Shown here piece after piece: positions 1 to 64,000 of a DNA stretch of 64,000 nt (positions are counted from its first letter, which is position 1; every line of letters starts with the position of its first letter). The DNA comes from Manis javanica (Eukaryota; Chordata; Mammalia; Pholidota; Manidae): the NCBI RefSeq assembly GCF_040802235.1, contig NC_133172.1:32445738-32509737 (forward strand). Reading direction: 5' to 3'. Below the pieces are notes generated by a model. The model ran no database searches. It was not told the origin of the DNA and worked only from the letters and a program-made list of their open reading frames with translations. A program made the position numbers and the translations under genes.

Positions 1-29
1 CTACACACCAACACCCCAGGATGCTTTCT

Positions 30-330
30 GCCCCTCAGCTGTGCCTCAGGGCCTTTGTTCTTGCAGCTCCTTCAGCCAGCAGCGCCCTTCTCTTGGCTGC
101 TTCCCACACCAGCTCTTCCTCAGCCTCAGCTCAGTAGCTTCCCCACCGACCACCCCCACCAAGGAGTCCCCCAAGACCACTGCTTTGCTTGTTTGTTCAC
201 TTGCATATTGCCAGTCTTACCCGCCACGATGGCGGGGGGTTCATGTCAGTATTCTGTCCCCAGTGCCCACCGCAGCACCTGCCAACGTAGTGGGTGCTCA
301 GATATTGTTGGCTGAGTGAATGATGGGCGA
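30..330 (+). repeat. L2 LINE 3' end, degraded
   Basis: The stretch follows the order of the L2 3' end. It begins with the 'cctcagggcctttg' block and ends with a 'gtgggtgctcagatattg' block and a 'gagtgaatga' tail. It is heavily diverged and has no coding capacity. Confidence 0.55.
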
Positions 331-344
331 ATGCACGGAGGTGG

Positions 345-460
345 TGATCAGGGCTGTGATCTAGCTCAGCCCTGACTCACGGTGTGACCTGGGCAGGCTC
401 CCACCGCTCCCTGAATCTCATCTTCCTTAATTGCAACATGAGATTAAACGAAGGATCTTT
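345..460 (+). repeat. MIR SINE fragment
   Basis: The MIR core order is visible: 'gtgtgacctgggcagg', then a 'ctcatcttcc' region, then 'catgagatta'. It is old and truncated. Confidence 0.5.
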
Positions 461-689
461 CCATCGCTATTGGGCGAGTAACCGACTACTGTACACTACC
501 ACTTACCACCATTCTGGGCATCTGAAAGCTTGGGCCTCCCACACTGACACACCTCCTTTAACAAGAATTGATTGCTCACAGATGTGCTTCCACAAGTCTG
601 GCAAAGAAAACCCAAACTGATGAGGTATTTGCTTGTAGGTGGTACAAAATCCAGTCATGTCAGTCTTATTTTTCCACAGCTGGATGTAG

Positions 690-1375
690 ACTCATAAGCC
701 TTTGAAAACTCCCAAAGTTTTTTCTACCATATGATCCAGAGATTTTACTTTTGGATGTTTACTCAAAGAAAATGAAAACTAATTCCACACTGCTATGTTC
801 ACTGCAACATTATTTACAATAGCTGAGAGATAGAAGCAACCTAAATATCCAACAATGGATGAATGGATAAGAAAAATATGCCGTATATTCAATGGAATAT
901 TATATAGCCATAAAAGAATGAAATCTTGCCATTTGTGACAATATGGATGGACCTTGACAGCATTATGCTATGTGAAACAAGTCAGAGAAAGACAGATACC
1001 GTAAGATCTCACTTACATGTAGAATCTGAAACAAACCAAGCTCAGAGAAACAGAGAACAGACTGGTGGTTACCAGAGGCAGGAGATGGAGAGTGGGCAAA
1101 AAGGGGGTCAACAGGTGCAAGTGTCCAGTTATAAAATAAATAAGCCATGATGATGTGATGGACAGTATAGCAACTACAGTTAGCAATATACTATGCTGCA
1201 TATTTGAAAGTCACTAAGAGAGTAGATTTTAAAAGTCCTCATTACAAGAAAAAAATTGTGTGACTATGTATGGTGACTGATGTTAACTAGAATTATTGTG
1301 GTGATTATTTCATAAAATATACAACTACTGAATCATTAGGTTGTGCACCTGAAAACAACAGTTATACAAAAAATC
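690..1375 (+). repeat. L1 LINE 3' end (end of ORF2 and 3' UTR)
   Basis: Typical L1 ORF2 C-terminal and 3' UTR blocks appear in order on the + strand: 'accatatgatccagag', 'aacaatggatgaatgg', 'ccataaaagaatgaaatc', 'tggtggttaccagaggcagg' and a 3' tail ending near 'gttatac'. Stops interrupt all frames. The piece is a dead 5'-truncated copy. Confidence 0.85.
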
Positions 1376-2334
1376 CTTTTCAAAAATCTCAGTTTCTTGA
1401 CACTGTAGGATTTTGAAATTGGGACCGTAGATTGCACTGTGGGGCACCGCTGTGGTTGTACTGAGTTGTAAGAGGGTGTGGGCCTCATCTCTGCACTGCA
1501 GGTTGGGGACATCTCTGCCCCTCCCAGATCTCGCTCAGCCTCAGGTCTCTCTGTCCTGATCTATGGAGGGATTCGTGGCTAAGATGTGGAGAAAAATATG
1601 ACTTGAATTATCAGCATAACACACACATCTTGTGTTCCTGGGAGGGTTGTTCATTTGGGTGAAGACTTTGGTGGGTGGTTTGGGTGGGGTTTGGGAACAC
1701 TGTATATCATTTTAAGGCTTGTGGCCTGCAGAAAGTGCTTGAAAGGGCAGGAGGGGGCTGAAATCCATCACTTACTGTGCTTTTCCAAGTTGTTATTTGT
1801 GTCCACACAGATGAAGGGGGGTGACTTTCTCTAGTTTGAAAAGAAACATGATGTTGGGCTGGCTGTGAGTTAATGAGGGAGGTCTGAGGAACTATTTATT
1901 TAAAGACAGTAAAACATTTTGTTTTAAAGTGGAATTTGTAAGCTTGGGCTAGAGTGGAAGGGTCTGAGAAAATGAAGGTGCTTCTAGAAGCCATAGGTGA
2001 GAGGGTTGGATGAGAGAGGAGACACAGTAAAGGATTCTACGGAATTGGAGGCTGTCCATCAGGGGAGCTGGATTATGTTTATTGGGTACCTGAGCTTCAG
2101 CAAAAACTGCCCGATTCACTGATGAGCTTGGAGATATCCCTTAACTGGTCGCAAATACAAGTTTTATAAAGTTATTATTATAAAAGTAATATATACTTAC
2201 TAGGAAATACAGGTTAGTAAAAAAGGGTTTTAAAAATCTACTTACAATCCAACTATGAATTTTGAAGTTACTCTGATTTTTCAATGTACATATTCATAGA
2301 TTTTTTTATTCAGAGTAGGACCATTTTTGCAACC
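1376..2334. other. Intergenic, no feature recognised
   Basis: I see no exon, RNA gene or clear repeat here. The DNA is ordinary mixed-composition sequence with no long open frame. Confidence 0.5.
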
Positions 2335-3625
2335 CACTTTTTTTTTTATTGAGATATAAATCACCTACCATAAAATTCACACTTCGAAAGTGTACAATCA
2401 GTGTTATTTACTACATTCACAAGGCTGTGTAACAATCATCATGATCTAATTGCAGAACATTTTCATCATGCCAAAAAGAAATCTGGTTCCCATTAGCTGT
2501 CACTTCCCATTCCTCTCTCCTTTCAGGCCCTAGCAACCATAAATCTACTTTCTCTCTCTATGGGTTTGCCTATTCTGGACATTTCATATAAATGGACTTA
2601 TATAAGTGGCATTCTGTATCTGGCTCTTTTCATTTAGCATGTTTTCAAGGTTTGTCTATGTTGTGGTATCTGTCAGTACTTCCATTTTATGGCTGAATAA
2701 TATTCCACTGTATGGATATACCACCTTTTGTTTCTCCATTCATCTTCTGGTGGACATTCGGGTTGTTTCTACACTTGGGCTATTATGAGTAACACTGCCA
2801 TTACCATTTGTGTACAAGCTTTTGTGTGCACATATGTTTACAGTTCTCTTGAGTATATACCTAGGAGTGGAGTTGAGGGGTCATATGGTAACTCTATGTT
2901 CAACTTTTTGAAGATCCACCAAGATGTTTTCCACATCAGCAGCATCTTTTACATTTTGATCAGCCACGTCTGAAAGTTCCAACTTCTCCACATCCTTTCC
3001 AACACTTGTTATTTTCTTTCTCTCTGTGGGTGTGAACTAGTATCTCACTGTGATTTTAATTTGCATTTCCCTAATGATTAATGATGTTGCATATCTTTTC
3101 ATGTGCTTATTGGCCACTTCTATATCTTCCTTGGAATAATGGCTATTCAAATCCTTTGCTCATTTAAGAAACTGAATTAGTCTTTTTATTGTTGAGTTTT
3201 AGAAGTCCTTTGTATATTTTGAATATGATTTACAAATATTTTCTCCCATTCTCTTGGTTGTCTTTTCACTTTCTTAATAGTGTTCTCTGAAGCACAAAAG
3301 TTTATAATTTTGATAAAGTCCAAGTTATTTTTTTTTATTTTTTTCCTTTGGTTGCTTGTGCTTTATGTATCATATCTGAGAAATCATTTCCTCATCCAAG
3401 GTCATGAAGATTCACATTGATAATTACTTCTAAGAGCTTTATATTTCAGGTCTTAAATTTAGGCCTCTGATCCATTTTGAATTAATGTTTGTATATAGTA
3501 TGAAGTAGGGGGTCTAAATTCATTTTTTGCATGTGGTTATCCAGTTTTCCCTGCACCACTTATTGAAAAGACCCTTTTTCCCCTTTGAATTGTCTTGACA
3601 TCCTTGTTGAAAAGCAGCCTGCCTT
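2335..3625 (-). repeat. L1 LINE fragment, minus strand
   Basis: This is the reverse complement of L1 ORF2 3' sequence. Recognisable blocks include 'ggctgaataatattccactg', 'tctccattcatcttctggtgg' and 'cacttattgaaaagaccc'. It is about 1.3 kb long and frame-broken. Confidence 0.85.
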
Positions 3626-3659
3626 TAAATTTAGCCTTATATTACAGATGTCTCTCTAT

Positions 3660-4005
3660 GCTAATGAAATTTCTACTGAAATATAACAAACGTAAAGGAA
3701 AATGCAAACATCATGTTTAGCTTGATCAGTTTCACAAAGTATTCACACCCATGTAACCACCACTCAGATTAAAAAAACAGAACATTACTAGACTCCAGAA
3801 GCCCCTGATGTCCCTCCTCCTGGTTACTGCCTCCAACTTCCTCCCCAGTAGGGAACTCTATCCTGGCTCCTGTCACTGTGACTTAGTTTTTCCTGCTTTT
3901 GAACTTTATATAAAGGCTACCAGACAGTATTGTGCTTTTGCATCTGGATTCTTTCACCCAACATATTTATGAGGCTGCCATTCTTGTGGGCTATAGTAGG
4001 TCACT
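3660..4005 (-). repeat. Old L1 3' UTR fragment
   Basis: The 'gtaaccaccactcagat', 'cagaacattactagactccagaa' and 'ccttttgaactttatataa' blocks are typical of the 3' ends of old mammalian L1 families read on the minus strand. It may be a second insertion next to the L1 at 2.3-3.6 kb. Confidence 0.65.
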
Positions 4006-4039
4006 CATTTTCACTGGTTATTAGATTACAGCATCATGT

Positions 4040-4830
4040 TTGGTACATTCACTTAACAAACATTTATTGCATGCCAGGCCCAGTTCTAGGCTCTGGGATG
4101 AGGCAGGGAACAGACAGAAAGATTGTGACTGTTTCCTTGGGGCTCATGTACTTTGGGAGAGAGACTGACGCCGGAGACAATAAGTAAGGAAATATATAGT
4201 ATGTTGTGTGCAGATAAGTGCTGTAGAGAAAATACAAATAAAGCAGGGCAAGGGATGTGGGTGAAAGGAGTTGCAATTGTACATAGAATGGTCAGGGAAG
4301 GCCTCACTGAGGAACTCACATTTAAGCAATGGCCTGAAAGAAGTTAAGGAGGGAGCATGTAGATTTCTGGAGGAAGAGCATTCCAGGAAGGGGAACAGCA
4401 AATGCAAAGGCCCAGAGGTGGTGGCAGGCCTGGCATATTCCAGGAACAGCTAGGAGAGCAGTGTGGCTGTAGCAGGATGAATACGGGGGAATATGTAAGG
4501 AAGGATACAGAGAGGGCACTGGGTGCAAATAGCAATTATAAGGACCTTTGTTGGCTTTTACTCTGAGATGGGACAACAGGAGGGGTTTTGGTAGAGGAGT
4601 AACATAAATTGACTTTTTTTTTTTTTACAGACTCACTGTGTTGAAGAAAGGCTGTAGTTGGAATCATGGAGAACAGATAGGAAGGAGCTCTTGCCATAAC
4701 CCAGGTGAGAGATGACAGTGATTTGGACCCAGGTGGTAATGGCTATGGTTTAAGAAGCAGCTGCATTTTGGACATATTTTGAAGATCGAGCTGGCAGTTT
4801 GCTCCCAGGTTGGATGCAGGGGTATGAGAG
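4040..4830 (-). repeat. L2 LINE 3' end, minus strand
   Basis: Reading on +, the reverse complement of the L2 tail comes first (an 'aacaaacatttattgcatgc' block). The 'ggtcagggaaggcctcactg', 'agagcattccaggaag' and 'gcaaaggcccagagg' blocks follow. The same module recurs at 7.1, 16.7, 35.2, 41.0 and 60.8 kb. Confidence 0.75.
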
Positions 4831-5064
4831 AATATGCATTAAGTTTTTCAGGGTCAGTTTTCTTAAGCAATCTGCTATTATTGGGCATTTAGGAAGGAGG
4901 CTTCTGCCTTTTCACTCTTAATAGGTAAGATAGTGGTGAACATCCTTGTAGATAGAGCTATACACTATCTGGAAAGATTTCCCTGGGGCAGATTCAGTCC
5001 TTCTAACTCCTCATTTCCCAACCTCAGCTGTGCACCTGCTGAGCAGGTATTTACCCAGAGGTAG
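4831..5064. other. Short unassigned intergenic stretch
   Basis: Nothing is recognised here. It lies between the L2 and MIR elements. Confidence 0.4.
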
Positions 5065-5282
5065 TGTGGGGAAGTGGTTGGAGCATGACTGTTGGTGCCA
5101 CACTCCTGGGGCAAATCTTGGCTCTGCTATCATTACTTCAGTAGTTATTTAACTTTCTTGTGCCTCAATTTCTTCATCTACAAATGAGGGATAATGACAG
5201 TCACTACCCTGTGGGAGGGATTAACTGAGTTGATGTTCGTAAAGCCTGGTACAGAGTAAGCACTATGTATGTGTCAGTTATT
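5065..5282 (+). repeat. MIR SINE, near full length
   Basis: All MIR landmarks appear in order: a 'gtggttggagcatgac' tRNA-like part, 'ttggctctgctatca', 'gcctcaatttcttcatct' core, 'gggattaactgagttgatg', and the L2-like tail 'gtacagagtaagcacta'. Confidence 0.8.
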
Positions 5283-5729
5283 TTCCTTTATATTGACTTC
5301 ACATTCAAACACTTCCAAATGCAAGTGTTTTCAAAGAAAGGCTTATATTAACACCTTCAATGGAAAATCAGTGCCACTTGTTTGGAACAATAGGAAGTCA
5401 TAAAATAAATTTAAGGGAAACAGAGCAGTGCTGTTAAATTCGAGTTAGATATAGTTGCAGAGCCAAGCTGACTAGGCAGAGCTAGAGGGGATTCAAGCCC
5501 TATTAGTACTGCAGTGAGCGGCAGGCTGATACTTAAACAAGCATAGAAAGAAAAATGAAAAAAGAGGAACTTTAAATGCCCTGTCCACGCTCACCTAACA
5601 CGTCACCCATCAGACTCCGGAAAACACTGGCCTAGGATTTCACAATACTGAGGGTGACTTACTGGCCTCTCTAAGGGTGCGTCCGTCAATACTGGCACCG
5701 ACAGCTTTCCTAGCTTTTCATTGCACAGG

Positions 5730-6150
5730 ATGTCTCCGTGTGAGTGTGGGTGGGGGGGAGAGCTGGGAGGGAGGCTGGTCCTGAGCTTCTCTCCGGGGGA
5801 AAGGAGGCCCAGAAAGGGGGTCACGCCGGGCCCGTCCTGCCGGCCGCAGGGGCGCTCTCTGCTCCGCGGGCGGCGGGCCCCGTGGGGATCGGAAGGGCGT
5901 GGCCGGCAGGGCCGTGGGGCTGGGCAAGGGGGCGGGGGGCCCGGCGGTGGAGGCCGGGGCGGCGGGGCGGGGCGAGCGGCGGCGCAGCGCCCGCGAGGGC
6001 CCAGCAGAGCCGGAGCCGGGAGTGGCGGCCCGACTGAGCGGAGGGGGCCGGCGCCGGTGGCCCGCGGTGAGCGCGCCCGTGCCCCCGGCCCGGAACTCGG
6101 ACGCCTAACTTCAGAGCCGTCCAGGCCCCCGGTGAAGGAAGGGGTCTAAA
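5730..6150. promoter_or_regulatory. CpG island, probable upstream NOD2 promoter
   Basis: An abrupt GC- and CpG-rich block sits in ordinary DNA, with dense GGGCGG-type boxes around 5,925-5,985. A possible splice donor (GTGAGC) lies at about 6,066. It sits about 5.5 kb before NOD2 exon 2 on the same strand. Human NOD2 has an upstream alternative start some kilobases before the classical exon 1, which fits. The alternative is the promoter of a minus-strand neighbour; SNX20 lies upstream of NOD2 in other mammals. No TATA box is evident. Promoter identity is inference; the CpG island itself is seen directly. Confidence 0.65.
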
Positions 6151-7114
6151 TGGAAGGTTGAAGGAAAGGGGGCGTCTTGAGGTTGGGGAGCCCCCTGGCG
6201 GGCTGTGGCTACAGAGGATAAGGAGGCTTGGGGGTGTGGGCGAACTGCTGGTCCCCAGGAACGCTGGAGGCCTGGTGAGAGACCGTGGTTTGGGGATCCA
6301 GGCGTGTGTGGCGGGAGATCCTGCAGGGTAAGAGCTGGTTACCCAAATCCCGAGGCACCCGGGGAGCCGGCCTGGAAATGAGGCCAGGTGTCAAATTTCA
6401 GCGGGGTTACTCTCCCCGGGCCTCAATTTCCTCATTTTTACTGTCTGTGAATAGGTGGGTATACGTGAGAGAGTGGATGACCTCTAACCCTACCTGGGGC
6501 CCTGTAACTACTATGGGAGTCTCCTCCCACTGGTGGGGTGGAGGCCCCAGCCCAGGTAGGCCGGATGCCAGCACATCCTCTGTGCTGTTTGACCTCTCCA
6601 CTTCACGTTGGGGAGCAGTCATCTGGTCCTACTTGTTTCCAACAAACTAAAAAGCCTCCCCAAATCCCCTAGGGAAGACCCTCCCACAGCGGGACCCCTG
6701 GCTCTGACTCTGCTCTTGCTTCTCCCTGCATGGCCTTGGTCTTTCCCTGGGCTGTACCCTGCCCACGGGGTCTGTCTTCCATAGAGGGAAGTCTGTCATT
6801 GGCCCCTTGGTGAAGACCAGAGTGACATTCTCCTTGCCTCTGCTCTCCTGTCCCAATCCCTCCGCCTCTGCATTTGCTGGTTACCCAAATCCCCTTAGCT
6901 AATCTACAGCTGGGATCTGAGGCTAGAAGGGACCCATCTGGTCTGCTCACCTGTTCCCCAGCGCAGGATCCCTCTGCTGCATGTGCTCAGTGGTGGGAAC
7001 TAGTTACTTATGAGGGAGCTGTTCAGAGTCCTCCAGCTCTCATTTCATTTAGCTAAAATTTGTGGCTTGCAAATTCCACCCCTGGAATCCGATTCTGCTT
7101 CCTGGAACCAGGCA
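6151..7114. other. Region between CpG island and L2, no exon recognised
   Basis: GC-moderate sequence downstream of the island. A short MIR-like scrap (a 'gcctcaatttcctcat' block at about 6,421) is the only thing recognised. Confidence 0.4.
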
Positions 7115-8640
7115 GAGTAAATTCATTCTTTTATCCATTCAAACAATCTTTATTAGTGTACTGGGTGAGATCCTGGGGAGACAGTAATGAAAAAATTATA
7201 CTAAACTCCCTGCCTTCATGGAGGTTGTATTCTAGAAAGGAGTCGGACAGCCATCAAATAAGTAACTACATGATATATCGGGTGGTGAGCAGTGCTCTGG
7301 AGGAAAACAAGGCAGGCAAGGGGGATGAGAAGTCAGGGTTGGGTGTTGTAATTCTATACAGTGTAGTCAGGGAAGGCCTCTCTGAGATGGTAACAGCTGA
7401 GCGAACCATTGAAAGAGGTGATGAATGAACTATGTGAATATCTGGGGGAAAGGAGGTATCTTCCCAAAGAAGGAAGAGCATGTGTAAAGGCCCTCAGGCA
7501 GAAGCATGTGAGGTGGGAGCAGGTCTGGCTTGTGTGGCTGGAGCAGGATGAGTGAGGAGCCAATAGGGCCTTAGTAGGAAGTGAGTGCACAGACGTAAGG
7601 GGTGGGGTGGTGGGGGTCCACTGCATGGGCGGTTGACATCAGTGGTGAGGACTCTGGTTTCCCCTTTGTGCTGTGCAGTGGGAGCCCCTGGGGCAGTGGT
7701 GTCACCTGCTCTGACTTCAAGGTTAGCAGACTCACTGTAGGGAGTGAGGGCAGAAAACAGTGAGCAGGGGGAACCAGTGAGGGGCGCACTGTTGTCATTC
7801 TGGGGAGAGACAATGGGGGCTTGTACTCATGGCATAGAGCTAGTGAAAAAAATTAAATTTTTAGATTTAGGATCTATTTTGAAGGTGAGGTCAGGAGGAT
7901 TTGGGATGCAAGAAGAAAGGTAAAATCAAGGATGACTTGGAGGTTTCTGGCCTGAGCATCTGGACGTTTTGAGCTGCCTTTAGCTGAAATGGGACCTGTT
8001 TAGGAGGAAGATCGGGGGTGTGGTTTGTGCTTAAGTTGGAGATGCCCATTAGGTATCCCTGTGAAGATGTCCAGTAGGCAGTTGGGACATTTTAATGTGG
8101 AGGGAGCTGAAAATGAAACTGTGGGCATCATCACCAGATAGCTGGTGTTTAAAGCCACAAGAGCAGGTAGGCTCACGTGGGGAGACAGTGATACAGAGAA
8201 AAGAGGGCCAATCAGAGAGTTCTGAGGCTCCAGTGTTAGGAGGACCAGCCAAGGAGACATTAAGAGCAGCCAGAAGGATGGCAGTCCTGGACGGCAGTGA
8301 GGAGCGTGCTTCAAGGAGAGAGGGAGCGACTCTGACTGATGCCTTTGGCAGAGGCAGCAAGATGAGGGCTGAGAATACAGCAGTGTGGAGGTCACTGGTG
8401 AGGAGAAAAGGCCCTGGGGCTGGAGTACAGGGTACAGGATTGGAGGGGAAGGAAAGGCAGCAGGACAGATAACAAGGAGTCCTGCTCTGAAGGAGGCAGG
8501 GAAATGGGGTTGGAGTCAAGAGCAGAAGAGAGGGCTTTACTTTCATGATGGAGAAATTAGTTTGTGTGCTGGTGGGAAATGTTCTGGAGAGAAGCTTGCT
8601 GAAGGGGGCCAGAAAGGAGGGTGACTGCAGAGAACGGGGA
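7115..8640 (-). repeat. Long L2 LINE fragment, minus strand
   Basis: The 3' part is clear: 'cattcaaacaatctttatta', 'ggtcagggaaggcctctctg' and the 'aaaggccctcaggcagaag' block. Sequence typical of longer copies follows ('gatgcccattaggtatccc', 'ccagtaggcagttggg', 'gaggtcactggtgagg'). At about 1.5 kb it is one of the longest L2 remnants in the window. Open frames on both strands within it are chance. Confidence 0.65.
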
Positions 8641-10930
8641 TGTGTCCAGCGCCTCAGTGCAGGCTTGGCCTCTGCTCAGAGCCAGGACGGTTCAGAAGAT
8701 GCAGCCTCCCTGGGCCTCTGTAACCCTTCCGTCCAGGGGCCCAGCGGGCTGAGGTTTCAGCACTTAAGCCAATCAGCTGGCTCAGGGCTCCAGGGAACCC
8801 AGGCTGGCTGTGGTCTCAGGAAGGAGGGAGGTCTCAGGGCTTGGGGATGAGGCAGGGCCCACCTGGGTTGCCCCTTTCATTTGACCCTCTGTTTCAGCAA
8901 GGAAATGCCCTTTGCTTTGTGTGGGCCTCACCTTTCTTGGGGAGAGCCTATAATGACTCCAAAGTTGTGGTAACTGAAGTAGAGAAGAAACAGCAGTGGA
9001 AACAGACTGATTTGTGTAGTCTGAAGTGGGGAAGTCTGAACAGGTGATTAAGGGGCAGGAGGCAGGATTTTAGGGAGTTTTTCTGAAGTGAGTGATGAGA
9101 TGTCATCTGATCTCTCACCTCAGTTTAAACTGAAGCGGAGGAAACTTAGCTAGACATAATGAGGAACTTCCTGAGCTGGTCAGTGAGGACAGCAAGGAAG
9201 CCAGGTCCTCTCCCCTGGCTGGTTATGATGAGAAAGGACCATGCCTGCTCAGAGACAGGGGCTGGCCAAACTGGTCCTCGGGGATTCTCCCTTGGAAGAA
9301 GGCCATGGCAGAGAGAAGCTTTTCCAGCTGCTGTGGGAGGGAAGAACACCAAACCTTATATGACCCAGGCCTGTGTCTCCCTCCTGGTGTCCACAGAGCC
9401 CTGTCTCCATCAGTTGGGTGTGCGTGGCTCAGCTTCTGTCAGCTGCCCAGACTCGGTGTGTTTGAGAAGAGCCCCTGCTTACTCACAGCTTGTCCCCTCG
9501 TGGGTGAGTGCATCTGTGGCTGTGTCTAATCCCCCAGTGAGGTATGTCTCTCCTTCTGCACAGTGGGTTGACCAACTCTGGCTTCTGGCTCATCCTCTTG
9601 GGGTTTCCCCAGTAGGTGGGGTCTGTGAGCAGATCTAGGCCTGCCACTCAGCCTTTGCCTTCCTGCTCCAAACTGCTCGCTGGTGACTTGGCCATGCCTG
9701 CTCTACCAAGCTAGTGACCTTCAGTGGAGGAGAGAGTGGCTGTCCATCCTTAGGCTGCACACATGCTCTCCAAGCCTCAGGTCAGCCGGAGTGCCAGCCT
9801 CATTTCTGGACTGTTCCCAGAGGGAGGTCTGGGTAGTTCTTTTCCCCTGTACCAGGGCAGGGGTGGTGATGGGGCTGGTATTTCCGTGGCTGAGAACTAC
9901 TCCAGGGCAAACCCAGAGCTCTTCCTGCCTTTTCTTGTTCTCTCCTCTCTCCCCCGCCACCTCTCTCCTACCTCCTCTGCTTGCCAGTGGGCTCTGGGAG
10001 GAGGCCATAGACAACTGTTAGCTCCTGGTGGGAGCAGCCTCTGGGTGACTCCCTCTGTCTCCCAAGCTGCCAGGCATGCAGATACCTTTGCTCTCTGTTT
10101 CCTCGTCTGGCTTCCAACCTTAGTGTTGGCAGCATTCTGAGTCGGAAATTTTTCCTTTTCCTTGCTTTGGCCGGTGTATGAGGACAGGCACAGAATGTTC
10201 CAGCCCTTCCACTTGATTGATGGATATTTGACTTGAGCTTCCCAAGGTGCCCACCCTGGGCCCAGTCCTGTGCCAAGCTTTGGGATACCAGGACGAGGAA
10301 GACCCAGGCTTCATCTTGGACCAGGAAGGGAGTGAGACAAATAAACAACCAAAAAGAAAGATGCAAAATCCCCAAGCCCTATGGCATGTGCTCCCTTGAC
10401 TATCTCAGAATGTCCCTGTTTTATAAAAAGAAGAGGCATTCTTCTATTTCCATGCCCACTTGGTTTCACTTTCATTTTCTCTGGGAACCGCATCAGTGTG
10501 CATTCCTGGACCCTGTGACACTCACAGAATGGATCCAGCTGACAGACTGTCTGCCGCTTGGGGACCTCCAAGGTTTGAAGCTCTCAGGGATTGTTTCCCC
10601 TCAAATTCTCAGAACCTAGAGTGTAAGGACTGAGCCCAGAGCAAGCCATCAACAGACAAAGTCAAGGTGGAGAATGTAATGTGTGGTGGGGAGGGAGAGA
10701 GATGGAGGTGAGGGCTGGAGGCCAATTGGGAGGGGACAGTGATAACACGTCAATGCACCCATAAGCTCCAAAACTACTTAGTTTGCACCATGATTTTTGC
10801 TTCTTCTAAGTTAGAATCTTTAATGTTCTGGGTCTGTCCCTTGGGGTAGCACCGGATTCCCTATACAGGCAGAGTCTTGGGTCCCTTGTGGGGAGCCCAA
10901 ATAGAAAGGGAACAAAGACGTGCATTTGGG
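8641..10930. other. NOD2 5' flank and intron 1 region; exon 1 not found
   Basis: NOD2 exon 1 (5' UTR and the first few dozen codons) should lie somewhere before 11,537. A weak resemblance exists near 9,240-9,310 (an 'atgcctgctc' start and a 'ttctccc' end), but I cannot support an exon there. No other gene is recognised. Confidence 0.4.
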
Positions 10931-10934
10931 AATT

Positions 10935-11145
10935 TCCTTGCTTCGGTTCAAATCCTAGCTCACCTCATCTAAGTGTGAACCCTTGTACAAGTCCCTTATC
11001 CTCTCAATGCCTCAGTTTCTTCATCTGTAAAATAGAGCTGATTATAGTACCTACTTCAGAGTGGTTGGGAGCGTTAAATGGATTCATACATGAAAGCATT
11101 TAGAATGGTCTTGGCACACTGTATGTGCCTAATAGATATTATTGA
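10935..11145 (+). repeat. MIR SINE
   Basis: MIR landmarks: 'ggttcaaatcctagctcac', 'tgcctcagtttcttcatctg', 'gcgttaaatggattcatac' and 'cacactgtatgtgcctaatag'. Confidence 0.8.
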
Positions 11146-11284
11146 AGAGAGAGCTGCTATAGCCTAAATCCAATAGCAGGGAAGAGCCCTCTCACAAACC
11201 CTCAGAGAGAACTCTCTGATCCCTTGGGAGATGCTGCTCCTAATATTAGCTCAAGCCTTTTTAAATTTCTTAAGCCAGGGATGA

Positions 11285-11415
11285 AGCATGACTGTGGGAG
11301 CCAGGGGTCTTGATTTAACTTCTGGCTGCTTCAAGCTCTCTGTGGGACCTTGAGCCAGTTTCTTGCCTTCTCTGGGCCTCAGTTTGTTCATCTCTACAGT
11401 GGGGAACTTGGATTG
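11285..11415 (+). repeat. MIR SINE fragment
   Basis: MIR core: 'gggaccttgagccagtttc', 'gggcctcagtttgttcatct', 'acagtgggg'. It lies just upstream of NOD2 exon 2. Confidence 0.7.
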
Positions 11416-11536
11416 GGTAGTGTCTGAGGGTAGAACCCCAGCTATTTTGGACTTGTGGGGCGGCCAACTTGCCCCCTCCGGCACCCCCCTGCCTGCTTCT
11501 GGAAGACTCCTGTTTTGACCTCACTCTCTTCCCCAG

Positions 11537-11994
11537 GTTGGGAAATGTGCACACAGGAGGTTTTCCAGGTACAGAGAAGCCAGCTAATGGGGCTGCTGGT
11601 CTTGGGGTTCCTGGAGGGCTTTGAGAGGGTCCTGGACTGGCTGCTTTTCTGGGAAGTCCTCTTCTGGGAAGACTTTGAGGGCCTCAGCCTCCGAGGCCAG
11701 CCCCTCTCCCACTTGGCCAGGTGCCTCCTGGACATTGCAGAATAAAGGTGCTTAGGGCTGTGCACAGCTGTTGTGGCTGTCCAGGAGGCCCACAGCCAGT
11801 GCCTCCAGCTCCCTGGCTGCTAGGACTCCCACTCACCCCACCCAGCCCATGACCTGCAAAATCACCTGCCAGACATCGCCAGGAGACTCCACAGGCACGT
11901 GGAGGGCATGTTGAACCTGGCCCAGGAGCAGGGCTTCTTCAGCCTGTATGAGTGTAATGAAATCATGCTGCCCATCTTTACGTCATCCCAGAGG
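11537..11994 (+). pseudogene. NOD2: NOD2 exon 2 remnant (CARD region), two stops
   Basis: The acceptor (ccccag, AG at 11,535-11,536) and donor (GTAAGG at 11,995) are intact. Translation from 11,539 gives a clear CARD1 sequence (residues WEMCTQEVF, then [28 protein letters not shown]). TAA at 11,743-11,745 ends it after small local indels. TAG at 11,821-11,823 replaces the Trp in the 'GCW' position. The tail ([28 protein letters not shown] and on) remains recognisable to the donor. Net length is three codons short between the first break and the TAG. Confidence 0.93.
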
Positions 11995-12169
11995 GTAAGG
12001 CACTTCAATCCTGTGTAATCAAAATTCACAGGAAAAGGGTGTCTAGTCACCAATACTAATTTGTTTTCATGAAGTCAGCACTGTGGGTCATGGGATTCCC
12101 CCTCAAAACGTAGCCAGGCAGGTAAAAGTTGTTCTAGATTTTGGGTATTACACCACTTCTGATGAGATG

Positions 12170-12395
12170 AAGTGTTGGGTGATAGCCATGGGCTTGACTT
12201 CTGGAGTCAGAAAAATGTAGGCTCAAGGCCCCTCTGTAGTACCTCAAGCTTCTCAGTGGACCCTCTCCATCCTGATTTCTCCTGTCTCAGCTTCCTCATC
12301 TGTAAAAAGATTTGTGTAATGCTTAGAACAGTGTCTAGCACATTGGAAACACTCACTAACATTACCACTGGCCGCTATCAATTCTGTTATTTGTG
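12170..12395 (+). repeat. MIR SINE
   Basis: MIR landmarks: 'gggcttgacttctggagtca', 'tctcagcttcctcatctgta', 'gcttagaacagtgtctagca' and a terminal 'cactaacattacc'. Confidence 0.75.
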
Positions 12396-12689
12396 ATATT
12401 CTGTACTTGTACACTGTTATTGCTGCCTGTTTTAAATTAATAACTCAACAGATCATAAAAATTCATTAAAATAAATTGTATTTAGTAATTAATATAGCAC
12501 ATTTTATATACAAATATAGTTTAAATGCCCACACAAGATTTCTGATACGACATTTCCTTAGATCATAGACATTTGGAGTTAGGATAAAATTTCCTCTGAA
12601 AATGCCATTCCAAAAGAACAGAAAAGTGTCTGTTTGATAGTTCTGAAACTTTTAGTGATCCTCAGGCCTCCTGTGGTGGAGATGGAAGA

Positions 12690-12925
12690 GCCATTAACAT
12701 TCCCACTTTATGGACTGGAGAAGTGGCTTGAGTAAGCTCACAGTAGTAAATGAGAGGGTCAGTGCTGGACTTGAGCCTTGGTTCATTCATTCATCGTTAA
12801 CTTATTATTCATTTTTATTCAGCCGGAGTCTATTTAGATGCCTAGTACCTGCCAGGCTCTGTCATCTTGTGCTCAAGGTACCTTGCACATAGTAGGCACT
12901 CAATGAATACTTAACGATAAATAAG
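12690..12925. repeat. MIR or L2-derived fragments
   Basis: A reverse MIR-like part (an 'actttatggactggag' block) is followed by an L2-like tail ('cttgcacatagtaggcactc', 'aatgaatactta'). Boundaries are uncertain. Confidence 0.45.
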
Positions 12926-13489
12926 CGAATTACTGAATGAATGAATGCAGTGTTAGGATAGGTTGGGTTGGGGGACTTTCTAGTTTTTATTTTTGTCTAT
13001 TTAAAACAAATGCATTTGGTGTGCAAGTGAGTTAAGGTAAGTCTAAGTTGAGTCTGATGGAATAAGCCAGTCTGTCTTCAAGGCTGTTTTAAAGCTGGTA
13101 CTTACAGAGCAGACATGGTGTGGTCTCCTCTGTTAATGCACGTGACACCTACAGCTGTGCCCTGAGCACCATCTCCTGAGCCTGTCCCTCTGGATGCTAC
13201 AGAAGACAGGTTAGCTTTTATACCACCTTGTCTGCTATGATCTGTTGGTGGGGTCGATTCAGTCCACATAGGACGTTACAGGATTGTGTCTTGTCATCTT
13301 TGATCAAGTTTTGAACAGTGTGGTCTGGCCTATATGCTCTGAGGGGTTTAGAGAAGGGGTCTAGAAGGCAGCCTGGAACTATAGGATGAGATAGGACATG
13401 AATAGAGGGAGTATTTAGATTGATGAAGAAAAGAAAATAGGATAACTCATGGGCCAGAGAAGAAATAATGGAAGTCTGAAAGTGTTCAG

Positions 13490-13650
13490 AATCAAACAAT
13501 AATGAGAATATGATTTATAAAAATTTATGGGATGCAACTAAAGTAGAACATAGAGGGAAATTTATAATCTTAATGCTTGTATTTGGAAAGAAGAAAGGCT
13601 GCATTTTAAGGAGCTAAGAATCCATCTTAAGAAAGGGCTAGGTAGACAGC
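13490..13650 (+). repeat. L1 ORF2 fragment
   Basis: The block 'tgggatgcaactaaagtaga' with 'gagggaaatttataatctta' and 'gaaagaagaaaggc' matches the order of a well-known L1 ORF2 region. It is short and broken. Confidence 0.65.
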
Positions 13651-14044
13651 AAAAACATGAGGGCTGGGACTGAGCTGAGCACGTGGAAAGGATGGTAGGC
13701 AAGAGCTTTGAGAGGTGTAGGGGTTGTAGGAGTTTACAGGAATGGGTTTAAGTTTTTAGAATCCAGCTCTCTCTGAGCCTCCTTTGACCCTGGCATTCTA
13801 CCATTCTTTAACCTGGAGGCCTTTGTTCAGTGGCTGAATTTCTGATTCAGTGTGGGTTGCACTTGTGGTATGTCCAACTAACATATTCACCTCCTCCAGG
13901 ACTGCCTTGGCTACTATCATAACCTGACATATAATTTCCTATACAGTGGTGGTTGTCATGGGTTTCAGGTTGGGGATGGAAAAATGCCATGAAATGAGAC
14001 AAAATTAAAGTAAAGAACTAAATCCCTAAGGTACCCATTGCATC

Positions 14045-14235
14045 TGTTTGCTATTGTGTACCGGGCACTATATGTAGCTCTTTACATTTATTTTCTCATT
14101 TCAGCTACACTGCTACCTTCCAAGGGTATAGTGTGGCTATACTGTTCCTTAACAATGAAGAAACTGCCCCAATTTCCCATCTGGGAGGTGGCCTAGCTAG
14201 AATTTGAATCCAAGCCTGTTTGTCCCCAAAGCTTG
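14045..14235 (-). repeat. MIR-type fragment, minus
   Basis: Reverse-orientation MIR features: 'tttacatttattttctcatt', 'acaatgaagaaactgcccc' and 'agaatttgaatccaagcctg'. Confidence 0.55.
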
Positions 14236-14409
14236 TGCTTTTCTCTCTCTGACATGAAATGTGGGGCTTCATGTTGTAAACTTGCTTCGTTGGGCATAAC
14301 CATAGTTAGCAAACCTGAGGCTGTAACACCACCTATCTATCTGACTCATGCAGCCACTGAAGTAGATTGGGCCAGGGTGGCAGACTGAATTGGTTGGCTC
14401 CTTCACAAT

Positions 14410-14640
14410 ATTAGCTTACATATGTTTAACTTGGGAAATATGCCATGACTCCTAAAAAGTATATAATCTCACATGTTATGGTATAAACATGTTCCCATCA
14501 CTCAGGTGAAGAAATAAAATGTTATCAGTACCTTTCTCAATAGCAACCACTAGCCTGATTTATGTGTTAATCATTTATTTGCCTTTCTTTATAGTTTTAA
14601 TACCTTATACAATGATTCTCCAAATAATGTATTGTTTTGT
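14410..14640 (-). repeat. Old L1 3' UTR fragment
   Basis: The 'acatgttcccatcactcag' and 'gcaaccactagcctgat' blocks resemble the old L1 3' end seen at 3.7-4.0 kb. Confidence 0.5.
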
Positions 14641-15344
14641 TTTGAAAAACACAGCATAAACACCTGTGTTAGGAAAGGATAGTATTGCCTTTCCTTCTTG
14701 AATGAAGTCTCCCAGGGGCAGGGAGGCTGACAGGTTCTCAGGGACATGACCTGGTTTTATCTTCTCTGGGACGTTATAACGTCGTCCCTTGCTGGGAAGT
14801 CATTGGGAAAGGGCACGAGTGAGTCCTGGGAAACTGGATTCACTACAGCTGGGGGATCAGTTTGGGTGGCTGTAAGTCAGGGGCCAGATGTCCAGCAGCA
14901 ATATGGTTTGAGGAAGTGGGCTGGCTGCTCTGTATGTTCAGTTGTAAGGTTGCCAAAGGCTCTTTCAGCTTCCAGGAATAGGGCAAGGCCAGATACTTCT
15001 GTGGGTGAAATGAGTGACCTCACTGACCCAGGTAACAGGGGTTGAGAGAAAAAATGATATTAGCTAGTGGTACAGACAAGCCAAATACAGATCAAGTTTA
15101 GAGCCAGGCCTGCCTGCACATCTAGAAGGTAACTACCCTTAACATGTCTGAGTCTTGGGTCACACTATTGCAATCTGTCTGGACTGGTGGCCGTCTACTT
15201 GTTGTACAGAGCTGTCATCCTGAGATTTCCCTTCCTAGTCCTCCTATGTTGGTTCTCCTGTATCCTGAATACTCCATCTTCCTTTTTCTTGGTTTGCTCT
15301 ATTTTGGGAGAGAATATCATTCAGCTAATTCTCTAGGGTGAGGT

Positions 15345-15990
15345 TTTGGAGTTAAACTTTCTAAACTTTTATATATCTAAAAGTTTCTTCCTATTTGATT
15401 GACAGTTTAGCTGGGTATAACATTCTGGGATGGTCATTTTCCTTCAGAATTTTAAGAGTATTATTTCCTAATCTTTCAGAGAATTCCTAGAAGAATTCCA
15501 AAACCATTTTATAATTCTTTCTGGAACCTTGTAAAAGTTTATTTTGGTCCCTAACATTCTGGAATTTCACTATTATGTGCCTTGGAGTTCTTTCATTGTG
15601 CTGGGCACCCAAAATACACTTTGAATCTGGTCACTCATGTGTTTATGTTTTAGAAAGTTTACTTGACTAGCTTGTTGATTATTTCTTTCTGTTTTCTCTC
15701 TTTATGAAACTACTACTGTTTGAATTTTAGAACTCCTGGACTGATTGTCTCATTTCTTCTGCTTCTCATCTATTTTCCATCTCTGTGTCCTTTGGTTCCA
15801 CTTTCTGTATAATACCCTCACCTTTAATATTTAAACCCTTGAGTTTTCATTTTGTTATGATTCCTTTAATTTCCAAGATCTATTTTAAATGTTCCTCATT
15901 GTAGCATCCTGTTTTTGTTTTATGGTTTTGCAATATCTTGTGTTACTTAAGGATTAAAATGATAGGGTGGACTTTTTGGCAGAGGGCGGG
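15345..15990. repeat. Old interspersed repeat, family not assigned
   Basis: T-rich sequence ('tttagctgggtataacattc', 'gcttctcatctattttcca') that I recognise as repeat-like but cannot assign to a family by eye. There is no open frame of note. Confidence 0.4.
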
Positions 15991-16724
15991 GGGAGATTTT
16001 TTTCACCCTGCATAACCTTTTTACCTATAAGTGCTTTCCCCTTTCCCATTTATTTGGCCTCTGTCTTCCATATTAGATGCTTTCTTTGGGAATATGATCT
16101 TTCTTGGTTGTCTGCTCATGACTGAAATAGAGCACTTTAAAACTTAACTGGAAACCCAGAGCGTGCAGATGAATCTTGCGTACCTTGAGTTTCACTGTAG
16201 ACATTTTTTGGAAATGGCAGTGTTTACATCTTAGACCTTTTCTCCTGGGTTGGTTGAGTCCACATTGTAAACTTCACAGACCTCCTGCCTGGGAATAAAG
16301 GTCTGACTGCCAGAGCTGTAGGAGACCAGTGAGTGAGAGAGGGTTGGGCAGTGATAGTGATGCAGAGACATCCCAGCACTCATTTTGCACATGGTCATTT
16401 AACCCTTCTGTTTGGGGTATAATAACTACCTCCTTCATTGTGTCTGGCGCCTGCTGGTCTGATGATCCTGCTTCAGCCTTTATGGAATATAAATCACCAT
16501 ACTTTGCCATGGCAGGGCAGGGACAGTTGCTAGTGGCTTGCACTGGGTAAGGGGAACTGGAGATATGTTTCCAGAAAACTTTGACTCAGTGCTCCTTTAT
16601 TTAATCATTTCCTTTGGTCCAGAGGTACCTGATGCTTTTAATTCTGGAGAACTTTATAGTTCTGTGGTTTTCAACCTGCCAATTGTTGGCTTAGGATTTG
16701 GGTATTTGGGCTCTTCTTAGTCTG

Positions 16725-18590
16725 TTACTGTTCATTCATTGGGCAAATTCTTGAGCACCTACTGTGTGCCAGGCACTCTTCTAGGTATTGGAAATATCAA
16801 AGAGTAAAACAGACAAAAGTCCTTGTCCTACAGATGCTCACATTCAGTGGGGGGGAGACAGACAGTAAACAAAAGGGAGCAAAGACAGGAGAGTATGTTA
16901 AAAGGTGATATGTACTGTAGAAAATAGCATGGGTTTTGGGGGTAGAGAGTTGCAGGAGACAGAGGGTTGGTGATTACAATTTTAAATAGGATAGTCAGGG
17001 AGTCCACTTCACTGGGAAGGTAAAATTTGAGCAAAGACTTAAAGGAGGTGAGGGCTTTAGTCACGTGGGTAGATGGGAAAATGGAATTGCAGGCAAAGGC
17101 CCAGAGGTAGGAGCTTACTTGATGTTTTTAGGAGACAGGAGGCTCATGTACTGAGTGGAATGATCAAAGTAAGAGAAGTAACCAGGGTCTGGATGGTTAT
17201 AGACAGCACTTTTTTTTTTTTCCGGGGTCCTGACCTTATTCCAAGTTCTCAGTTCACATCTGCCTCCTGCATGCCAGGGCTGTACTCCCTCTTCCCTATG
17301 CATTAAAACCAGCCCTCCAGCCCCAAGGACACATACCTCCATGTGACACTCCCTGGGCTTCGGTGTTGCCTCATGAATGATCCCTCTGGCTTTAGGTTCC
17401 TACTTTATTTCTGGCTCAAAAAGTCACTCCGTTCCTTCTCTCAAGCTTATCTATGAATTACAAAGAACTTGACTATATTTGGGGGCAGAGAGGGCTAGTA
17501 GGGCAGAGATGGGAATTTTCTGCTATTAATTTAGGTGCTCGGAGGACTTCCTCTGAATGATGTAAAGCCCTTGAAATTTATTCAAGTTAGCTTTATGACC
17601 CAATATATGGTTTATTTTATTAACTGTTTGTGTATTTAAAAAGAACGTCTATTCTGTCATTGTTGGCTATTGTGTTGATGACAAGCTAGTTGTGTTGCCC
17701 ACACTTACATGCTAACTGCTCTTCTATTTCTATTCGAGAGGAATGTGCTGCTGTCTAGACAGCACTTTTTTCTGTTTGGGGCCTTGCAAGTTACTGTTGG
17801 AATTGGGCTTTTACCCTGAGAAAATGGGGAAACTGGTGGGATATTTGTAACAGGAATAGTGTGATCTGGCTTTTATTTTTAAAGAATTGCACTCTGACTC
17901 TGGTGTTGAGATTAGATTGCAGAGGCAGGGAGACCAGTTAGGCAGCCTCTGCTGTTTCCAGGTGAGCAATGATGGTGGCTTGGATGGTGGCAGTAGAGAA
18001 GGTAGGGAGAAGTGGTAGAATTTTATAGCTGTGCGTCCATCACAGTATACACTGGCCATGTGTGTCTACTGAGTACTTGAAATGTGGCTAGTCTACACTG
18101 AGATTGTTTCAAAGACTTTGTACGAAAGAATGTAAAATACCTCAGTGGTGTTTTACATTGATCACCTGTTGAAATAGTAATCGTTATATTGGGTTAAATA
18201 AAATACATGATTAATTTCACCAATTTCTTTTTACTTTTACAAATGTGGCTATTAGAAGGCTTAAAATTACACATGCATCTTGCATTGTATCTGGCTTTAT
18301 ACCTCTACTGGACCGTGCTGTTCTGAATATGCTTTGAAGGTAGGGCCAAGAGGACTTGCTGGTGGATAACAGAGGAGGGGTTTCAAGGGTGACTCCCAAA
18401 TTCTGGTGCTGAGCAACCGGAAGGATGGAGTGGACATAAGCCGAGATGAGGAAGGTTGTAGGTTTGGCTCATGCATGTAGATAGGAGTTTAGTTTTAGAT
18501 CCATTCAGGTGAAGGTGTTCATAAGACATCTAAGTGGAAATGGTGGTAGGCAGTTGAGAGCATGTCCACGGCTCAGGGCAGCAATTTAAC
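16725..18590 (-). repeat. Long L2 LINE fragment, minus strand
   Basis: It begins with 'gagcacctactgtgtgccag' and 'cattcagtggggggg'. It passes the 'ggatagtcagggagtccac' and 'gcaaaggcccagaggtag' blocks. After interruptions at about 17.2-17.8 kb, it continues with 'gcactctgactctggtg', 'gagaccagttaggcagcc' and 'cataagacatctaagtgg'. It is one of six same-strand copies of this module in the window. Confidence 0.65.
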
Positions 18591-18963
18591 TTCCATATGA
18601 AAATGTGGGAGTCACAGGCAGAGATGGTGTTTCAAGCCATGAGACTCGATGAAACCACCTCTCTCCCAGATGATTTCCTGCTTCCAGAATTGTTTCTCCT
18701 ATCCTTTTAGGTTTATAGGTTTATGCCTTTTTTTTTTTATTATTATCCACTCTCTTAGTGGGTTTTGAGAGGAAGACAGATTGGATGTGTGTGTTCAAGT
18801 GTTCACTTCACCACCCAATGCTGTATTGACTTCTTTAAATTCATCTTGCTGTTTGTTTTCTGGCCTTTTATTGTGGTGGAAGAGAGATGCCTATGAAATG
18901 GCAGTAATCTGTAGAAACCTTTATCAGACTTTCTAAAAAGATAATGACTTGCTTTTTCCAAAG

Positions 18964-19065
18964 GAAGAAGCCTCCTTGATCTTGCCACAGTGAAGGCAAA
19001 TGCGTTGGCTGCCTTTCTTCTACATGTTCAGGAGCTACCAGTCCCTTTGGCCCTGCCTTTTGAAG
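18964..19065 (+). pseudogene. NOD2: NOD2 exon 3 remnant, one base deleted
   Basis: The acceptor is at 18,962-18,963 and the donor GTATAT at 19,066. The frame that keeps the protein similarity reads [31 protein letters not shown]. However, only eight bases (gaagaagc) precede 'ctccttgat' where nine are expected after a phase-0 exon 2, so splicing shifts the frame by one base. One codon (Gln of 'LLQHV') is also missing. The similarity is certain; the exact deleted base is inferred. Confidence 0.88.
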
Positions 19066-19109
19066 GTATATATATGTTCTCAGTTCATGAGAAAATGAAA
19101 AGGCTGCAC

Positions 19110-19270
19110 AGATTCATGGGTAACAGCAAGAACTCCAGGGTGAGACACATCAGTTAGAATCCCACTTACTGGCTGTGCAAGCTTCCCTGACTCCATTTCC
19201 TCATTTTAAGGTTAACACCACCTGTGTCTCATTAGGCTGTTGGGAGGATTAAAAAGATTACCGTGTGTAA
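19110..19270 (+). repeat. MIR SINE
   Basis: MIR landmarks: 'gttagaatcccacttactgg', 'ctgtgcaagcttccctgac', 'tccatttcctcattttaagg' and 'ttgggaggattaaaaagatt'. Confidence 0.7.
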
Positions 19271-20734
19271 TATTAGGGTTAGCTTTTATGACTTCCTGCA
19301 CTGCAGAGTGATAACTGGAGCTACTGTGTATTGGGGCTAATATGGGAATTCCTTACTAGGGAAACACTCACTGTCAATAATGAAAAGATGTGGAAACACT
19401 TTTTGAGATAGGGCTGGTATCTCCCTGTCTCTGGAGTTTAGCTACTCACTATCAGAAACTCAAGAACCAAATAGATAATGTGGTATCTCTGATTGTGCAT
19501 GGTCACCAAGCCAAACCCAAGGATGGGAGAGGCTTGGAGAGCACAGTTTGAATATCCCAGGCATCTTGTCCTTTATGGCAACCCTGAAAAGGAGGAGGTT
19601 ATATTTTCTCTGCCTTGCAGATGTGAAACTGGGGCAGGTAAGTTAGGTGACAAGGTAAGGGAGGATGATCTGGTTCTAGACTGTTGCCACCTATGCTCTC
19701 TCTTTTCTTGGGAGAAGAGATCTTCAGTTGTAAAGAGAGGACACACGTCTGATGTGTCTTGTTCCTGCATCAGTCACTGTAGGGAAAGCTCATGGGCACC
19801 AAGGGGCCCTGAACTGTGGATGGTGTTGGCAGATGGATTTATCACCCTGAGCCCTCTGCTCTGGGCAGTGAGCACATCTGTGGGAAGCCTGTGCATGGTA
19901 TCTGGATGTGTACCATCTCACCTGAGACCAGACCCCAGTGCACAGCACAGAGCATGGTGCCAGGCTTGGTCCTTGGTTAGTATCATCAAGCACAGTTGGC
20001 CATTAATGCATTGTAATGCTGTGACATGGTGACATTGCTAAAGGTGTTGATTGACACGTTTGTTTTTAAAATGAGAGATAATTATTTTTTTAGAGAATCA
20101 TTTTTTGATATCGTTTTTGATATCAATGGCTGTATAACCTACATTGGAAATTGGGGCATTACAGAGGAAAAAAAATGTATCAAAACAGAAACGTGGAACA
20201 TCTCCTTTATGTGACTGCAAATACAGCTTTGACATGCTAAGAGTGCTCTGTGAGAATTTCTTGTTAGCGTTTGAGTTGAGAACCAGTGGGCCAGTACTAG
20301 GTTGGGGCAGTGAGGCCTGATGCTCTGAGGTCCTCCAGCCCTGGGGCTTCAGACAACCATTTCGCCATTTTCTTAAAAGGGAACTAACCCCTGACACAGG
20401 AAGTGGTTTGCTCATACTGGTATGAGGATGATTAAGAGCAGCAGTCCATGAACACACTCTCACTGTAGAGAGTCGCATGAACATGATGCGGAAGTGGATC
20501 TTGATGAGGGAATCTTGTCCAAGTGCTTGACCCGGACACCCCAGTGACCCTGAGGCCATCTTGTGCCAGGTCCACCCAGATAATCTAGGATAATCTCCCT
20601 ACCTGAAGGTCTTTAGTTTCTTCACCTCTGTCTAGTCCCTCTTGCAATAAGGTAATATATTCAAGATCCTGAGAATTAATTAGGATGTGAGCACCTACAG
20701 GGAGCTCCTGTTGTCTCTACTACACCCACCAATC

Positions 20735-20960
20735 ATAATGATAGTAAATGCCATTTTCTGAGAGTTTATGAGGGTCAGGCATTCTTCTGAACTCTATTTT
20801 AGCTCATTTCCTCCTGAAATAATCCTTCAAGGTGTGAATTGTCCTCAGTTTTAGAGATAAGAATACTGAGGCCAGAAAGGCTGAGTGGCGAGCCTAAGCT
20901 AACGATGGGCCCAGGTTTGAAACTCAGATGTATCTGAGTTCAGAAACTGGGCTCCTAAGC
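20735..20960 (-). repeat. MIR-type fragment, minus
   Basis: Reverse MIR order: 'gtgtgaattgtcctcagtt', 'gataagaatactgaggccag' and 'ggcccaggtttgaaactcag'. Confidence 0.6.
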
Positions 20961-21129
20961 ACTTAAACTTTCTGTTTCCCTTTAGAAAGATACAACTGAG
21001 GCCAAGTGGTAAAAGGACTTATCTATGGCTACCTAACCAATATGGTGGGACAGGCATCAGAGTGCAGGTCTTCTGACCCCAGCCCAGCACACCTTCTAAT
21101 CTTCTCTAGCTCTTCCTGATGTCAGTAAT

Positions 21130-21312
21130 AGTAACAGTGCTAGCCAGTGTCTTCAGAGCACTTACTTTGTGTTGGACACAAATAAAGAATTTAATAGGCA
21201 TTATCTTAATTGATCCACATGAAACTATCAGGTAGGGACTGTCATCTCACCTACTTCACAAGGGAGGAAACTGAGGCTTAGGAAGGTCCCATGACTGCCC
21301 TCAAAGTCCTTA
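21130..21312 (-). repeat. MIR-type fragment, minus
   Basis: The 'gagcacttactttgtgttgg', 'gggaggaaactgaggcttag' and 'gaaggtcccatgactgccc' blocks are in reverse MIR order. It ends just upstream of NOD2 exon 4. Confidence 0.6.
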
Positions 21313-21454
21313 GCTCCGTGAGTGGAGAGCCAGGACTGGCGCCTGCTGGCTACTCTCCCCGGTGTGTGCCATCATGTTCCTCCAAGGCTGCTCTCTGGCC
21401 AGATCCCATCTTCCCCTTGGTCTCATCTCAGGTGCCTCTTCTTCTGTCTTTCAG

Positions 21455-23239
21455 ATGCTACACGTAGGAGATACATGTCCCAGCTGAGGACCACAGTATC
21501 TGCTCAGCCTTGCTTTCTGAGTACCTATGATGGGACAGAGAATCTTTGCTTGGAGGAAATATATACAGAGAATGTTCTGGAGATCCAGACACAGGCAGGC
21601 ATGGCTAGACCCCTGCAGAAAAGCCCCGCTACCCTAGGTCTGGAGGAGCTCTTCAGCATCCACGACCATCACAGTGAAGATGCAGATGCCGTGCTGGTGG
21701 CGGGTGAGGCAGGCAGTGGCAAGAGCACATTTTGGCAGCTGCACCTGCTGTGGGCTGCGGGGCGGGCCTTCCAGGAAGTTCTCTTCATCTTTGCATTCAG
21801 CTCCTGGCGGCTGCAGTGTATGGCAAAACTGCTTCTGTGCAGACACTGCTCTTCGAACATTGCTGTTGGCTTGACCTTGGCCACCAGGACGTCTCCCAGG
21901 TCCTCCTTGACCACCCTGACCGCCTCCTCTTAACCTTTGATGGCTTTGATGAGTTCAGGTTCAGGTTCACCAATCATGAGCATCACTGCTCTCTGACTGA
22001 CCTCACGTCTGTCCAGATTTGCTCTTCAACCTTCTGTAGGGTAACCTGCTCACAAATGCCTGCAAGGTGTTGATCAGCTGTCTAGGCACAGTGACAGCAT
22101 TCCTCAGAAAGTACGTGCACAGCCTCAAGGGTTTCTTGGAAGAGGGCATTGAACCATACCTGAGAAAGTGCCGTTGTGAGTCTGGGGTGGCTGACTTGCC
22201 TTATTCGCCTGCTCAAAGCGACCTCAGCCATGCATGGTTTGTGCCACCTTCCTGTCTTCACACGGATAGTATCCAAATGCCACCAGGAACTGTTGCTGTG
22301 TGATGGGCGGTCCCTGAAGACCACCACAGATGTATACCTGCTGATCCCACAGTATTTTCTACTGTATGCGTCCCTACCAGACTCAGCCCCCTGTGGTCTG
22401 GAGCCCAGTCTGCTTGGAGGCAGGCTTCCACCCTCCTGCACCTTGACCGGCTGGCTCTCTGGGGCCTGGGCATGTGCTGCTATGTGTTCTCGGCCAGGCA
22501 GCTCCAGGCAGCACATGTTGACAGTGAGGACATTGCTGTTGGCTTCCTGGTGCATGCCTGAAGCGCTACGCCTGGCACTGCTGCTCCCTTAGAATGCCTA
22601 CATATGACTTCTCAGTGCTTTTTGCAGTGTTCTATCTCATGCTCAGTGCTGGCCTGCAGCTGTCCTCCTTTAGACACCTCTGCAGTTGTCGCAGGCCAGG
22701 CAGCTTGCCGCTGGCCACACTGTGCATGCAGGGCTCAGAGGGCAAGGAGGGCAGCATAACATCTTTGCTGCAGGAGGCTGAGCCACACAACCTCCAGATC
22801 ACAGCAGCCTTCCTGGCAGGACTTTTGTCTCAGGAGCACCGGGGCTTGTGGTCTGAGTTCCAGGCTTCTGGGAAGGCCCTGCTTCAGGGCCAGGCCTGTG
22901 TGCAGTGGTGTCTGGCCCCTGGTCTTCACAAACACTTCTACTCTATCCCACCAGCTGTGCCAGGGGAGGCCAAGAGCATGCATGCCATGCCCAGGTTCAT
23001 CTAGCTCATCTGGGGCCTCTGTGAGATGCACAAGGAGCGGCTGGCGCAGGAGGCTGTGCATGGGCTAAAGATTGGGCACCTCAAGCTGACATTTCGCAGC
23101 ATGGGCCCAGCCAAGTATGCTGCCCTAGCCTTCGTGCTGTGGCACCTCTGGTGGCCCGTGGCCCTGCAGGTGGACACTCTGTGGGTAACACTGGCATGGA
23201 GCGGCTGCTGCCTTGCCTCAGGGTCTGCAAGGCTCTTTA
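21455..23239 (+). pseudogene. NOD2: NOD2 exon 4 remnant (NACHT), six frameshifts, three stops
   Basis: This is the large NACHT exon, about 1.79 kb. The acceptor (tttcag, AG at 21,453-21,454) and donor (GTGAGG at 23,240) are kept. Walker A is intact (GEAGSGKST, 21,703-21,729) and Walker B is legible ([10 protein letters not shown], about 21,927-21,956) but in another frame. Breaks in order: -1 near 21,829-21,836; -1 near 22,017-22,021; TAG at 22,037 (Gln position); an in-frame 9-base loss near 22,115; +1 near 22,191-22,198; -1 near 22,426-22,433; TGA at 22,559; -1 near 22,615-22,625; TAG at 23,002 (Trp position); about -4 near 23,174-23,178. The frame of each intact block agrees with the sum of the preceding shifts. 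Similarity to NOD2 is continuous, from the '[21 protein letters not shown]' block to the 'HLKLTF' block. Confidence 0.95.
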
Positions 23240-23414
23240 GTGAGGGTGGCTGGGTAATGCTGGCCGGGCACAGTGGAGTGCCACGATTGAGGTGCAGGTA
23301 CTGGAGCACTGTGCTAGGATTCAGGCATCCAGGCCAAGCCCGGGTCCTGCCACATGTCATGTGCAACCCTGGCCCAGTCCCTTCCCCAGTCTGGGCCTTA
23401 ACTTTCAATATATG

Positions 23415-23620
23415 ATAATGAAAACCATAATTTATTGAATGTCCTGTGTGCCAGACACTGTGTTACACGCTTCCTGGAATTCCCTCCTTTAATCTCCATA
23501 TCCACCCTGGGCTGTAGGCAGGGACATTATTATCCCCATTATCCTCAATTTGAGGCTCAGAGAAACTAAGTAACTTGTCCATTGTCACTCAGGAAATGGC
23601 AGTGCTGGGATTCACAAATG
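23415..23620 (-). repeat. MIR-type fragment, minus
   Basis: Reverse MIR order: 'gtgtgccagacactgtgtta', 'attattatccccattatcc', 'ggctcagagaaactaagtaa' and 'cagtgctgggattcacaaa'. Confidence 0.75.
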
Positions 23621-25079
23621 ACATCTTTTTGGTTACGAGTCCCTACGCCTCACGAACAGCCTGTCTGTGGACAGGCTTCAGAGGCTGCATGAGGGCCTTG
23701 CAGTCACATGCAGAGTTTGGTGTAATGTGTGCCTGTTCGGAACTACCTCGAAGCAGAGGTGACTTGTGCCCTGTGGGAGACTTTACAGTCTCAACAAGAT
23801 GGGAATATCTGAGATAGAGAGTGGCTGCAGCATTTCTTCTGCCCTTTTAGTCCTTATGTAGTGTGGTGTCCACAGGAGATTTTGGCGTCAGTCACATTCC
23901 TTTCAGCCCCATCTCAAAGTGGGAGGTTCCCTTTTGGAATGTCTGTGCCCCAGCACCCCCTCTCCACATCCTGGGCCAGGTGAGGGCAGAGGGTGTGCCT
24001 GGGTCTGGCGGCCAGCACACTGCAGGCTCTCAGCTTCCCTTCCAGCCTTGAAAGGGGATGTCCTGCTCCGTATTTAAACCCTTTGAGAAAGCAGAAGTTG
24101 TAGCTGAAAGTTCAGATCCACTGCAGACCTCCAGGGCTCTTGGTTTACCCCAGGTGACCTTATTTGACCCCAAACAAGGGACATGCCTCTCCTTGAATAT
24201 ATTAGAATGGCACCACCTTCTCTGGGCCAAAGCAGCAAGCAAAACACAGGGACATCTACTAGAAACTGTGTGGTGGGCTTTGTTATCCCTCACATAGGCA
24301 CCATGGTCATACATTTATAAATATAATATATAATATATTATAGTTAATATGTGTATTAAATACAATTAATCGATGTTATCAGTATGACTCTCCGGAAGAA
24401 ACAGATGACACATTTAAATTGGGTCTGAGGAGAGTTAGGGAAAGCAGAAAGGGATGTTCAGGGTCCTGGGGCTCCTTACAGTGGGACGGGGCTGGGCGGG
24501 GCTGTTTTCCTCCTCAGGCCTGAAGGGCAGGGTGGGCGCGAGCTATTAGCTGAGAGAAGGCTGCAGAGGGCCGCCTGATGGGAGCTGAGGCTGCAGCAAC
24601 CTAATTGATAAGCCCTTGCCTTCCCTCTCCTCTCTGCTCCCACCTTGACCCAGCAGGGAGTCAGAGCAGGGGGCCTGCTGATGTAGTCCATGGGAATCAG
24701 GCCCGCAGGTCTGAGAGCTGGTACAGAGGGGAGGAGTGGATGGGCTGGTTAAATGGAAGATGGCCTCCACAATGCTCCACTTTCCTAGGAAGATGGGGTC
24801 ATGATGATTTCACTCAGAAATTTTGAGGCCTGCCTGGTGGAACTATTTTCCTGATATTAGTATGAGTATTTCTGGATAGTGGACACATAGTCCTCAAAGG
24901 GGTCCTTGATCCCCAATTGCTCAGGAACCACTGGCCTGGATGAGCCTTATAGGCTAGTCCTTACCTAGAATGAGTGGAACCTCTCTCCTTCATTTGGAAA
25001 GCCCAGTGACTCTACAATGTGTGGAAGGGCTAAGGGGAGGCTGTGGTCCCGTCCCTATTTTCAGACAAAGGTGAAGGCG

Positions 25080-25250
25080 GTCTAGTTCTAGCACTCAGAC
25101 TATTGTGTGCAGAGGGGCTTGTGGAAATCAGATTCTTGGGCCTGTCCCCAGCAGTTCCCTTTTCTGAAGGTCTGGGGTGGGGCCCAGGAATCTATGTTTT
25201 TAACAAATATCCCTAGTGATACTGATACACGTGGTCCAGAGGAAACTACT
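25080..25250 (-). repeat. hAT-type DNA transposon fragment (MER20-like)
   Basis: The blocks 'agattcttgggcctgtcccc', 'ggtctggggtggggcccagg', 'atctatgtttttaacaaat' and 'gatactgatacacgtgg' match the order of the MER20/MER5-like nonautonomous hAT group. The orientation is a guess. Confidence 0.5.
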
Positions 25251-25391
25251 GGTCTATGGGAACCAGCTTGCTTTTCCAGTAGCAATGTAAGTCCTTGGCC
25301 ACGTTCCCCTGCTCTTTACCACACACACTGAAATTGCCAGCACTGTGGGGAAGGTGGAAATCGCCATGAGGTTGTTGTGAGGGCATTTCCT

Positions 25392-25401
25392 CTGTGTGTG
25401 T

Positions 25402-25434
<33 letters not shown>

Positions 25435-25480
25435 AGAGTGTGTGAGTGAGTGTGTGTGTGTGAGAGAGAGAGAGAGAGAA
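25392..25480. repeat. (TG)n then (GA)n microsatellite
   Basis: TG repeats to about 25,434, then mixed TGAG units, then a run of GA to about 25,479. It explains the low-complexity open frames on the minus strand. Confidence 0.95.
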
Positions 25481-25644
25481 TGATGGGGAAAGAGGGGGAG
25501 GGGAAGAGAGAAAGGAGTGCAGGCTCACTTCCAAGGAGCTGAGTGAGCTGCTCTCCCACTTGAGGTGTTTCCATGCCAACTGAAGACCTCAGCCTCTAGG
25601 AAACCTGTATACAAAGTACCATATAGATTTCTTTCCACCCTGGC

Positions 25645-25870
25645 TCTCTAGGGTGATGGCTTTCAACACTTTTTGACTGTGATCCATAGAGAGAGAGAGT
25701 ACAGGTGGGCATGCATGCAGGCAAAACTGGAACAAAACCTTTACAAAATGACTCCCTTATTAATGAGATATACTCCACTTTCTCTGTTCTCTTCTTTTTC
25801 CATTTTAAAAATGTTGCTAGGAACATTCAAAGTTGATTTCATGACCCACCATGGGTCATAACCTGCTGCC
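25645..25870. repeat. DNA-transposon-like fragment
   Basis: The 'ttttgactgtgatccatag' start and 'catgacccaccatgggtcat' end are typical of an old hAT-type nonautonomous element. The family was not fixed. Confidence 0.45.
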
Positions 25871-25914
25871 TGAAAATCTCAGCTCTAAGACCCCACAGAA
25901 GGCCATGAGGGAGA

Positions 25915-26130
25915 GGCCATATGGTGTCCTGGTTAAGGGTGGGCTTTGGAGCCAGGCCACATAGGCCCAAATCCTTTAGGTGCTGTGCAACCTTGGCAAA
26001 GTCACTTCACTTGTCTGTGCCTCAGTTTCCTTTTTCCTAATGGACATCCTAATAGTGCCTACACCATGGGCTTTTGTGATAATTAAATACCTGTCCTATT
26101 GGGAAGGGCTTAGGACAGCACCTGCAAGTC
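25915..26130 (+). repeat. MIR SINE, near full length
   Basis: MIR landmarks: 'tggtgtcctggttaaggg', 'gctttggagccaggccac', 'gtgcctcagtttcctttttc' and 'gtgataattaaatacctg'. Confidence 0.85.
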
Positions 26131-26159
26131 AGCTCTAAACATGCAAGCAATGTGATTAC

Positions 26160-26345
26160 AGGTAGCTTTCACTGAATGCCAGATGTTCACAGGCCTCTGT
26201 ATGCACTGTCTCTTTAAATCCTCAGCACTACCTCCTGTGAAGTCAGTAATATCACCTTTCTCTCTTATAGATGAAGGGACCAGCAGATAGCTAGTAAGTG
26301 GCTGCTCACGATCAGAACTTCCACTGAGGAATTCCAGAGCTTGAG
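26160..26345 (-). repeat. MIR-type fragment, minus
   Basis: The 'actgaatgccagatgttca', 'ctctttaaatcctcagcac' and 'agatagctagtaagtggctg' blocks run in reverse MIR order. Confidence 0.55.
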
Positions 26346-26374
26346 CTGTTAATCTTTTACGTAGGGCCTCCCAA

Positions 26375-26510
26375 GTTTGCCTGAAAATGAATCATGTGCA
26401 GTTTTTTAAATACACAGATCCCTGGGCCTCACCCCACATGTACAGAATTGCCAGCTTCAGGGGAGGGGCCTGAGAGTCTGTATTTTAGAGATGCTTTCAG
26501 AAGACCTCCC
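26375..26510. repeat. hAT-type (MER20/MER58-like) fragment
   Basis: The blocks 'atacacagatccctgggcct', 'caccccacatgtacagaatt' and 'ggggcctgagagtctgtatt' follow the typical order of this group. Confidence 0.5.
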
Positions 26511-27081
26511 TTATTAGACCTACTGGTTTCGGAAGACCTCATGATTTGGGTGAGTTTTGGGAGCTGCCCCAAGAGGAGTGTCAGATGGGGCCTGCTAGGC
26601 AAGGTCTGTTCTGCAGGAGGGGACTCACTGGGCTGAAGGGCTGGACTCTGGGGCCACTCTTGTTTAACTGGCCTTACATCTGCTAACTGAGACAGTAACA
26701 CTATCACTCTGGAAGTGGCCTAATTCCCGATGCTCCTTTCTGCCTCAAATCTTCTATGAGGTTGCTATGATGATCATTTCCCATTTACAGAGCTGGAAAC
26801 AGTGCCTCGGACCATGTCAATGACTCCCTGAGGATTCCAGTGTTCTTAACCAGGGGTTCTGGCTCCCCACTTCCTGAGCCACCCCCCATATAGTACATGC
26901 TGTCAGGATCCTCGCTAGGGATGAGGGGAGTCTCCAACTTTCTGGGCTGCTTGGTCCTTGCAGAATTTCCCAGAGGCACAGATGCTGGCATGTTGGGGAT
27001 GAGTGAAAGTCTCTTTTGGGGTTTTGTTCAATTTTTTTTTCTCTCGTCAGCTCTGTCTCAGATTTATTTTGTCTTTTTTAA

Positions 27082-27163
27082 CTTGTGAGATAACAATACT
27101 CAGACTGAGGTATCTGCAAGCTCCTTGAACATGCCGGTCACTGTGAGCAGCTGCAGAAGTTAG
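27082..27163 (+). pseudogene. NOD2: NOD2 exon 5 remnant (LRR), acceptor lost
   Basis: LRR-coding sequence is recognisable from 'gataacaatact' to 'gagcagctgcagaagtta'. One base is missing in the 'aatatctcag' region (here aatactcag, about 27,095-27,101), which shifts the frame. Where the acceptor AG should be, the sequence reads ttttttaa. The end reads 'ttagtttaag', so the donor is weak or displaced. The exon is unlikely to be spliced normally. Confidence 0.8.
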
Positions 27164-27387
27164 TTTAAGTCTGGCTGGGCCATGGCATTGACCCCAGGTC
27201 CCCAACCTCACTCCAGGCCATACCCGTGGGGCCACAGCTATGAGCAAGATGATGGGCCGGGACAGGGGTGTTTGCATGGCTGGCAGGCCTGGGGTGAGTC
27301 CTGTCCCTGAGGGAATGGGCTACCCTGGGTTTGAGTGGCTGCTGTCCACTGTGCTTTGTCTCAATGTGTCCTCTCAGAATTTTCCAG

Positions 27388-27470
27388 TCTGTCAACAACA
27401 AACTATCTGATGGCTGTGCACCCTCTGTGGCCAGGCTCCTTGCATGCTAGTGGAGCTTCCTGGCACTGAG
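27388..27470 (+). pseudogene. NOD2: NOD2 exon 6 remnant (LRR), stop and deletion
   Basis: The acceptor (ttttccag) and donor (GTGACC at 27,471) are present. The exon is 83 bases where the LRR unit is normally 84; one base is missing near 27,389-27,393. TAG at 27,448-27,450 replaces an Arg codon (the AGG after 'CTT GCA TGC'). The 'aacaacaaact' and 'gatggctgtgca' blocks identify it. Confidence 0.85.
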
Positions 27471-29696
27471 GTGACCCCAGGGCTTCCCTATTCCCTGCAA
27501 ACTATTCTTTGTCCCTTTCCCAGAGTCAGTTAGGTCTGGTCTCAGTCCTGGCTTGGCCCATACTGGGCTTGTGTTCTCCTGGCTGAAGGGGCGGGCGAGG
27601 GGCAGTGTCTCATTTTGAGCAGGCTTTTGCTAATGCTGTGACCTCCCCGGTGAACTGGATGGACTCTGTTGAGGGCTTCCTGCCCTTTGACCATTAGCAC
27701 CCAGGGCTGAAGAGGCTTTCCAGGACCTTTTCCTTCCCTGCATCCAAGAGCATCATAAGCTCTCTGGGGCTGCTGACTCCCCTGATGAATGCTGAGCACC
27801 TGCTGCGGGGGGAGGCATGCGGCAGTCACTCCCATAGCTGTGGTGGCCAGCTGCCAAAAAGCTCCCACAAGCTCTTTTCACTGCTTGGTGGGTGTGGGTT
27901 TGCACTCCCCTCTGAGAAGTTTGCGTTCCTGCCGCTCCTTCCTGCCCTCAGCTGGAGTCTCTTTCCTATCTGACACCATTCAGTCATCTCTCCAGCTGGT
28001 CCCCGGGTTGGCCCAGCTTTTCATTCTCTCTGGGGTATTCTTGCCTCCTGGATGTAGGAGGCAGTAAGAGAAAATGAAGTGAAGAATTGCTTTCATCCAT
28101 TCTTTCTACCCTCTGGGCTGGGTTTGGGGATAGCCGCTGCCAGTTTTAAATTGTTGATATGCAGCTCAGTCTCAGGCAGGGCTGCTGAGGCCAGTGCCAG
28201 CTGTACAGTTGTGTATAAAGGACTCTCATCTGCTGCCTTCACTTGCTCTCCCAGACTCAGAATACCGAGAGCAGGTGGGCTGGTCCAATTTCCCCTTCCC
28301 CCAGGAGAGCTGTGGGGTAGCAGAAAGGTGCTGTGCTCAGAATTTGAGGCCTGAGGTTTACTAATAGAGCATCATGGTTGAGAGCGTGGGGCTCTGGAGC
28401 CGGACTGATGAGGTTTGGATCCAGGCTTCCTGAGAAGTGAATCCTCATCAGCTGTGTGACTTTGGGCAGCCCAGTGTCTCTGTGCCTCTGTTTCTCCTTC
28501 TATAAAATGGGGAGTAATTATAGCCATTTCATAGATTATTGTGATGATTAAGCAAGTTAATACACATAAAAAGCTGGCACAGCATCGTAAGTGGTTTGTA
28601 TAGAGAGCTTTGTGGCTAAATGATGGCAGGAAAATTACCTAAGTTCTCAGCATGTTTGTCCTATGTTAGTTCAGTCCTCCGGGGAGGGATTAGATGTGTA
28701 ACAGATTTGTTGGGGAGAATAGGTATGGGGGAAGGGAGCTGTGGGAGGCTGGGGGACCTGCAGACTGTGAAGGAGGTGTGATCCTGAGTGAGGGAGAGAG
28801 GGAGGAAGGGCCTTAGACTTCAGTGCAGTCCTGAGAGGGCAGGGAAGGAGCTGGGGAGTCTCCTAGCCAAGTCTGTCCAGCAAACTCACATCTCCTAGTC
28901 ATTGGCTGGGAGCAGCCTGGGGCAAACAGCAGCTGGGGCCCTTAGCTACACAATCTACTCAGAGGTCTGAGAGGCCACCTCACCCCTTCTTGAAGGGGAT
29001 AATAATACCCATCCTGCAGGATTGTTGTGAACCAGAGAGAGGCTCAAAGCATATGAAAACCCTTAGAGAAGATGAAAGCATGTTATGATTCCCAGAAGCC
29101 TGGGTGGTGGGTGAGAGCTCTGGGGATCTCTCTGAAACTTCCTGACAATCTGGATTGGATGAACTGCCCCCCTCCCTGCCCACCAACCCCACTCAGCAGG
29201 ATCCCCTCCTCTCTCCCAGCCACCCAAGCCTGCCCCAGCCTCTTTCAGAACAGGTATATGTTACCTACAGCAACAGGAGATCCAGTAAGGCTGCAGGGGG
29301 CACATAGTCCAGCATTTGGGGGTGGCTGAGGCAGGAGGAAAAGGTGCGACAGTGAGTCACCCTCGCTCCTCTGGGAAAACTACCCCCCAGGACAGCTGCC
29401 TATTGTGGCTCCCGCCTGTGCCTGTTACAGTGCTTTGCAAAACAGGTCTCCCCACTCCTTTCCCTTTGCTGGAAAATGAAGTTGTCGGAGCCTTTGAATT
29501 AGCTCCCTGAGGCATGAATAGCACTGACCAACCGCATCCGCATGTGCTTGGCAGGAGCAAGAGGACAGGACAGGCTCCTGAGTCCTGAGAGAGGTCCTTG
29601 AAGTTTTTGCTGTGCTTCTCTGTCCAGGCCACCCTTCCGCCTGCCGTCCCAGGCCTGTGGGCACTAACACTCAGCCTCCTCTGTGTTCCCTTCCAG
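27471..29696 (+). other. NOD2 intron 6
   Basis: About 2.2 kb. One MIR is recognised (28,370-28,595); the rest shows no gene or named repeat. Confidence 0.55.
28370..28595 (+). repeat. MIR SINE, near full length
   Basis: MIR landmarks: 'catggttgagagcgtggggc', 'gctgtgtgactttgggcagc', 'ctataaaatggggagtaatt' and 'gattaagcaagttaatacac'. Confidence 0.85.
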
Positions 29697-29779
29697 ACTG
29701 GGGAATAACCACATCATGGCGGCAGGAGCCCAGGTGCTGGCCTGGGGGCGCAGAGCCAATACCTCCCTGCAGTTCCTAG
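29697..29779 (+). pseudogene. NOD2: NOD2 exon 7 remnant (LRR), donor shifted
   Basis: The acceptor (ccttccag) is good. It reads [27 protein letters not shown], a near-intact LRR unit. The end reads 'ttcctaggttgg'. Either the exon is 83 bases with GT at 29,780, giving a frameshift on splicing, or the normal 84-base exon has lost its GT. No internal stop is seen. Confidence 0.88.
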
Positions 29780-31547
29780 GTTGGATTCTGGGGCACACGG
29801 GTCAGTGTGAAAGGCTTTGGGGCCTGTGAAGATTTAGGGGCAGGCGAAACTCTTCAGCCAGAATGCCCAGAGGCAGCCCGGGCTACAGTGGGGAGGCAGA
29901 CAGGGAGGGAGTGGGTAGCCTTGGCTGCCTCAACTTGCTTTTCACTAGATAAACAGGAAGTTCAGGATGTCTGGGTTAGGGGAGGGCAGTGCCCATGAGC
30001 TGGGGGCAGGAAGTCCGCTGGTCCTCATCATGGGTGCTGAGGCTGTGCTTCTTGCCTTTGCATGTACACTGGAACTGCTTGGGAGCTTCTGAAGAACTAA
30101 TGAAATGAAATATCCAGAGGCAGGGCCTAGGAATCAGTAATTTTATAAAGCTTGACAGAGGATGTGCAGCCAGGGGTGAGAGCAGAGGAAAGAGAAGGAG
30201 CTAGGGAAGGCTGGAGACTGGACTCAAGGTGGGCTGGGGCTTTACCATGTCCTTCGGAGCTCTTGCTTGCTCTGGGGCCATGCCTGGCCTGGCAGGGAAG
30301 GGAGAGGAATCAGACACAGGCTGGGAAGGCAGACCCACAGACCGCCGGGCTCAGAGTGGGCCTTCCTTGGCAGAGCGACCACCTCCCAGTGTTGCACCTG
30401 TGTAGGCCCCTGCAGCCTGTCTCCTGCCCTGGTATGAATTGGGTCCATTTGACAACAGCTGGGAGTTTTAAAACCCGAGAATAACCTTCGGGCCTTGGCA
30501 TTCCAGCCCATTTCACAGGCCAGCAAATTGCCACAGCTCCATTTGACCACAAGTGGGACTATGTTCCTGGGGAGATCAGCACCATTTCCAGGTTGCATTC
30601 GTAGCCACATAGAGTCTAGAGCAAGGGTGGTCCAGGCCCCACTGAGCTCTCTCCTGCTTGTGGTCACATTTGGTGTATCTGGGGTATATATCTTTCAACA
30701 CCTGTTAACAGCACCTGTCTGCACCAGGCACTGTTTAAAACTCCCAAACATTATCATATGATAAAACTGTTCTAAATACTGCTTTTTTAAAGATTTAACA
30801 ATATATCTTTCACATCATTATGACCTCGTTTTTAAAGACTAGCTGCTTAGTCTTTGACTGGTTGGATGTCCATAATCTGTTTAATTGGTCTCAGGTTGGT
30901 GCACACTTATGTCCAGGCTTTTGTTTTTACAGTGTCATATCCCTGGAGCACAGAGCAGTGTTGGTCAAATAGCCAGAGGTCAACTATTTACCTAGTGAAA
31001 GTGCAGGGCACATTCTAGTTCAGCTGTCTGCTCACTTGTGCACGTACAGGTCCAGGCTAACTTACCATATGTTAAAGAGCTGGGTCACAATGTCTGAGCT
31101 TGGCTCCATTTTTGATGTTTCCAAATTATGGTGGGTCTGAAGAGGATGACCCAGAAGGCGAAGGAGTGAGACACTGTGAAGGAACTGGGGATGTTAAGAA
31201 GGAGCAAGAGATGAAGAGCTGGCTTGTGGAAGAAGAATGAGACTTGTTCCGGGTGGTCCCAGAGGGCAGTCAAGGGCTTGTTGGTACAGTTACTAGGAAG
31301 TGGGCCACTACCATTCTATAAGTCTGAAGCAGCTGAAAAATGTGAGTGAAGTTTGGCCATATCTCCAAAGAAATGGGGGCAGGTCCACTTTGCTGGAGCC
31401 TAGGAGCCCCACTGAGACTTTTCTGGAATTGGGTGGAATTCTTGCCCCTCTGGCAGGGACCATAAAGTGGAGGGGCACTATTAATGCATGTCTACCACAT
31501 AGTTGGTGCTCACTGACTCACTGACAACTATCTGTTGGCCTTTTCAG
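29780..31547 (+). other. NOD2 intron 7
   Basis: About 1.8 kb. A hAT-like fragment lies at 30,040-30,155. Nothing else is recognised. Confidence 0.5.
30040..30155. repeat. hAT-type (MER20/MER58-like) fragment
   Basis: The 'acactggaactgcttgggag', 'ggcagggcctaggaatcagt' and 'aattttataaagc' blocks follow the expected order of this group. Confidence 0.5.
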
Positions 31548-31631
31548 TTTCTGGGGAATTGCGGTGGGTGGCAAGGGGACCCAGGCCTTGTCTGAAGCCT
31601 TGGGTGGTCACCAGAGCTTGACGTGGCTCAG
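31548..31631 (+). pseudogene. NOD2: NOD2 exon 8 remnant (LRR), open
   Basis: The acceptor (ttttcag) and donor (GTAGGC at 31,632) are present. The length is 84 bases, the normal LRR unit. The best frame reads FWGIAVGGKGTQALSEALGGHQSLTWL with no stop. Several consensus residues are changed; for example, the LRR Asn of 'GNRVGDEG' is lost. Confidence 0.88.
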
Positions 31632-32111
31632 GTAGGCTTCAGTGTCTCTTCTCCCATTGCCATGCGGAAGGCAGTGTGAGGAGGGAAGAACCTGGGCCAG
31701 TTTAGACGGTCTTTGAACTTTGTTTTTACTCTCCTCTGATAGGCAGTGGGATGTGAAGGAAAGACCACTGGATTTGGAGTCAGGACACTTGAGTCTTTCT
31801 GGATGTCCCTTCTTCCATTAAGGATCTTGATTCCTTGTCTGTAAATTGAAGATCTTGGGCTAATCAGATACATTTTATCTCAAGGACCAATTCCAATCTA
31901 GTAGTGGCTGCCCAGGACAATGTGTTGGGAAGGATTATGAGGCTGCTCCTGGGCTTAATGAAAAAGTGCACGGTAATCAAATAGTGATGTCTGAAATGGA
32001 GCGGACTAGGGAGTGGGGCTCTGTGTGTCTTGCATTGTGCCCTTCATGGCTTAACTTTTCTCTGAGGTCCCTCCCAGCTCTGACATGTTTTTATTCCCTG
32101 ATTACATGCAG

Positions 32112-32196
32112 CCTGGTGGGGGGATGACGTAGGCAATGTGGGTGCTGAAGGCTTAGCACTGATGTTGGAAAAGAACGTGGCACTGGAAAAACTTTG
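32112..32196 (+). pseudogene. NOD2: NOD2 exon 9 remnant (LRR), one base inserted
   Basis: The acceptor (acatgcag) and donor (GTGAGT at 32,197) are intact. The exon is 85 bases instead of 84; the extra base is in the G-run and following region (about 32,117-32,130). The remainder ('gtgggtgctgaaggc', 'ttggaaaagaacgtggcact') clearly matches the LRR unit. Confidence 0.86.
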
Positions 32197-32439
32197 GTGA
32201 GTTGGAGGGATTCCTTGCCCTGGGCAGGCAGATAACAACAGCCTCTGCTCATTCCCTGGCCTTATCTGTGAAAGCAGCTGTGTGGGGAAGACAGCAGTGG
32301 ATGCCTGAGTGACTGGGAGATTGTATTTATCCTTCTATGTCTGGGTGGCATGATGCTTATAGAGCCTAGCATATAGGTGCTAATTCTTTTTATTTAAGTA
32401 TTTTTAATTGGTTTGTTGTTTTTTTTCCTGCCTCCATGT

Positions 32440-32670
32440 GGCAAAAGGTTTGAGAGCACAGACTCTGGAATTGAGCAGGCTCAGCTTCAGGGCCTGCTGT
32501 AATCTTTGGCAAGTTAATCTCTGAATGTTAGGTTTTTTACCTGTTAAATGAGGGTATGGCTACTTCTGACTATAAAACACTGCTGTAAGAATTGAATGAC
32601 TTAATGCCTGTAAAGGGCTTAATATCATGCCTGGTGAAAGTGTAAGCGCTCCATAAATATTAAGTTGTCA
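32440..32670 (+). repeat. MIR SINE
   Basis: MIR landmarks: 'gagagcacagactctggaat', 'ggcaagttaatctctgaatg', 'ttaatgcctgtaaagggc' and 'gtaagcgctccataaatatt'. Confidence 0.8.
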
Positions 32671-33149
32671 TGGTGACAGTATTACTACGGTTATTATTGA
32701 TGTTGCAGTTACTCTAGTACTACAAGTGTACTACTAATACTCTATTATTTCAAAGTGAATGTGAGTGGCTCAGAAACTGGATGTCAGAGTCAGGGTCACT
32801 TTGGAAGGTGGAGTGGAGTTCACAGGAAGTTAAAAGATGAACCATGAATCATTCTTATACTGGTGACCTGACACTGATTGCAAATTTTCCATCCTTTAGA
32901 TGCCACTAGTGTGGTCTTCTTATGACATGTTCTGGGCAGTTCTAAGTTATATCAGGGAGATAAAATGCTGATTATTTTCCAGGAAGCAGAAGGGCACTGA
33001 AACATATGAGCATTGTCACAAAATGAATATCGTGGATGGCCCTTGGCTGTTGGCAGGGCCCACTAGCTCTGCCAGTGTACCACTGATTGCATCTTGATTG
33101 GATTTTACCACTTGGAATTTCTTGTTAGAGGAATGCCTCATTGTGAGTG

Positions 33150-33430
33150 TATCAGTTCTGACTACATTAGGCTGCAAGTCACAGAAAACCTCCATCTGCA
33201 GTGGCTTAAACCTGTAAAGGATTCTTTAATATCTGGGGGTGGGTAGTATAGGGCTGGCATGGTGGCTACATGGGGTCAGCAGGAGTCTGGACCCTATCTC
33301 TTGGTTCTATCACATCCTCAGTATGTGGCTTCATCCCTGTGATTGGTTGCCTCATGATCACAAGATGGCTGCTGCCTCTGCAACTCTACATCTGTACTCC
33401 AGGAGTCAGCCTGTACATCCAGGAAGGACG
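33150..33430. repeat. Old interspersed repeat, family not assigned
   Basis: The 'aggctgcaagtcacagaaaa', 'cagtggcttaaacctgtaaa' and 'gatcacaagatggctgctgc' blocks are typical of a mammalian-wide repeat that I recognise but cannot name. Confidence 0.45.
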
Positions 33431-33877
33431 AAAGGTATAGGCTAGCTGGTTTTCTCCCCATGAAGAGCATTTTCCTTGGAGCCCCACCTATCAGCTTCTT
33501 CGCTTTATGTGTTAATGTCCATGTGGATGTCACTTGGCTGCAGTGTTGAGTGGGAAATGTAGTTCACCAAGCCTGTGGCTGCCCCAAATGAAATTAGGCT
33601 TCCATTAATAAGCAAGAAAGGGAAAGTGGTTATTGGGTAGCTGGGACATGAGGGAGCTTCTTATATGGAGGAGCTCTGGGGTGAATTCTCTGCCAAAGGT
33701 GCCTCTGGAATCCAGAACCCTCACACTTTGTTTTATCCTTTCTTTCTTTCTCTGTAAAAGTGGATTTTCAGATGCTGTATTTTCTAAATGGGAGGCAAGT
33801 AGGTTAATCTTTACTGACATCATCTTTCATTATGAATGTTACCATATCAACTGGGCTTTCTCTTTTATTCTTGCCAG

Positions 33878-33961
33878 TCTGGAGGAGAACCATTTCCAGG
33901 ATGAAGGTGTGTGTTCTCTTGCCAAAGGACTCAAGAGAAATTCAAGCTTAAAAGTCCTGAA
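33878..33961 (+). pseudogene. NOD2: NOD2 exon 10 remnant (LRR), intact
   Basis: The acceptor (cttgccag) and donor (GTAAGG at 33,962) are good, and the exon is 84 bases. It reads [28 protein letters not shown], a fully conserved LRR unit with no lesion. Confidence 0.92.
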
Positions 33962-34686
33962 GTAAGGAACCCTTAGGCAGGAGCTGGGACAATAATGACT
34001 GGCCTTGGGGGAGAGTTTTACTGAATCAGAGATCTGGACAGCTTCCTGCCTGGTTAATCACACAAGGCAACCTGGTAGAAAATAGCTGGTATTGTCTGGG
34101 TTCCCCCAAACACAGGCAGGCATTCCAGTCCAAGTTGTTTACTTCGGAGGTGGTCCCAGCAAACACTGGTGAGACAGTAGTGAAGTGCAGTGGGGAAGGG
34201 CGAGTGTGTGGTCTAGCCTGTTATCATCCAGGCAGGTGGGCCTCAGAGGTGCTGGGGAGCTCCAGGATCCTGGAACCAATCGAGGCATGAGGCTGTGGGG
34301 GTGTGTATCTACCGACTACCTATCTTTCACTGGCTGATGTGTGCTTGTAGGAATACTAATTTTCTAGCATTTCTGGCTTGCCCTGCACATGGCTGAGCAT
34401 GCTCCCAGGGTCAATAGAATGTCCTCAGGCAGAGAGTGGAGGTCTTCGCAGCAAGCAGCCCGCAGAGTTGGAGCTGGAAGCTGAGGGAATAGAGCAGGGC
34501 GCTGAGAGCATCTGCTCCAGGGCTTTCAGGACTTGCCCTCCTGCTCTCCAGGGGCCCTTTCTGGCTCAGGCAGGAGAATTCTTTTCATGGTCACCTCCAG
34601 TGGCGACTCCTGTTGCACTGTGGAGGCAGGCATGCCTGTGCTCATTCTCATGTGCATTCCTTCCTTCATTTGTCCTGCATTCACAC

Positions 34687-35122
34687 TATGGTAGTCCTCC
34701 TTTATCTGTAGAGATATGTCCCAAGACCTCCGTGGATGCCTGAAACCACAGATAGTACCAAACCCTATATATTCTAAGTGTTTTCCTATATGTATATACC
34801 TATGACAAAGTTTAATTCATAAATAAGGCACTGTAAGAGATAAAAAAATAATAAATAAAACAACTATAACAATATACTGTAGTAAAAGTTGTGTGAATGT
34901 GGTTTGTCTCTCAAAATACCTTATGTACTGTACTCAATCTTCTGATATTGTGAGATGTTAAAATGCCTGCGTGATGAGATGGAGGTGGATGATGCAGGCA
35001 CTGTGAGGCAGCATGAGGCTGCTGCTGACCCTCTGACCAAACGTCAGGAGGAGGATATGAGCTTCTGGACTGTGGTGGACTGCGGGAATTGAAAGTGTGT
35101 ATAAGGGGGACTACTGTGCATT
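34687..35122. repeat. Tigger-type nonautonomous DNA transposon
   Basis: Terminal inverted repeats are visible: 'gtagtcctcctttat' at 34,691 pairs with 'ataagggggactac' near 35,101. Inside are the 'gtggatgcctgaaaccac' and 'caatatactgtagtaaaagt' blocks typical of TcMar-Tigger (MER44/Tigger7-like) elements. It has no transposase reading frame. Confidence 0.7.
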
Positions 35123-35149
35123 CATCCACTTGTGTACTGATAGGAGAAA

Positions 35150-35850
35150 TGTTTCTGGAGCACTCTACCAGGTGCTGTTTGAGGCACTGAGGATAGACTG
35201 GTAAAAAGGACAGAGCAGGCCCTGCTCACATAGCTCTTATATCCTAATGGGAGAGACAGATAATGAACAACTAAACAAACACATAAATAAGATCATTTCT
35301 CTAGTAATAAGGGCTCTAAAAAGAATGCAAAAGGGAACTTATGAGGAGTGGCTGGAGAGGGTGGCATTACTGCCCCTTGGTCAAGGCCTCTCTGGGAAGG
35401 TGGTTTGAGTTGTATCCTAAATAACAAAAAGGTTCCTGCCAAGCTGAGGTCTCAGGTAAGCGCCTTCTGGGTGGGCAGAAGAGCAAGTGCAAAGGCCTTC
35501 TGCAGAAACAAGCAACTGGTTTTGACAACAGGAGGACCTATGTGGTCAGACCATAGTAGAGGGTGGTGTGGCACAGAGGTGGGGGGGGGCTGGTCGCATA
35601 GGTTTCAGGTCGTGGGAAGGATTTGGGGTTTTAGTCTAAGGGCACTGAGAAGCCTTCAGAGGGTTTTAATCAGGACAATAACATGATCTGATTTACATCC
35701 TAAAAAGATCGTGCTTGTTGCTTTGTGCCAAACAGGTGAGAGAGGGGTAAGACAGGAGCGGGGAAACCAGTCAGGAGCTCCTGCAGTTGGAGAGCACTGG
35801 ATCAGGTGGAAGGCAGTGGAGAAAGCTGGTAAAAGGGGCAAGAGCTCATG
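35150..35850 (-). repeat. L2 LINE fragment, minus strand
   Basis: The 'cctaatgggagagacagat', 'aggcctctctgggaaggtgg', 'aagtgcaaaggccttctgc' and 'caataacatgatctgattta' blocks are in L2 minus order. Confidence 0.7.
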
Positions 35851-36639
35851 GAGGCCCTATGGGTCTGGGAGCTGGAGGGCTGGGCAGTGGCAGTATTGGT
35901 GGAGAAGCAATCAGGGGACCTTTGGTGGTGGACTCGGAAGGCAAAGCCCCAGTGCCACAAGGAGAGGGACAGTTGATGTCAGCAGGAGTCCAGTTAGTGA
36001 TCATCAGGGGCTTGTGCCCATGTTCTTGAGGCTGGCACCACACCAGCCATGGTGCCAAACTTCAGAGGGACATCAGGGCACCATCAGATGGCTCCTTCTG
36101 CTAAAGGAGGGTGGCATCTACCCTGGCAAATGTGTCCTAGGGAAAACACTTGCCTTCAGAGACAGGCAGACAGCTGCCTCGGGAGAGCGTCTGCTTCGCT
36201 GCCAGCCCGCCAGCCACACTGGCAACACTTGTTTGTGTTGCTTTGCAGGGCTTGGCAGTTGCCAAATGTTTGGGGAAAACACTTCCACTCTTCACATGGG
36301 GAAACTGGGGTGGGAGGCCTGGGTGAAGACTGGATTTGTCTGAGCTGGGATGCCAGGCTTTGCACACAGGGATGCCTTTGGCAATACTCAAGTTTATTAT
36401 TGACCAGGTGTGGATGTGGTAAATTTGTCCTCCCTCATTGTCAGACTTACACCAGTTGACCTCAACAGATGCCAGGTAATGACAGCAAGGATTATCCCAT
36501 GCTGCCTTTTGGGGATTCATATAATTGAGCACCACTGAATATCATCCCGCACTGCTTCTCTATAAAAATCAAGCTTCTTATATAGATTAAAAAAAAAAGA
36601 TGCCTACATCCTTCTTTTTCCAGGCATATCTACTGCCAA

Positions 36640-36850
36640 GCGTTGGTTGAGAGTGTGGGCTCTGGTGTCTGACGGCTTGGGTTTGGACCCCAGCTCCACC
36701 ATGACTAGCTATTTCTCCTTGGCATTGTGCTTCAGTCTCAGGTGTAAATAGAGATACTAATTGGACCCTTCCGTCAAGTTGGAAGCACTCACTGACACGA
36801 TATAGGTAACCAGCTGGCACATAGTAAGAGTTCAATAAATACGGGCTGTT
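36640..36850 (+). repeat. MIR SINE
   Basis: MIR landmarks: 'gagagtgtgggctctggtgt', 'ggcattgtgcttcagtctca', 'ctggcacatagtaagagttc' and 'aataaatacgggctgttatt'. Confidence 0.8.
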
Positions 36851-37089
36851 ATTATTATTTGTGTTGCCTTAGGTCAGCTTCTGAGAAGGTCCTGAATGTG
36901 TGGAGGTGAAGGACGGGTGGTGGGGATTATCTAGAGGCCCAGCTCTGAGCAAAAGAACACCTGGGCATACATGGCCCCTTCCCTGCTGTTCCTGACAGCG
37001 TATCATCTTCCCCTTCCCAATCTCATATTTTCTTGAATCCATGTCCCTAGGCCCCCAAGGCCTCCCAGATGAAAATATTGCTGTTCATT

Positions 37090-37270
37090 GATTATTTTCT
37101 ATCAGTTAAGTGTGGTGCCAAGTGCTTTAGAATGTCAGTCTTATGTTTAATTCTTTTACTCCATGCAGCAGTTACTCTCTAAGGTCCATTTGACAGATGA
37201 AGAAATTGGGACTAGTTTGTAGGAGATCAAAAGGAAGCCTTGGGGTAAGCTGGATTTAAACTCAGGAAGT
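37090..37270 (-). repeat. MIR-type fragment, minus
   Basis: The 'gtgtggtgccaagtgcttta', 'tgacagatgaagaaattggg' and 'ggatttaaactcaggaagtg' blocks are in reverse MIR order. Confidence 0.6.
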
Positions 37271-37557
37271 GTGGCACCCAGCAAGTAAAATACACATACT
37301 TAAACACCTTCTGGAGTAGCTACTTAATTAGATAAATGAAGCTGGTGAACAGAGGAGAGAGGGGTGCCTTTTTTCTTCGTGTTGAGCCTTTATGCACGAG
37401 TTCCTTGGGAATCTCAGACAGGAGAGGGGCATGTTGAGGGGGCAGGTGGGCTTCCGGATGCCGGCCAGCTCCCAAAGCCTCATTTGATTGGAGAGGCTCT
37501 GGAGGAGAACTGCGAACCATGCCTCCTTGAAGCTCACCCTTCCATCTTCTTCTCCAG

Positions 37558-37641
37558 GCTGCCCAACAACTGCATCACCTACCTTGGTGCAGAAGCCCTC
37601 CTGCAGGTCCGTGAGAGAAATGACAGCATCCTGGAAGTCTG
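37558..37641 (+). pseudogene. NOD2: NOD2 exon 11 remnant (LRR), intact
   Basis: The acceptor (ttctccag) and donor (GTAAGG at 37,642) are intact, and the exon is 84 bases. It reads LPNNCITYLGAEALLQVRERNDSILEVW. In humans this LRR exon carries the Crohn-disease frameshift near residue 1007; that base context is unbroken here. Confidence 0.92.
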
Positions 37642-39117
37642 GTAAGGCCCCTGAATAGGCCTCTTTATCTCTCTGAACCTCAGTTTTCCAATCTGTAAAA
37701 GAGAGCTAGGGAGAGAGGAACTTGAGCAATTCTAAGACCCCTTCTGGCTCTGACATTCAGTGGTGTTCTGCAAGTGACAGATCTGATTCTGTCTGGGAAA
37801 GATGTGTCCATGTCTCTAAGCAGGAACCAAGTCTTTCATTTTTAATCATGAGTATCTCTGTTTTAGGTAATCGTGTAGGAATCAGGGCATGGTTGGAGAG
37901 TAAAACAGAGACAAGAGCTCAACTCCTGCTCTCCTGGGCATTGTTATACCTGCCTTGACAGGTCAGGGCTGTAGTAACAGACCCTGTGCAGGTCTGGATG
38001 GAGGCTCCACAGGATGGGAATTGCTGCACAGTGTCTCCAAGAACTTCTAATTAAAAGCCATAAACCATCATGTATTTGAAAAAAGCATCAAGTCACAGCC
38101 TCAAAGATTGATTTTTCTTCTTTCCAGGGATCTATTTATCGCTCAGATAATAAGTAGAAAGTTTCCCTGGTTTAACGTGTTAGGAGTGAATGTCACTATG
38201 TTTTAGGCAGTAGGCTAGAAACCAATGTTTTAAAAATAGGAGATTCCCTGTAACAATCTGATATTTTAGGGTTTTCTCAAAATAGCTGGCCACTCTGGAC
38301 CCGCATTCAAAATGCCAGTAATTAAGCAGAGTAGAGGAAGGGCTGAGCCCACTCAGCTGGGTTAACCAGCTCAGGCTGATCACAGCCCCAGCAAAGGCCC
38401 CTTTGGTTGCTGTTTATTACTTGCCTCATCCCTGGAATCTTGTGACCCCTACTGTAAGTATGCAGACTTGACCCTCCCCCTAAAAGTATATTAAGGCAGC
38501 TGCAACTGTAGATATCAAATGGTGAAGTTAAAATATAAAGACTTCTAAAAATCTGCCTTGTAATAGAGAGATTTTTCTTTCTGTATGACTGTGTAATTCC
38601 CATAGCCTGTGAGGTCCTCAGAACCTGGGAAGAGTATGTTTTTTGTTTTTGTGTTTTTAATCATTGCACAGTTCTAAGAAATTCTGTGATCCAGACATTC
38701 TGAGTTCCAGACATTCTGTGTCTGGGGGGAGCAAGCCAGCATCAGGTTGATATTTTAAGGGTTCTGATGTTATTTGCTGCCTGTGGGTGGAGCTTGGGAG
38801 GGCTTCAGGATTTGCTCAGTACATTCTTGACAGATTCTGCTGTTGCCTGAAAAAGAATTGAGGCCTTGGGGAGTCAGGGCTGGCTGGCTGGATTCTCTCT
38901 GCAGAGACCTGAGGTCTTGTTTCATTGTGCACAGTGATTCACAAGCTGCATGGCTGACAGAGGGTAAAATCAGTGTAGACTTTCCTCCCAGGTGAGCTGC
39001 AGCTGGGCTGGGGGGCCAGGCCATCCAGGAATGGGTTCAGAAAGTGGGAGCTTCGGATTGCAAGCACTGCTCTGGTTCTGTCAACACTCAAACCTCTCTT
39101 TGCTTTATCCCCTTTAG
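37642..39117 (+). other. NOD2 intron 11
   Basis: About 1.5 kb of unique-looking sequence; no gene or named repeat is recognised. Confidence 0.5.
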
Positions 39118-40418
39118 GCTCAGAGGAAACACTCTCTATCCAGAGGAAATTGAGAAGCTCAGCCATAGGGACACCAGACTCTTGCTTTGATGTCTCTAGG
39201 CCAGCATTCATCTCAGTCTGTTTGTGAAAAGTCCAGGAGTTTGGATCTCAGAAGATGGATTACATTTGGCAGCAGCCCATCCAGATGGAGCCCTGTTCTG
39301 CCCAGGGTGAGCACAGTAGGTCACCTTTGTTCTGGCAGAGGAAGGAGCATCAGTGCCCTTTGGGGCCCACGTTCTGAAAGCCTGCTTTTGCCATCAAGTT
39401 CTTCGCACAATTCAATCTGTGGAATGTAGAAGAGGGGCCGTCCCCCTCTGCATGATGGGACCAGCCTCCAGGTGATCTGATGTGGGTCAGGGGGCCAGCA
39501 ATGTTACTGAGTGTCTTGGGTGTAGAGACTTGGGCCCATGTGAAGGACCCCATCCACCCTGCTCACAAAGGGGAGGGGCATTCAGGAAGCCCTGCCATGT
39601 TTCACTCATGGGTCATTCCTCCAGGCTGTTCCCCACATCCAGTTCCTCCTCACCCTGGACCCTGCAGGACCCTGCACACGGCGCTCCTTTGTGGTTGAGG
39701 ATTTCGAATACTGGTGTTTTCAGCTTTGCCATTTCCCTGATAACTACACCCTGCTCCCTATCCTCACCCAACGTTTACCCCTCAACATGCAGAGTGCAAA
39801 GGGCTACTTTACCCTGCTCTCCTTTGTGATACTTAAGACTAATGAAAGGGGACACATGACAGCCATTTGTTCCCCAAAACAGTCTAGATTTTGAAGATTT
39901 TTTCACAACTGGTATCACACGTGGACTTTTATTTCCAATGAAATCAATTACTCTTCAGTTAAGCCTTTGGAAACAACCCCCCATTTCAAATGCAGCTTTT
40001 AAAAATGGATCTGGGCCAGCATTTCTAACAGCCCCACTGGGTCTTTGGCTGATGCCTGTGAACTGAACTCTTTGACAGCAGACTTCCAAAATATATTCAT
40101 AAGAGATGGTTCAGTGTTGTTTGTGCTAGAATGCTTTAGGATATAAAATTATGGATCAAAAGTTTACAGGGGCAAAATCAAAGCCTTTCCTTAAAAGGCC
40201 AATGTTTTTCTGGGTTTTTCAAAATGATGCATATTGAAGCCTTTGTAAACTGTCAGGTACTGTGCAAGTGTTATTATTTAAAACATTATTATTTGTGAAA
40301 ACTGGGGAATATTTATAAACCACTTAGTGTTATTCTCCCAAGCTTATGCTTTTATGGAAAAAACATGACCATGAATTTTATGCTGTAAATAATCAGAAAG
40401 AAGAAAACTATTGAGTCA
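39118..40418 (+). pseudogene. NOD2: NOD2 exon 12 remnant (C-terminus and 3' UTR)
   Basis: The acceptor (cctttag) is good. It reads LRGNTLYPEEIEKLSHRDTRLLL and ends at TGA 39,188-39,190, the normal NOD2 C-terminus. About 1.2 kb of 3' UTR remains recognisable (for example 'gtcacctttgttctggcaga', 'ggacttttatttccaatgaa' and 'atgctgtaaataatcagaa'). Where an AATAAA signal is expected near 40,400 the sequence reads 'aagaagaaaac', so the canonical signal seems lost. Confidence 0.9.
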
Positions 40419-41034
40419 CCAAAGCGATCTTCACTGTTGCCAATTCATATGTATTCTGGAACACTGTTAGATATTAAAGCACAACTTTCCACTTGAAGGG
40501 GGAAAATAGTGTTTAGACCAGATAATTTGTTGCTTAAGGCAAAAACAACTCTCAGAAATAGCCTTGCCATCAAAACACTTTTGGCTTTGGCTTAGAAAAG
40601 TCTAACCCAGCGTGAAGTTTTAAGCTGTGCGGCAGCCTCATGGAGCATCAGCTGAAAGGCTGAGGCAAATGTGAGAAAGTCCCTAGGTCCCCCTTGCTTC
40701 TCTCCACGTGGCTCCAAGAATCTTTAGCTGGGCCTTGTAGAAATTATTCTTAAGCTGCCTTTAATGAGCAAGGGCTCAGGTGGCTGCTCAGCAAAGTGAA
40801 ACCTGCTTCTTTGAAAGGTTGCATGGATGCCTGGCTGGAAGGATGCTGCTGCATCTCCCTGGGCTCTGAGCATCAGCGTGCCTGGGGTTCTCTTTGTTGT
40901 TGTTGGTAGGTCCAGTACGGACGGGCCATTGTTTCAGAGGAGAAGAGGGGGAAGGTGGGTTATGTTTACTCTGAGGAGTAAACACAGCGGACATTTGCAC
41001 AGCACCATGTTGGATGGTAAATTCATCTTCCTTA
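40419..41034. other. Intergenic, NOD2 to CYLD
   Basis: No gene or clear repeat is recognised between the end of the NOD2 UTR and the next L2. Confidence 0.5.
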
Positions 41035-42560
41035 AATTCATTCAGCAACTATTTATTAGCCAGATATGTTAGGATGGTCACTGGATGAACACCATCCCTA
41101 TCCTCAAGGGACTTAATGGTGTAGGGAGAGGGAGAGGCAGGCAGGAAACAGGTTAACTGGAAAATATATAAGTGCTAGGAAGGAAATAAACCAAGGTCCA
41201 GGGGAGAGGGAAACCTTCCAATGAGGGTTGGTCAGAGACAGGTTCTGTGAGGAGGTGATAGGTAAGCTGTGACCCCAAGAACAAGAAGGGGCTGGCCCTG
41301 CAAAGACAGAGGGGAGAGACAAACATTCCAGAAATGGAGAACAAGTTGTACAAAGACCCTGTCATGGGAAAGAGCTTGGTATGTATGGAAAGAGCTTGGT
41401 ATGTGTGAATAGTGGTTCCCAAAATATCCAACTCCTAATTCCTGGAACCTGTGATTGTTACTTATATGGCAAAAGGGGCTTTAAAGATGTCATTAAGATA
41501 AGGCTCTTCAGATGGGGAGATTATCCTAGATAGCTTAGATAGATCCTAAGTGCAACCGCAAGTATCTTTATAAGAGAGAGGCAAAGGGAGATTTGACACA
41601 GAAGGCGGCAATGTGACCACTGAAGTAAGATCAGTGCCGCTGGCTTTTGGGGTGTGGGAGGAGGACCCATGGGCCAAAGAATGCAGCTTTTGAAACTGGA
41701 AAAGGCAGGAACACACACTTTCCACTAGAATGTCTGCAGGGAGTGTAGCTCTGCTGCCAACTTGATTGCAGCCCATTTGGGGCTTCTGGCCTCCAGGATT
41801 GTAAAAGAATCCATTTGAGTCATTTTAAGCTACCTGGTTTGTGGTAATTTGTTACAGCAACCACAGGAAACGAAGACGGTAGGTTTGAGGCAGGCTAAGG
41901 GGAAAGTGTCATCACACAGGTTTGCAGAGCTTTGATGGGGCCAGTTCCTGAGGGGCCTAGTTGGCTGTGGTCAAGAATTTGATCTTGATCTTAGAACGTT
42001 GGCAAGTCATGGAAGAGTTGTAATGCGACCCAATTACGTTTAAAGATCTCTTTGGCTCCCTAGTGGAGAAGGGATGGGAATGCATGGGGTGGGAGTAGGG
42101 GGAGGGGGATGTGGAGAGACCCTGTGGAGCTATTGCAGAGAAGAGGCAGTTGGCTGCCTAAGGTCCCATTATTGGAGGTGGAAAGAAGAGGATGGATTCC
42201 AGAGATATTCTAGAGGTTGATTCCAAAGGTTTACAAATGGAGTGGATCAGAGGGATGAGGAAAAGGGAAAGCTCAAGGATGACACCTGGATTTTTGACTT
42301 GAATAACTGGAGGACTGGGAGAGACAGGGAAGAAACAAGTTTGGAAGCACTTCTGTTTTGGATTGTCAAGTGGAGAAGTCAGCTGGAGACGCCAAGTTAC
42401 GGTGTGCGTCTGGAGCCTGGGGGCGAGTCACCGCCAGATGTAACATCGTGCGTGTCCTCAGCATCAGAAGGGGAACGAGGTCCTGGATAACATGACTCAG
42501 GGAAGAGTTCAAGAGGGACCATGGAAGGGTGGCTCAGAGATCATGATAGGTGAATACTCC
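41035..42560 (-). repeat. L2 LINE fragment, minus, split by an older-type insert
   Basis: The tail part lies at 41,035-41,405 ('attcagcaactatttattag', 'gttggtcagagacaggttc'). After the insert at 41,410-41,880, L2-like sequence resumes ('aggggcctagttggctgtgg', 'gtcatggaagagttgtaatg', 'gcccaagttacggtg'-like block). The L2 copy was therefore interrupted by a later insertion. Confidence 0.6.
41410..41880. repeat. Old mammalian repeat nested in L2, family not assigned
   Basis: Characteristic order: 'aatatccaactcctaattcc', 'tggaacctgtgattgttac', 'gatggggagattatcctaga', 'ggtttgtggtaatttgttac' and 'agcaaccacaggaaacg'. I recognise this as a high-copy mammalian element but do not assign the family by eye. 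Confidence 0.55.
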
Positions 42561-43395
42561 CAGAGCTCAGAGCAGAAGCTTCCTAACTTTCCAAAGTCCA
42601 GCAGATCCACCAAAAACATTTTAGGCCTGTGCAGGTAACTTGTGAGCTAGGACTCTTAAACGTTCTCCAACAGGTCAGAGGTTACCTGAAAGGTGTGTGC
42701 TTGTTGTGGCCAGTGGCTTATCCAAGTGCAGACAGATTCTGGATTTGTGGCTAAGAATACATAATTCTTACGTGCAGGAGAAAAAGGTATCAGAGCAGGA
42801 GAATTCTGTAACAAGGCTCAGACTTTACTTCTTTCACCATCATTCTAGAAGAAAAAAAAAGTCCACCTGTTTTTCACCCTCTAGAGCCAAAACCGGATAC
42901 TGAAATGAACACACCCCACAGAAACGTGGGAGGTGGAATCACATTCCAAGCAGGCTGAGTTGAGACTACATACAGCATCATCTCATTATTGCACCAACAC
43001 ATCTTCACGCCTCCTTCCGCACTCCAGAGACTGGTGCAGCCCAGTGGGTGGAACACACAGTACCTGGCACACACCCTAGCAATGCCTGTGCACAGGAAGG
43101 CATAGCCTCCAGCCCTGCATGGCTGGTTACAGGTCAACAGCAAGGTCATGAATGACATTAGGGACCAGCCCAGGTCATTTCCCTTGGAGAATTACACAGA
43201 GAGAGACCGCAGTTGTGCAGTCTGGCAATCCAAGATCTTTGGATTCTCCAAGGTTCCCCTTTTTGCTCTAAATTTAATCTTACTTATTATCATTTCCTGA
43301 ACAATCTACCAATCCAAGACCTTAAATATCACTCCTCCTATTATTAATCACCCTAAAGGTATTTCCTCTCAGGAGCACTCTGTCCCTTTTTTACT
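42561..43395. other. Intergenic, no feature recognised
   Basis: Ordinary sequence with no exon, RNA gene or clear repeat. Confidence 0.4.
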
Positions 43396-43399
43396 TGGA

Positions 43400-44125
43400 A
43401 TAATTTCTTTCTTGACATCAGTTCCACATTCCCCTCATTTCCATCTACTCTCCACCTTTAGGAAACAAGGGTCTCCTTTGGGGCCCACCCTCACCTGGAT
43501 TACTGACTGTGTCAGTCTCCTCACTGGGCTTCCTGCTTCTGCCTTTGACCCAGAGAGTGAGCCCATTAAAACACAAGACAGATCAGTCACTGTGCTCCAG
43601 CCTACTCTCCAGGATTTCATCTGTTTCAGGGTGAAAGTCAAGGTCTCATACAGGCCTGGTCCACCCCTGTATTTTCACTGGCCTCCCCTTTCCCACTCAT
43701 GCCCCTATTCTCTACCTGCCAGTCCCACCACTTCTTGGCTGTTCCTGGACCATGCCAAGCACACTGCTGCTTCCAGACCCTTGTACATGGCTATTTCTTT
43801 TTAAGGGAATGCTCTTCCTGAGAGAGTGGTGTGGTTGGTTTCCTCATTTAGTTTAGGTCTTTGTTCAAATGTCAGCGTATCAAGGATATCCTTCCCTGAA
43901 CTATCTACCTAAAATAGCAGTCCCCAACCATTCTCTTCTCCCTGCCCTGCTTAATATTGCCTTCTCGGCAAGTACTGCTTCGTGTGCATTTGTTTCTTCC
44001 TGGCCCTAGAGTGTCAGCTCCATGAGAACAGGAGCCATACTCACTGCAGTGTCCTCAGAGTCTGGAACTGAGCCTAGCACATAGGAGGTTGCCCAAATAT
44101 TTGTTGAATGAATTGAGAATCCACC
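43400..44125 (+). repeat. L2 LINE 3' end, plus strand
   Basis: L2 3' end in sense order: 'gcctccttttctac'-like body, 'gggaatgctcttcctgagag', 'tttgttcaaatgtcagcgta', 'gtcagctccatgagaacagg', 'cctagcacataggaggttgc' and the tail 'atatttgttgaatgaattga'. Confidence 0.85.
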
Positions 44126-45084
44126 TACTTAAAGGGGGCAGAAGTTGGGCAGATTATAATAATGAATCACCTTTTTCCTCACACCATTAGTGTCCCCTTC
44201 CTAAGGAAGGAAGGTTTCCTGGGACATGGGATCATTCCTAATGTACCTACTGCTCAAAATGGGTTTCCAGATACAGCCCACAGGTCCCAGTGAGGAGCAT
44301 TAGACTCCATTTCTCTGTATGTGTCTTTCAAATCACACAGAAATCATTTGTCATTGATAACAGCAAGTAGCTCAAACAGGAGAGCATGGATTACTAGTTC
44401 AGTTGGATTAGTTTAAAGATGATTAAAGTAATCTCTTCTATCTTTTCAAAAAGAGCTTTTAGCTGACCAGAGTAAAAGCCCTCAACAGAACATTCGGTTG
44501 CACCTGGAGCTTTCTCTCACTAAGAGAGAAGCACATCCCTGAGAAGGAGGACTCTCAGCTCATGCACTCACTGAAACCTGCCCTGGACTATTATGGAGAA
44601 AGTGCCCATCATTATCCTTGCCTGTGGGGACACCTGGTCCAGCTAGCTGCGTGGTTTGGAGCTTATTCAGAATGCACCTAGTCACAGGAGTGAGGGACAA
44701 TAGCTGGAACCTTGGGAGGCTAGATGAACAACTGCAAGTTGCCATTTCCTGAAACAGGGAGGACTACAGTGGGAGTAGGGAAAATCAGGAGTTTGCTTTG
44801 GTCTGTGTGGAGTGAAGAAGCCAAGTAGACAGTGGGATATGAAATGAATAGTGCATTTGGTGAGGTTAGAAGTAGGAGGTAGCCAGTGGTAGCCATTTGG
44901 GAAGCTTGCCGCAAGGTCTGATGAATAACCATGACCAGTGCTACTGAGAAGGTTTTGCGGAGTCCTGCCAGGTGTCACAGTGAACCACAGGCCACTACCA
45001 GGCTACCAGGAGGATCCCAGCTCCTGGGAAGAGAACTCATTCAATTCAGTGGCTTTGTGTTAGGTTCCCACTGTGTGCAATAAG
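44126..45084. other. Intergenic, no feature recognised
   Basis: I see nothing supportable here. Confidence 0.4.
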
Positions 45085-45560
45085 AGAATTATGCAAGACA
45101 GTTTAGAAGCTCAGTTAATCTCATGGTGCTTAAGCCCTTCAGAGGGCTCCCACTTCCCCCGAAATAAAGACCAAAAATTGGCCCTGGCTCACTAGGCCTT
45201 GCCCTTGTGTGCCCACATTTGTGCTCTACCTCTTTCAGTTCCCCCAATCTGTCACACACATTCTTGTTCCTTTTGCCTGGAGTGCTCCCCCTCACCCCTG
45301 ACTGACTTCCAGTCACCTTTTCCACTTGATCTTAAAGGTGATTTCCTCCTCCAGGCCTTCCCTGAACACTCAACCACTTTTTATGCGTGCTTAGAGCAGT
45401 TCCCCTTCTGAGGCTTATTCTAACCTCAGTAATGAAGTAAGTGATGGTGTAATTAGTCATTTAAGGTCTGCCTTCCTTGCTAGAGGGCAAGGATGGCATC
45501 TCGTACACTGCTCTGTTCCCTGGTACTTGCTCAGCAGCCCAACCACTGTTTGCATGAACC
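45085..45560 (+). repeat. L2 LINE 3' end, plus strand
   Basis: Blocks in sense L2 order: 'ttgcctggagtgctccccct', 'aaggtgatttcctcctccag', 'gccttccctgaacactcaac' and 'gagggcaaggatggcatctc'. Confidence 0.8.
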
Positions 45561-45699
45561 CAGGCTAGGCTGAGTGGAAGAGCTGTGGGTGGTGGATAGA
45601 CAGAGTGATCAGCGGGGCCTGGGGCCATCTGCAGTGACCCTTGGAAGAAAGGGGACTTTGGCCCTTAAATGAAGGGATGATTTGGAAGGCAGGACAGAA

Positions 45700-45840
45700 G
45701 GAGCCCTGGCTTAACATCAGGAGGACAGGATCTCAGTTCATCTCCTGGGTGATTGGGGGCAAGTTACTTTCCCTCTCTGGACCTTGATCTTCCATCTGTA
45801 AAATGAGAGGCTAGCTTATGAAGGATTGCCAATAATAGCA
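45700..45840 (+). repeat. MIR SINE fragment
   Basis: The 'gcaagttactttccctctct', 'ccttgatcttccatctgtaa' and 'aatgagaggctagc' blocks. Confidence 0.65.
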
Positions 45841-46729
45841 CCATGACACTATTACCCTAACACTCCTTGGCAGACATCTCTCTTCCCCGTGAGCCTGAAT
45901 ACAGCTTTAGAATTGTTTTCAACATAACGTTCTAGGCAGTCATTACCAATTGATAAAAGATGGTAATTGAAATAAGCCCTGTTTATCAGGACTGGCTTGG
46001 AAGAATATCTCTTGGACACTGATTCAGGGAAGGTGTGACATGAGGACTGAGAGAGGTATGTGAGCACTGCTGGTAGGGAAGCAAACCTTGCTGAGGCAGA
46101 GGGCTTGGTAGCATCAAATGCCATCATCAGAGAGGACAGGAAGATGTTCTTGTCCAGGGGTAGCAAATTCAAATGCTGTCAGGGGCCAACAGATATGTAA
46201 ATGAGACAAGTGTGCCTCAGGATAAAATAGGAACTATTGTGTGGCAAACTGGAAAATAGGGAGAGGGCTTGCCCAGCCTAAAGGGTTTCAAAATCAATCT
46301 TTCCCACTCTATGTCCTCTTCACTATATGGGTCAAGCAAAAACAGTCTTCAGGCTGAAATTTTTTCTTCCAGACAGTCAGACTGTGACGTCTGAGTCCTA
46401 CCGACCTTATTGGAGAACCTGGATCTAGAGGGAAACAGTGTTGCCTAAGGCCACACTGTGAACCAGGGCTGGTGGTTCTCATTTTATTCCTTTCCACTGC
46501 AGTGTGGTCATAAAGCATGGTAACAGGATAAGGGGGGACAAGAGTGGACCGAGGCTCAGGTGTTCAAAAGATGTCCTTCATTCTGGGTGCTTGTGGCAAG
46601 GAAGATGGATGGCCTGTTTACTAATACTGTTAATCACTCATGTGACTTCCTTCATGTACTCACTGGCTTAAATTCCCCAGATCTTCAGAAATGTTATCTT
46701 CCACTGGGGAAATTTTTCCTTTCATGATT

Positions 46730-46731
<2 letters not shown>
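45841..46731. other. Intergenic, no feature recognised
   Basis: No exon or named repeat is seen. Confidence 0.4.

Positions 46732-46760
<29 letters not shown>
46732..46760. repeat. (CA)n microsatellite
   Basis: About 14 perfect CA units following 'gattaaaa'. Confidence 0.95.
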
Positions 46761-46763
<3 letters not shown>

Positions 46764-47184
46764 CTTCCTTCTTCAGTATTAATCACCTTCTTCTATAATT
46801 GGTACTTAAAATGTCAAAGGAGAAGGATTTAATTAACAAGAGTATCCAGTGCAGTAAGGCATGCTGTAGGGCTCTGGGACTGATTATAAAAAGCACTTTC
46901 TTAAATATTTTGAGCACTTTTGGGAATCAGAAACCTCCCTTCTAATTGAAAGATCCTTAACTACGTCCCAAGTCCTGGCTGGTGGCCAAGGGTGCAGATC
47001 TGAGTGAGGCGGCGGGTGGAAATTCCTTCTTCACTACCCTAGGGACACCTCCCTCCAAATGGGGATAGGTGGCAATAGAAGGTCGGAAACAGCAGAGGTC
47101 TTCGGCCAAATCTTAGGGAGAAGAAGAGGGAGAAGGAATCTGAGGGAGACAGAAGACTGAGCTTCTTGCTGTGTGTCATATATT

Positions 47185-47340
47185 ATTTCACCACAATCCT
47201 GAGAAACAGGTGATAGGATTATCTCCATTTTACAGAGGAGGAAATTGAGACTCAGCATAGTTTTTGAGTTACCTATGTTATTAAACTACTAACTGAAAGC
47301 GCAAAGGATTCAAATTTAGGTCTGATTCTAAGGCTTTGCA
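47185..47340 (-). repeat. MIR-type fragment, minus
   Basis: Reverse MIR order: 'caatcctgagaaacaggtga', 'atctccattttacagaggag', 'gaaattgagactcagcatag' and 'tcaaatttaggtctgattc'. Confidence 0.7.
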
Positions 47341-47449
47341 TTTTCATGAAATTCTGAAACCCCATTCCCTGCTAGCGTCTGAACCGCTCCCCACCCCAGC
47401 CACAAACTGTCTAGTGGAGTTTTGACAGGTAAGCCAAAGCAGGGACCCG

Positions 47450-48300
47450 GCATGGGAGGTGGAGCCGGGAGCAGCACAGCGCCCTGCCCCGGCTCCGATG
47501 TCAGCCAATGGTGATGCAGCAGCAACAGTTTTTCGTCCAATCAACCAGAGCTCCCCGCACTCCATACTCGCATCTCCTCTCCTCCCCTCTGCTTTCCCTT
47601 TGGCTCGACCGAGCTTGACAGAGCGGAAAGTCCCTTCAGCTCGCTCCAGGCCGGCAGCCATTGGAGGAAGATCTGTCACAGGGATGCCCAATCAGAGCGC
47701 ACTCAGGAACGCAGAGCAGGCTGCGATTGGTTAGCGCAGCGGTTGTCCGCTCGCCCCCGCTCCTCCCTCAGCGCACTGGGCGTTTCGGAGGCGGGGCAGG
47801 TGGGGGCGGGCCCAGGTAGCAGGTTCGGCTGCGCCGGGGCAGCGCGTCGGAGGTAAATATTAGGGCGGTGGGTGTGGGGCGCTGGGGCTGGTCCAGGACG
47901 CCTGCTAGAGAGGCTGGGGAGAGGGTGACGCCCCGCCGCCGGAGGTGAGTGCGGAGCTGGCGGCCGAGTTGGAGAGCGGCGGGCGGCCCGGTCCCCTCGG
48001 GGCCCCCTCCCTGGCCTCAGGGCGCCTCCAGTCACCGCGGCCATCGGGCCCTCTGCGCCGGCCCGTTAGATACCCCGGCCCGGAGCCGGCCAGGCCGGCG
48101 GGGTGCTGAGCCTGCTGACGTCAGCCCGGGCTTCCCCATCCCCGGGACTTCCCCACCCCCCGGGCTTCCTGAGAGAGCTCCCGAGTCGTGCAACCGTGGT
48201 GGCCGCCGCCGGGACCTCTGGAGAAGAAAGGACCTGGGGTGGGAGCAGCGCAGGAAACCCTCTTTCCCTGTTACCCGCCAATTACAGATGGGGAAACCGA
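47450..48300 (+). promoter_or_regulatory. CYLD CpG-island promoter with CCAAT array
   Basis: A CpG-rich island directly upstream of CYLD on the same strand. It lacks an obvious TATA box. Five CCAAT/ATTGG boxes lie at 47,505-47,509 (+), 47,537-47,541 (+), 47,660-47,664 (-), 47,688-47,692 (+) and 47,726-47,730 (-). GC boxes follow at about 47,789-47,812. A consensus CRE palindrome TGACGTCA lies at 48,116-48,123. This layout fits a housekeeping-type promoter bound by NF-Y and Sp factors. Binding is inferred from motif match only. Confidence 0.85.
47830..47944 (+). other. CYLD: Putative CYLD non-coding exon 1
   Basis: The end is placed at a strong donor, GTGAGT at 47,945, inside the CpG island. 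The 5' end is a guess downstream of the CCAAT/GC boxes; no initiator was identified. CYLD in other mammals starts with non-coding exons in a CpG island, which supports the call. Confidence 0.5.
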
Positions 48301-48484
48301 GGCAAGGGCTCTTGGCCGGCTCCCGACGGCCCCTGTTGGAATGGAGAGCTCCGGGCTGTGACATTTCACTTCTGTACTGTGGGGGCATATTGATTGATGG
48401 GTTTTGGGGGACTTGTGGCTCCCATCCAGGAAAAGCAGTCAAGGTTCTGGCCTCGTTAATTGCGTGTTCTGCTTTTTCTTTCAG

Positions 48485-48558
48485 TTTCCCCCTTTCCAGG
48501 GGATGGTTTTACACAACCGGGAGTTCTTTAGTTGAAAGGCGCGTTCTGTTGAAGCAAG
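48485..48558 (+). other. CYLD: Putative CYLD non-coding exon 2
   Basis: A strong pyrimidine tract and AG (ctttttctttcag, ending 48,484) is followed 74 bases later by a donor-like 'aag|gtattc'. Its position 0.5 kb after exon 1 is plausible for a second 5' UTR exon. Without transcript data it remains a candidate. Confidence 0.4.
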
Positions 48559-51014
48559 GTATTCTTTCTGTTTTTCTTTATTCTCACATTAACGTCAGTA
48601 GGGAAATCACGAAGTCTTGACGAAGGTCGTGTTCTTGAATTTGGTTCTCAGCTGGGTCAGCTGCCCATTATTCATGTATTTGGCATCTTTTCTGTTCTAG
48701 CCCATGACATTTGCATGTTGTCATCTTTCAGTCACCAAGTCTTTTGATCTTTCAGCCCCCATAACCCTGCCTCCTTCCTCTCCCCATTCTGCCTGGAAGT
48801 TTTATCCTTAGCTCAGCTAAAGAGCATTCGCTGCCTTGCTTTTGAATTCACTGGTAATAGGGACCTTAATAAGATTGTTCCTTTTGCAGTCTTTGGTTCC
48901 TGGAGAAAAACCCAGGCCCTGAGGGAGGATGTTCATTCAAGTGTTGGTTTTCTGCACACCCCCGCATGCCCCAAGTAGACTGAAAGGACCTAAGAATTTA
49001 GCTTGTCAGTTCCCCAGTGGGTAGTAGGTGGAAATGAACTAGAACAGTATTAGGAGAAAATTATTTGTTGGAAATTCTTGTGGAAGTTCATGTACTGTGA
49101 ATGTTGCTAACATGCAGAACATTCTCTAATAAAATTCTGCATAATTTTATAGTATTTGATGAAAGCTTCCCTTGGATGGTTAACTTTTGCAAAAAGCTGG
49201 TAACACCCGGGCATTTGTTACATAAAACAATAAACATTCAGCAGCAATGATTATTATGGTCTGGCATGCCTAAGTTGTGATTTTGTTTGATTTACAGAAA
49301 AGAAGAGAGGAGTAATTATATTAGTAGTTGATTTATTAGTCTTTTGTTCCTGATTTTCACACTATAATCTTAAATTTGTTGAGGTATTTCATTGGTTATA
49401 CAGAATGTATAGGCATCAGACATGTTGGGAAGATCTAGGAAGCGGGTTTGAAATGAACCTCAAAGCAACTTGTTTTTGTAACTGAAAATTTTCTTGTTTC
49501 TTGTTACATGTATAACAGTGAAGTGTGAAAATTGCCCTTGACTTCATTTACTAAGAGAATTAGTATAGTTTTAAATAAAAATCACTATACATTCCCAACT
49601 CCTGAGTCTTTTTCTTTTCTTTTTTCCTTCTTTTAATCTGGAAGACTATTTTAATCATACAAACAATTAGGAGGAGGAAATGGAATTTTGACTTTCACCG
49701 TCACCACCTGAGTTAACTGTCATTCATTAAATTGTCTTGTACTGAATGCCTACCATACATTGGCACTGGTTTGGCACTGAAAATAAAAAGATGAAGGACT
49801 TGGGGAATTCACAGTTTGGAAGTGTAGTGGCCAGGCTTAACTGGTGAAACTACGGTGATCTTGTTCTTCTGACATGAATACGCACATGGGGGAGCCAGAC
49901 TTTTTTTTGACCTTACAAATCCTTCAGGTTTTAGGATCTAAATACTTGTGTACTTGGGTAACAAATTAATCTATGAGGAAAATTAAAACTGTCTTTTTTT
50001 CTAGTCATTGAATCTCTGCATTTCTATTCTTTAGCTGTTTAGGAATATAGCAACTTGTTTTTTTAGTGAGAGAGAGTCTTTCTTAAAATGGTAATTATTC
50101 TAGTTTTCTAGAAGCGACTAGAAAAAGTCCAGTGTGTTTTCTTTCTTTGGTATTAACTTTCACCTCCTACCTGTTTGCTGTTTGTAATTAGGGGCAGTAT
50201 TTTAGCATTGTAACTTTTTTTTCTGATTTAGATAGCCTCCTTTGGTTTTGGGAACATCTCAGGGGATGCAAAACGTTTGTGAATTAGAAGTCTGTTTTCT
50301 TTAGTGAGGTTCCGTAACTAGTATAACCTGATATCTTGAGAATCAAAATGACTTTGTATCTTCTAGAGAGGTTAACCATTGTCAATTTTATGTAGCTAAT
50401 GCTGTTCATTTTTACTCCGTATTATCTTTCAGAACATGGTAATTCTGATTTTTAATGTTTTCATACAAAACTTATTTTTTGATCATTTTTTCATTGCATT
50501 GATAGGGAAACCAATAGATCTTTGTGTCTTCCAACTCTCCTCTTGGTTACATGACTTTAATACAATTAAATTATCTTTTACTCAGAATCCAGATCATCAA
50601 AAAGCTCAATAGCTAGCTATATTTTCATATCTTTGTGACCCTGAACAGTTCCCTTATCTCGAGTGTTGTTAAAAGAGAAGCCTTTTGTTCAGTATAGTTT
50701 TAGGGTTAAATATATTATTATATCCAACACTTTGGTAATCTTTATTTAGTATTTACAGTAATTATTAGGATATTCATAGTCATTCAGTTTTCCAGCCTGA
50801 AATAAGTACCGTGGTGTTTAGATGAATCATTTGTGATATATTCACACAAAGTGAAGTACACTTATTAGAGGCAATTTTTAACAATTAGACCTGAAGTTGT
50901 TAAGAGAACACAAATGAGGGCAGTCATCATATCTTAAATCTTCTATATTTTTTGGTGTCTAACACTGCTGACTTCATAAATCTACGAAACAGTAAAAAAC
51001 TTTGATTGATGAAG

Positions 51015-51598
51015 TGTTGTGCCCCATTTCCTTGAGTCCCCCATGTGGAGTCGCAGTCACCAGGCTCAGTCGCGAGATGCAAGAGCAAAACAGGTCTTTA
51101 CTGCTAGTTCGAACTAGGGTCTCAGTGGCCCGTCAGAACACAGGACTGGGTCTGAGACCCTGAATAAAGTTCCCTTTTTGCTTTTATACTGTAGCAAGAA
51201 ACAGGTAGGGGCTTTCCAAGGGGGGTGGTTTATTGTGACCTTTGCTGATTGGCTGAGGAGGGTCAGGGTCTTGTTGCACAGGTTGCTGGGCATGGTTTTT
51301 GCGGGAATGGGCGTGGCTTGAGTGGGAAACTTCTTACTCAAGATGGAGGACACAGAACAAAATGGAGGCGGTCCCGTTGGCTAGGGGTCATGTAGGGGAC
51401 ATAGTTATTCAAGATGAAAGACACAAAATGGAGGCAGGGTTCATGTAGGGGTCATAGTTATTCAAGATGGAGGACACAAAATGGAGGCAGAGTTCATGTG
51501 GAGGACATAGTTATTCAAGATGGAGGACACAAAATGGAGGCAGTTAGGCTTACAAAATGGAGTAAGTTAGGTCAAGCTAACCTTCCAGGGGTCCCACA
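51015..51598 (-). mobile_element. Solo LTR, ERV1-type, minus strand
   Basis: Read on the minus strand the element starts TGTGGGACCC and ends GGGGCACAACA, the TG...CA rule. It is flanked by the same four bases, GAAG (51,011-51,014 and 51,599-51,602). A 4-bp duplication is typical of gammaretrovirus-like ERV1. A TATAAAAG box lies at 51,181-51,188 on the minus strand, with promoter-to-R-like sequence after it. No internal viral sequence, primer-binding site or reading frame remains, so this is a recombination-derived solo LTR inside a CYLD intron. Three 53-bp tandem units sit in its U3. Confidence 0.85.
51388..51542. repeat. Three 53-bp tandem repeats in LTR U3
   Basis: The block 'atagttattcaagatg' starts at 51,401, 51,454 and 51,507, an exact 53-base period. 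Each unit contains 'acacaaaatggaggcag'. A diverged partial unit precedes them near 51,345. Such U3 duplications often act as LTR enhancers (family knowledge; function here is not shown). Confidence 0.9.
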
Positions 51599-54500
51599 GA
51601 AGAACTCATTGACAATGTGATTAAAATTTTTCCCATGTAGTCTGCAGTTAGTTTTTATTGCTTGAGGTTCTTAACACTTAATCTAACTGTTGTGCATCTC
51701 TGAGTGAAAGAGGAATGTTGGTATTATATTCACTTCTACAGTGGAAGGAAAGTCTTTTTTAACATATTTCTGCTCTAATGCCAGTATATTGGGGTGTTAA
51801 TGATCATTACATTTGTTGTCTTGTATACTTCTAGACTAGAGCCATGAAATTCCCCATTCAACTTTCTCTAAGTATCAGTTGCAATGAAGAGAATCAATTT
51901 TTAATGTGATAGTTCCAAGCCTTTCTTTCTTAATGTGTTCTTTCTAAAAGAGGACAGACCATATCCTTTTTATTTTTGGATAATGCTTTTTACATATTTT
52001 ATAACTTTTGCTTTGTCCATTCTGGTTGTCTGACATGACCCATCCTGTTGTTGAGTTCAGCTCATGCCCACTTGGGCTAATACAAATTAGAGAAAGGTTA
52101 CTGTTCCTTGTGAAGTTCACTGTAAAGTGTGGTTCTTGATACCACTGTTGTTAAATTGCCCTCAACCTTTTCATAAACTGAAGTAGTTACATTGAATTTG
52201 TCTGTAGACTATGTCTTCAATGATGCTCAAAGAACACTTTTGTAATCAAATTCATTTAAAATATAGTGTCCTAATACATTATATATAGTAACTTAGTTTT
52301 GTTCTGGTAATATTTCATTAGTACTGGTAGTTTTTATTTTAAAGTGTGACATTAATTGTCAAGCTACAAAACCAATATAATAGAAGTCATTAGCATATAA
52401 TATCATTAAGATTCAAGAAGTTCTTAATTTTAATATTTGAAGGTATAACTTTAGGAATAAAAACAATTTCTTTTCAAAATAGAATTGCTACACTTTAAAA
52501 TAACTTTTGGCCAAAGGTATTTAAATACACTTTAAAGAGAAGAAAACTCACCTTTTTAAAAGTTGTTTCTTCACCTTTTTTCACAAAAAGTTGTCTCAAC
52601 CTCCTGGGAGTAACCAAATAATGCAGTAAAGGTGTGCACTTTACTCCTAAAAGCCTCATTCAGAATTTATGTATTCTTCTTTTTGTTATTGTGTTTTTGT
52701 TTGTTTCTTTAAACACACAAATATATTTCATCACCTGGCTTCTCAGAACCGATTAGAAGCAGTAAGTTGGAAAGTAACAGGCCGTAAAAGGAGTTAAATG
52801 CATGCTGTAGGAAACCATAGAAAATGGCTGATGTGCAAAGGAGAACTATAGACTGTAAATCTATAGAAAGCAGATACAATGTAAAGCCTTTTAACAAGGC
52901 AACAAACACCTTTGCATATTGGGAGTCAGATAATTTATATTCATATTGATAGCTCAATGATCAAGAAAAAGAATAAGGCTATTTCCTTGTTGACATTAAA
53001 AAAAGAATTTTAGTCAGAAATAACAGATACTTCTTTTTGGTACTTAAAAGGAATACAGCCAAATGTTTGGGTTGCTGTTTAGGGAGCCCCCATAAGGGGT
53101 TTTGTATATCGTGCCAAGATAGGGGTTTCCACAGATATCTTATATAAGTGGCAAATACTAATTGATCCTATTGCTGCTGAAGTAGATAGTGCCCTCAAGT
53201 GGAATTAAGACAAACACATTATAAAAAAAAGAAAAAAGAGAGGGAACCACTTTATGCTAGCTCTGCCCCTGCTTTCAGTAGATGTTGCACAGATATTTCA
53301 ATAATGTTTATTTAAAGGGATGCCAAACTCTTTACCCTTTTTTGGGTAGTTTATGTGTGTCATTCAGGCTTTGTAGAAGGACAAACACTTTATCATTAGA
53401 GTGTATCTCATTATCTAACAATGCATTTTAAAGGAAATGTTATTCTATATGTGATTTGCCAGATTATTTAATCATTAGGTGATTAAACTTAAAAATTGGG
53501 TTTTTTAGTTTTAGGAGTATTTATGTTTTAATTCCAAGAATAAAATAAGTATGATAGTGCTATCAACTGCTGCATTTACCCAGAATAATGCAAATAGATA
53601 CCTCTACTGCACAGAAAGATGGAAGAAATACTGTATTTTGAAACTGACTAACCACAGTCATATGACAGAGCATACATAGGAACTATTATCAGCAAGATAA
53701 TTAATTAAAACAATGAATTAAAGTCTTAATTTGAATTAATGAATTTATATAGTTTTTAGCCATCAGTTAAAGTAGGATTGATAAGGCTATTTAAACGGTG
53801 AAAGATTAGTATTCTTGTAAATATTTTAAATGAAAATTTGAAACCGAGAAAGAAACCTTTGTGTATTCCTTTCTAGTATACATAGTTAAAATTGGGGTAT
53901 AAAAACATTATATATTTGATACTATCCTGCAATTATATTTCCTTGTAACGTAGTCTTGTGTTTTAAAAATATCTTTAATCATATTTAAATGTCTGATATT
54001 TGAGATTGTGAGAAATTAAATGACAGCTATGATGAATATGATTAATATTTCCCTATCTAAGGACATAATGTAGAAGATTAGGGAGATGAAACTGAGTCAG
54101 GTAAAATTTCCATCATCAAAATATGGCACACTGATAAATGAATTGTGGTTAAAGTTTCAGAATGTGATTTTATATTTTTATTGACAAAAGATGTTTAATA
54201 TAATTATAATGGATAATTTTTTAAACTGTGTGTACAGAAATAATAGCCTTTTTGATTTATGTGTGTTTGCCTAAGTATAGCATCTTACCCATTTAAGTTA
54301 GGCAGGATTTATTAAAAGTGATACTTTTTAAAGTTTAAAAATGTCAGAATGTATATATAAAGTTATCTGTTACAGAATTTGATTTTATAAATTTTCAGTG
54401 CATCTAAGGCAGGAACATACATCATTGTATTGTCTTTTAGGATACATTAGAGTTGTTTCTCCTTAATTAAATATGCAAAGTTACAGTAGGTATAAGTATT

Positions 54501-54677
54501 ATATATCTTTTAACCTTTCTAGATATTTGTGGAAATACTTCATTTGTGTGCATGTTTTTACTAATTGAATGAGATTTTGAAAAATCTTTATAACCTTAAT
54601 TTTAGCTCTTGTAGAATAAAGTGTAAAGTTTCTTTCTGCTTGTCCTCCAGGCATTTTGACTTGCTGTCTTTTTACAG

Positions 54678-56472
<1,795 letters not shown>

Positions 56473-56775
56473 GAAGAAGGTCGTGGCCAAGGTTTCACTG
56501 ATGGAATATATCAAGGGAAACAACTTTTCCAGTGTGATGAAGATTGTGGAGTATTTGTTGCGTTGGACAAGCTAGAAATCATAGAAGATGATGACAATGG
56601 ACTGGAAAGTGATTATGCAGGTCCAGGGGACACAATGCAGGCTGAACTTCCACCTCTGGAAATAAACTCCAGAGTTTCTTTGAAGCTTGGAGAAACTATA
56701 GAATCTGGAACAGTCATATTCTGTGATGTTTTGCCAGGAAAAGAAAGCTTAGGATATTTTGTTGGTGTGGACATG
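56473..56775 (+). CDS. CYLD: CYLD coding exon B (residues 169-269)
   Basis: The exon is 303 bases (101 codons, phase 0 at both ends), with acceptor 'aaaactag' and donor GTAAGA at 56,776. It completes CAP-Gly 1 ([37 protein letters not shown]), then an acidic linker ([16 protein letters not shown]), then the first half of CAP-Gly 2 ([38 protein letters not shown]). In the family, CAP-Gly 1 and 2 take part in microtubule binding and CAP-Gly 3 binds NEMO. No lesion is seen. Confidence 0.97.
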
Positions 56776-58979
56776 GTAAGAAACTTTTGGAATATATTAT
56801 TTTTGTGAATGTAGACCAATTTAGGTACAAATTAAATACTTTGAATATTTAAAATGGACTAGTTGGGAGTAATTTAAGACCATGTTTTAATTTATCTCTG
56901 GTAAAGGAGCATTGATACGGGACAGGAGTCTAGATACAGAATTACATTTACTTGTTTTTCTAGTTTGAGTAAAATGGAATAGTGTTTTCAATCTTTAAAT
57001 TTGCCATATGATAGCAGACCAACAGAAAATAAAAATACTCAAATATATTACATGATGTCTTATTTTTCTTTATTTTGAAAAGGTTTTTGTTTTCTTGTAA
57101 TCTGTTTCTCTTTTTGTAGTATTTTGCTATTTGATTTTAATGAGTAGTATAAAAATCACTTATGAGAAATACCTGAATAGAGGAAAAGCCATTGCTTTAG
57201 AGGAAAAGAGAATATTTTTGTAGGATGTAACTCACTCAAAATTTTATTTTATTTTTATTTATATTACATATAAAATATATGTAATAAAATTTACCACCTT
57301 AACCACTTTTAAGTTTACAGTTCTGTGGCATTAAGTACATTCAGTGTGTACAATCTTTACCCCTTACCCAGAACTTCTTCATCATCCCAAACTGAAACTC
57401 TGTACCTATTAAACACTAACTCCCTGTTCCTCACGCCCCTCAGCCAGTGTTCTACTGGTAATCTGTATTCTACTTGCTGTCTCTGTGAATTTGTATTTTC
57501 TAGGTACCTCATATAAGTGGAATATTTGTTCTTATTTATTCTTTTGTTTGTGTCACTCATTTTTATGTTACCTTACAATCATATTTATTAATAATGGGTA
57601 TATCCCAATATGGAAAGTTGAATGATACCTGTGGTTTTAAAAGGAGGAGAAGAAAAAGGCTGGTAACATTTTTTATTGTAGAGCGAAAATATGGACAAGA
57701 ATTTGTTGGATATAAAGAAGCTATTAATACAGAACTATTAAACACTAAAATGAATTAGGAGAGTGTGTGAGTAATAGACTCCTGTACTCACAATGTTTTT
57801 AGTGATTATTTTTATCTATTTGGGTATACTTTTCAGTAGGATGTTGAATGTTCTAGCATAAATTTCTCTTATCTTTGCTTGGAAATTCTATTTGATACGC
57901 ATTAGTTAGACAAACACTACTATGTTAAGACATTTACTGAATATTTGCCATGTGAATAGTTAGAGCTGGATTAAAACATACGGGTTCTTCAGGATAGCTA
58001 ATATTAAAGCTTACCTTTAAAACATTATTCTTTAAATATTCAGTATTTACATAGAGGAGAGATTATGCGCTGAGTGGAGGAAGGTTGGAGAACAAGGGTC
58101 ACTGATTATTAGGTTAGTTTCCCTTTGCTTAAGATTATTGGTTTAAGCCATTAGGCCTTCCCCTCCAACTTGGCAGTCTGGAGATCATCTTGTTTACTGG
58201 GACAGACTTCCTAGAGGTTTGCACCCCCAGTTTCTCTCCCTGACCTTGTCTATCTCCAGCTGGCTGTGCACGCATTCATTCAAAACCCCTTCAGTGCATT
58301 CTATGAAGGGAAAGTTCTGGCAAATGCAGTATTCTTCATCTTCTATTTCCAGTGACATTCGGCACTTTGTATGCATGGTGCTCAGGGCAGTCATCTGACT
58401 GCCTATTTCTTATCCAGCTTCATGAACAGCATTGTATTCGTTGGTGCTATATGGAAATATATGATAATTAAATATAAAAATCTCCATTTTGGAGAGAATT
58501 CTTGCATACTTGTAAAATGACAAAGAACAAGCAAGGGAAAAGAATTTATGTGGACCGAAAGTTCAAGTTGAGGATTTAACTGCTTAGGGAGTGCAGAAGT
58601 GAGGAGAACAAGCTAGGGTTAGGGGCAGATTTCTGGGTGAAACATATTGTGTATCAGGTGGTTATTTATATATAGACTAGTGTTTATTGTCCAGTAAAGT
58701 ACAACAAATACTTTTGATTCCTTGCTCATTTATGGGTTTACTATGGCTTGATTATTCTTAGACCTCATTTTTCCAAAAACAAAACAAAACAAAAATAGAC
58801 AAAAACAAAAAGGCTTATTACTGTGGTAATTATTCCTGATATGTTCTCTCTTTTTTTAGGAAAAATAGTTAAAATTTACCAACGTAAAATGTTTTGGAAG
58901 ACCCTTTTATGGTACAGACTTTCATATTTATGTTTTATTGAGGAGGGTTTTAAAGTTTATTTTATTACTTAATTTCTAG
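56776..58979 (+). other. CYLD intron between coding exons B and C
   Basis: About 2.2 kb, AT-rich. It holds an old L1 piece (57,240-57,560) and an AAAAC-rich patch (about 58,775-58,812). Confidence 0.6.
57240..57560 (-). repeat. Old L1 fragment, minus strand
   Basis: The 'aatttaccaccttaaccact', 'gtggcattaagtacattcag', 'cccaaactgaaactctgta' and 'ctaggtacctcatataagtg' blocks are the reverse of an L1 3' region. The same region recurs at 62,785-63,060. Confidence 0.75.
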
Positions 58980-59085
58980 GATAATGCTATTGGCAACTGG
59001 GATGGAAGATTTGATGGGGTACAGCTTTGTAGTTTTGCAAGTGTTGAAAGTACAATTCTCTTGCATATCAATGATATCATCCCAG
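58980..59085 (+). CDS. CYLD: CYLD coding exon C (residues 270-304, plus one base)
   Basis: The acceptor is 'aatttctag' and the donor GTATGT at 59,086. It encodes [35 protein letters not shown] plus the first base of an Ala codon. It finishes CAP-Gly 2, including the conserved GNWDGRFDG motif that forms the groove of the CAP-Gly fold. The change NP to NA at residues 271-272 relative to human is conservative. The next exon lies outside the window, so CAP-Gly 3 and the USP/B-box domain are not visible. Confidence 0.96.
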
Positions 59086-59759
59086 GTATGTTTTCCTTGT
59101 GTTTCATATATTAATAAGGCAGAGTTTCTTGGATGTATTTTGTTATGAGAATTAAATATAAGCCTCAAGATGCATTTTTGGAATTTTTATATTATGGGAT
59201 GTTAAAGATATTATGGAACATGCTTTCTTACCCCCAAATGAAAACCATTTTTATTTCCCGAAGTGTGTGAGCATGGAGTGGCATTTATAAATTAGCATTC
59301 ACTTTTTTCATCACCTGTTTATTCTAAGTGGGGGGAAAAATCCTTTCTTCTAATTAGAAGGTCAGAAAATGTAATAAAATACCATCTGTTTGAGTGAGAG
59401 CCTGGTTTAAATTAGAAGCCTTTACATAGAAGTTAGACATTTAATGTAACCTACTATGTTACCGAGAGGATTCTTGCTGGATGCCCTGCATAATTTTTGA
59501 GACGGCCTAATTGATTAGGTTTCATGACCCTGCAGTCAGAAGCAGATCACTCAACTTTCCATCTTCAAAAAAACCTTAAGCAACCTTTTATTTTACCTCA
59601 GACAAGCAGCACCTAATGTCTCTTGTCAACTAATTGATAGCCTCCTATTGATAGCGATACCAACAGCACCTTTTCCTGCTCTTACTAGAATTCCAGTTGG
59701 AGGCTAGTCAATTGATAACATGTTAATCATGAAACTGACAGAAGCAATCAGAGGTGGTG

Positions 59760-60025
59760 ATTTTTATTGAGCACTAATTACACAGCTATGAATGAAGTGT
59801 TGGAAAGCCTGTATTCGATAGTCAAAAATGCACACATCCCTGAATTAGATGACTTGTCCTTTTTTAGTTTCTTGAAAAACCTATAAGGTAGGTCTTAATT
59901 ATCCCCATTTTGCTGATAAAAGAAATCTGGGGCTTAGATAAGGCTAAGATTGACTAGGATCAAGTAAGTGATAGAGCCAGATTTCAAATCCAGACCTAAT
60001 GTACAAAGCCCTGCTCATTTCAGTG
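59760..60025 (-). repeat. MIR-type fragment, minus
   Basis: Reverse MIR order: 'tattgagcactaattacaca', 'attatccccattttgctgat', 'aagtgatagagccagatttc' and 'aaatccagacctaatg'. Confidence 0.65.
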
Positions 60026-60829
60026 CCTCCTTACCCCAGATCTTGTGTGTATACTTAGAATGCGAAGACCTGCATAGAAAAATATAATTCTCAGCCTCAC
60101 ATGTATGCTTGGGAATATTGTTTCCATGGAGATGTGCTTTGTCTTGAATTCTATAAAAGCTGAATTTTGCTGTAGCAAGGATCACAACTAAACAAATGTA
60201 TTATTAATTATTTATTAAATTTTTTGCTTCTAGTGTTTTCCTTTATTGCTAATTCTGACACACACCAGTTTTGAGTTCTCTGCAGGTCATTTTGAGTCCT
60301 CAGTTTCTTCTTTTGTTAAACTGAAGGGCCTAATACTGGATGATTCTTAAGATTCCTTTTAGCCTGCAGTGTTTGCCCTTCATGTTTCCCTGTTGACTTG
60401 GCAAGTAATTAAAGGCTTGTTTTGCTGAGTTAGGAAATGTTTTCTACTTTAGCTTTTAGCTTTACTGAAGAGTACATTAATTTAGTTGGAGGTATGGGAT
60501 TCAAATAATAGCTTTATTTCAGTTTTGTTTGTAAAAGTCTGACATACTTTGCTTTTCTTGACTTCTTTAAAATTAACTTTTAATTTTTTGCAAATCAGAT
60601 TCCTAGCTATTTCTTTGCTTCCTTTTAGAAACAAACAGTTCACATTCAGGGAAAAGCAGACATGCTTGATATTTTATCTAGTAATATTTAATTTACCTTT
60701 TTATCCCAGTTTATGGAAATAACACCATTTATGAATTTAAAAATCAAAATACTTTTAATATTTTAATAAATGCATATTAAAAAAGTAATTTTGTGAAAAT
60801 TCATTCCTTCATTCAAATATTATTAAGCC

Positions 60830-61420
60830 CTTACTTAGGCTTCTTTTTGGTAGTGAGGATACAGTAGGAAGCAAAACATAAAAAAACTCTTCCCACATGG
60901 GCCTTTTATTCTAGTGAATGGACACAGACAGTAAATAAGTAGAATATATGGTCAATTAGATGGTCATTAGATGGAGAATGATAAGGTAAGGGGGAAAGGG
61001 GGCTCTAGGTTGAGGGTTGGGATTTTTAATTTTATATAGAGTAGTCCTAGTGAGCCTTTCTAATGCAGTGACATATGAGCTCTTGACAGGAAGGAGCCAT
61101 GTGGATTCTGAGGGAGAGCCTGAGGCTGCAGCTAATTTGGCCAGTTTGAGAAATAGGAACATTCACTGTGGCTGGAGCAGGTTGAGTGAGAGTGATAGGA
61201 CAGAAAGTAGGAGCTGGAATAGGCAGGGCCAAGTGGGCTGGTGTGTGGATTCTTGGCTTTATTCTGGGGGTGAAGGGAGCTAAGGACAACTTACCCTAAC
61301 TTATGTTTTCACTGATCACTCTGACCGCATGTTAGGGGCAGAAACAAGGAAACCAGGAATAAGACTGTTGAAATTATCCATGTGAGAGGTGATAGTGGCT
61401 TGGATTGGGGTAGTGTATAA
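60830..61420 (-). repeat. L2 LINE fragment, minus strand
   Basis: L2 minus blocks: 'ttatta agcccttacttagg'-type start, 'gggccttttattctagtgaa', 'gacacagacagtaaataagt', 'tgtggctggagcaggttgag' and 'ccatgtgagaggtgatagtg'. Confidence 0.7.
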
Positions 61421-61439
61421 CACACTGTTTAATTTAGTC

Positions 61440-62141
61440 GGTTTTAAAACTTAATATAATTATAATCCTACTGACTGTGCTCTATAATTACTTGCATCTT
61501 TTACTTAAAATATATTTTGAGATTCTGCCCTGTGGATAAGGGTATTAATAATTTATTTACCCCCACTACTTCTTAGTATATTTCACTATATAAATGCCCC
61601 ATGATTTAATAACCCATGCTAATGTTAATGGACATTTGGGGTTGAGGTTATCCCCATATCCTCTTTAACATTGGTAGTGATTAACATTTTTGCCACTCTG
61701 ATGCCTGTGAAATGAATGGTATATCAAGGTAGTTTTAATTTGTAGTTTCCTAACAGGCTTGAACAACTTTTCATATGTTTCTGGAACATTGTATCTAATA
61801 TTGAACACCTGTTTGTGTCTTTGCCCATTTATCTGTTGAGTTGCTTATTTATTGATTCATGAGTTCTCCATTTTTAAATTTTAAGTAAAATAGTTTTGAT
61901 ATTTCTTAATAAAATTTTCAAACACAGAAAAGTCTAAAAAACTTTATACTTGAACATCCCCATACCTACCACCTAGATTCTACAGTGAACGTGGTATGGT
62001 ACTTGTTTTATTGTAGGTTTGGCCCTCTGTTCACATACTAATCCATCTTATTTTTGTGTGCATTTCAAAGTAAGTTATAGTCATTGGTACATTTCCTCAT
62101 AAATACTTCTGCATGCATACAATTAATGAGAGATAAAGATA
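61440..62141 (-). repeat. Old L1 fragments, minus strand
   Basis: The 'ctctgatgcctgtgaaatga' and 'gtgtctttgcccatttatct' blocks give the first L1 part. The 'cccatacctaccacctagat' block with 'gtaagttatagtcattggta' gives an L1 3' UTR part. Confidence 0.65.
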
Positions 62142-62459
62142 GCTGACCCTTGAATAGCATGGGTTTGAACTGCATGGGTCCACTTATACACAGATTTTTT
62201 TTCAATAAATATAGTACAGTATTGTAAATGTATTTTCCTTATGATTTTCTTAACATTTTCTTTTCTCTAGCTTAATTTATAGTAAGAATACAGAATATAA
62301 TACATATATAAAATATGTGTTAATTGTTTATGCTATTAGAAGGTATCTGGTCAAAAGTAGGCTATTAGTAGTTAAGTTTTGGGGAGTTAAAACTTATACA
62401 TGGATTTTTGACTGTACTGGAGGTTGGTATCCCTTACCCCAGTGTTGTTCAAGGGTCAG
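62142..62459. repeat. Tigger-type nonautonomous DNA transposon
   Basis: Terminal inverted repeats: 'gctgacccttgaa' at 62,142 pairs with 'ttcaagggtcag' ending at 62,459. Inside are 'gtttgaactgcatgggtcca' and 'catggatttttgactgtact'. It is typical of a TcMar-Tigger MITE. Confidence 0.8.
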
Positions 62460-64000
62460 ATGCATTTAGGATTTTTTTCCTTTTGAAATAAAAAGCATAC
62501 ATATGCAATTTAGTGTAATGTCTTTTGATTTTGCTTTAGGTATTTTTGGCCACATAGGATTTTAAAATTTTTATGTAGTTGAATTTATCAGATTTGTTTA
62601 ATGGCATCTGAATTTTGAGTTACTCCAAGGTTATAAAAGAATTTTCCCATGTTTATCATTTGAGTTTCGACTAATACATGTACCATTGAATTAGAAACTG
62701 CTATCAAGATACTAAAATAATTAATAAGAAATACACTTGCATATCTAAATAAATAGTAATTTAAAAATATACAGTAAAATACCTTGTTTCCATACCATTT
62801 CAACCATTTTTTAGTGCACAATTCAGTGACATTAAGTACATTTACAGTGATTGCAACCATTACTACTACCTATTTCTAGACTTTTTAAAATCACTTCAAA
62901 CAGAAATTCTATACCCATTAAGAAATAACTCTCTATTCCTCTCTCCCCTTAGTCCTTGGTAACTTCTATTCTCTACTTTCTGTCTTTGTGAAGTTGCCTC
63001 TTCTAGGTACCTCATGTTAGTGGAATCATGCAATATTTGTCCTTTGTATATGGCTTATTTCATTTAGTGTAATGTCTTTTGATTTTGCTTTAGGTATTTT
63101 TGGCCATGTAGGATTTAAAAATTTTTATATAGTTGAATTTATCAGATTTGTTTAATGGCATCTGAATTTTGAGTCACTCCAAGGTTATAAAGGAATTTTC
63201 CCATGTTTTATTACTCTCATGGTTTTAGTTTTTAGGTATGTATCTTTGACCTATTTTTATTTTATGCAATATTTGATGTGAAATGTGGATCCAATTTTGA
63301 TTCTATCCTTGCCTCCCCAGATAGCTGCCCAGTTGTCCCAACATCGCTTATTAAAAAGTCCATCTTTTTCCTACTCCTTTGAGATGCCACTTTCATCGTA
63401 TTAAATACCCGTATGTTCTTCAGTGTATTTCTGGACTTTCTATTCTGTCTACTCATGCTTCAGTACCACATTGGTTTTAACGATTCTTTGTTTTAATATG
63501 AGCACCAGTCCCATCATGTTGCTCTTCTGAACCTCCTTGCTGTTCTGCATGGTCTGCTAAAGTTGCCTTGTTTTTGCCTTTCATGTGTAAGTCTATAATC
63601 CACCTCAGTTTGATTTTGTGTAGGATGTGAAGTATCCATGCCCATTTAATGCACCGTGCCTGCTTTATATAAGTTGAGTTTCAACATAGGTTTGTAGTGT
63701 TTCTGGGCTCTGTTCTTTCCCTGCACTAAGACCCTAGGCCTTCATTTCATAGTTTTAGAAGAAGTCTTCTAGCTGTAAGAGTACATTTCCCTTGTTCTTT
63801 TTCGTAATGTTCTTTTTTTGTAATGATTGTTGCGTGTCTTGGCCATTGGCCCTTGATTTCTTCACTGTAAATTTTATAATCAGCTTCTCAAATATTACAA
63901 GAGTTCTAATTGAGATTTTGAATGGATTGCAGTTAATCTTTAGAACCATTTGTGGAGAATCGACATTTCTATAATATTGAAACTTCTAATACATGAACAT
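62460..64000 (-). repeat. L1 LINE sequence, minus strand, with internal duplication
   Basis: Reverse-complement L1: 'gcacaattcagtgacattaa' near 62,816, 'gtacctcatgttagtggaat' near 63,007, 'ttgtcccaacatcgcttatt' near 63,333, and 'gtcttggccattggcccttg' near 63,837. It runs out of the window. A segment of about 146 bases occurs twice (62,509-62,654 and 63,062-63,210). Confidence 0.75.

Follow-up and report, generated by a model that had tools for sequence, protein, structure and literature searches.

The NOD2 locus beside CYLD

The window analyzed here is a 64-kb stretch of contig C17 (C17:32445738-32509737) that carries exons 2 to 12 of NOD2 on its plus strand, in order, with CYLD downstream (Table 1). 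The gene extends from an ATG at 11545 to the normal TGA at 39188-39190. This map, covering 11545-39190, agrees with a sequence-only reading of the same DNA, which had described exons 2-12 lying in order next to an intact CYLD; CYLD is intact as far as it was tested, that is, over three coding exons.

Table 1. NOD2 and CYLD features in the window, with positions counted from its first base.
Feature	Position	Strand	Observations
NOD2 exon 2 (first coding exon in dog, CARDs)	11545..11994	+	donor GTAAGG intact; -2 frameshift ~11734 exposing TAA 11743; -1 frameshift ~11774; TAG 11753; TAG 11821
NOD2 exon 3	18964..19065	+	open, minus one codon
NOD2 exon 4 (NACHT, winged helix)	21455..23239	+	frameshifts ~21829, 22017, 22196, 22431, 22619, 23173; TAG 22037, TGA 22559, TAG 23002; several in-frame codon losses
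NOD2 exon 5	27083..27160 (limits approximate)	+	expected acceptor without AG; -1 frameshift ~27098; TGA 27086 and TGA 27106, both at dog Arg positions
NOD2 exon 6	27378..27470	+	TAG 27448; 93 nt by the AG/GT limits used vs 84 in exons 7, 8, 10 and 11
NOD2 exon 7	29697..29780	+	open, 84 nt; expected donor reads GG/TT
NOD2 exon 8	31548..31631	+	open, 84 nt
NOD2 exon 9	32112..32196	+	85 nt; +1 frameshift near start exposes TGA 32125
NOD2 exon 10	33878..33961	+	open, 84 nt
NOD2 exon 11	37558..37641	+	open, 84 nt
NOD2 exon 12, coding part	39118..39190	+	open to normal TGA
CYLD, three coding exons	54799-55302, 56473-56775, 58980-59084	+	intact, no stop

The best named matches to the window query in the protein collection were mammalian NOD2 proteins (among the best 120 of 352 matches). 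The exon 4 region matched the PDB chains 5irl/5irm (with 5irn) in three frames (7.3e-62, 9.8e-121 and 3.5e-42), each frame covering different stretches, with no other PDB matches. These chains carry the label "Uncharacterized protein" and we take them to be rabbit NOD2. The matching of different stretches in different frames indicates a single exon broken by frameshifts, and three-frame matches of this strength, together with the named NOD2 matches, exclude chance. Relative to the intact NOD2 of dog, alpaca and bear, the exon and domain order is the same, but the reading frame of the receptor is gone. Judging from its letters, the donor of exon 7 may have been lost or shifted by one base.

The CYLD exons have open frames and share 95-98% identity with the CYLD of dingo or pig, which argues that the lesions next door in NOD2 are not general assembly noise. 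SNX20, which we presume from human gene order to lie upstream of NOD2, gave no significant match within the 64-kb window when a human stretch served as the query. Two CpG islands were found, at 5501-6500 and 47501-48500; the latter is probably the CYLD promoter, and the former perhaps the promoter of the upstream neighbor. A tandem array of three 53-base units lies at 51383-51543, upstream of the CYLD coding exons, and a direct repeat of 147 bases (62508-62654 and 63062-63208, 96% identical) was the sole pair above 80% identity in a self-comparison of the window. A MIR sequence had 20 matches in the window and the head sequences of CanSINE, ERE1 and Bov-tA had none there; this fits a genome with few young SINEs but does not prove a pangolin.

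Lesions and loss of constraint

Frameshift-aware alignment of the window to the NOD2 of dog (a dingo record, P0074), alpaca (P0002) and polar bear (P0078) returned nine frameshifts and 16 stop calls, identical whichever of the three served as reference. Half of the stop calls (8 of 16) arise at the ends of exons from split codons read on into the donor site; these were not counted as lesions. A tenth frameshift, a +1 in exon 9, was missed by the aligner and was seen from the length of that exon, 85 nt vs 84 nt. The gene therefore carries 10 frameshifts and eight stops in the ancestral frame relative to dog, alpaca and bear NOD2, which puts a number on the "many frameshifts" of the sequence-only reading.

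The letters of all eight ancestral-frame stops were rechecked. Five of the six stops named earlier, at 11821, 22037, 22559, 23002 and 27448, belong to this set; the remaining one, at 11743, is real only in the frame read from the ATG, where it is exposed by the -2 frameshift near 11734. Three stops in the ancestral frame, at 11753, 27086 and 27106, had been overlooked. Translation from the ATG at 11545 yields 66 readable residues and ends at TAA 11743. In the NACHT region a 203-residue open frame, in the stretch 21322-21933, still contains the nucleotide-binding loop GEAGSGKST in readable form.

Loss of constraint was measured at invariant sites, those identical in 48 intact placental NOD2s. 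The set behind them comprised 52 proteins, hand-picked to cover orders from the 120 listed (of 352 matches); three marsupials, kept as the outgroup, did not enter the count, nor did one rhino record, whose C-terminus is aberrant. Of 298 invariant sites, 44 (14.8%) are changed in the window, whereas the intact NOD2s, each left out in turn, are changed at 0-8 of 311-319 (at most 2.5%). In the NOD2 tree the read-through of the window formed the longest end branch, 0.36 vs a median of 0.094. Identical aligned codons shared with dog, alpaca and bear NOD2 numbered 710, 718 and 702 of 999, respectively. The age of relaxed constraint calculated from the invariant sites is about 32 My (23-42), a rough figure that depends on an assumed neutral rate.

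Own-genome search and a dispersed copy of exon 2

A functional second copy elsewhere in the genome, a check that the sequence-only reading had proposed, was sought by searching the animal's own genome (2.56 Gb, 63 contigs) with dog NOD2, and none of the 22 matches is an intact NOD2. Nine are pieces of the window locus. The best of the 22, on contig C6, has 34% identity and a 671-residue open frame, and is judged from its sequence to be NOD1. One match at C3:61673363, 63% identical to dog over residues 27-155, has a TAA inside, and the remaining 11, at 25-42% identity, are presumably other NLR genes. Since a NOD1-like exon was picked up at 34% identity, an intact NOD2 exon 4 should have shown up; no intact second copy was found in this search with dog NOD2, assembly gaps remaining possible.

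The match on contig C3 is part of a 381-bp copy of NOD2 exon 2 at C3:61673361-61673741 (L029:4862-5242). The copy corresponds to window positions 11621-12001, comprising most of exon 2 and seven intron bases including the donor, and is 95.0% identical to the window without gaps. Because no gap separates the two, both frameshifts of exon 2 are common to the copy and the window, as is TAA 11743. The window stops TAG 11753 and TAG 11821 both read TGG in the copy. No poly-A tail was seen by eye at the copy, and no target-site repeat longer than five bases was found.

A copy that has the frameshifts and lacks the two TAG stops makes it simple to arrange the lesions in time: the frameshifts appear to predate the copying, and the stops to postdate it. 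The simplest order would start with the exon 2 frameshifts, followed by the copying and last by the two TAG changes in the original, and gene conversion could have disturbed it. With 19 differences in 381 bases and an assumed rate of 2.2e-9 changes per site and year, the copying dates to 11.7 My, or at the same assumed rate to 10.0 My if the first three differences, at the edge, fall outside the true copy. It seems probable that the C3 copy is a fossil of the decaying gene, taken when NOD2 was already dead by its CARD-exon frameshifts and had not yet gained the two TAG stops. The best candidate for the lesion that first inactivated the gene would then be a CARD-exon frameshift, and the exon 2 stops would have arisen within roughly the last 10-12 million years, given the assumed rate.

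Lineage, interpretation and the known loss in pangolins

NLRP6 of the same genome (L007) matches that of Manis javanica at 100% identity (rounded) across the 463 residues searched; the other 119 proteins listed reach at most 75% (best 120 of 1369 matches). Residue by residue, there are two differences from M. javanica within 119-701, at 167 and 597; the other 44 lie at the ends of the match, 96-118 and 702-734, stretches that are presumably intron. The NOD2 tree places the window within Laurasiatheria (SH-aLRT 96 and 98 in two runs) but not in a particular order. AU tests of four placements rejected none of them (Carnivora, p 0.31; rhino, 0.41; Artiodactyla, 0.52; bats, 0.10), and artiodactyl sisterhood scored slightly better than the free NOD2 tree. 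CYLD, for its part, is so conserved and so clustered that it does not identify the species.

The window is almost certainly the NOD2 locus of a pangolin, either Manis javanica or a species very close to it, in the form of a decayed unitary pseudogene beside CYLD; with its frameshifts, stops and damaged splicing, it no longer encodes a readable receptor. The naming of the species is based on NLRP6 and on agreement with the published M. javanica lesions (PMC8560141). The sequence-only reading had called NOD2 a unitary pseudogene, and this holds: the gene is in its usual place beside CYLD, its lesions are many and independent, and no intact second copy was found. The reading frame of the receptor would have been lost in an ancestor and would have drifted since, with no mechanism proposed beyond decay; the CARD-exon frameshift would have come early and the two stops of that exon later. 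From the state of the gene, the animal is predicted to be without NOD2-type muramyl dipeptide sensing, and the related sensor NOD1 appears to keep an open NACHT exon.

If NOD2 were in fact intact and the lesions were errors of assembly or sequencing, one might expect frameshifts like these, eight of the 10 being the loss of one base, one the gain of one base, and all shorter than three bases, the type of error made in long reads. Against this, the adjoining CYLD exons are without any lesion, the eight in-frame stops and the changes at invariant sites are substitutions, the exon 2 frameshifts recur in the C3 copy, and the published M. javanica assembly has its lesions in these same exons (PMC8560141), so that error is an exceedingly remote explanation. 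It is very improbable, too, that the window holds a decayed duplicate and a working NOD2 lies elsewhere in the genome. A partial copy of exon 2 does exist on contig C3, but that piece is just 381 bp and has a stop, whereas the window has the orthologous place by CYLD and all coding exons with their introns. No other own-genome match comes near NOD2 (25-42% identity), and none of the protein rows exceeds 74% identity to the query (best 120 of 352 matches), with no intact protein of such a copy listed.

There is next to no chance that the locus keeps a role through a shortened product, be it the CARD fragment of 66 residues or the open NACHT stretch at 21322-21933. In favor of such a remnant, no stop interrupts the ATG frame for 66 codons and GEAGSGKST is readable within the 203-residue open frame; against it, the CARD fragment ends within the CARD exon, the acceptor of exon 5 is gone, and the share of invariant sites lost is 14.8%, vs 2.5% or less in intact genes.

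Because the window is pangolin DNA and NOD2 loss was published for pangolins in 2021, the loss is already known (PMC8560141). According to the main text of that paper, three pangolins (M. javanica, M. pentadactyla and Phataginus tricuspis) have a NOD2 pseudogene, and the gene is intact in all other mammals checked; in M. javanica, exons 1, 3, 4, 5 and 8 are hit by frameshifts and premature stops, and one exon 1 frameshift is common to the three species (Salova et al., 2021). The authors inferred a loss in the common ancestor of pangolins, with which our estimate for relaxed constraint, 32 My (23-42), is not in conflict, and they note that loss-of-function mutations of human NOD2 are tied to Crohn's disease (PMC8560141). 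As far as the main text describes it, their pangolin pseudogene shows no essential difference from the one reported here: the gene and locus are the same, and both have a CARD-exon frameshift with a premature stop. The lesion-bearing coding exons in the window are likewise 1, 3, 4, 5 and 8 (5 of 11), a match at the level of exons that takes the paper's exon 1 to be the CARD exon. The window thus provides a second source confirming that pangolins are without a readable NOD2, and makes an assembly artifact very unlikely. In the main text of PMC8560141 the terms "second copy", "partial copy" and "paralog" are absent and "duplicat" appears in just one reference title; what the present analysis contributes is a small addition, namely the exact lesion list in another assembly and the dispersed exon 2 copy that orders the lesions.

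In the literature on NOD2 loss, surveyed through titles and the starts of abstracts of open-licence papers, no second mammal was reported, and the NOD2 passages of a survey of 43 carnivorans tell of no NOD2 loss (PMC9739989). Pangolins are also reported to have lost IFIH1, cGAS/STING, TLR5, NLRC4, NAIP and many NLRPs (PMC8560141; see also PMC7225364, PMC7291609, PMC10776870). These losses belong to the same lineage and are the same kind of event as that of NOD2, but concern other genes and ligands.

A winged-helix family search of the genome returned eight places. By their sequence features these look like NLRP12, NLRP3, possibly NLRP14, NLRP1, NOD1, NLRC3, NLRP6 and the broken NOD2. An NLRP-type NACHT exon at C19:99103067-99106234 (L003), which we take to be possibly NLRP14, has an open frame of 563 residues and is partly masked. 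NLRP14 has been called disrupted in pangolins (PMC8560141). The eight NLR winged-helix matches are in line with the small pangolin NLR set described in the main text of the same paper.
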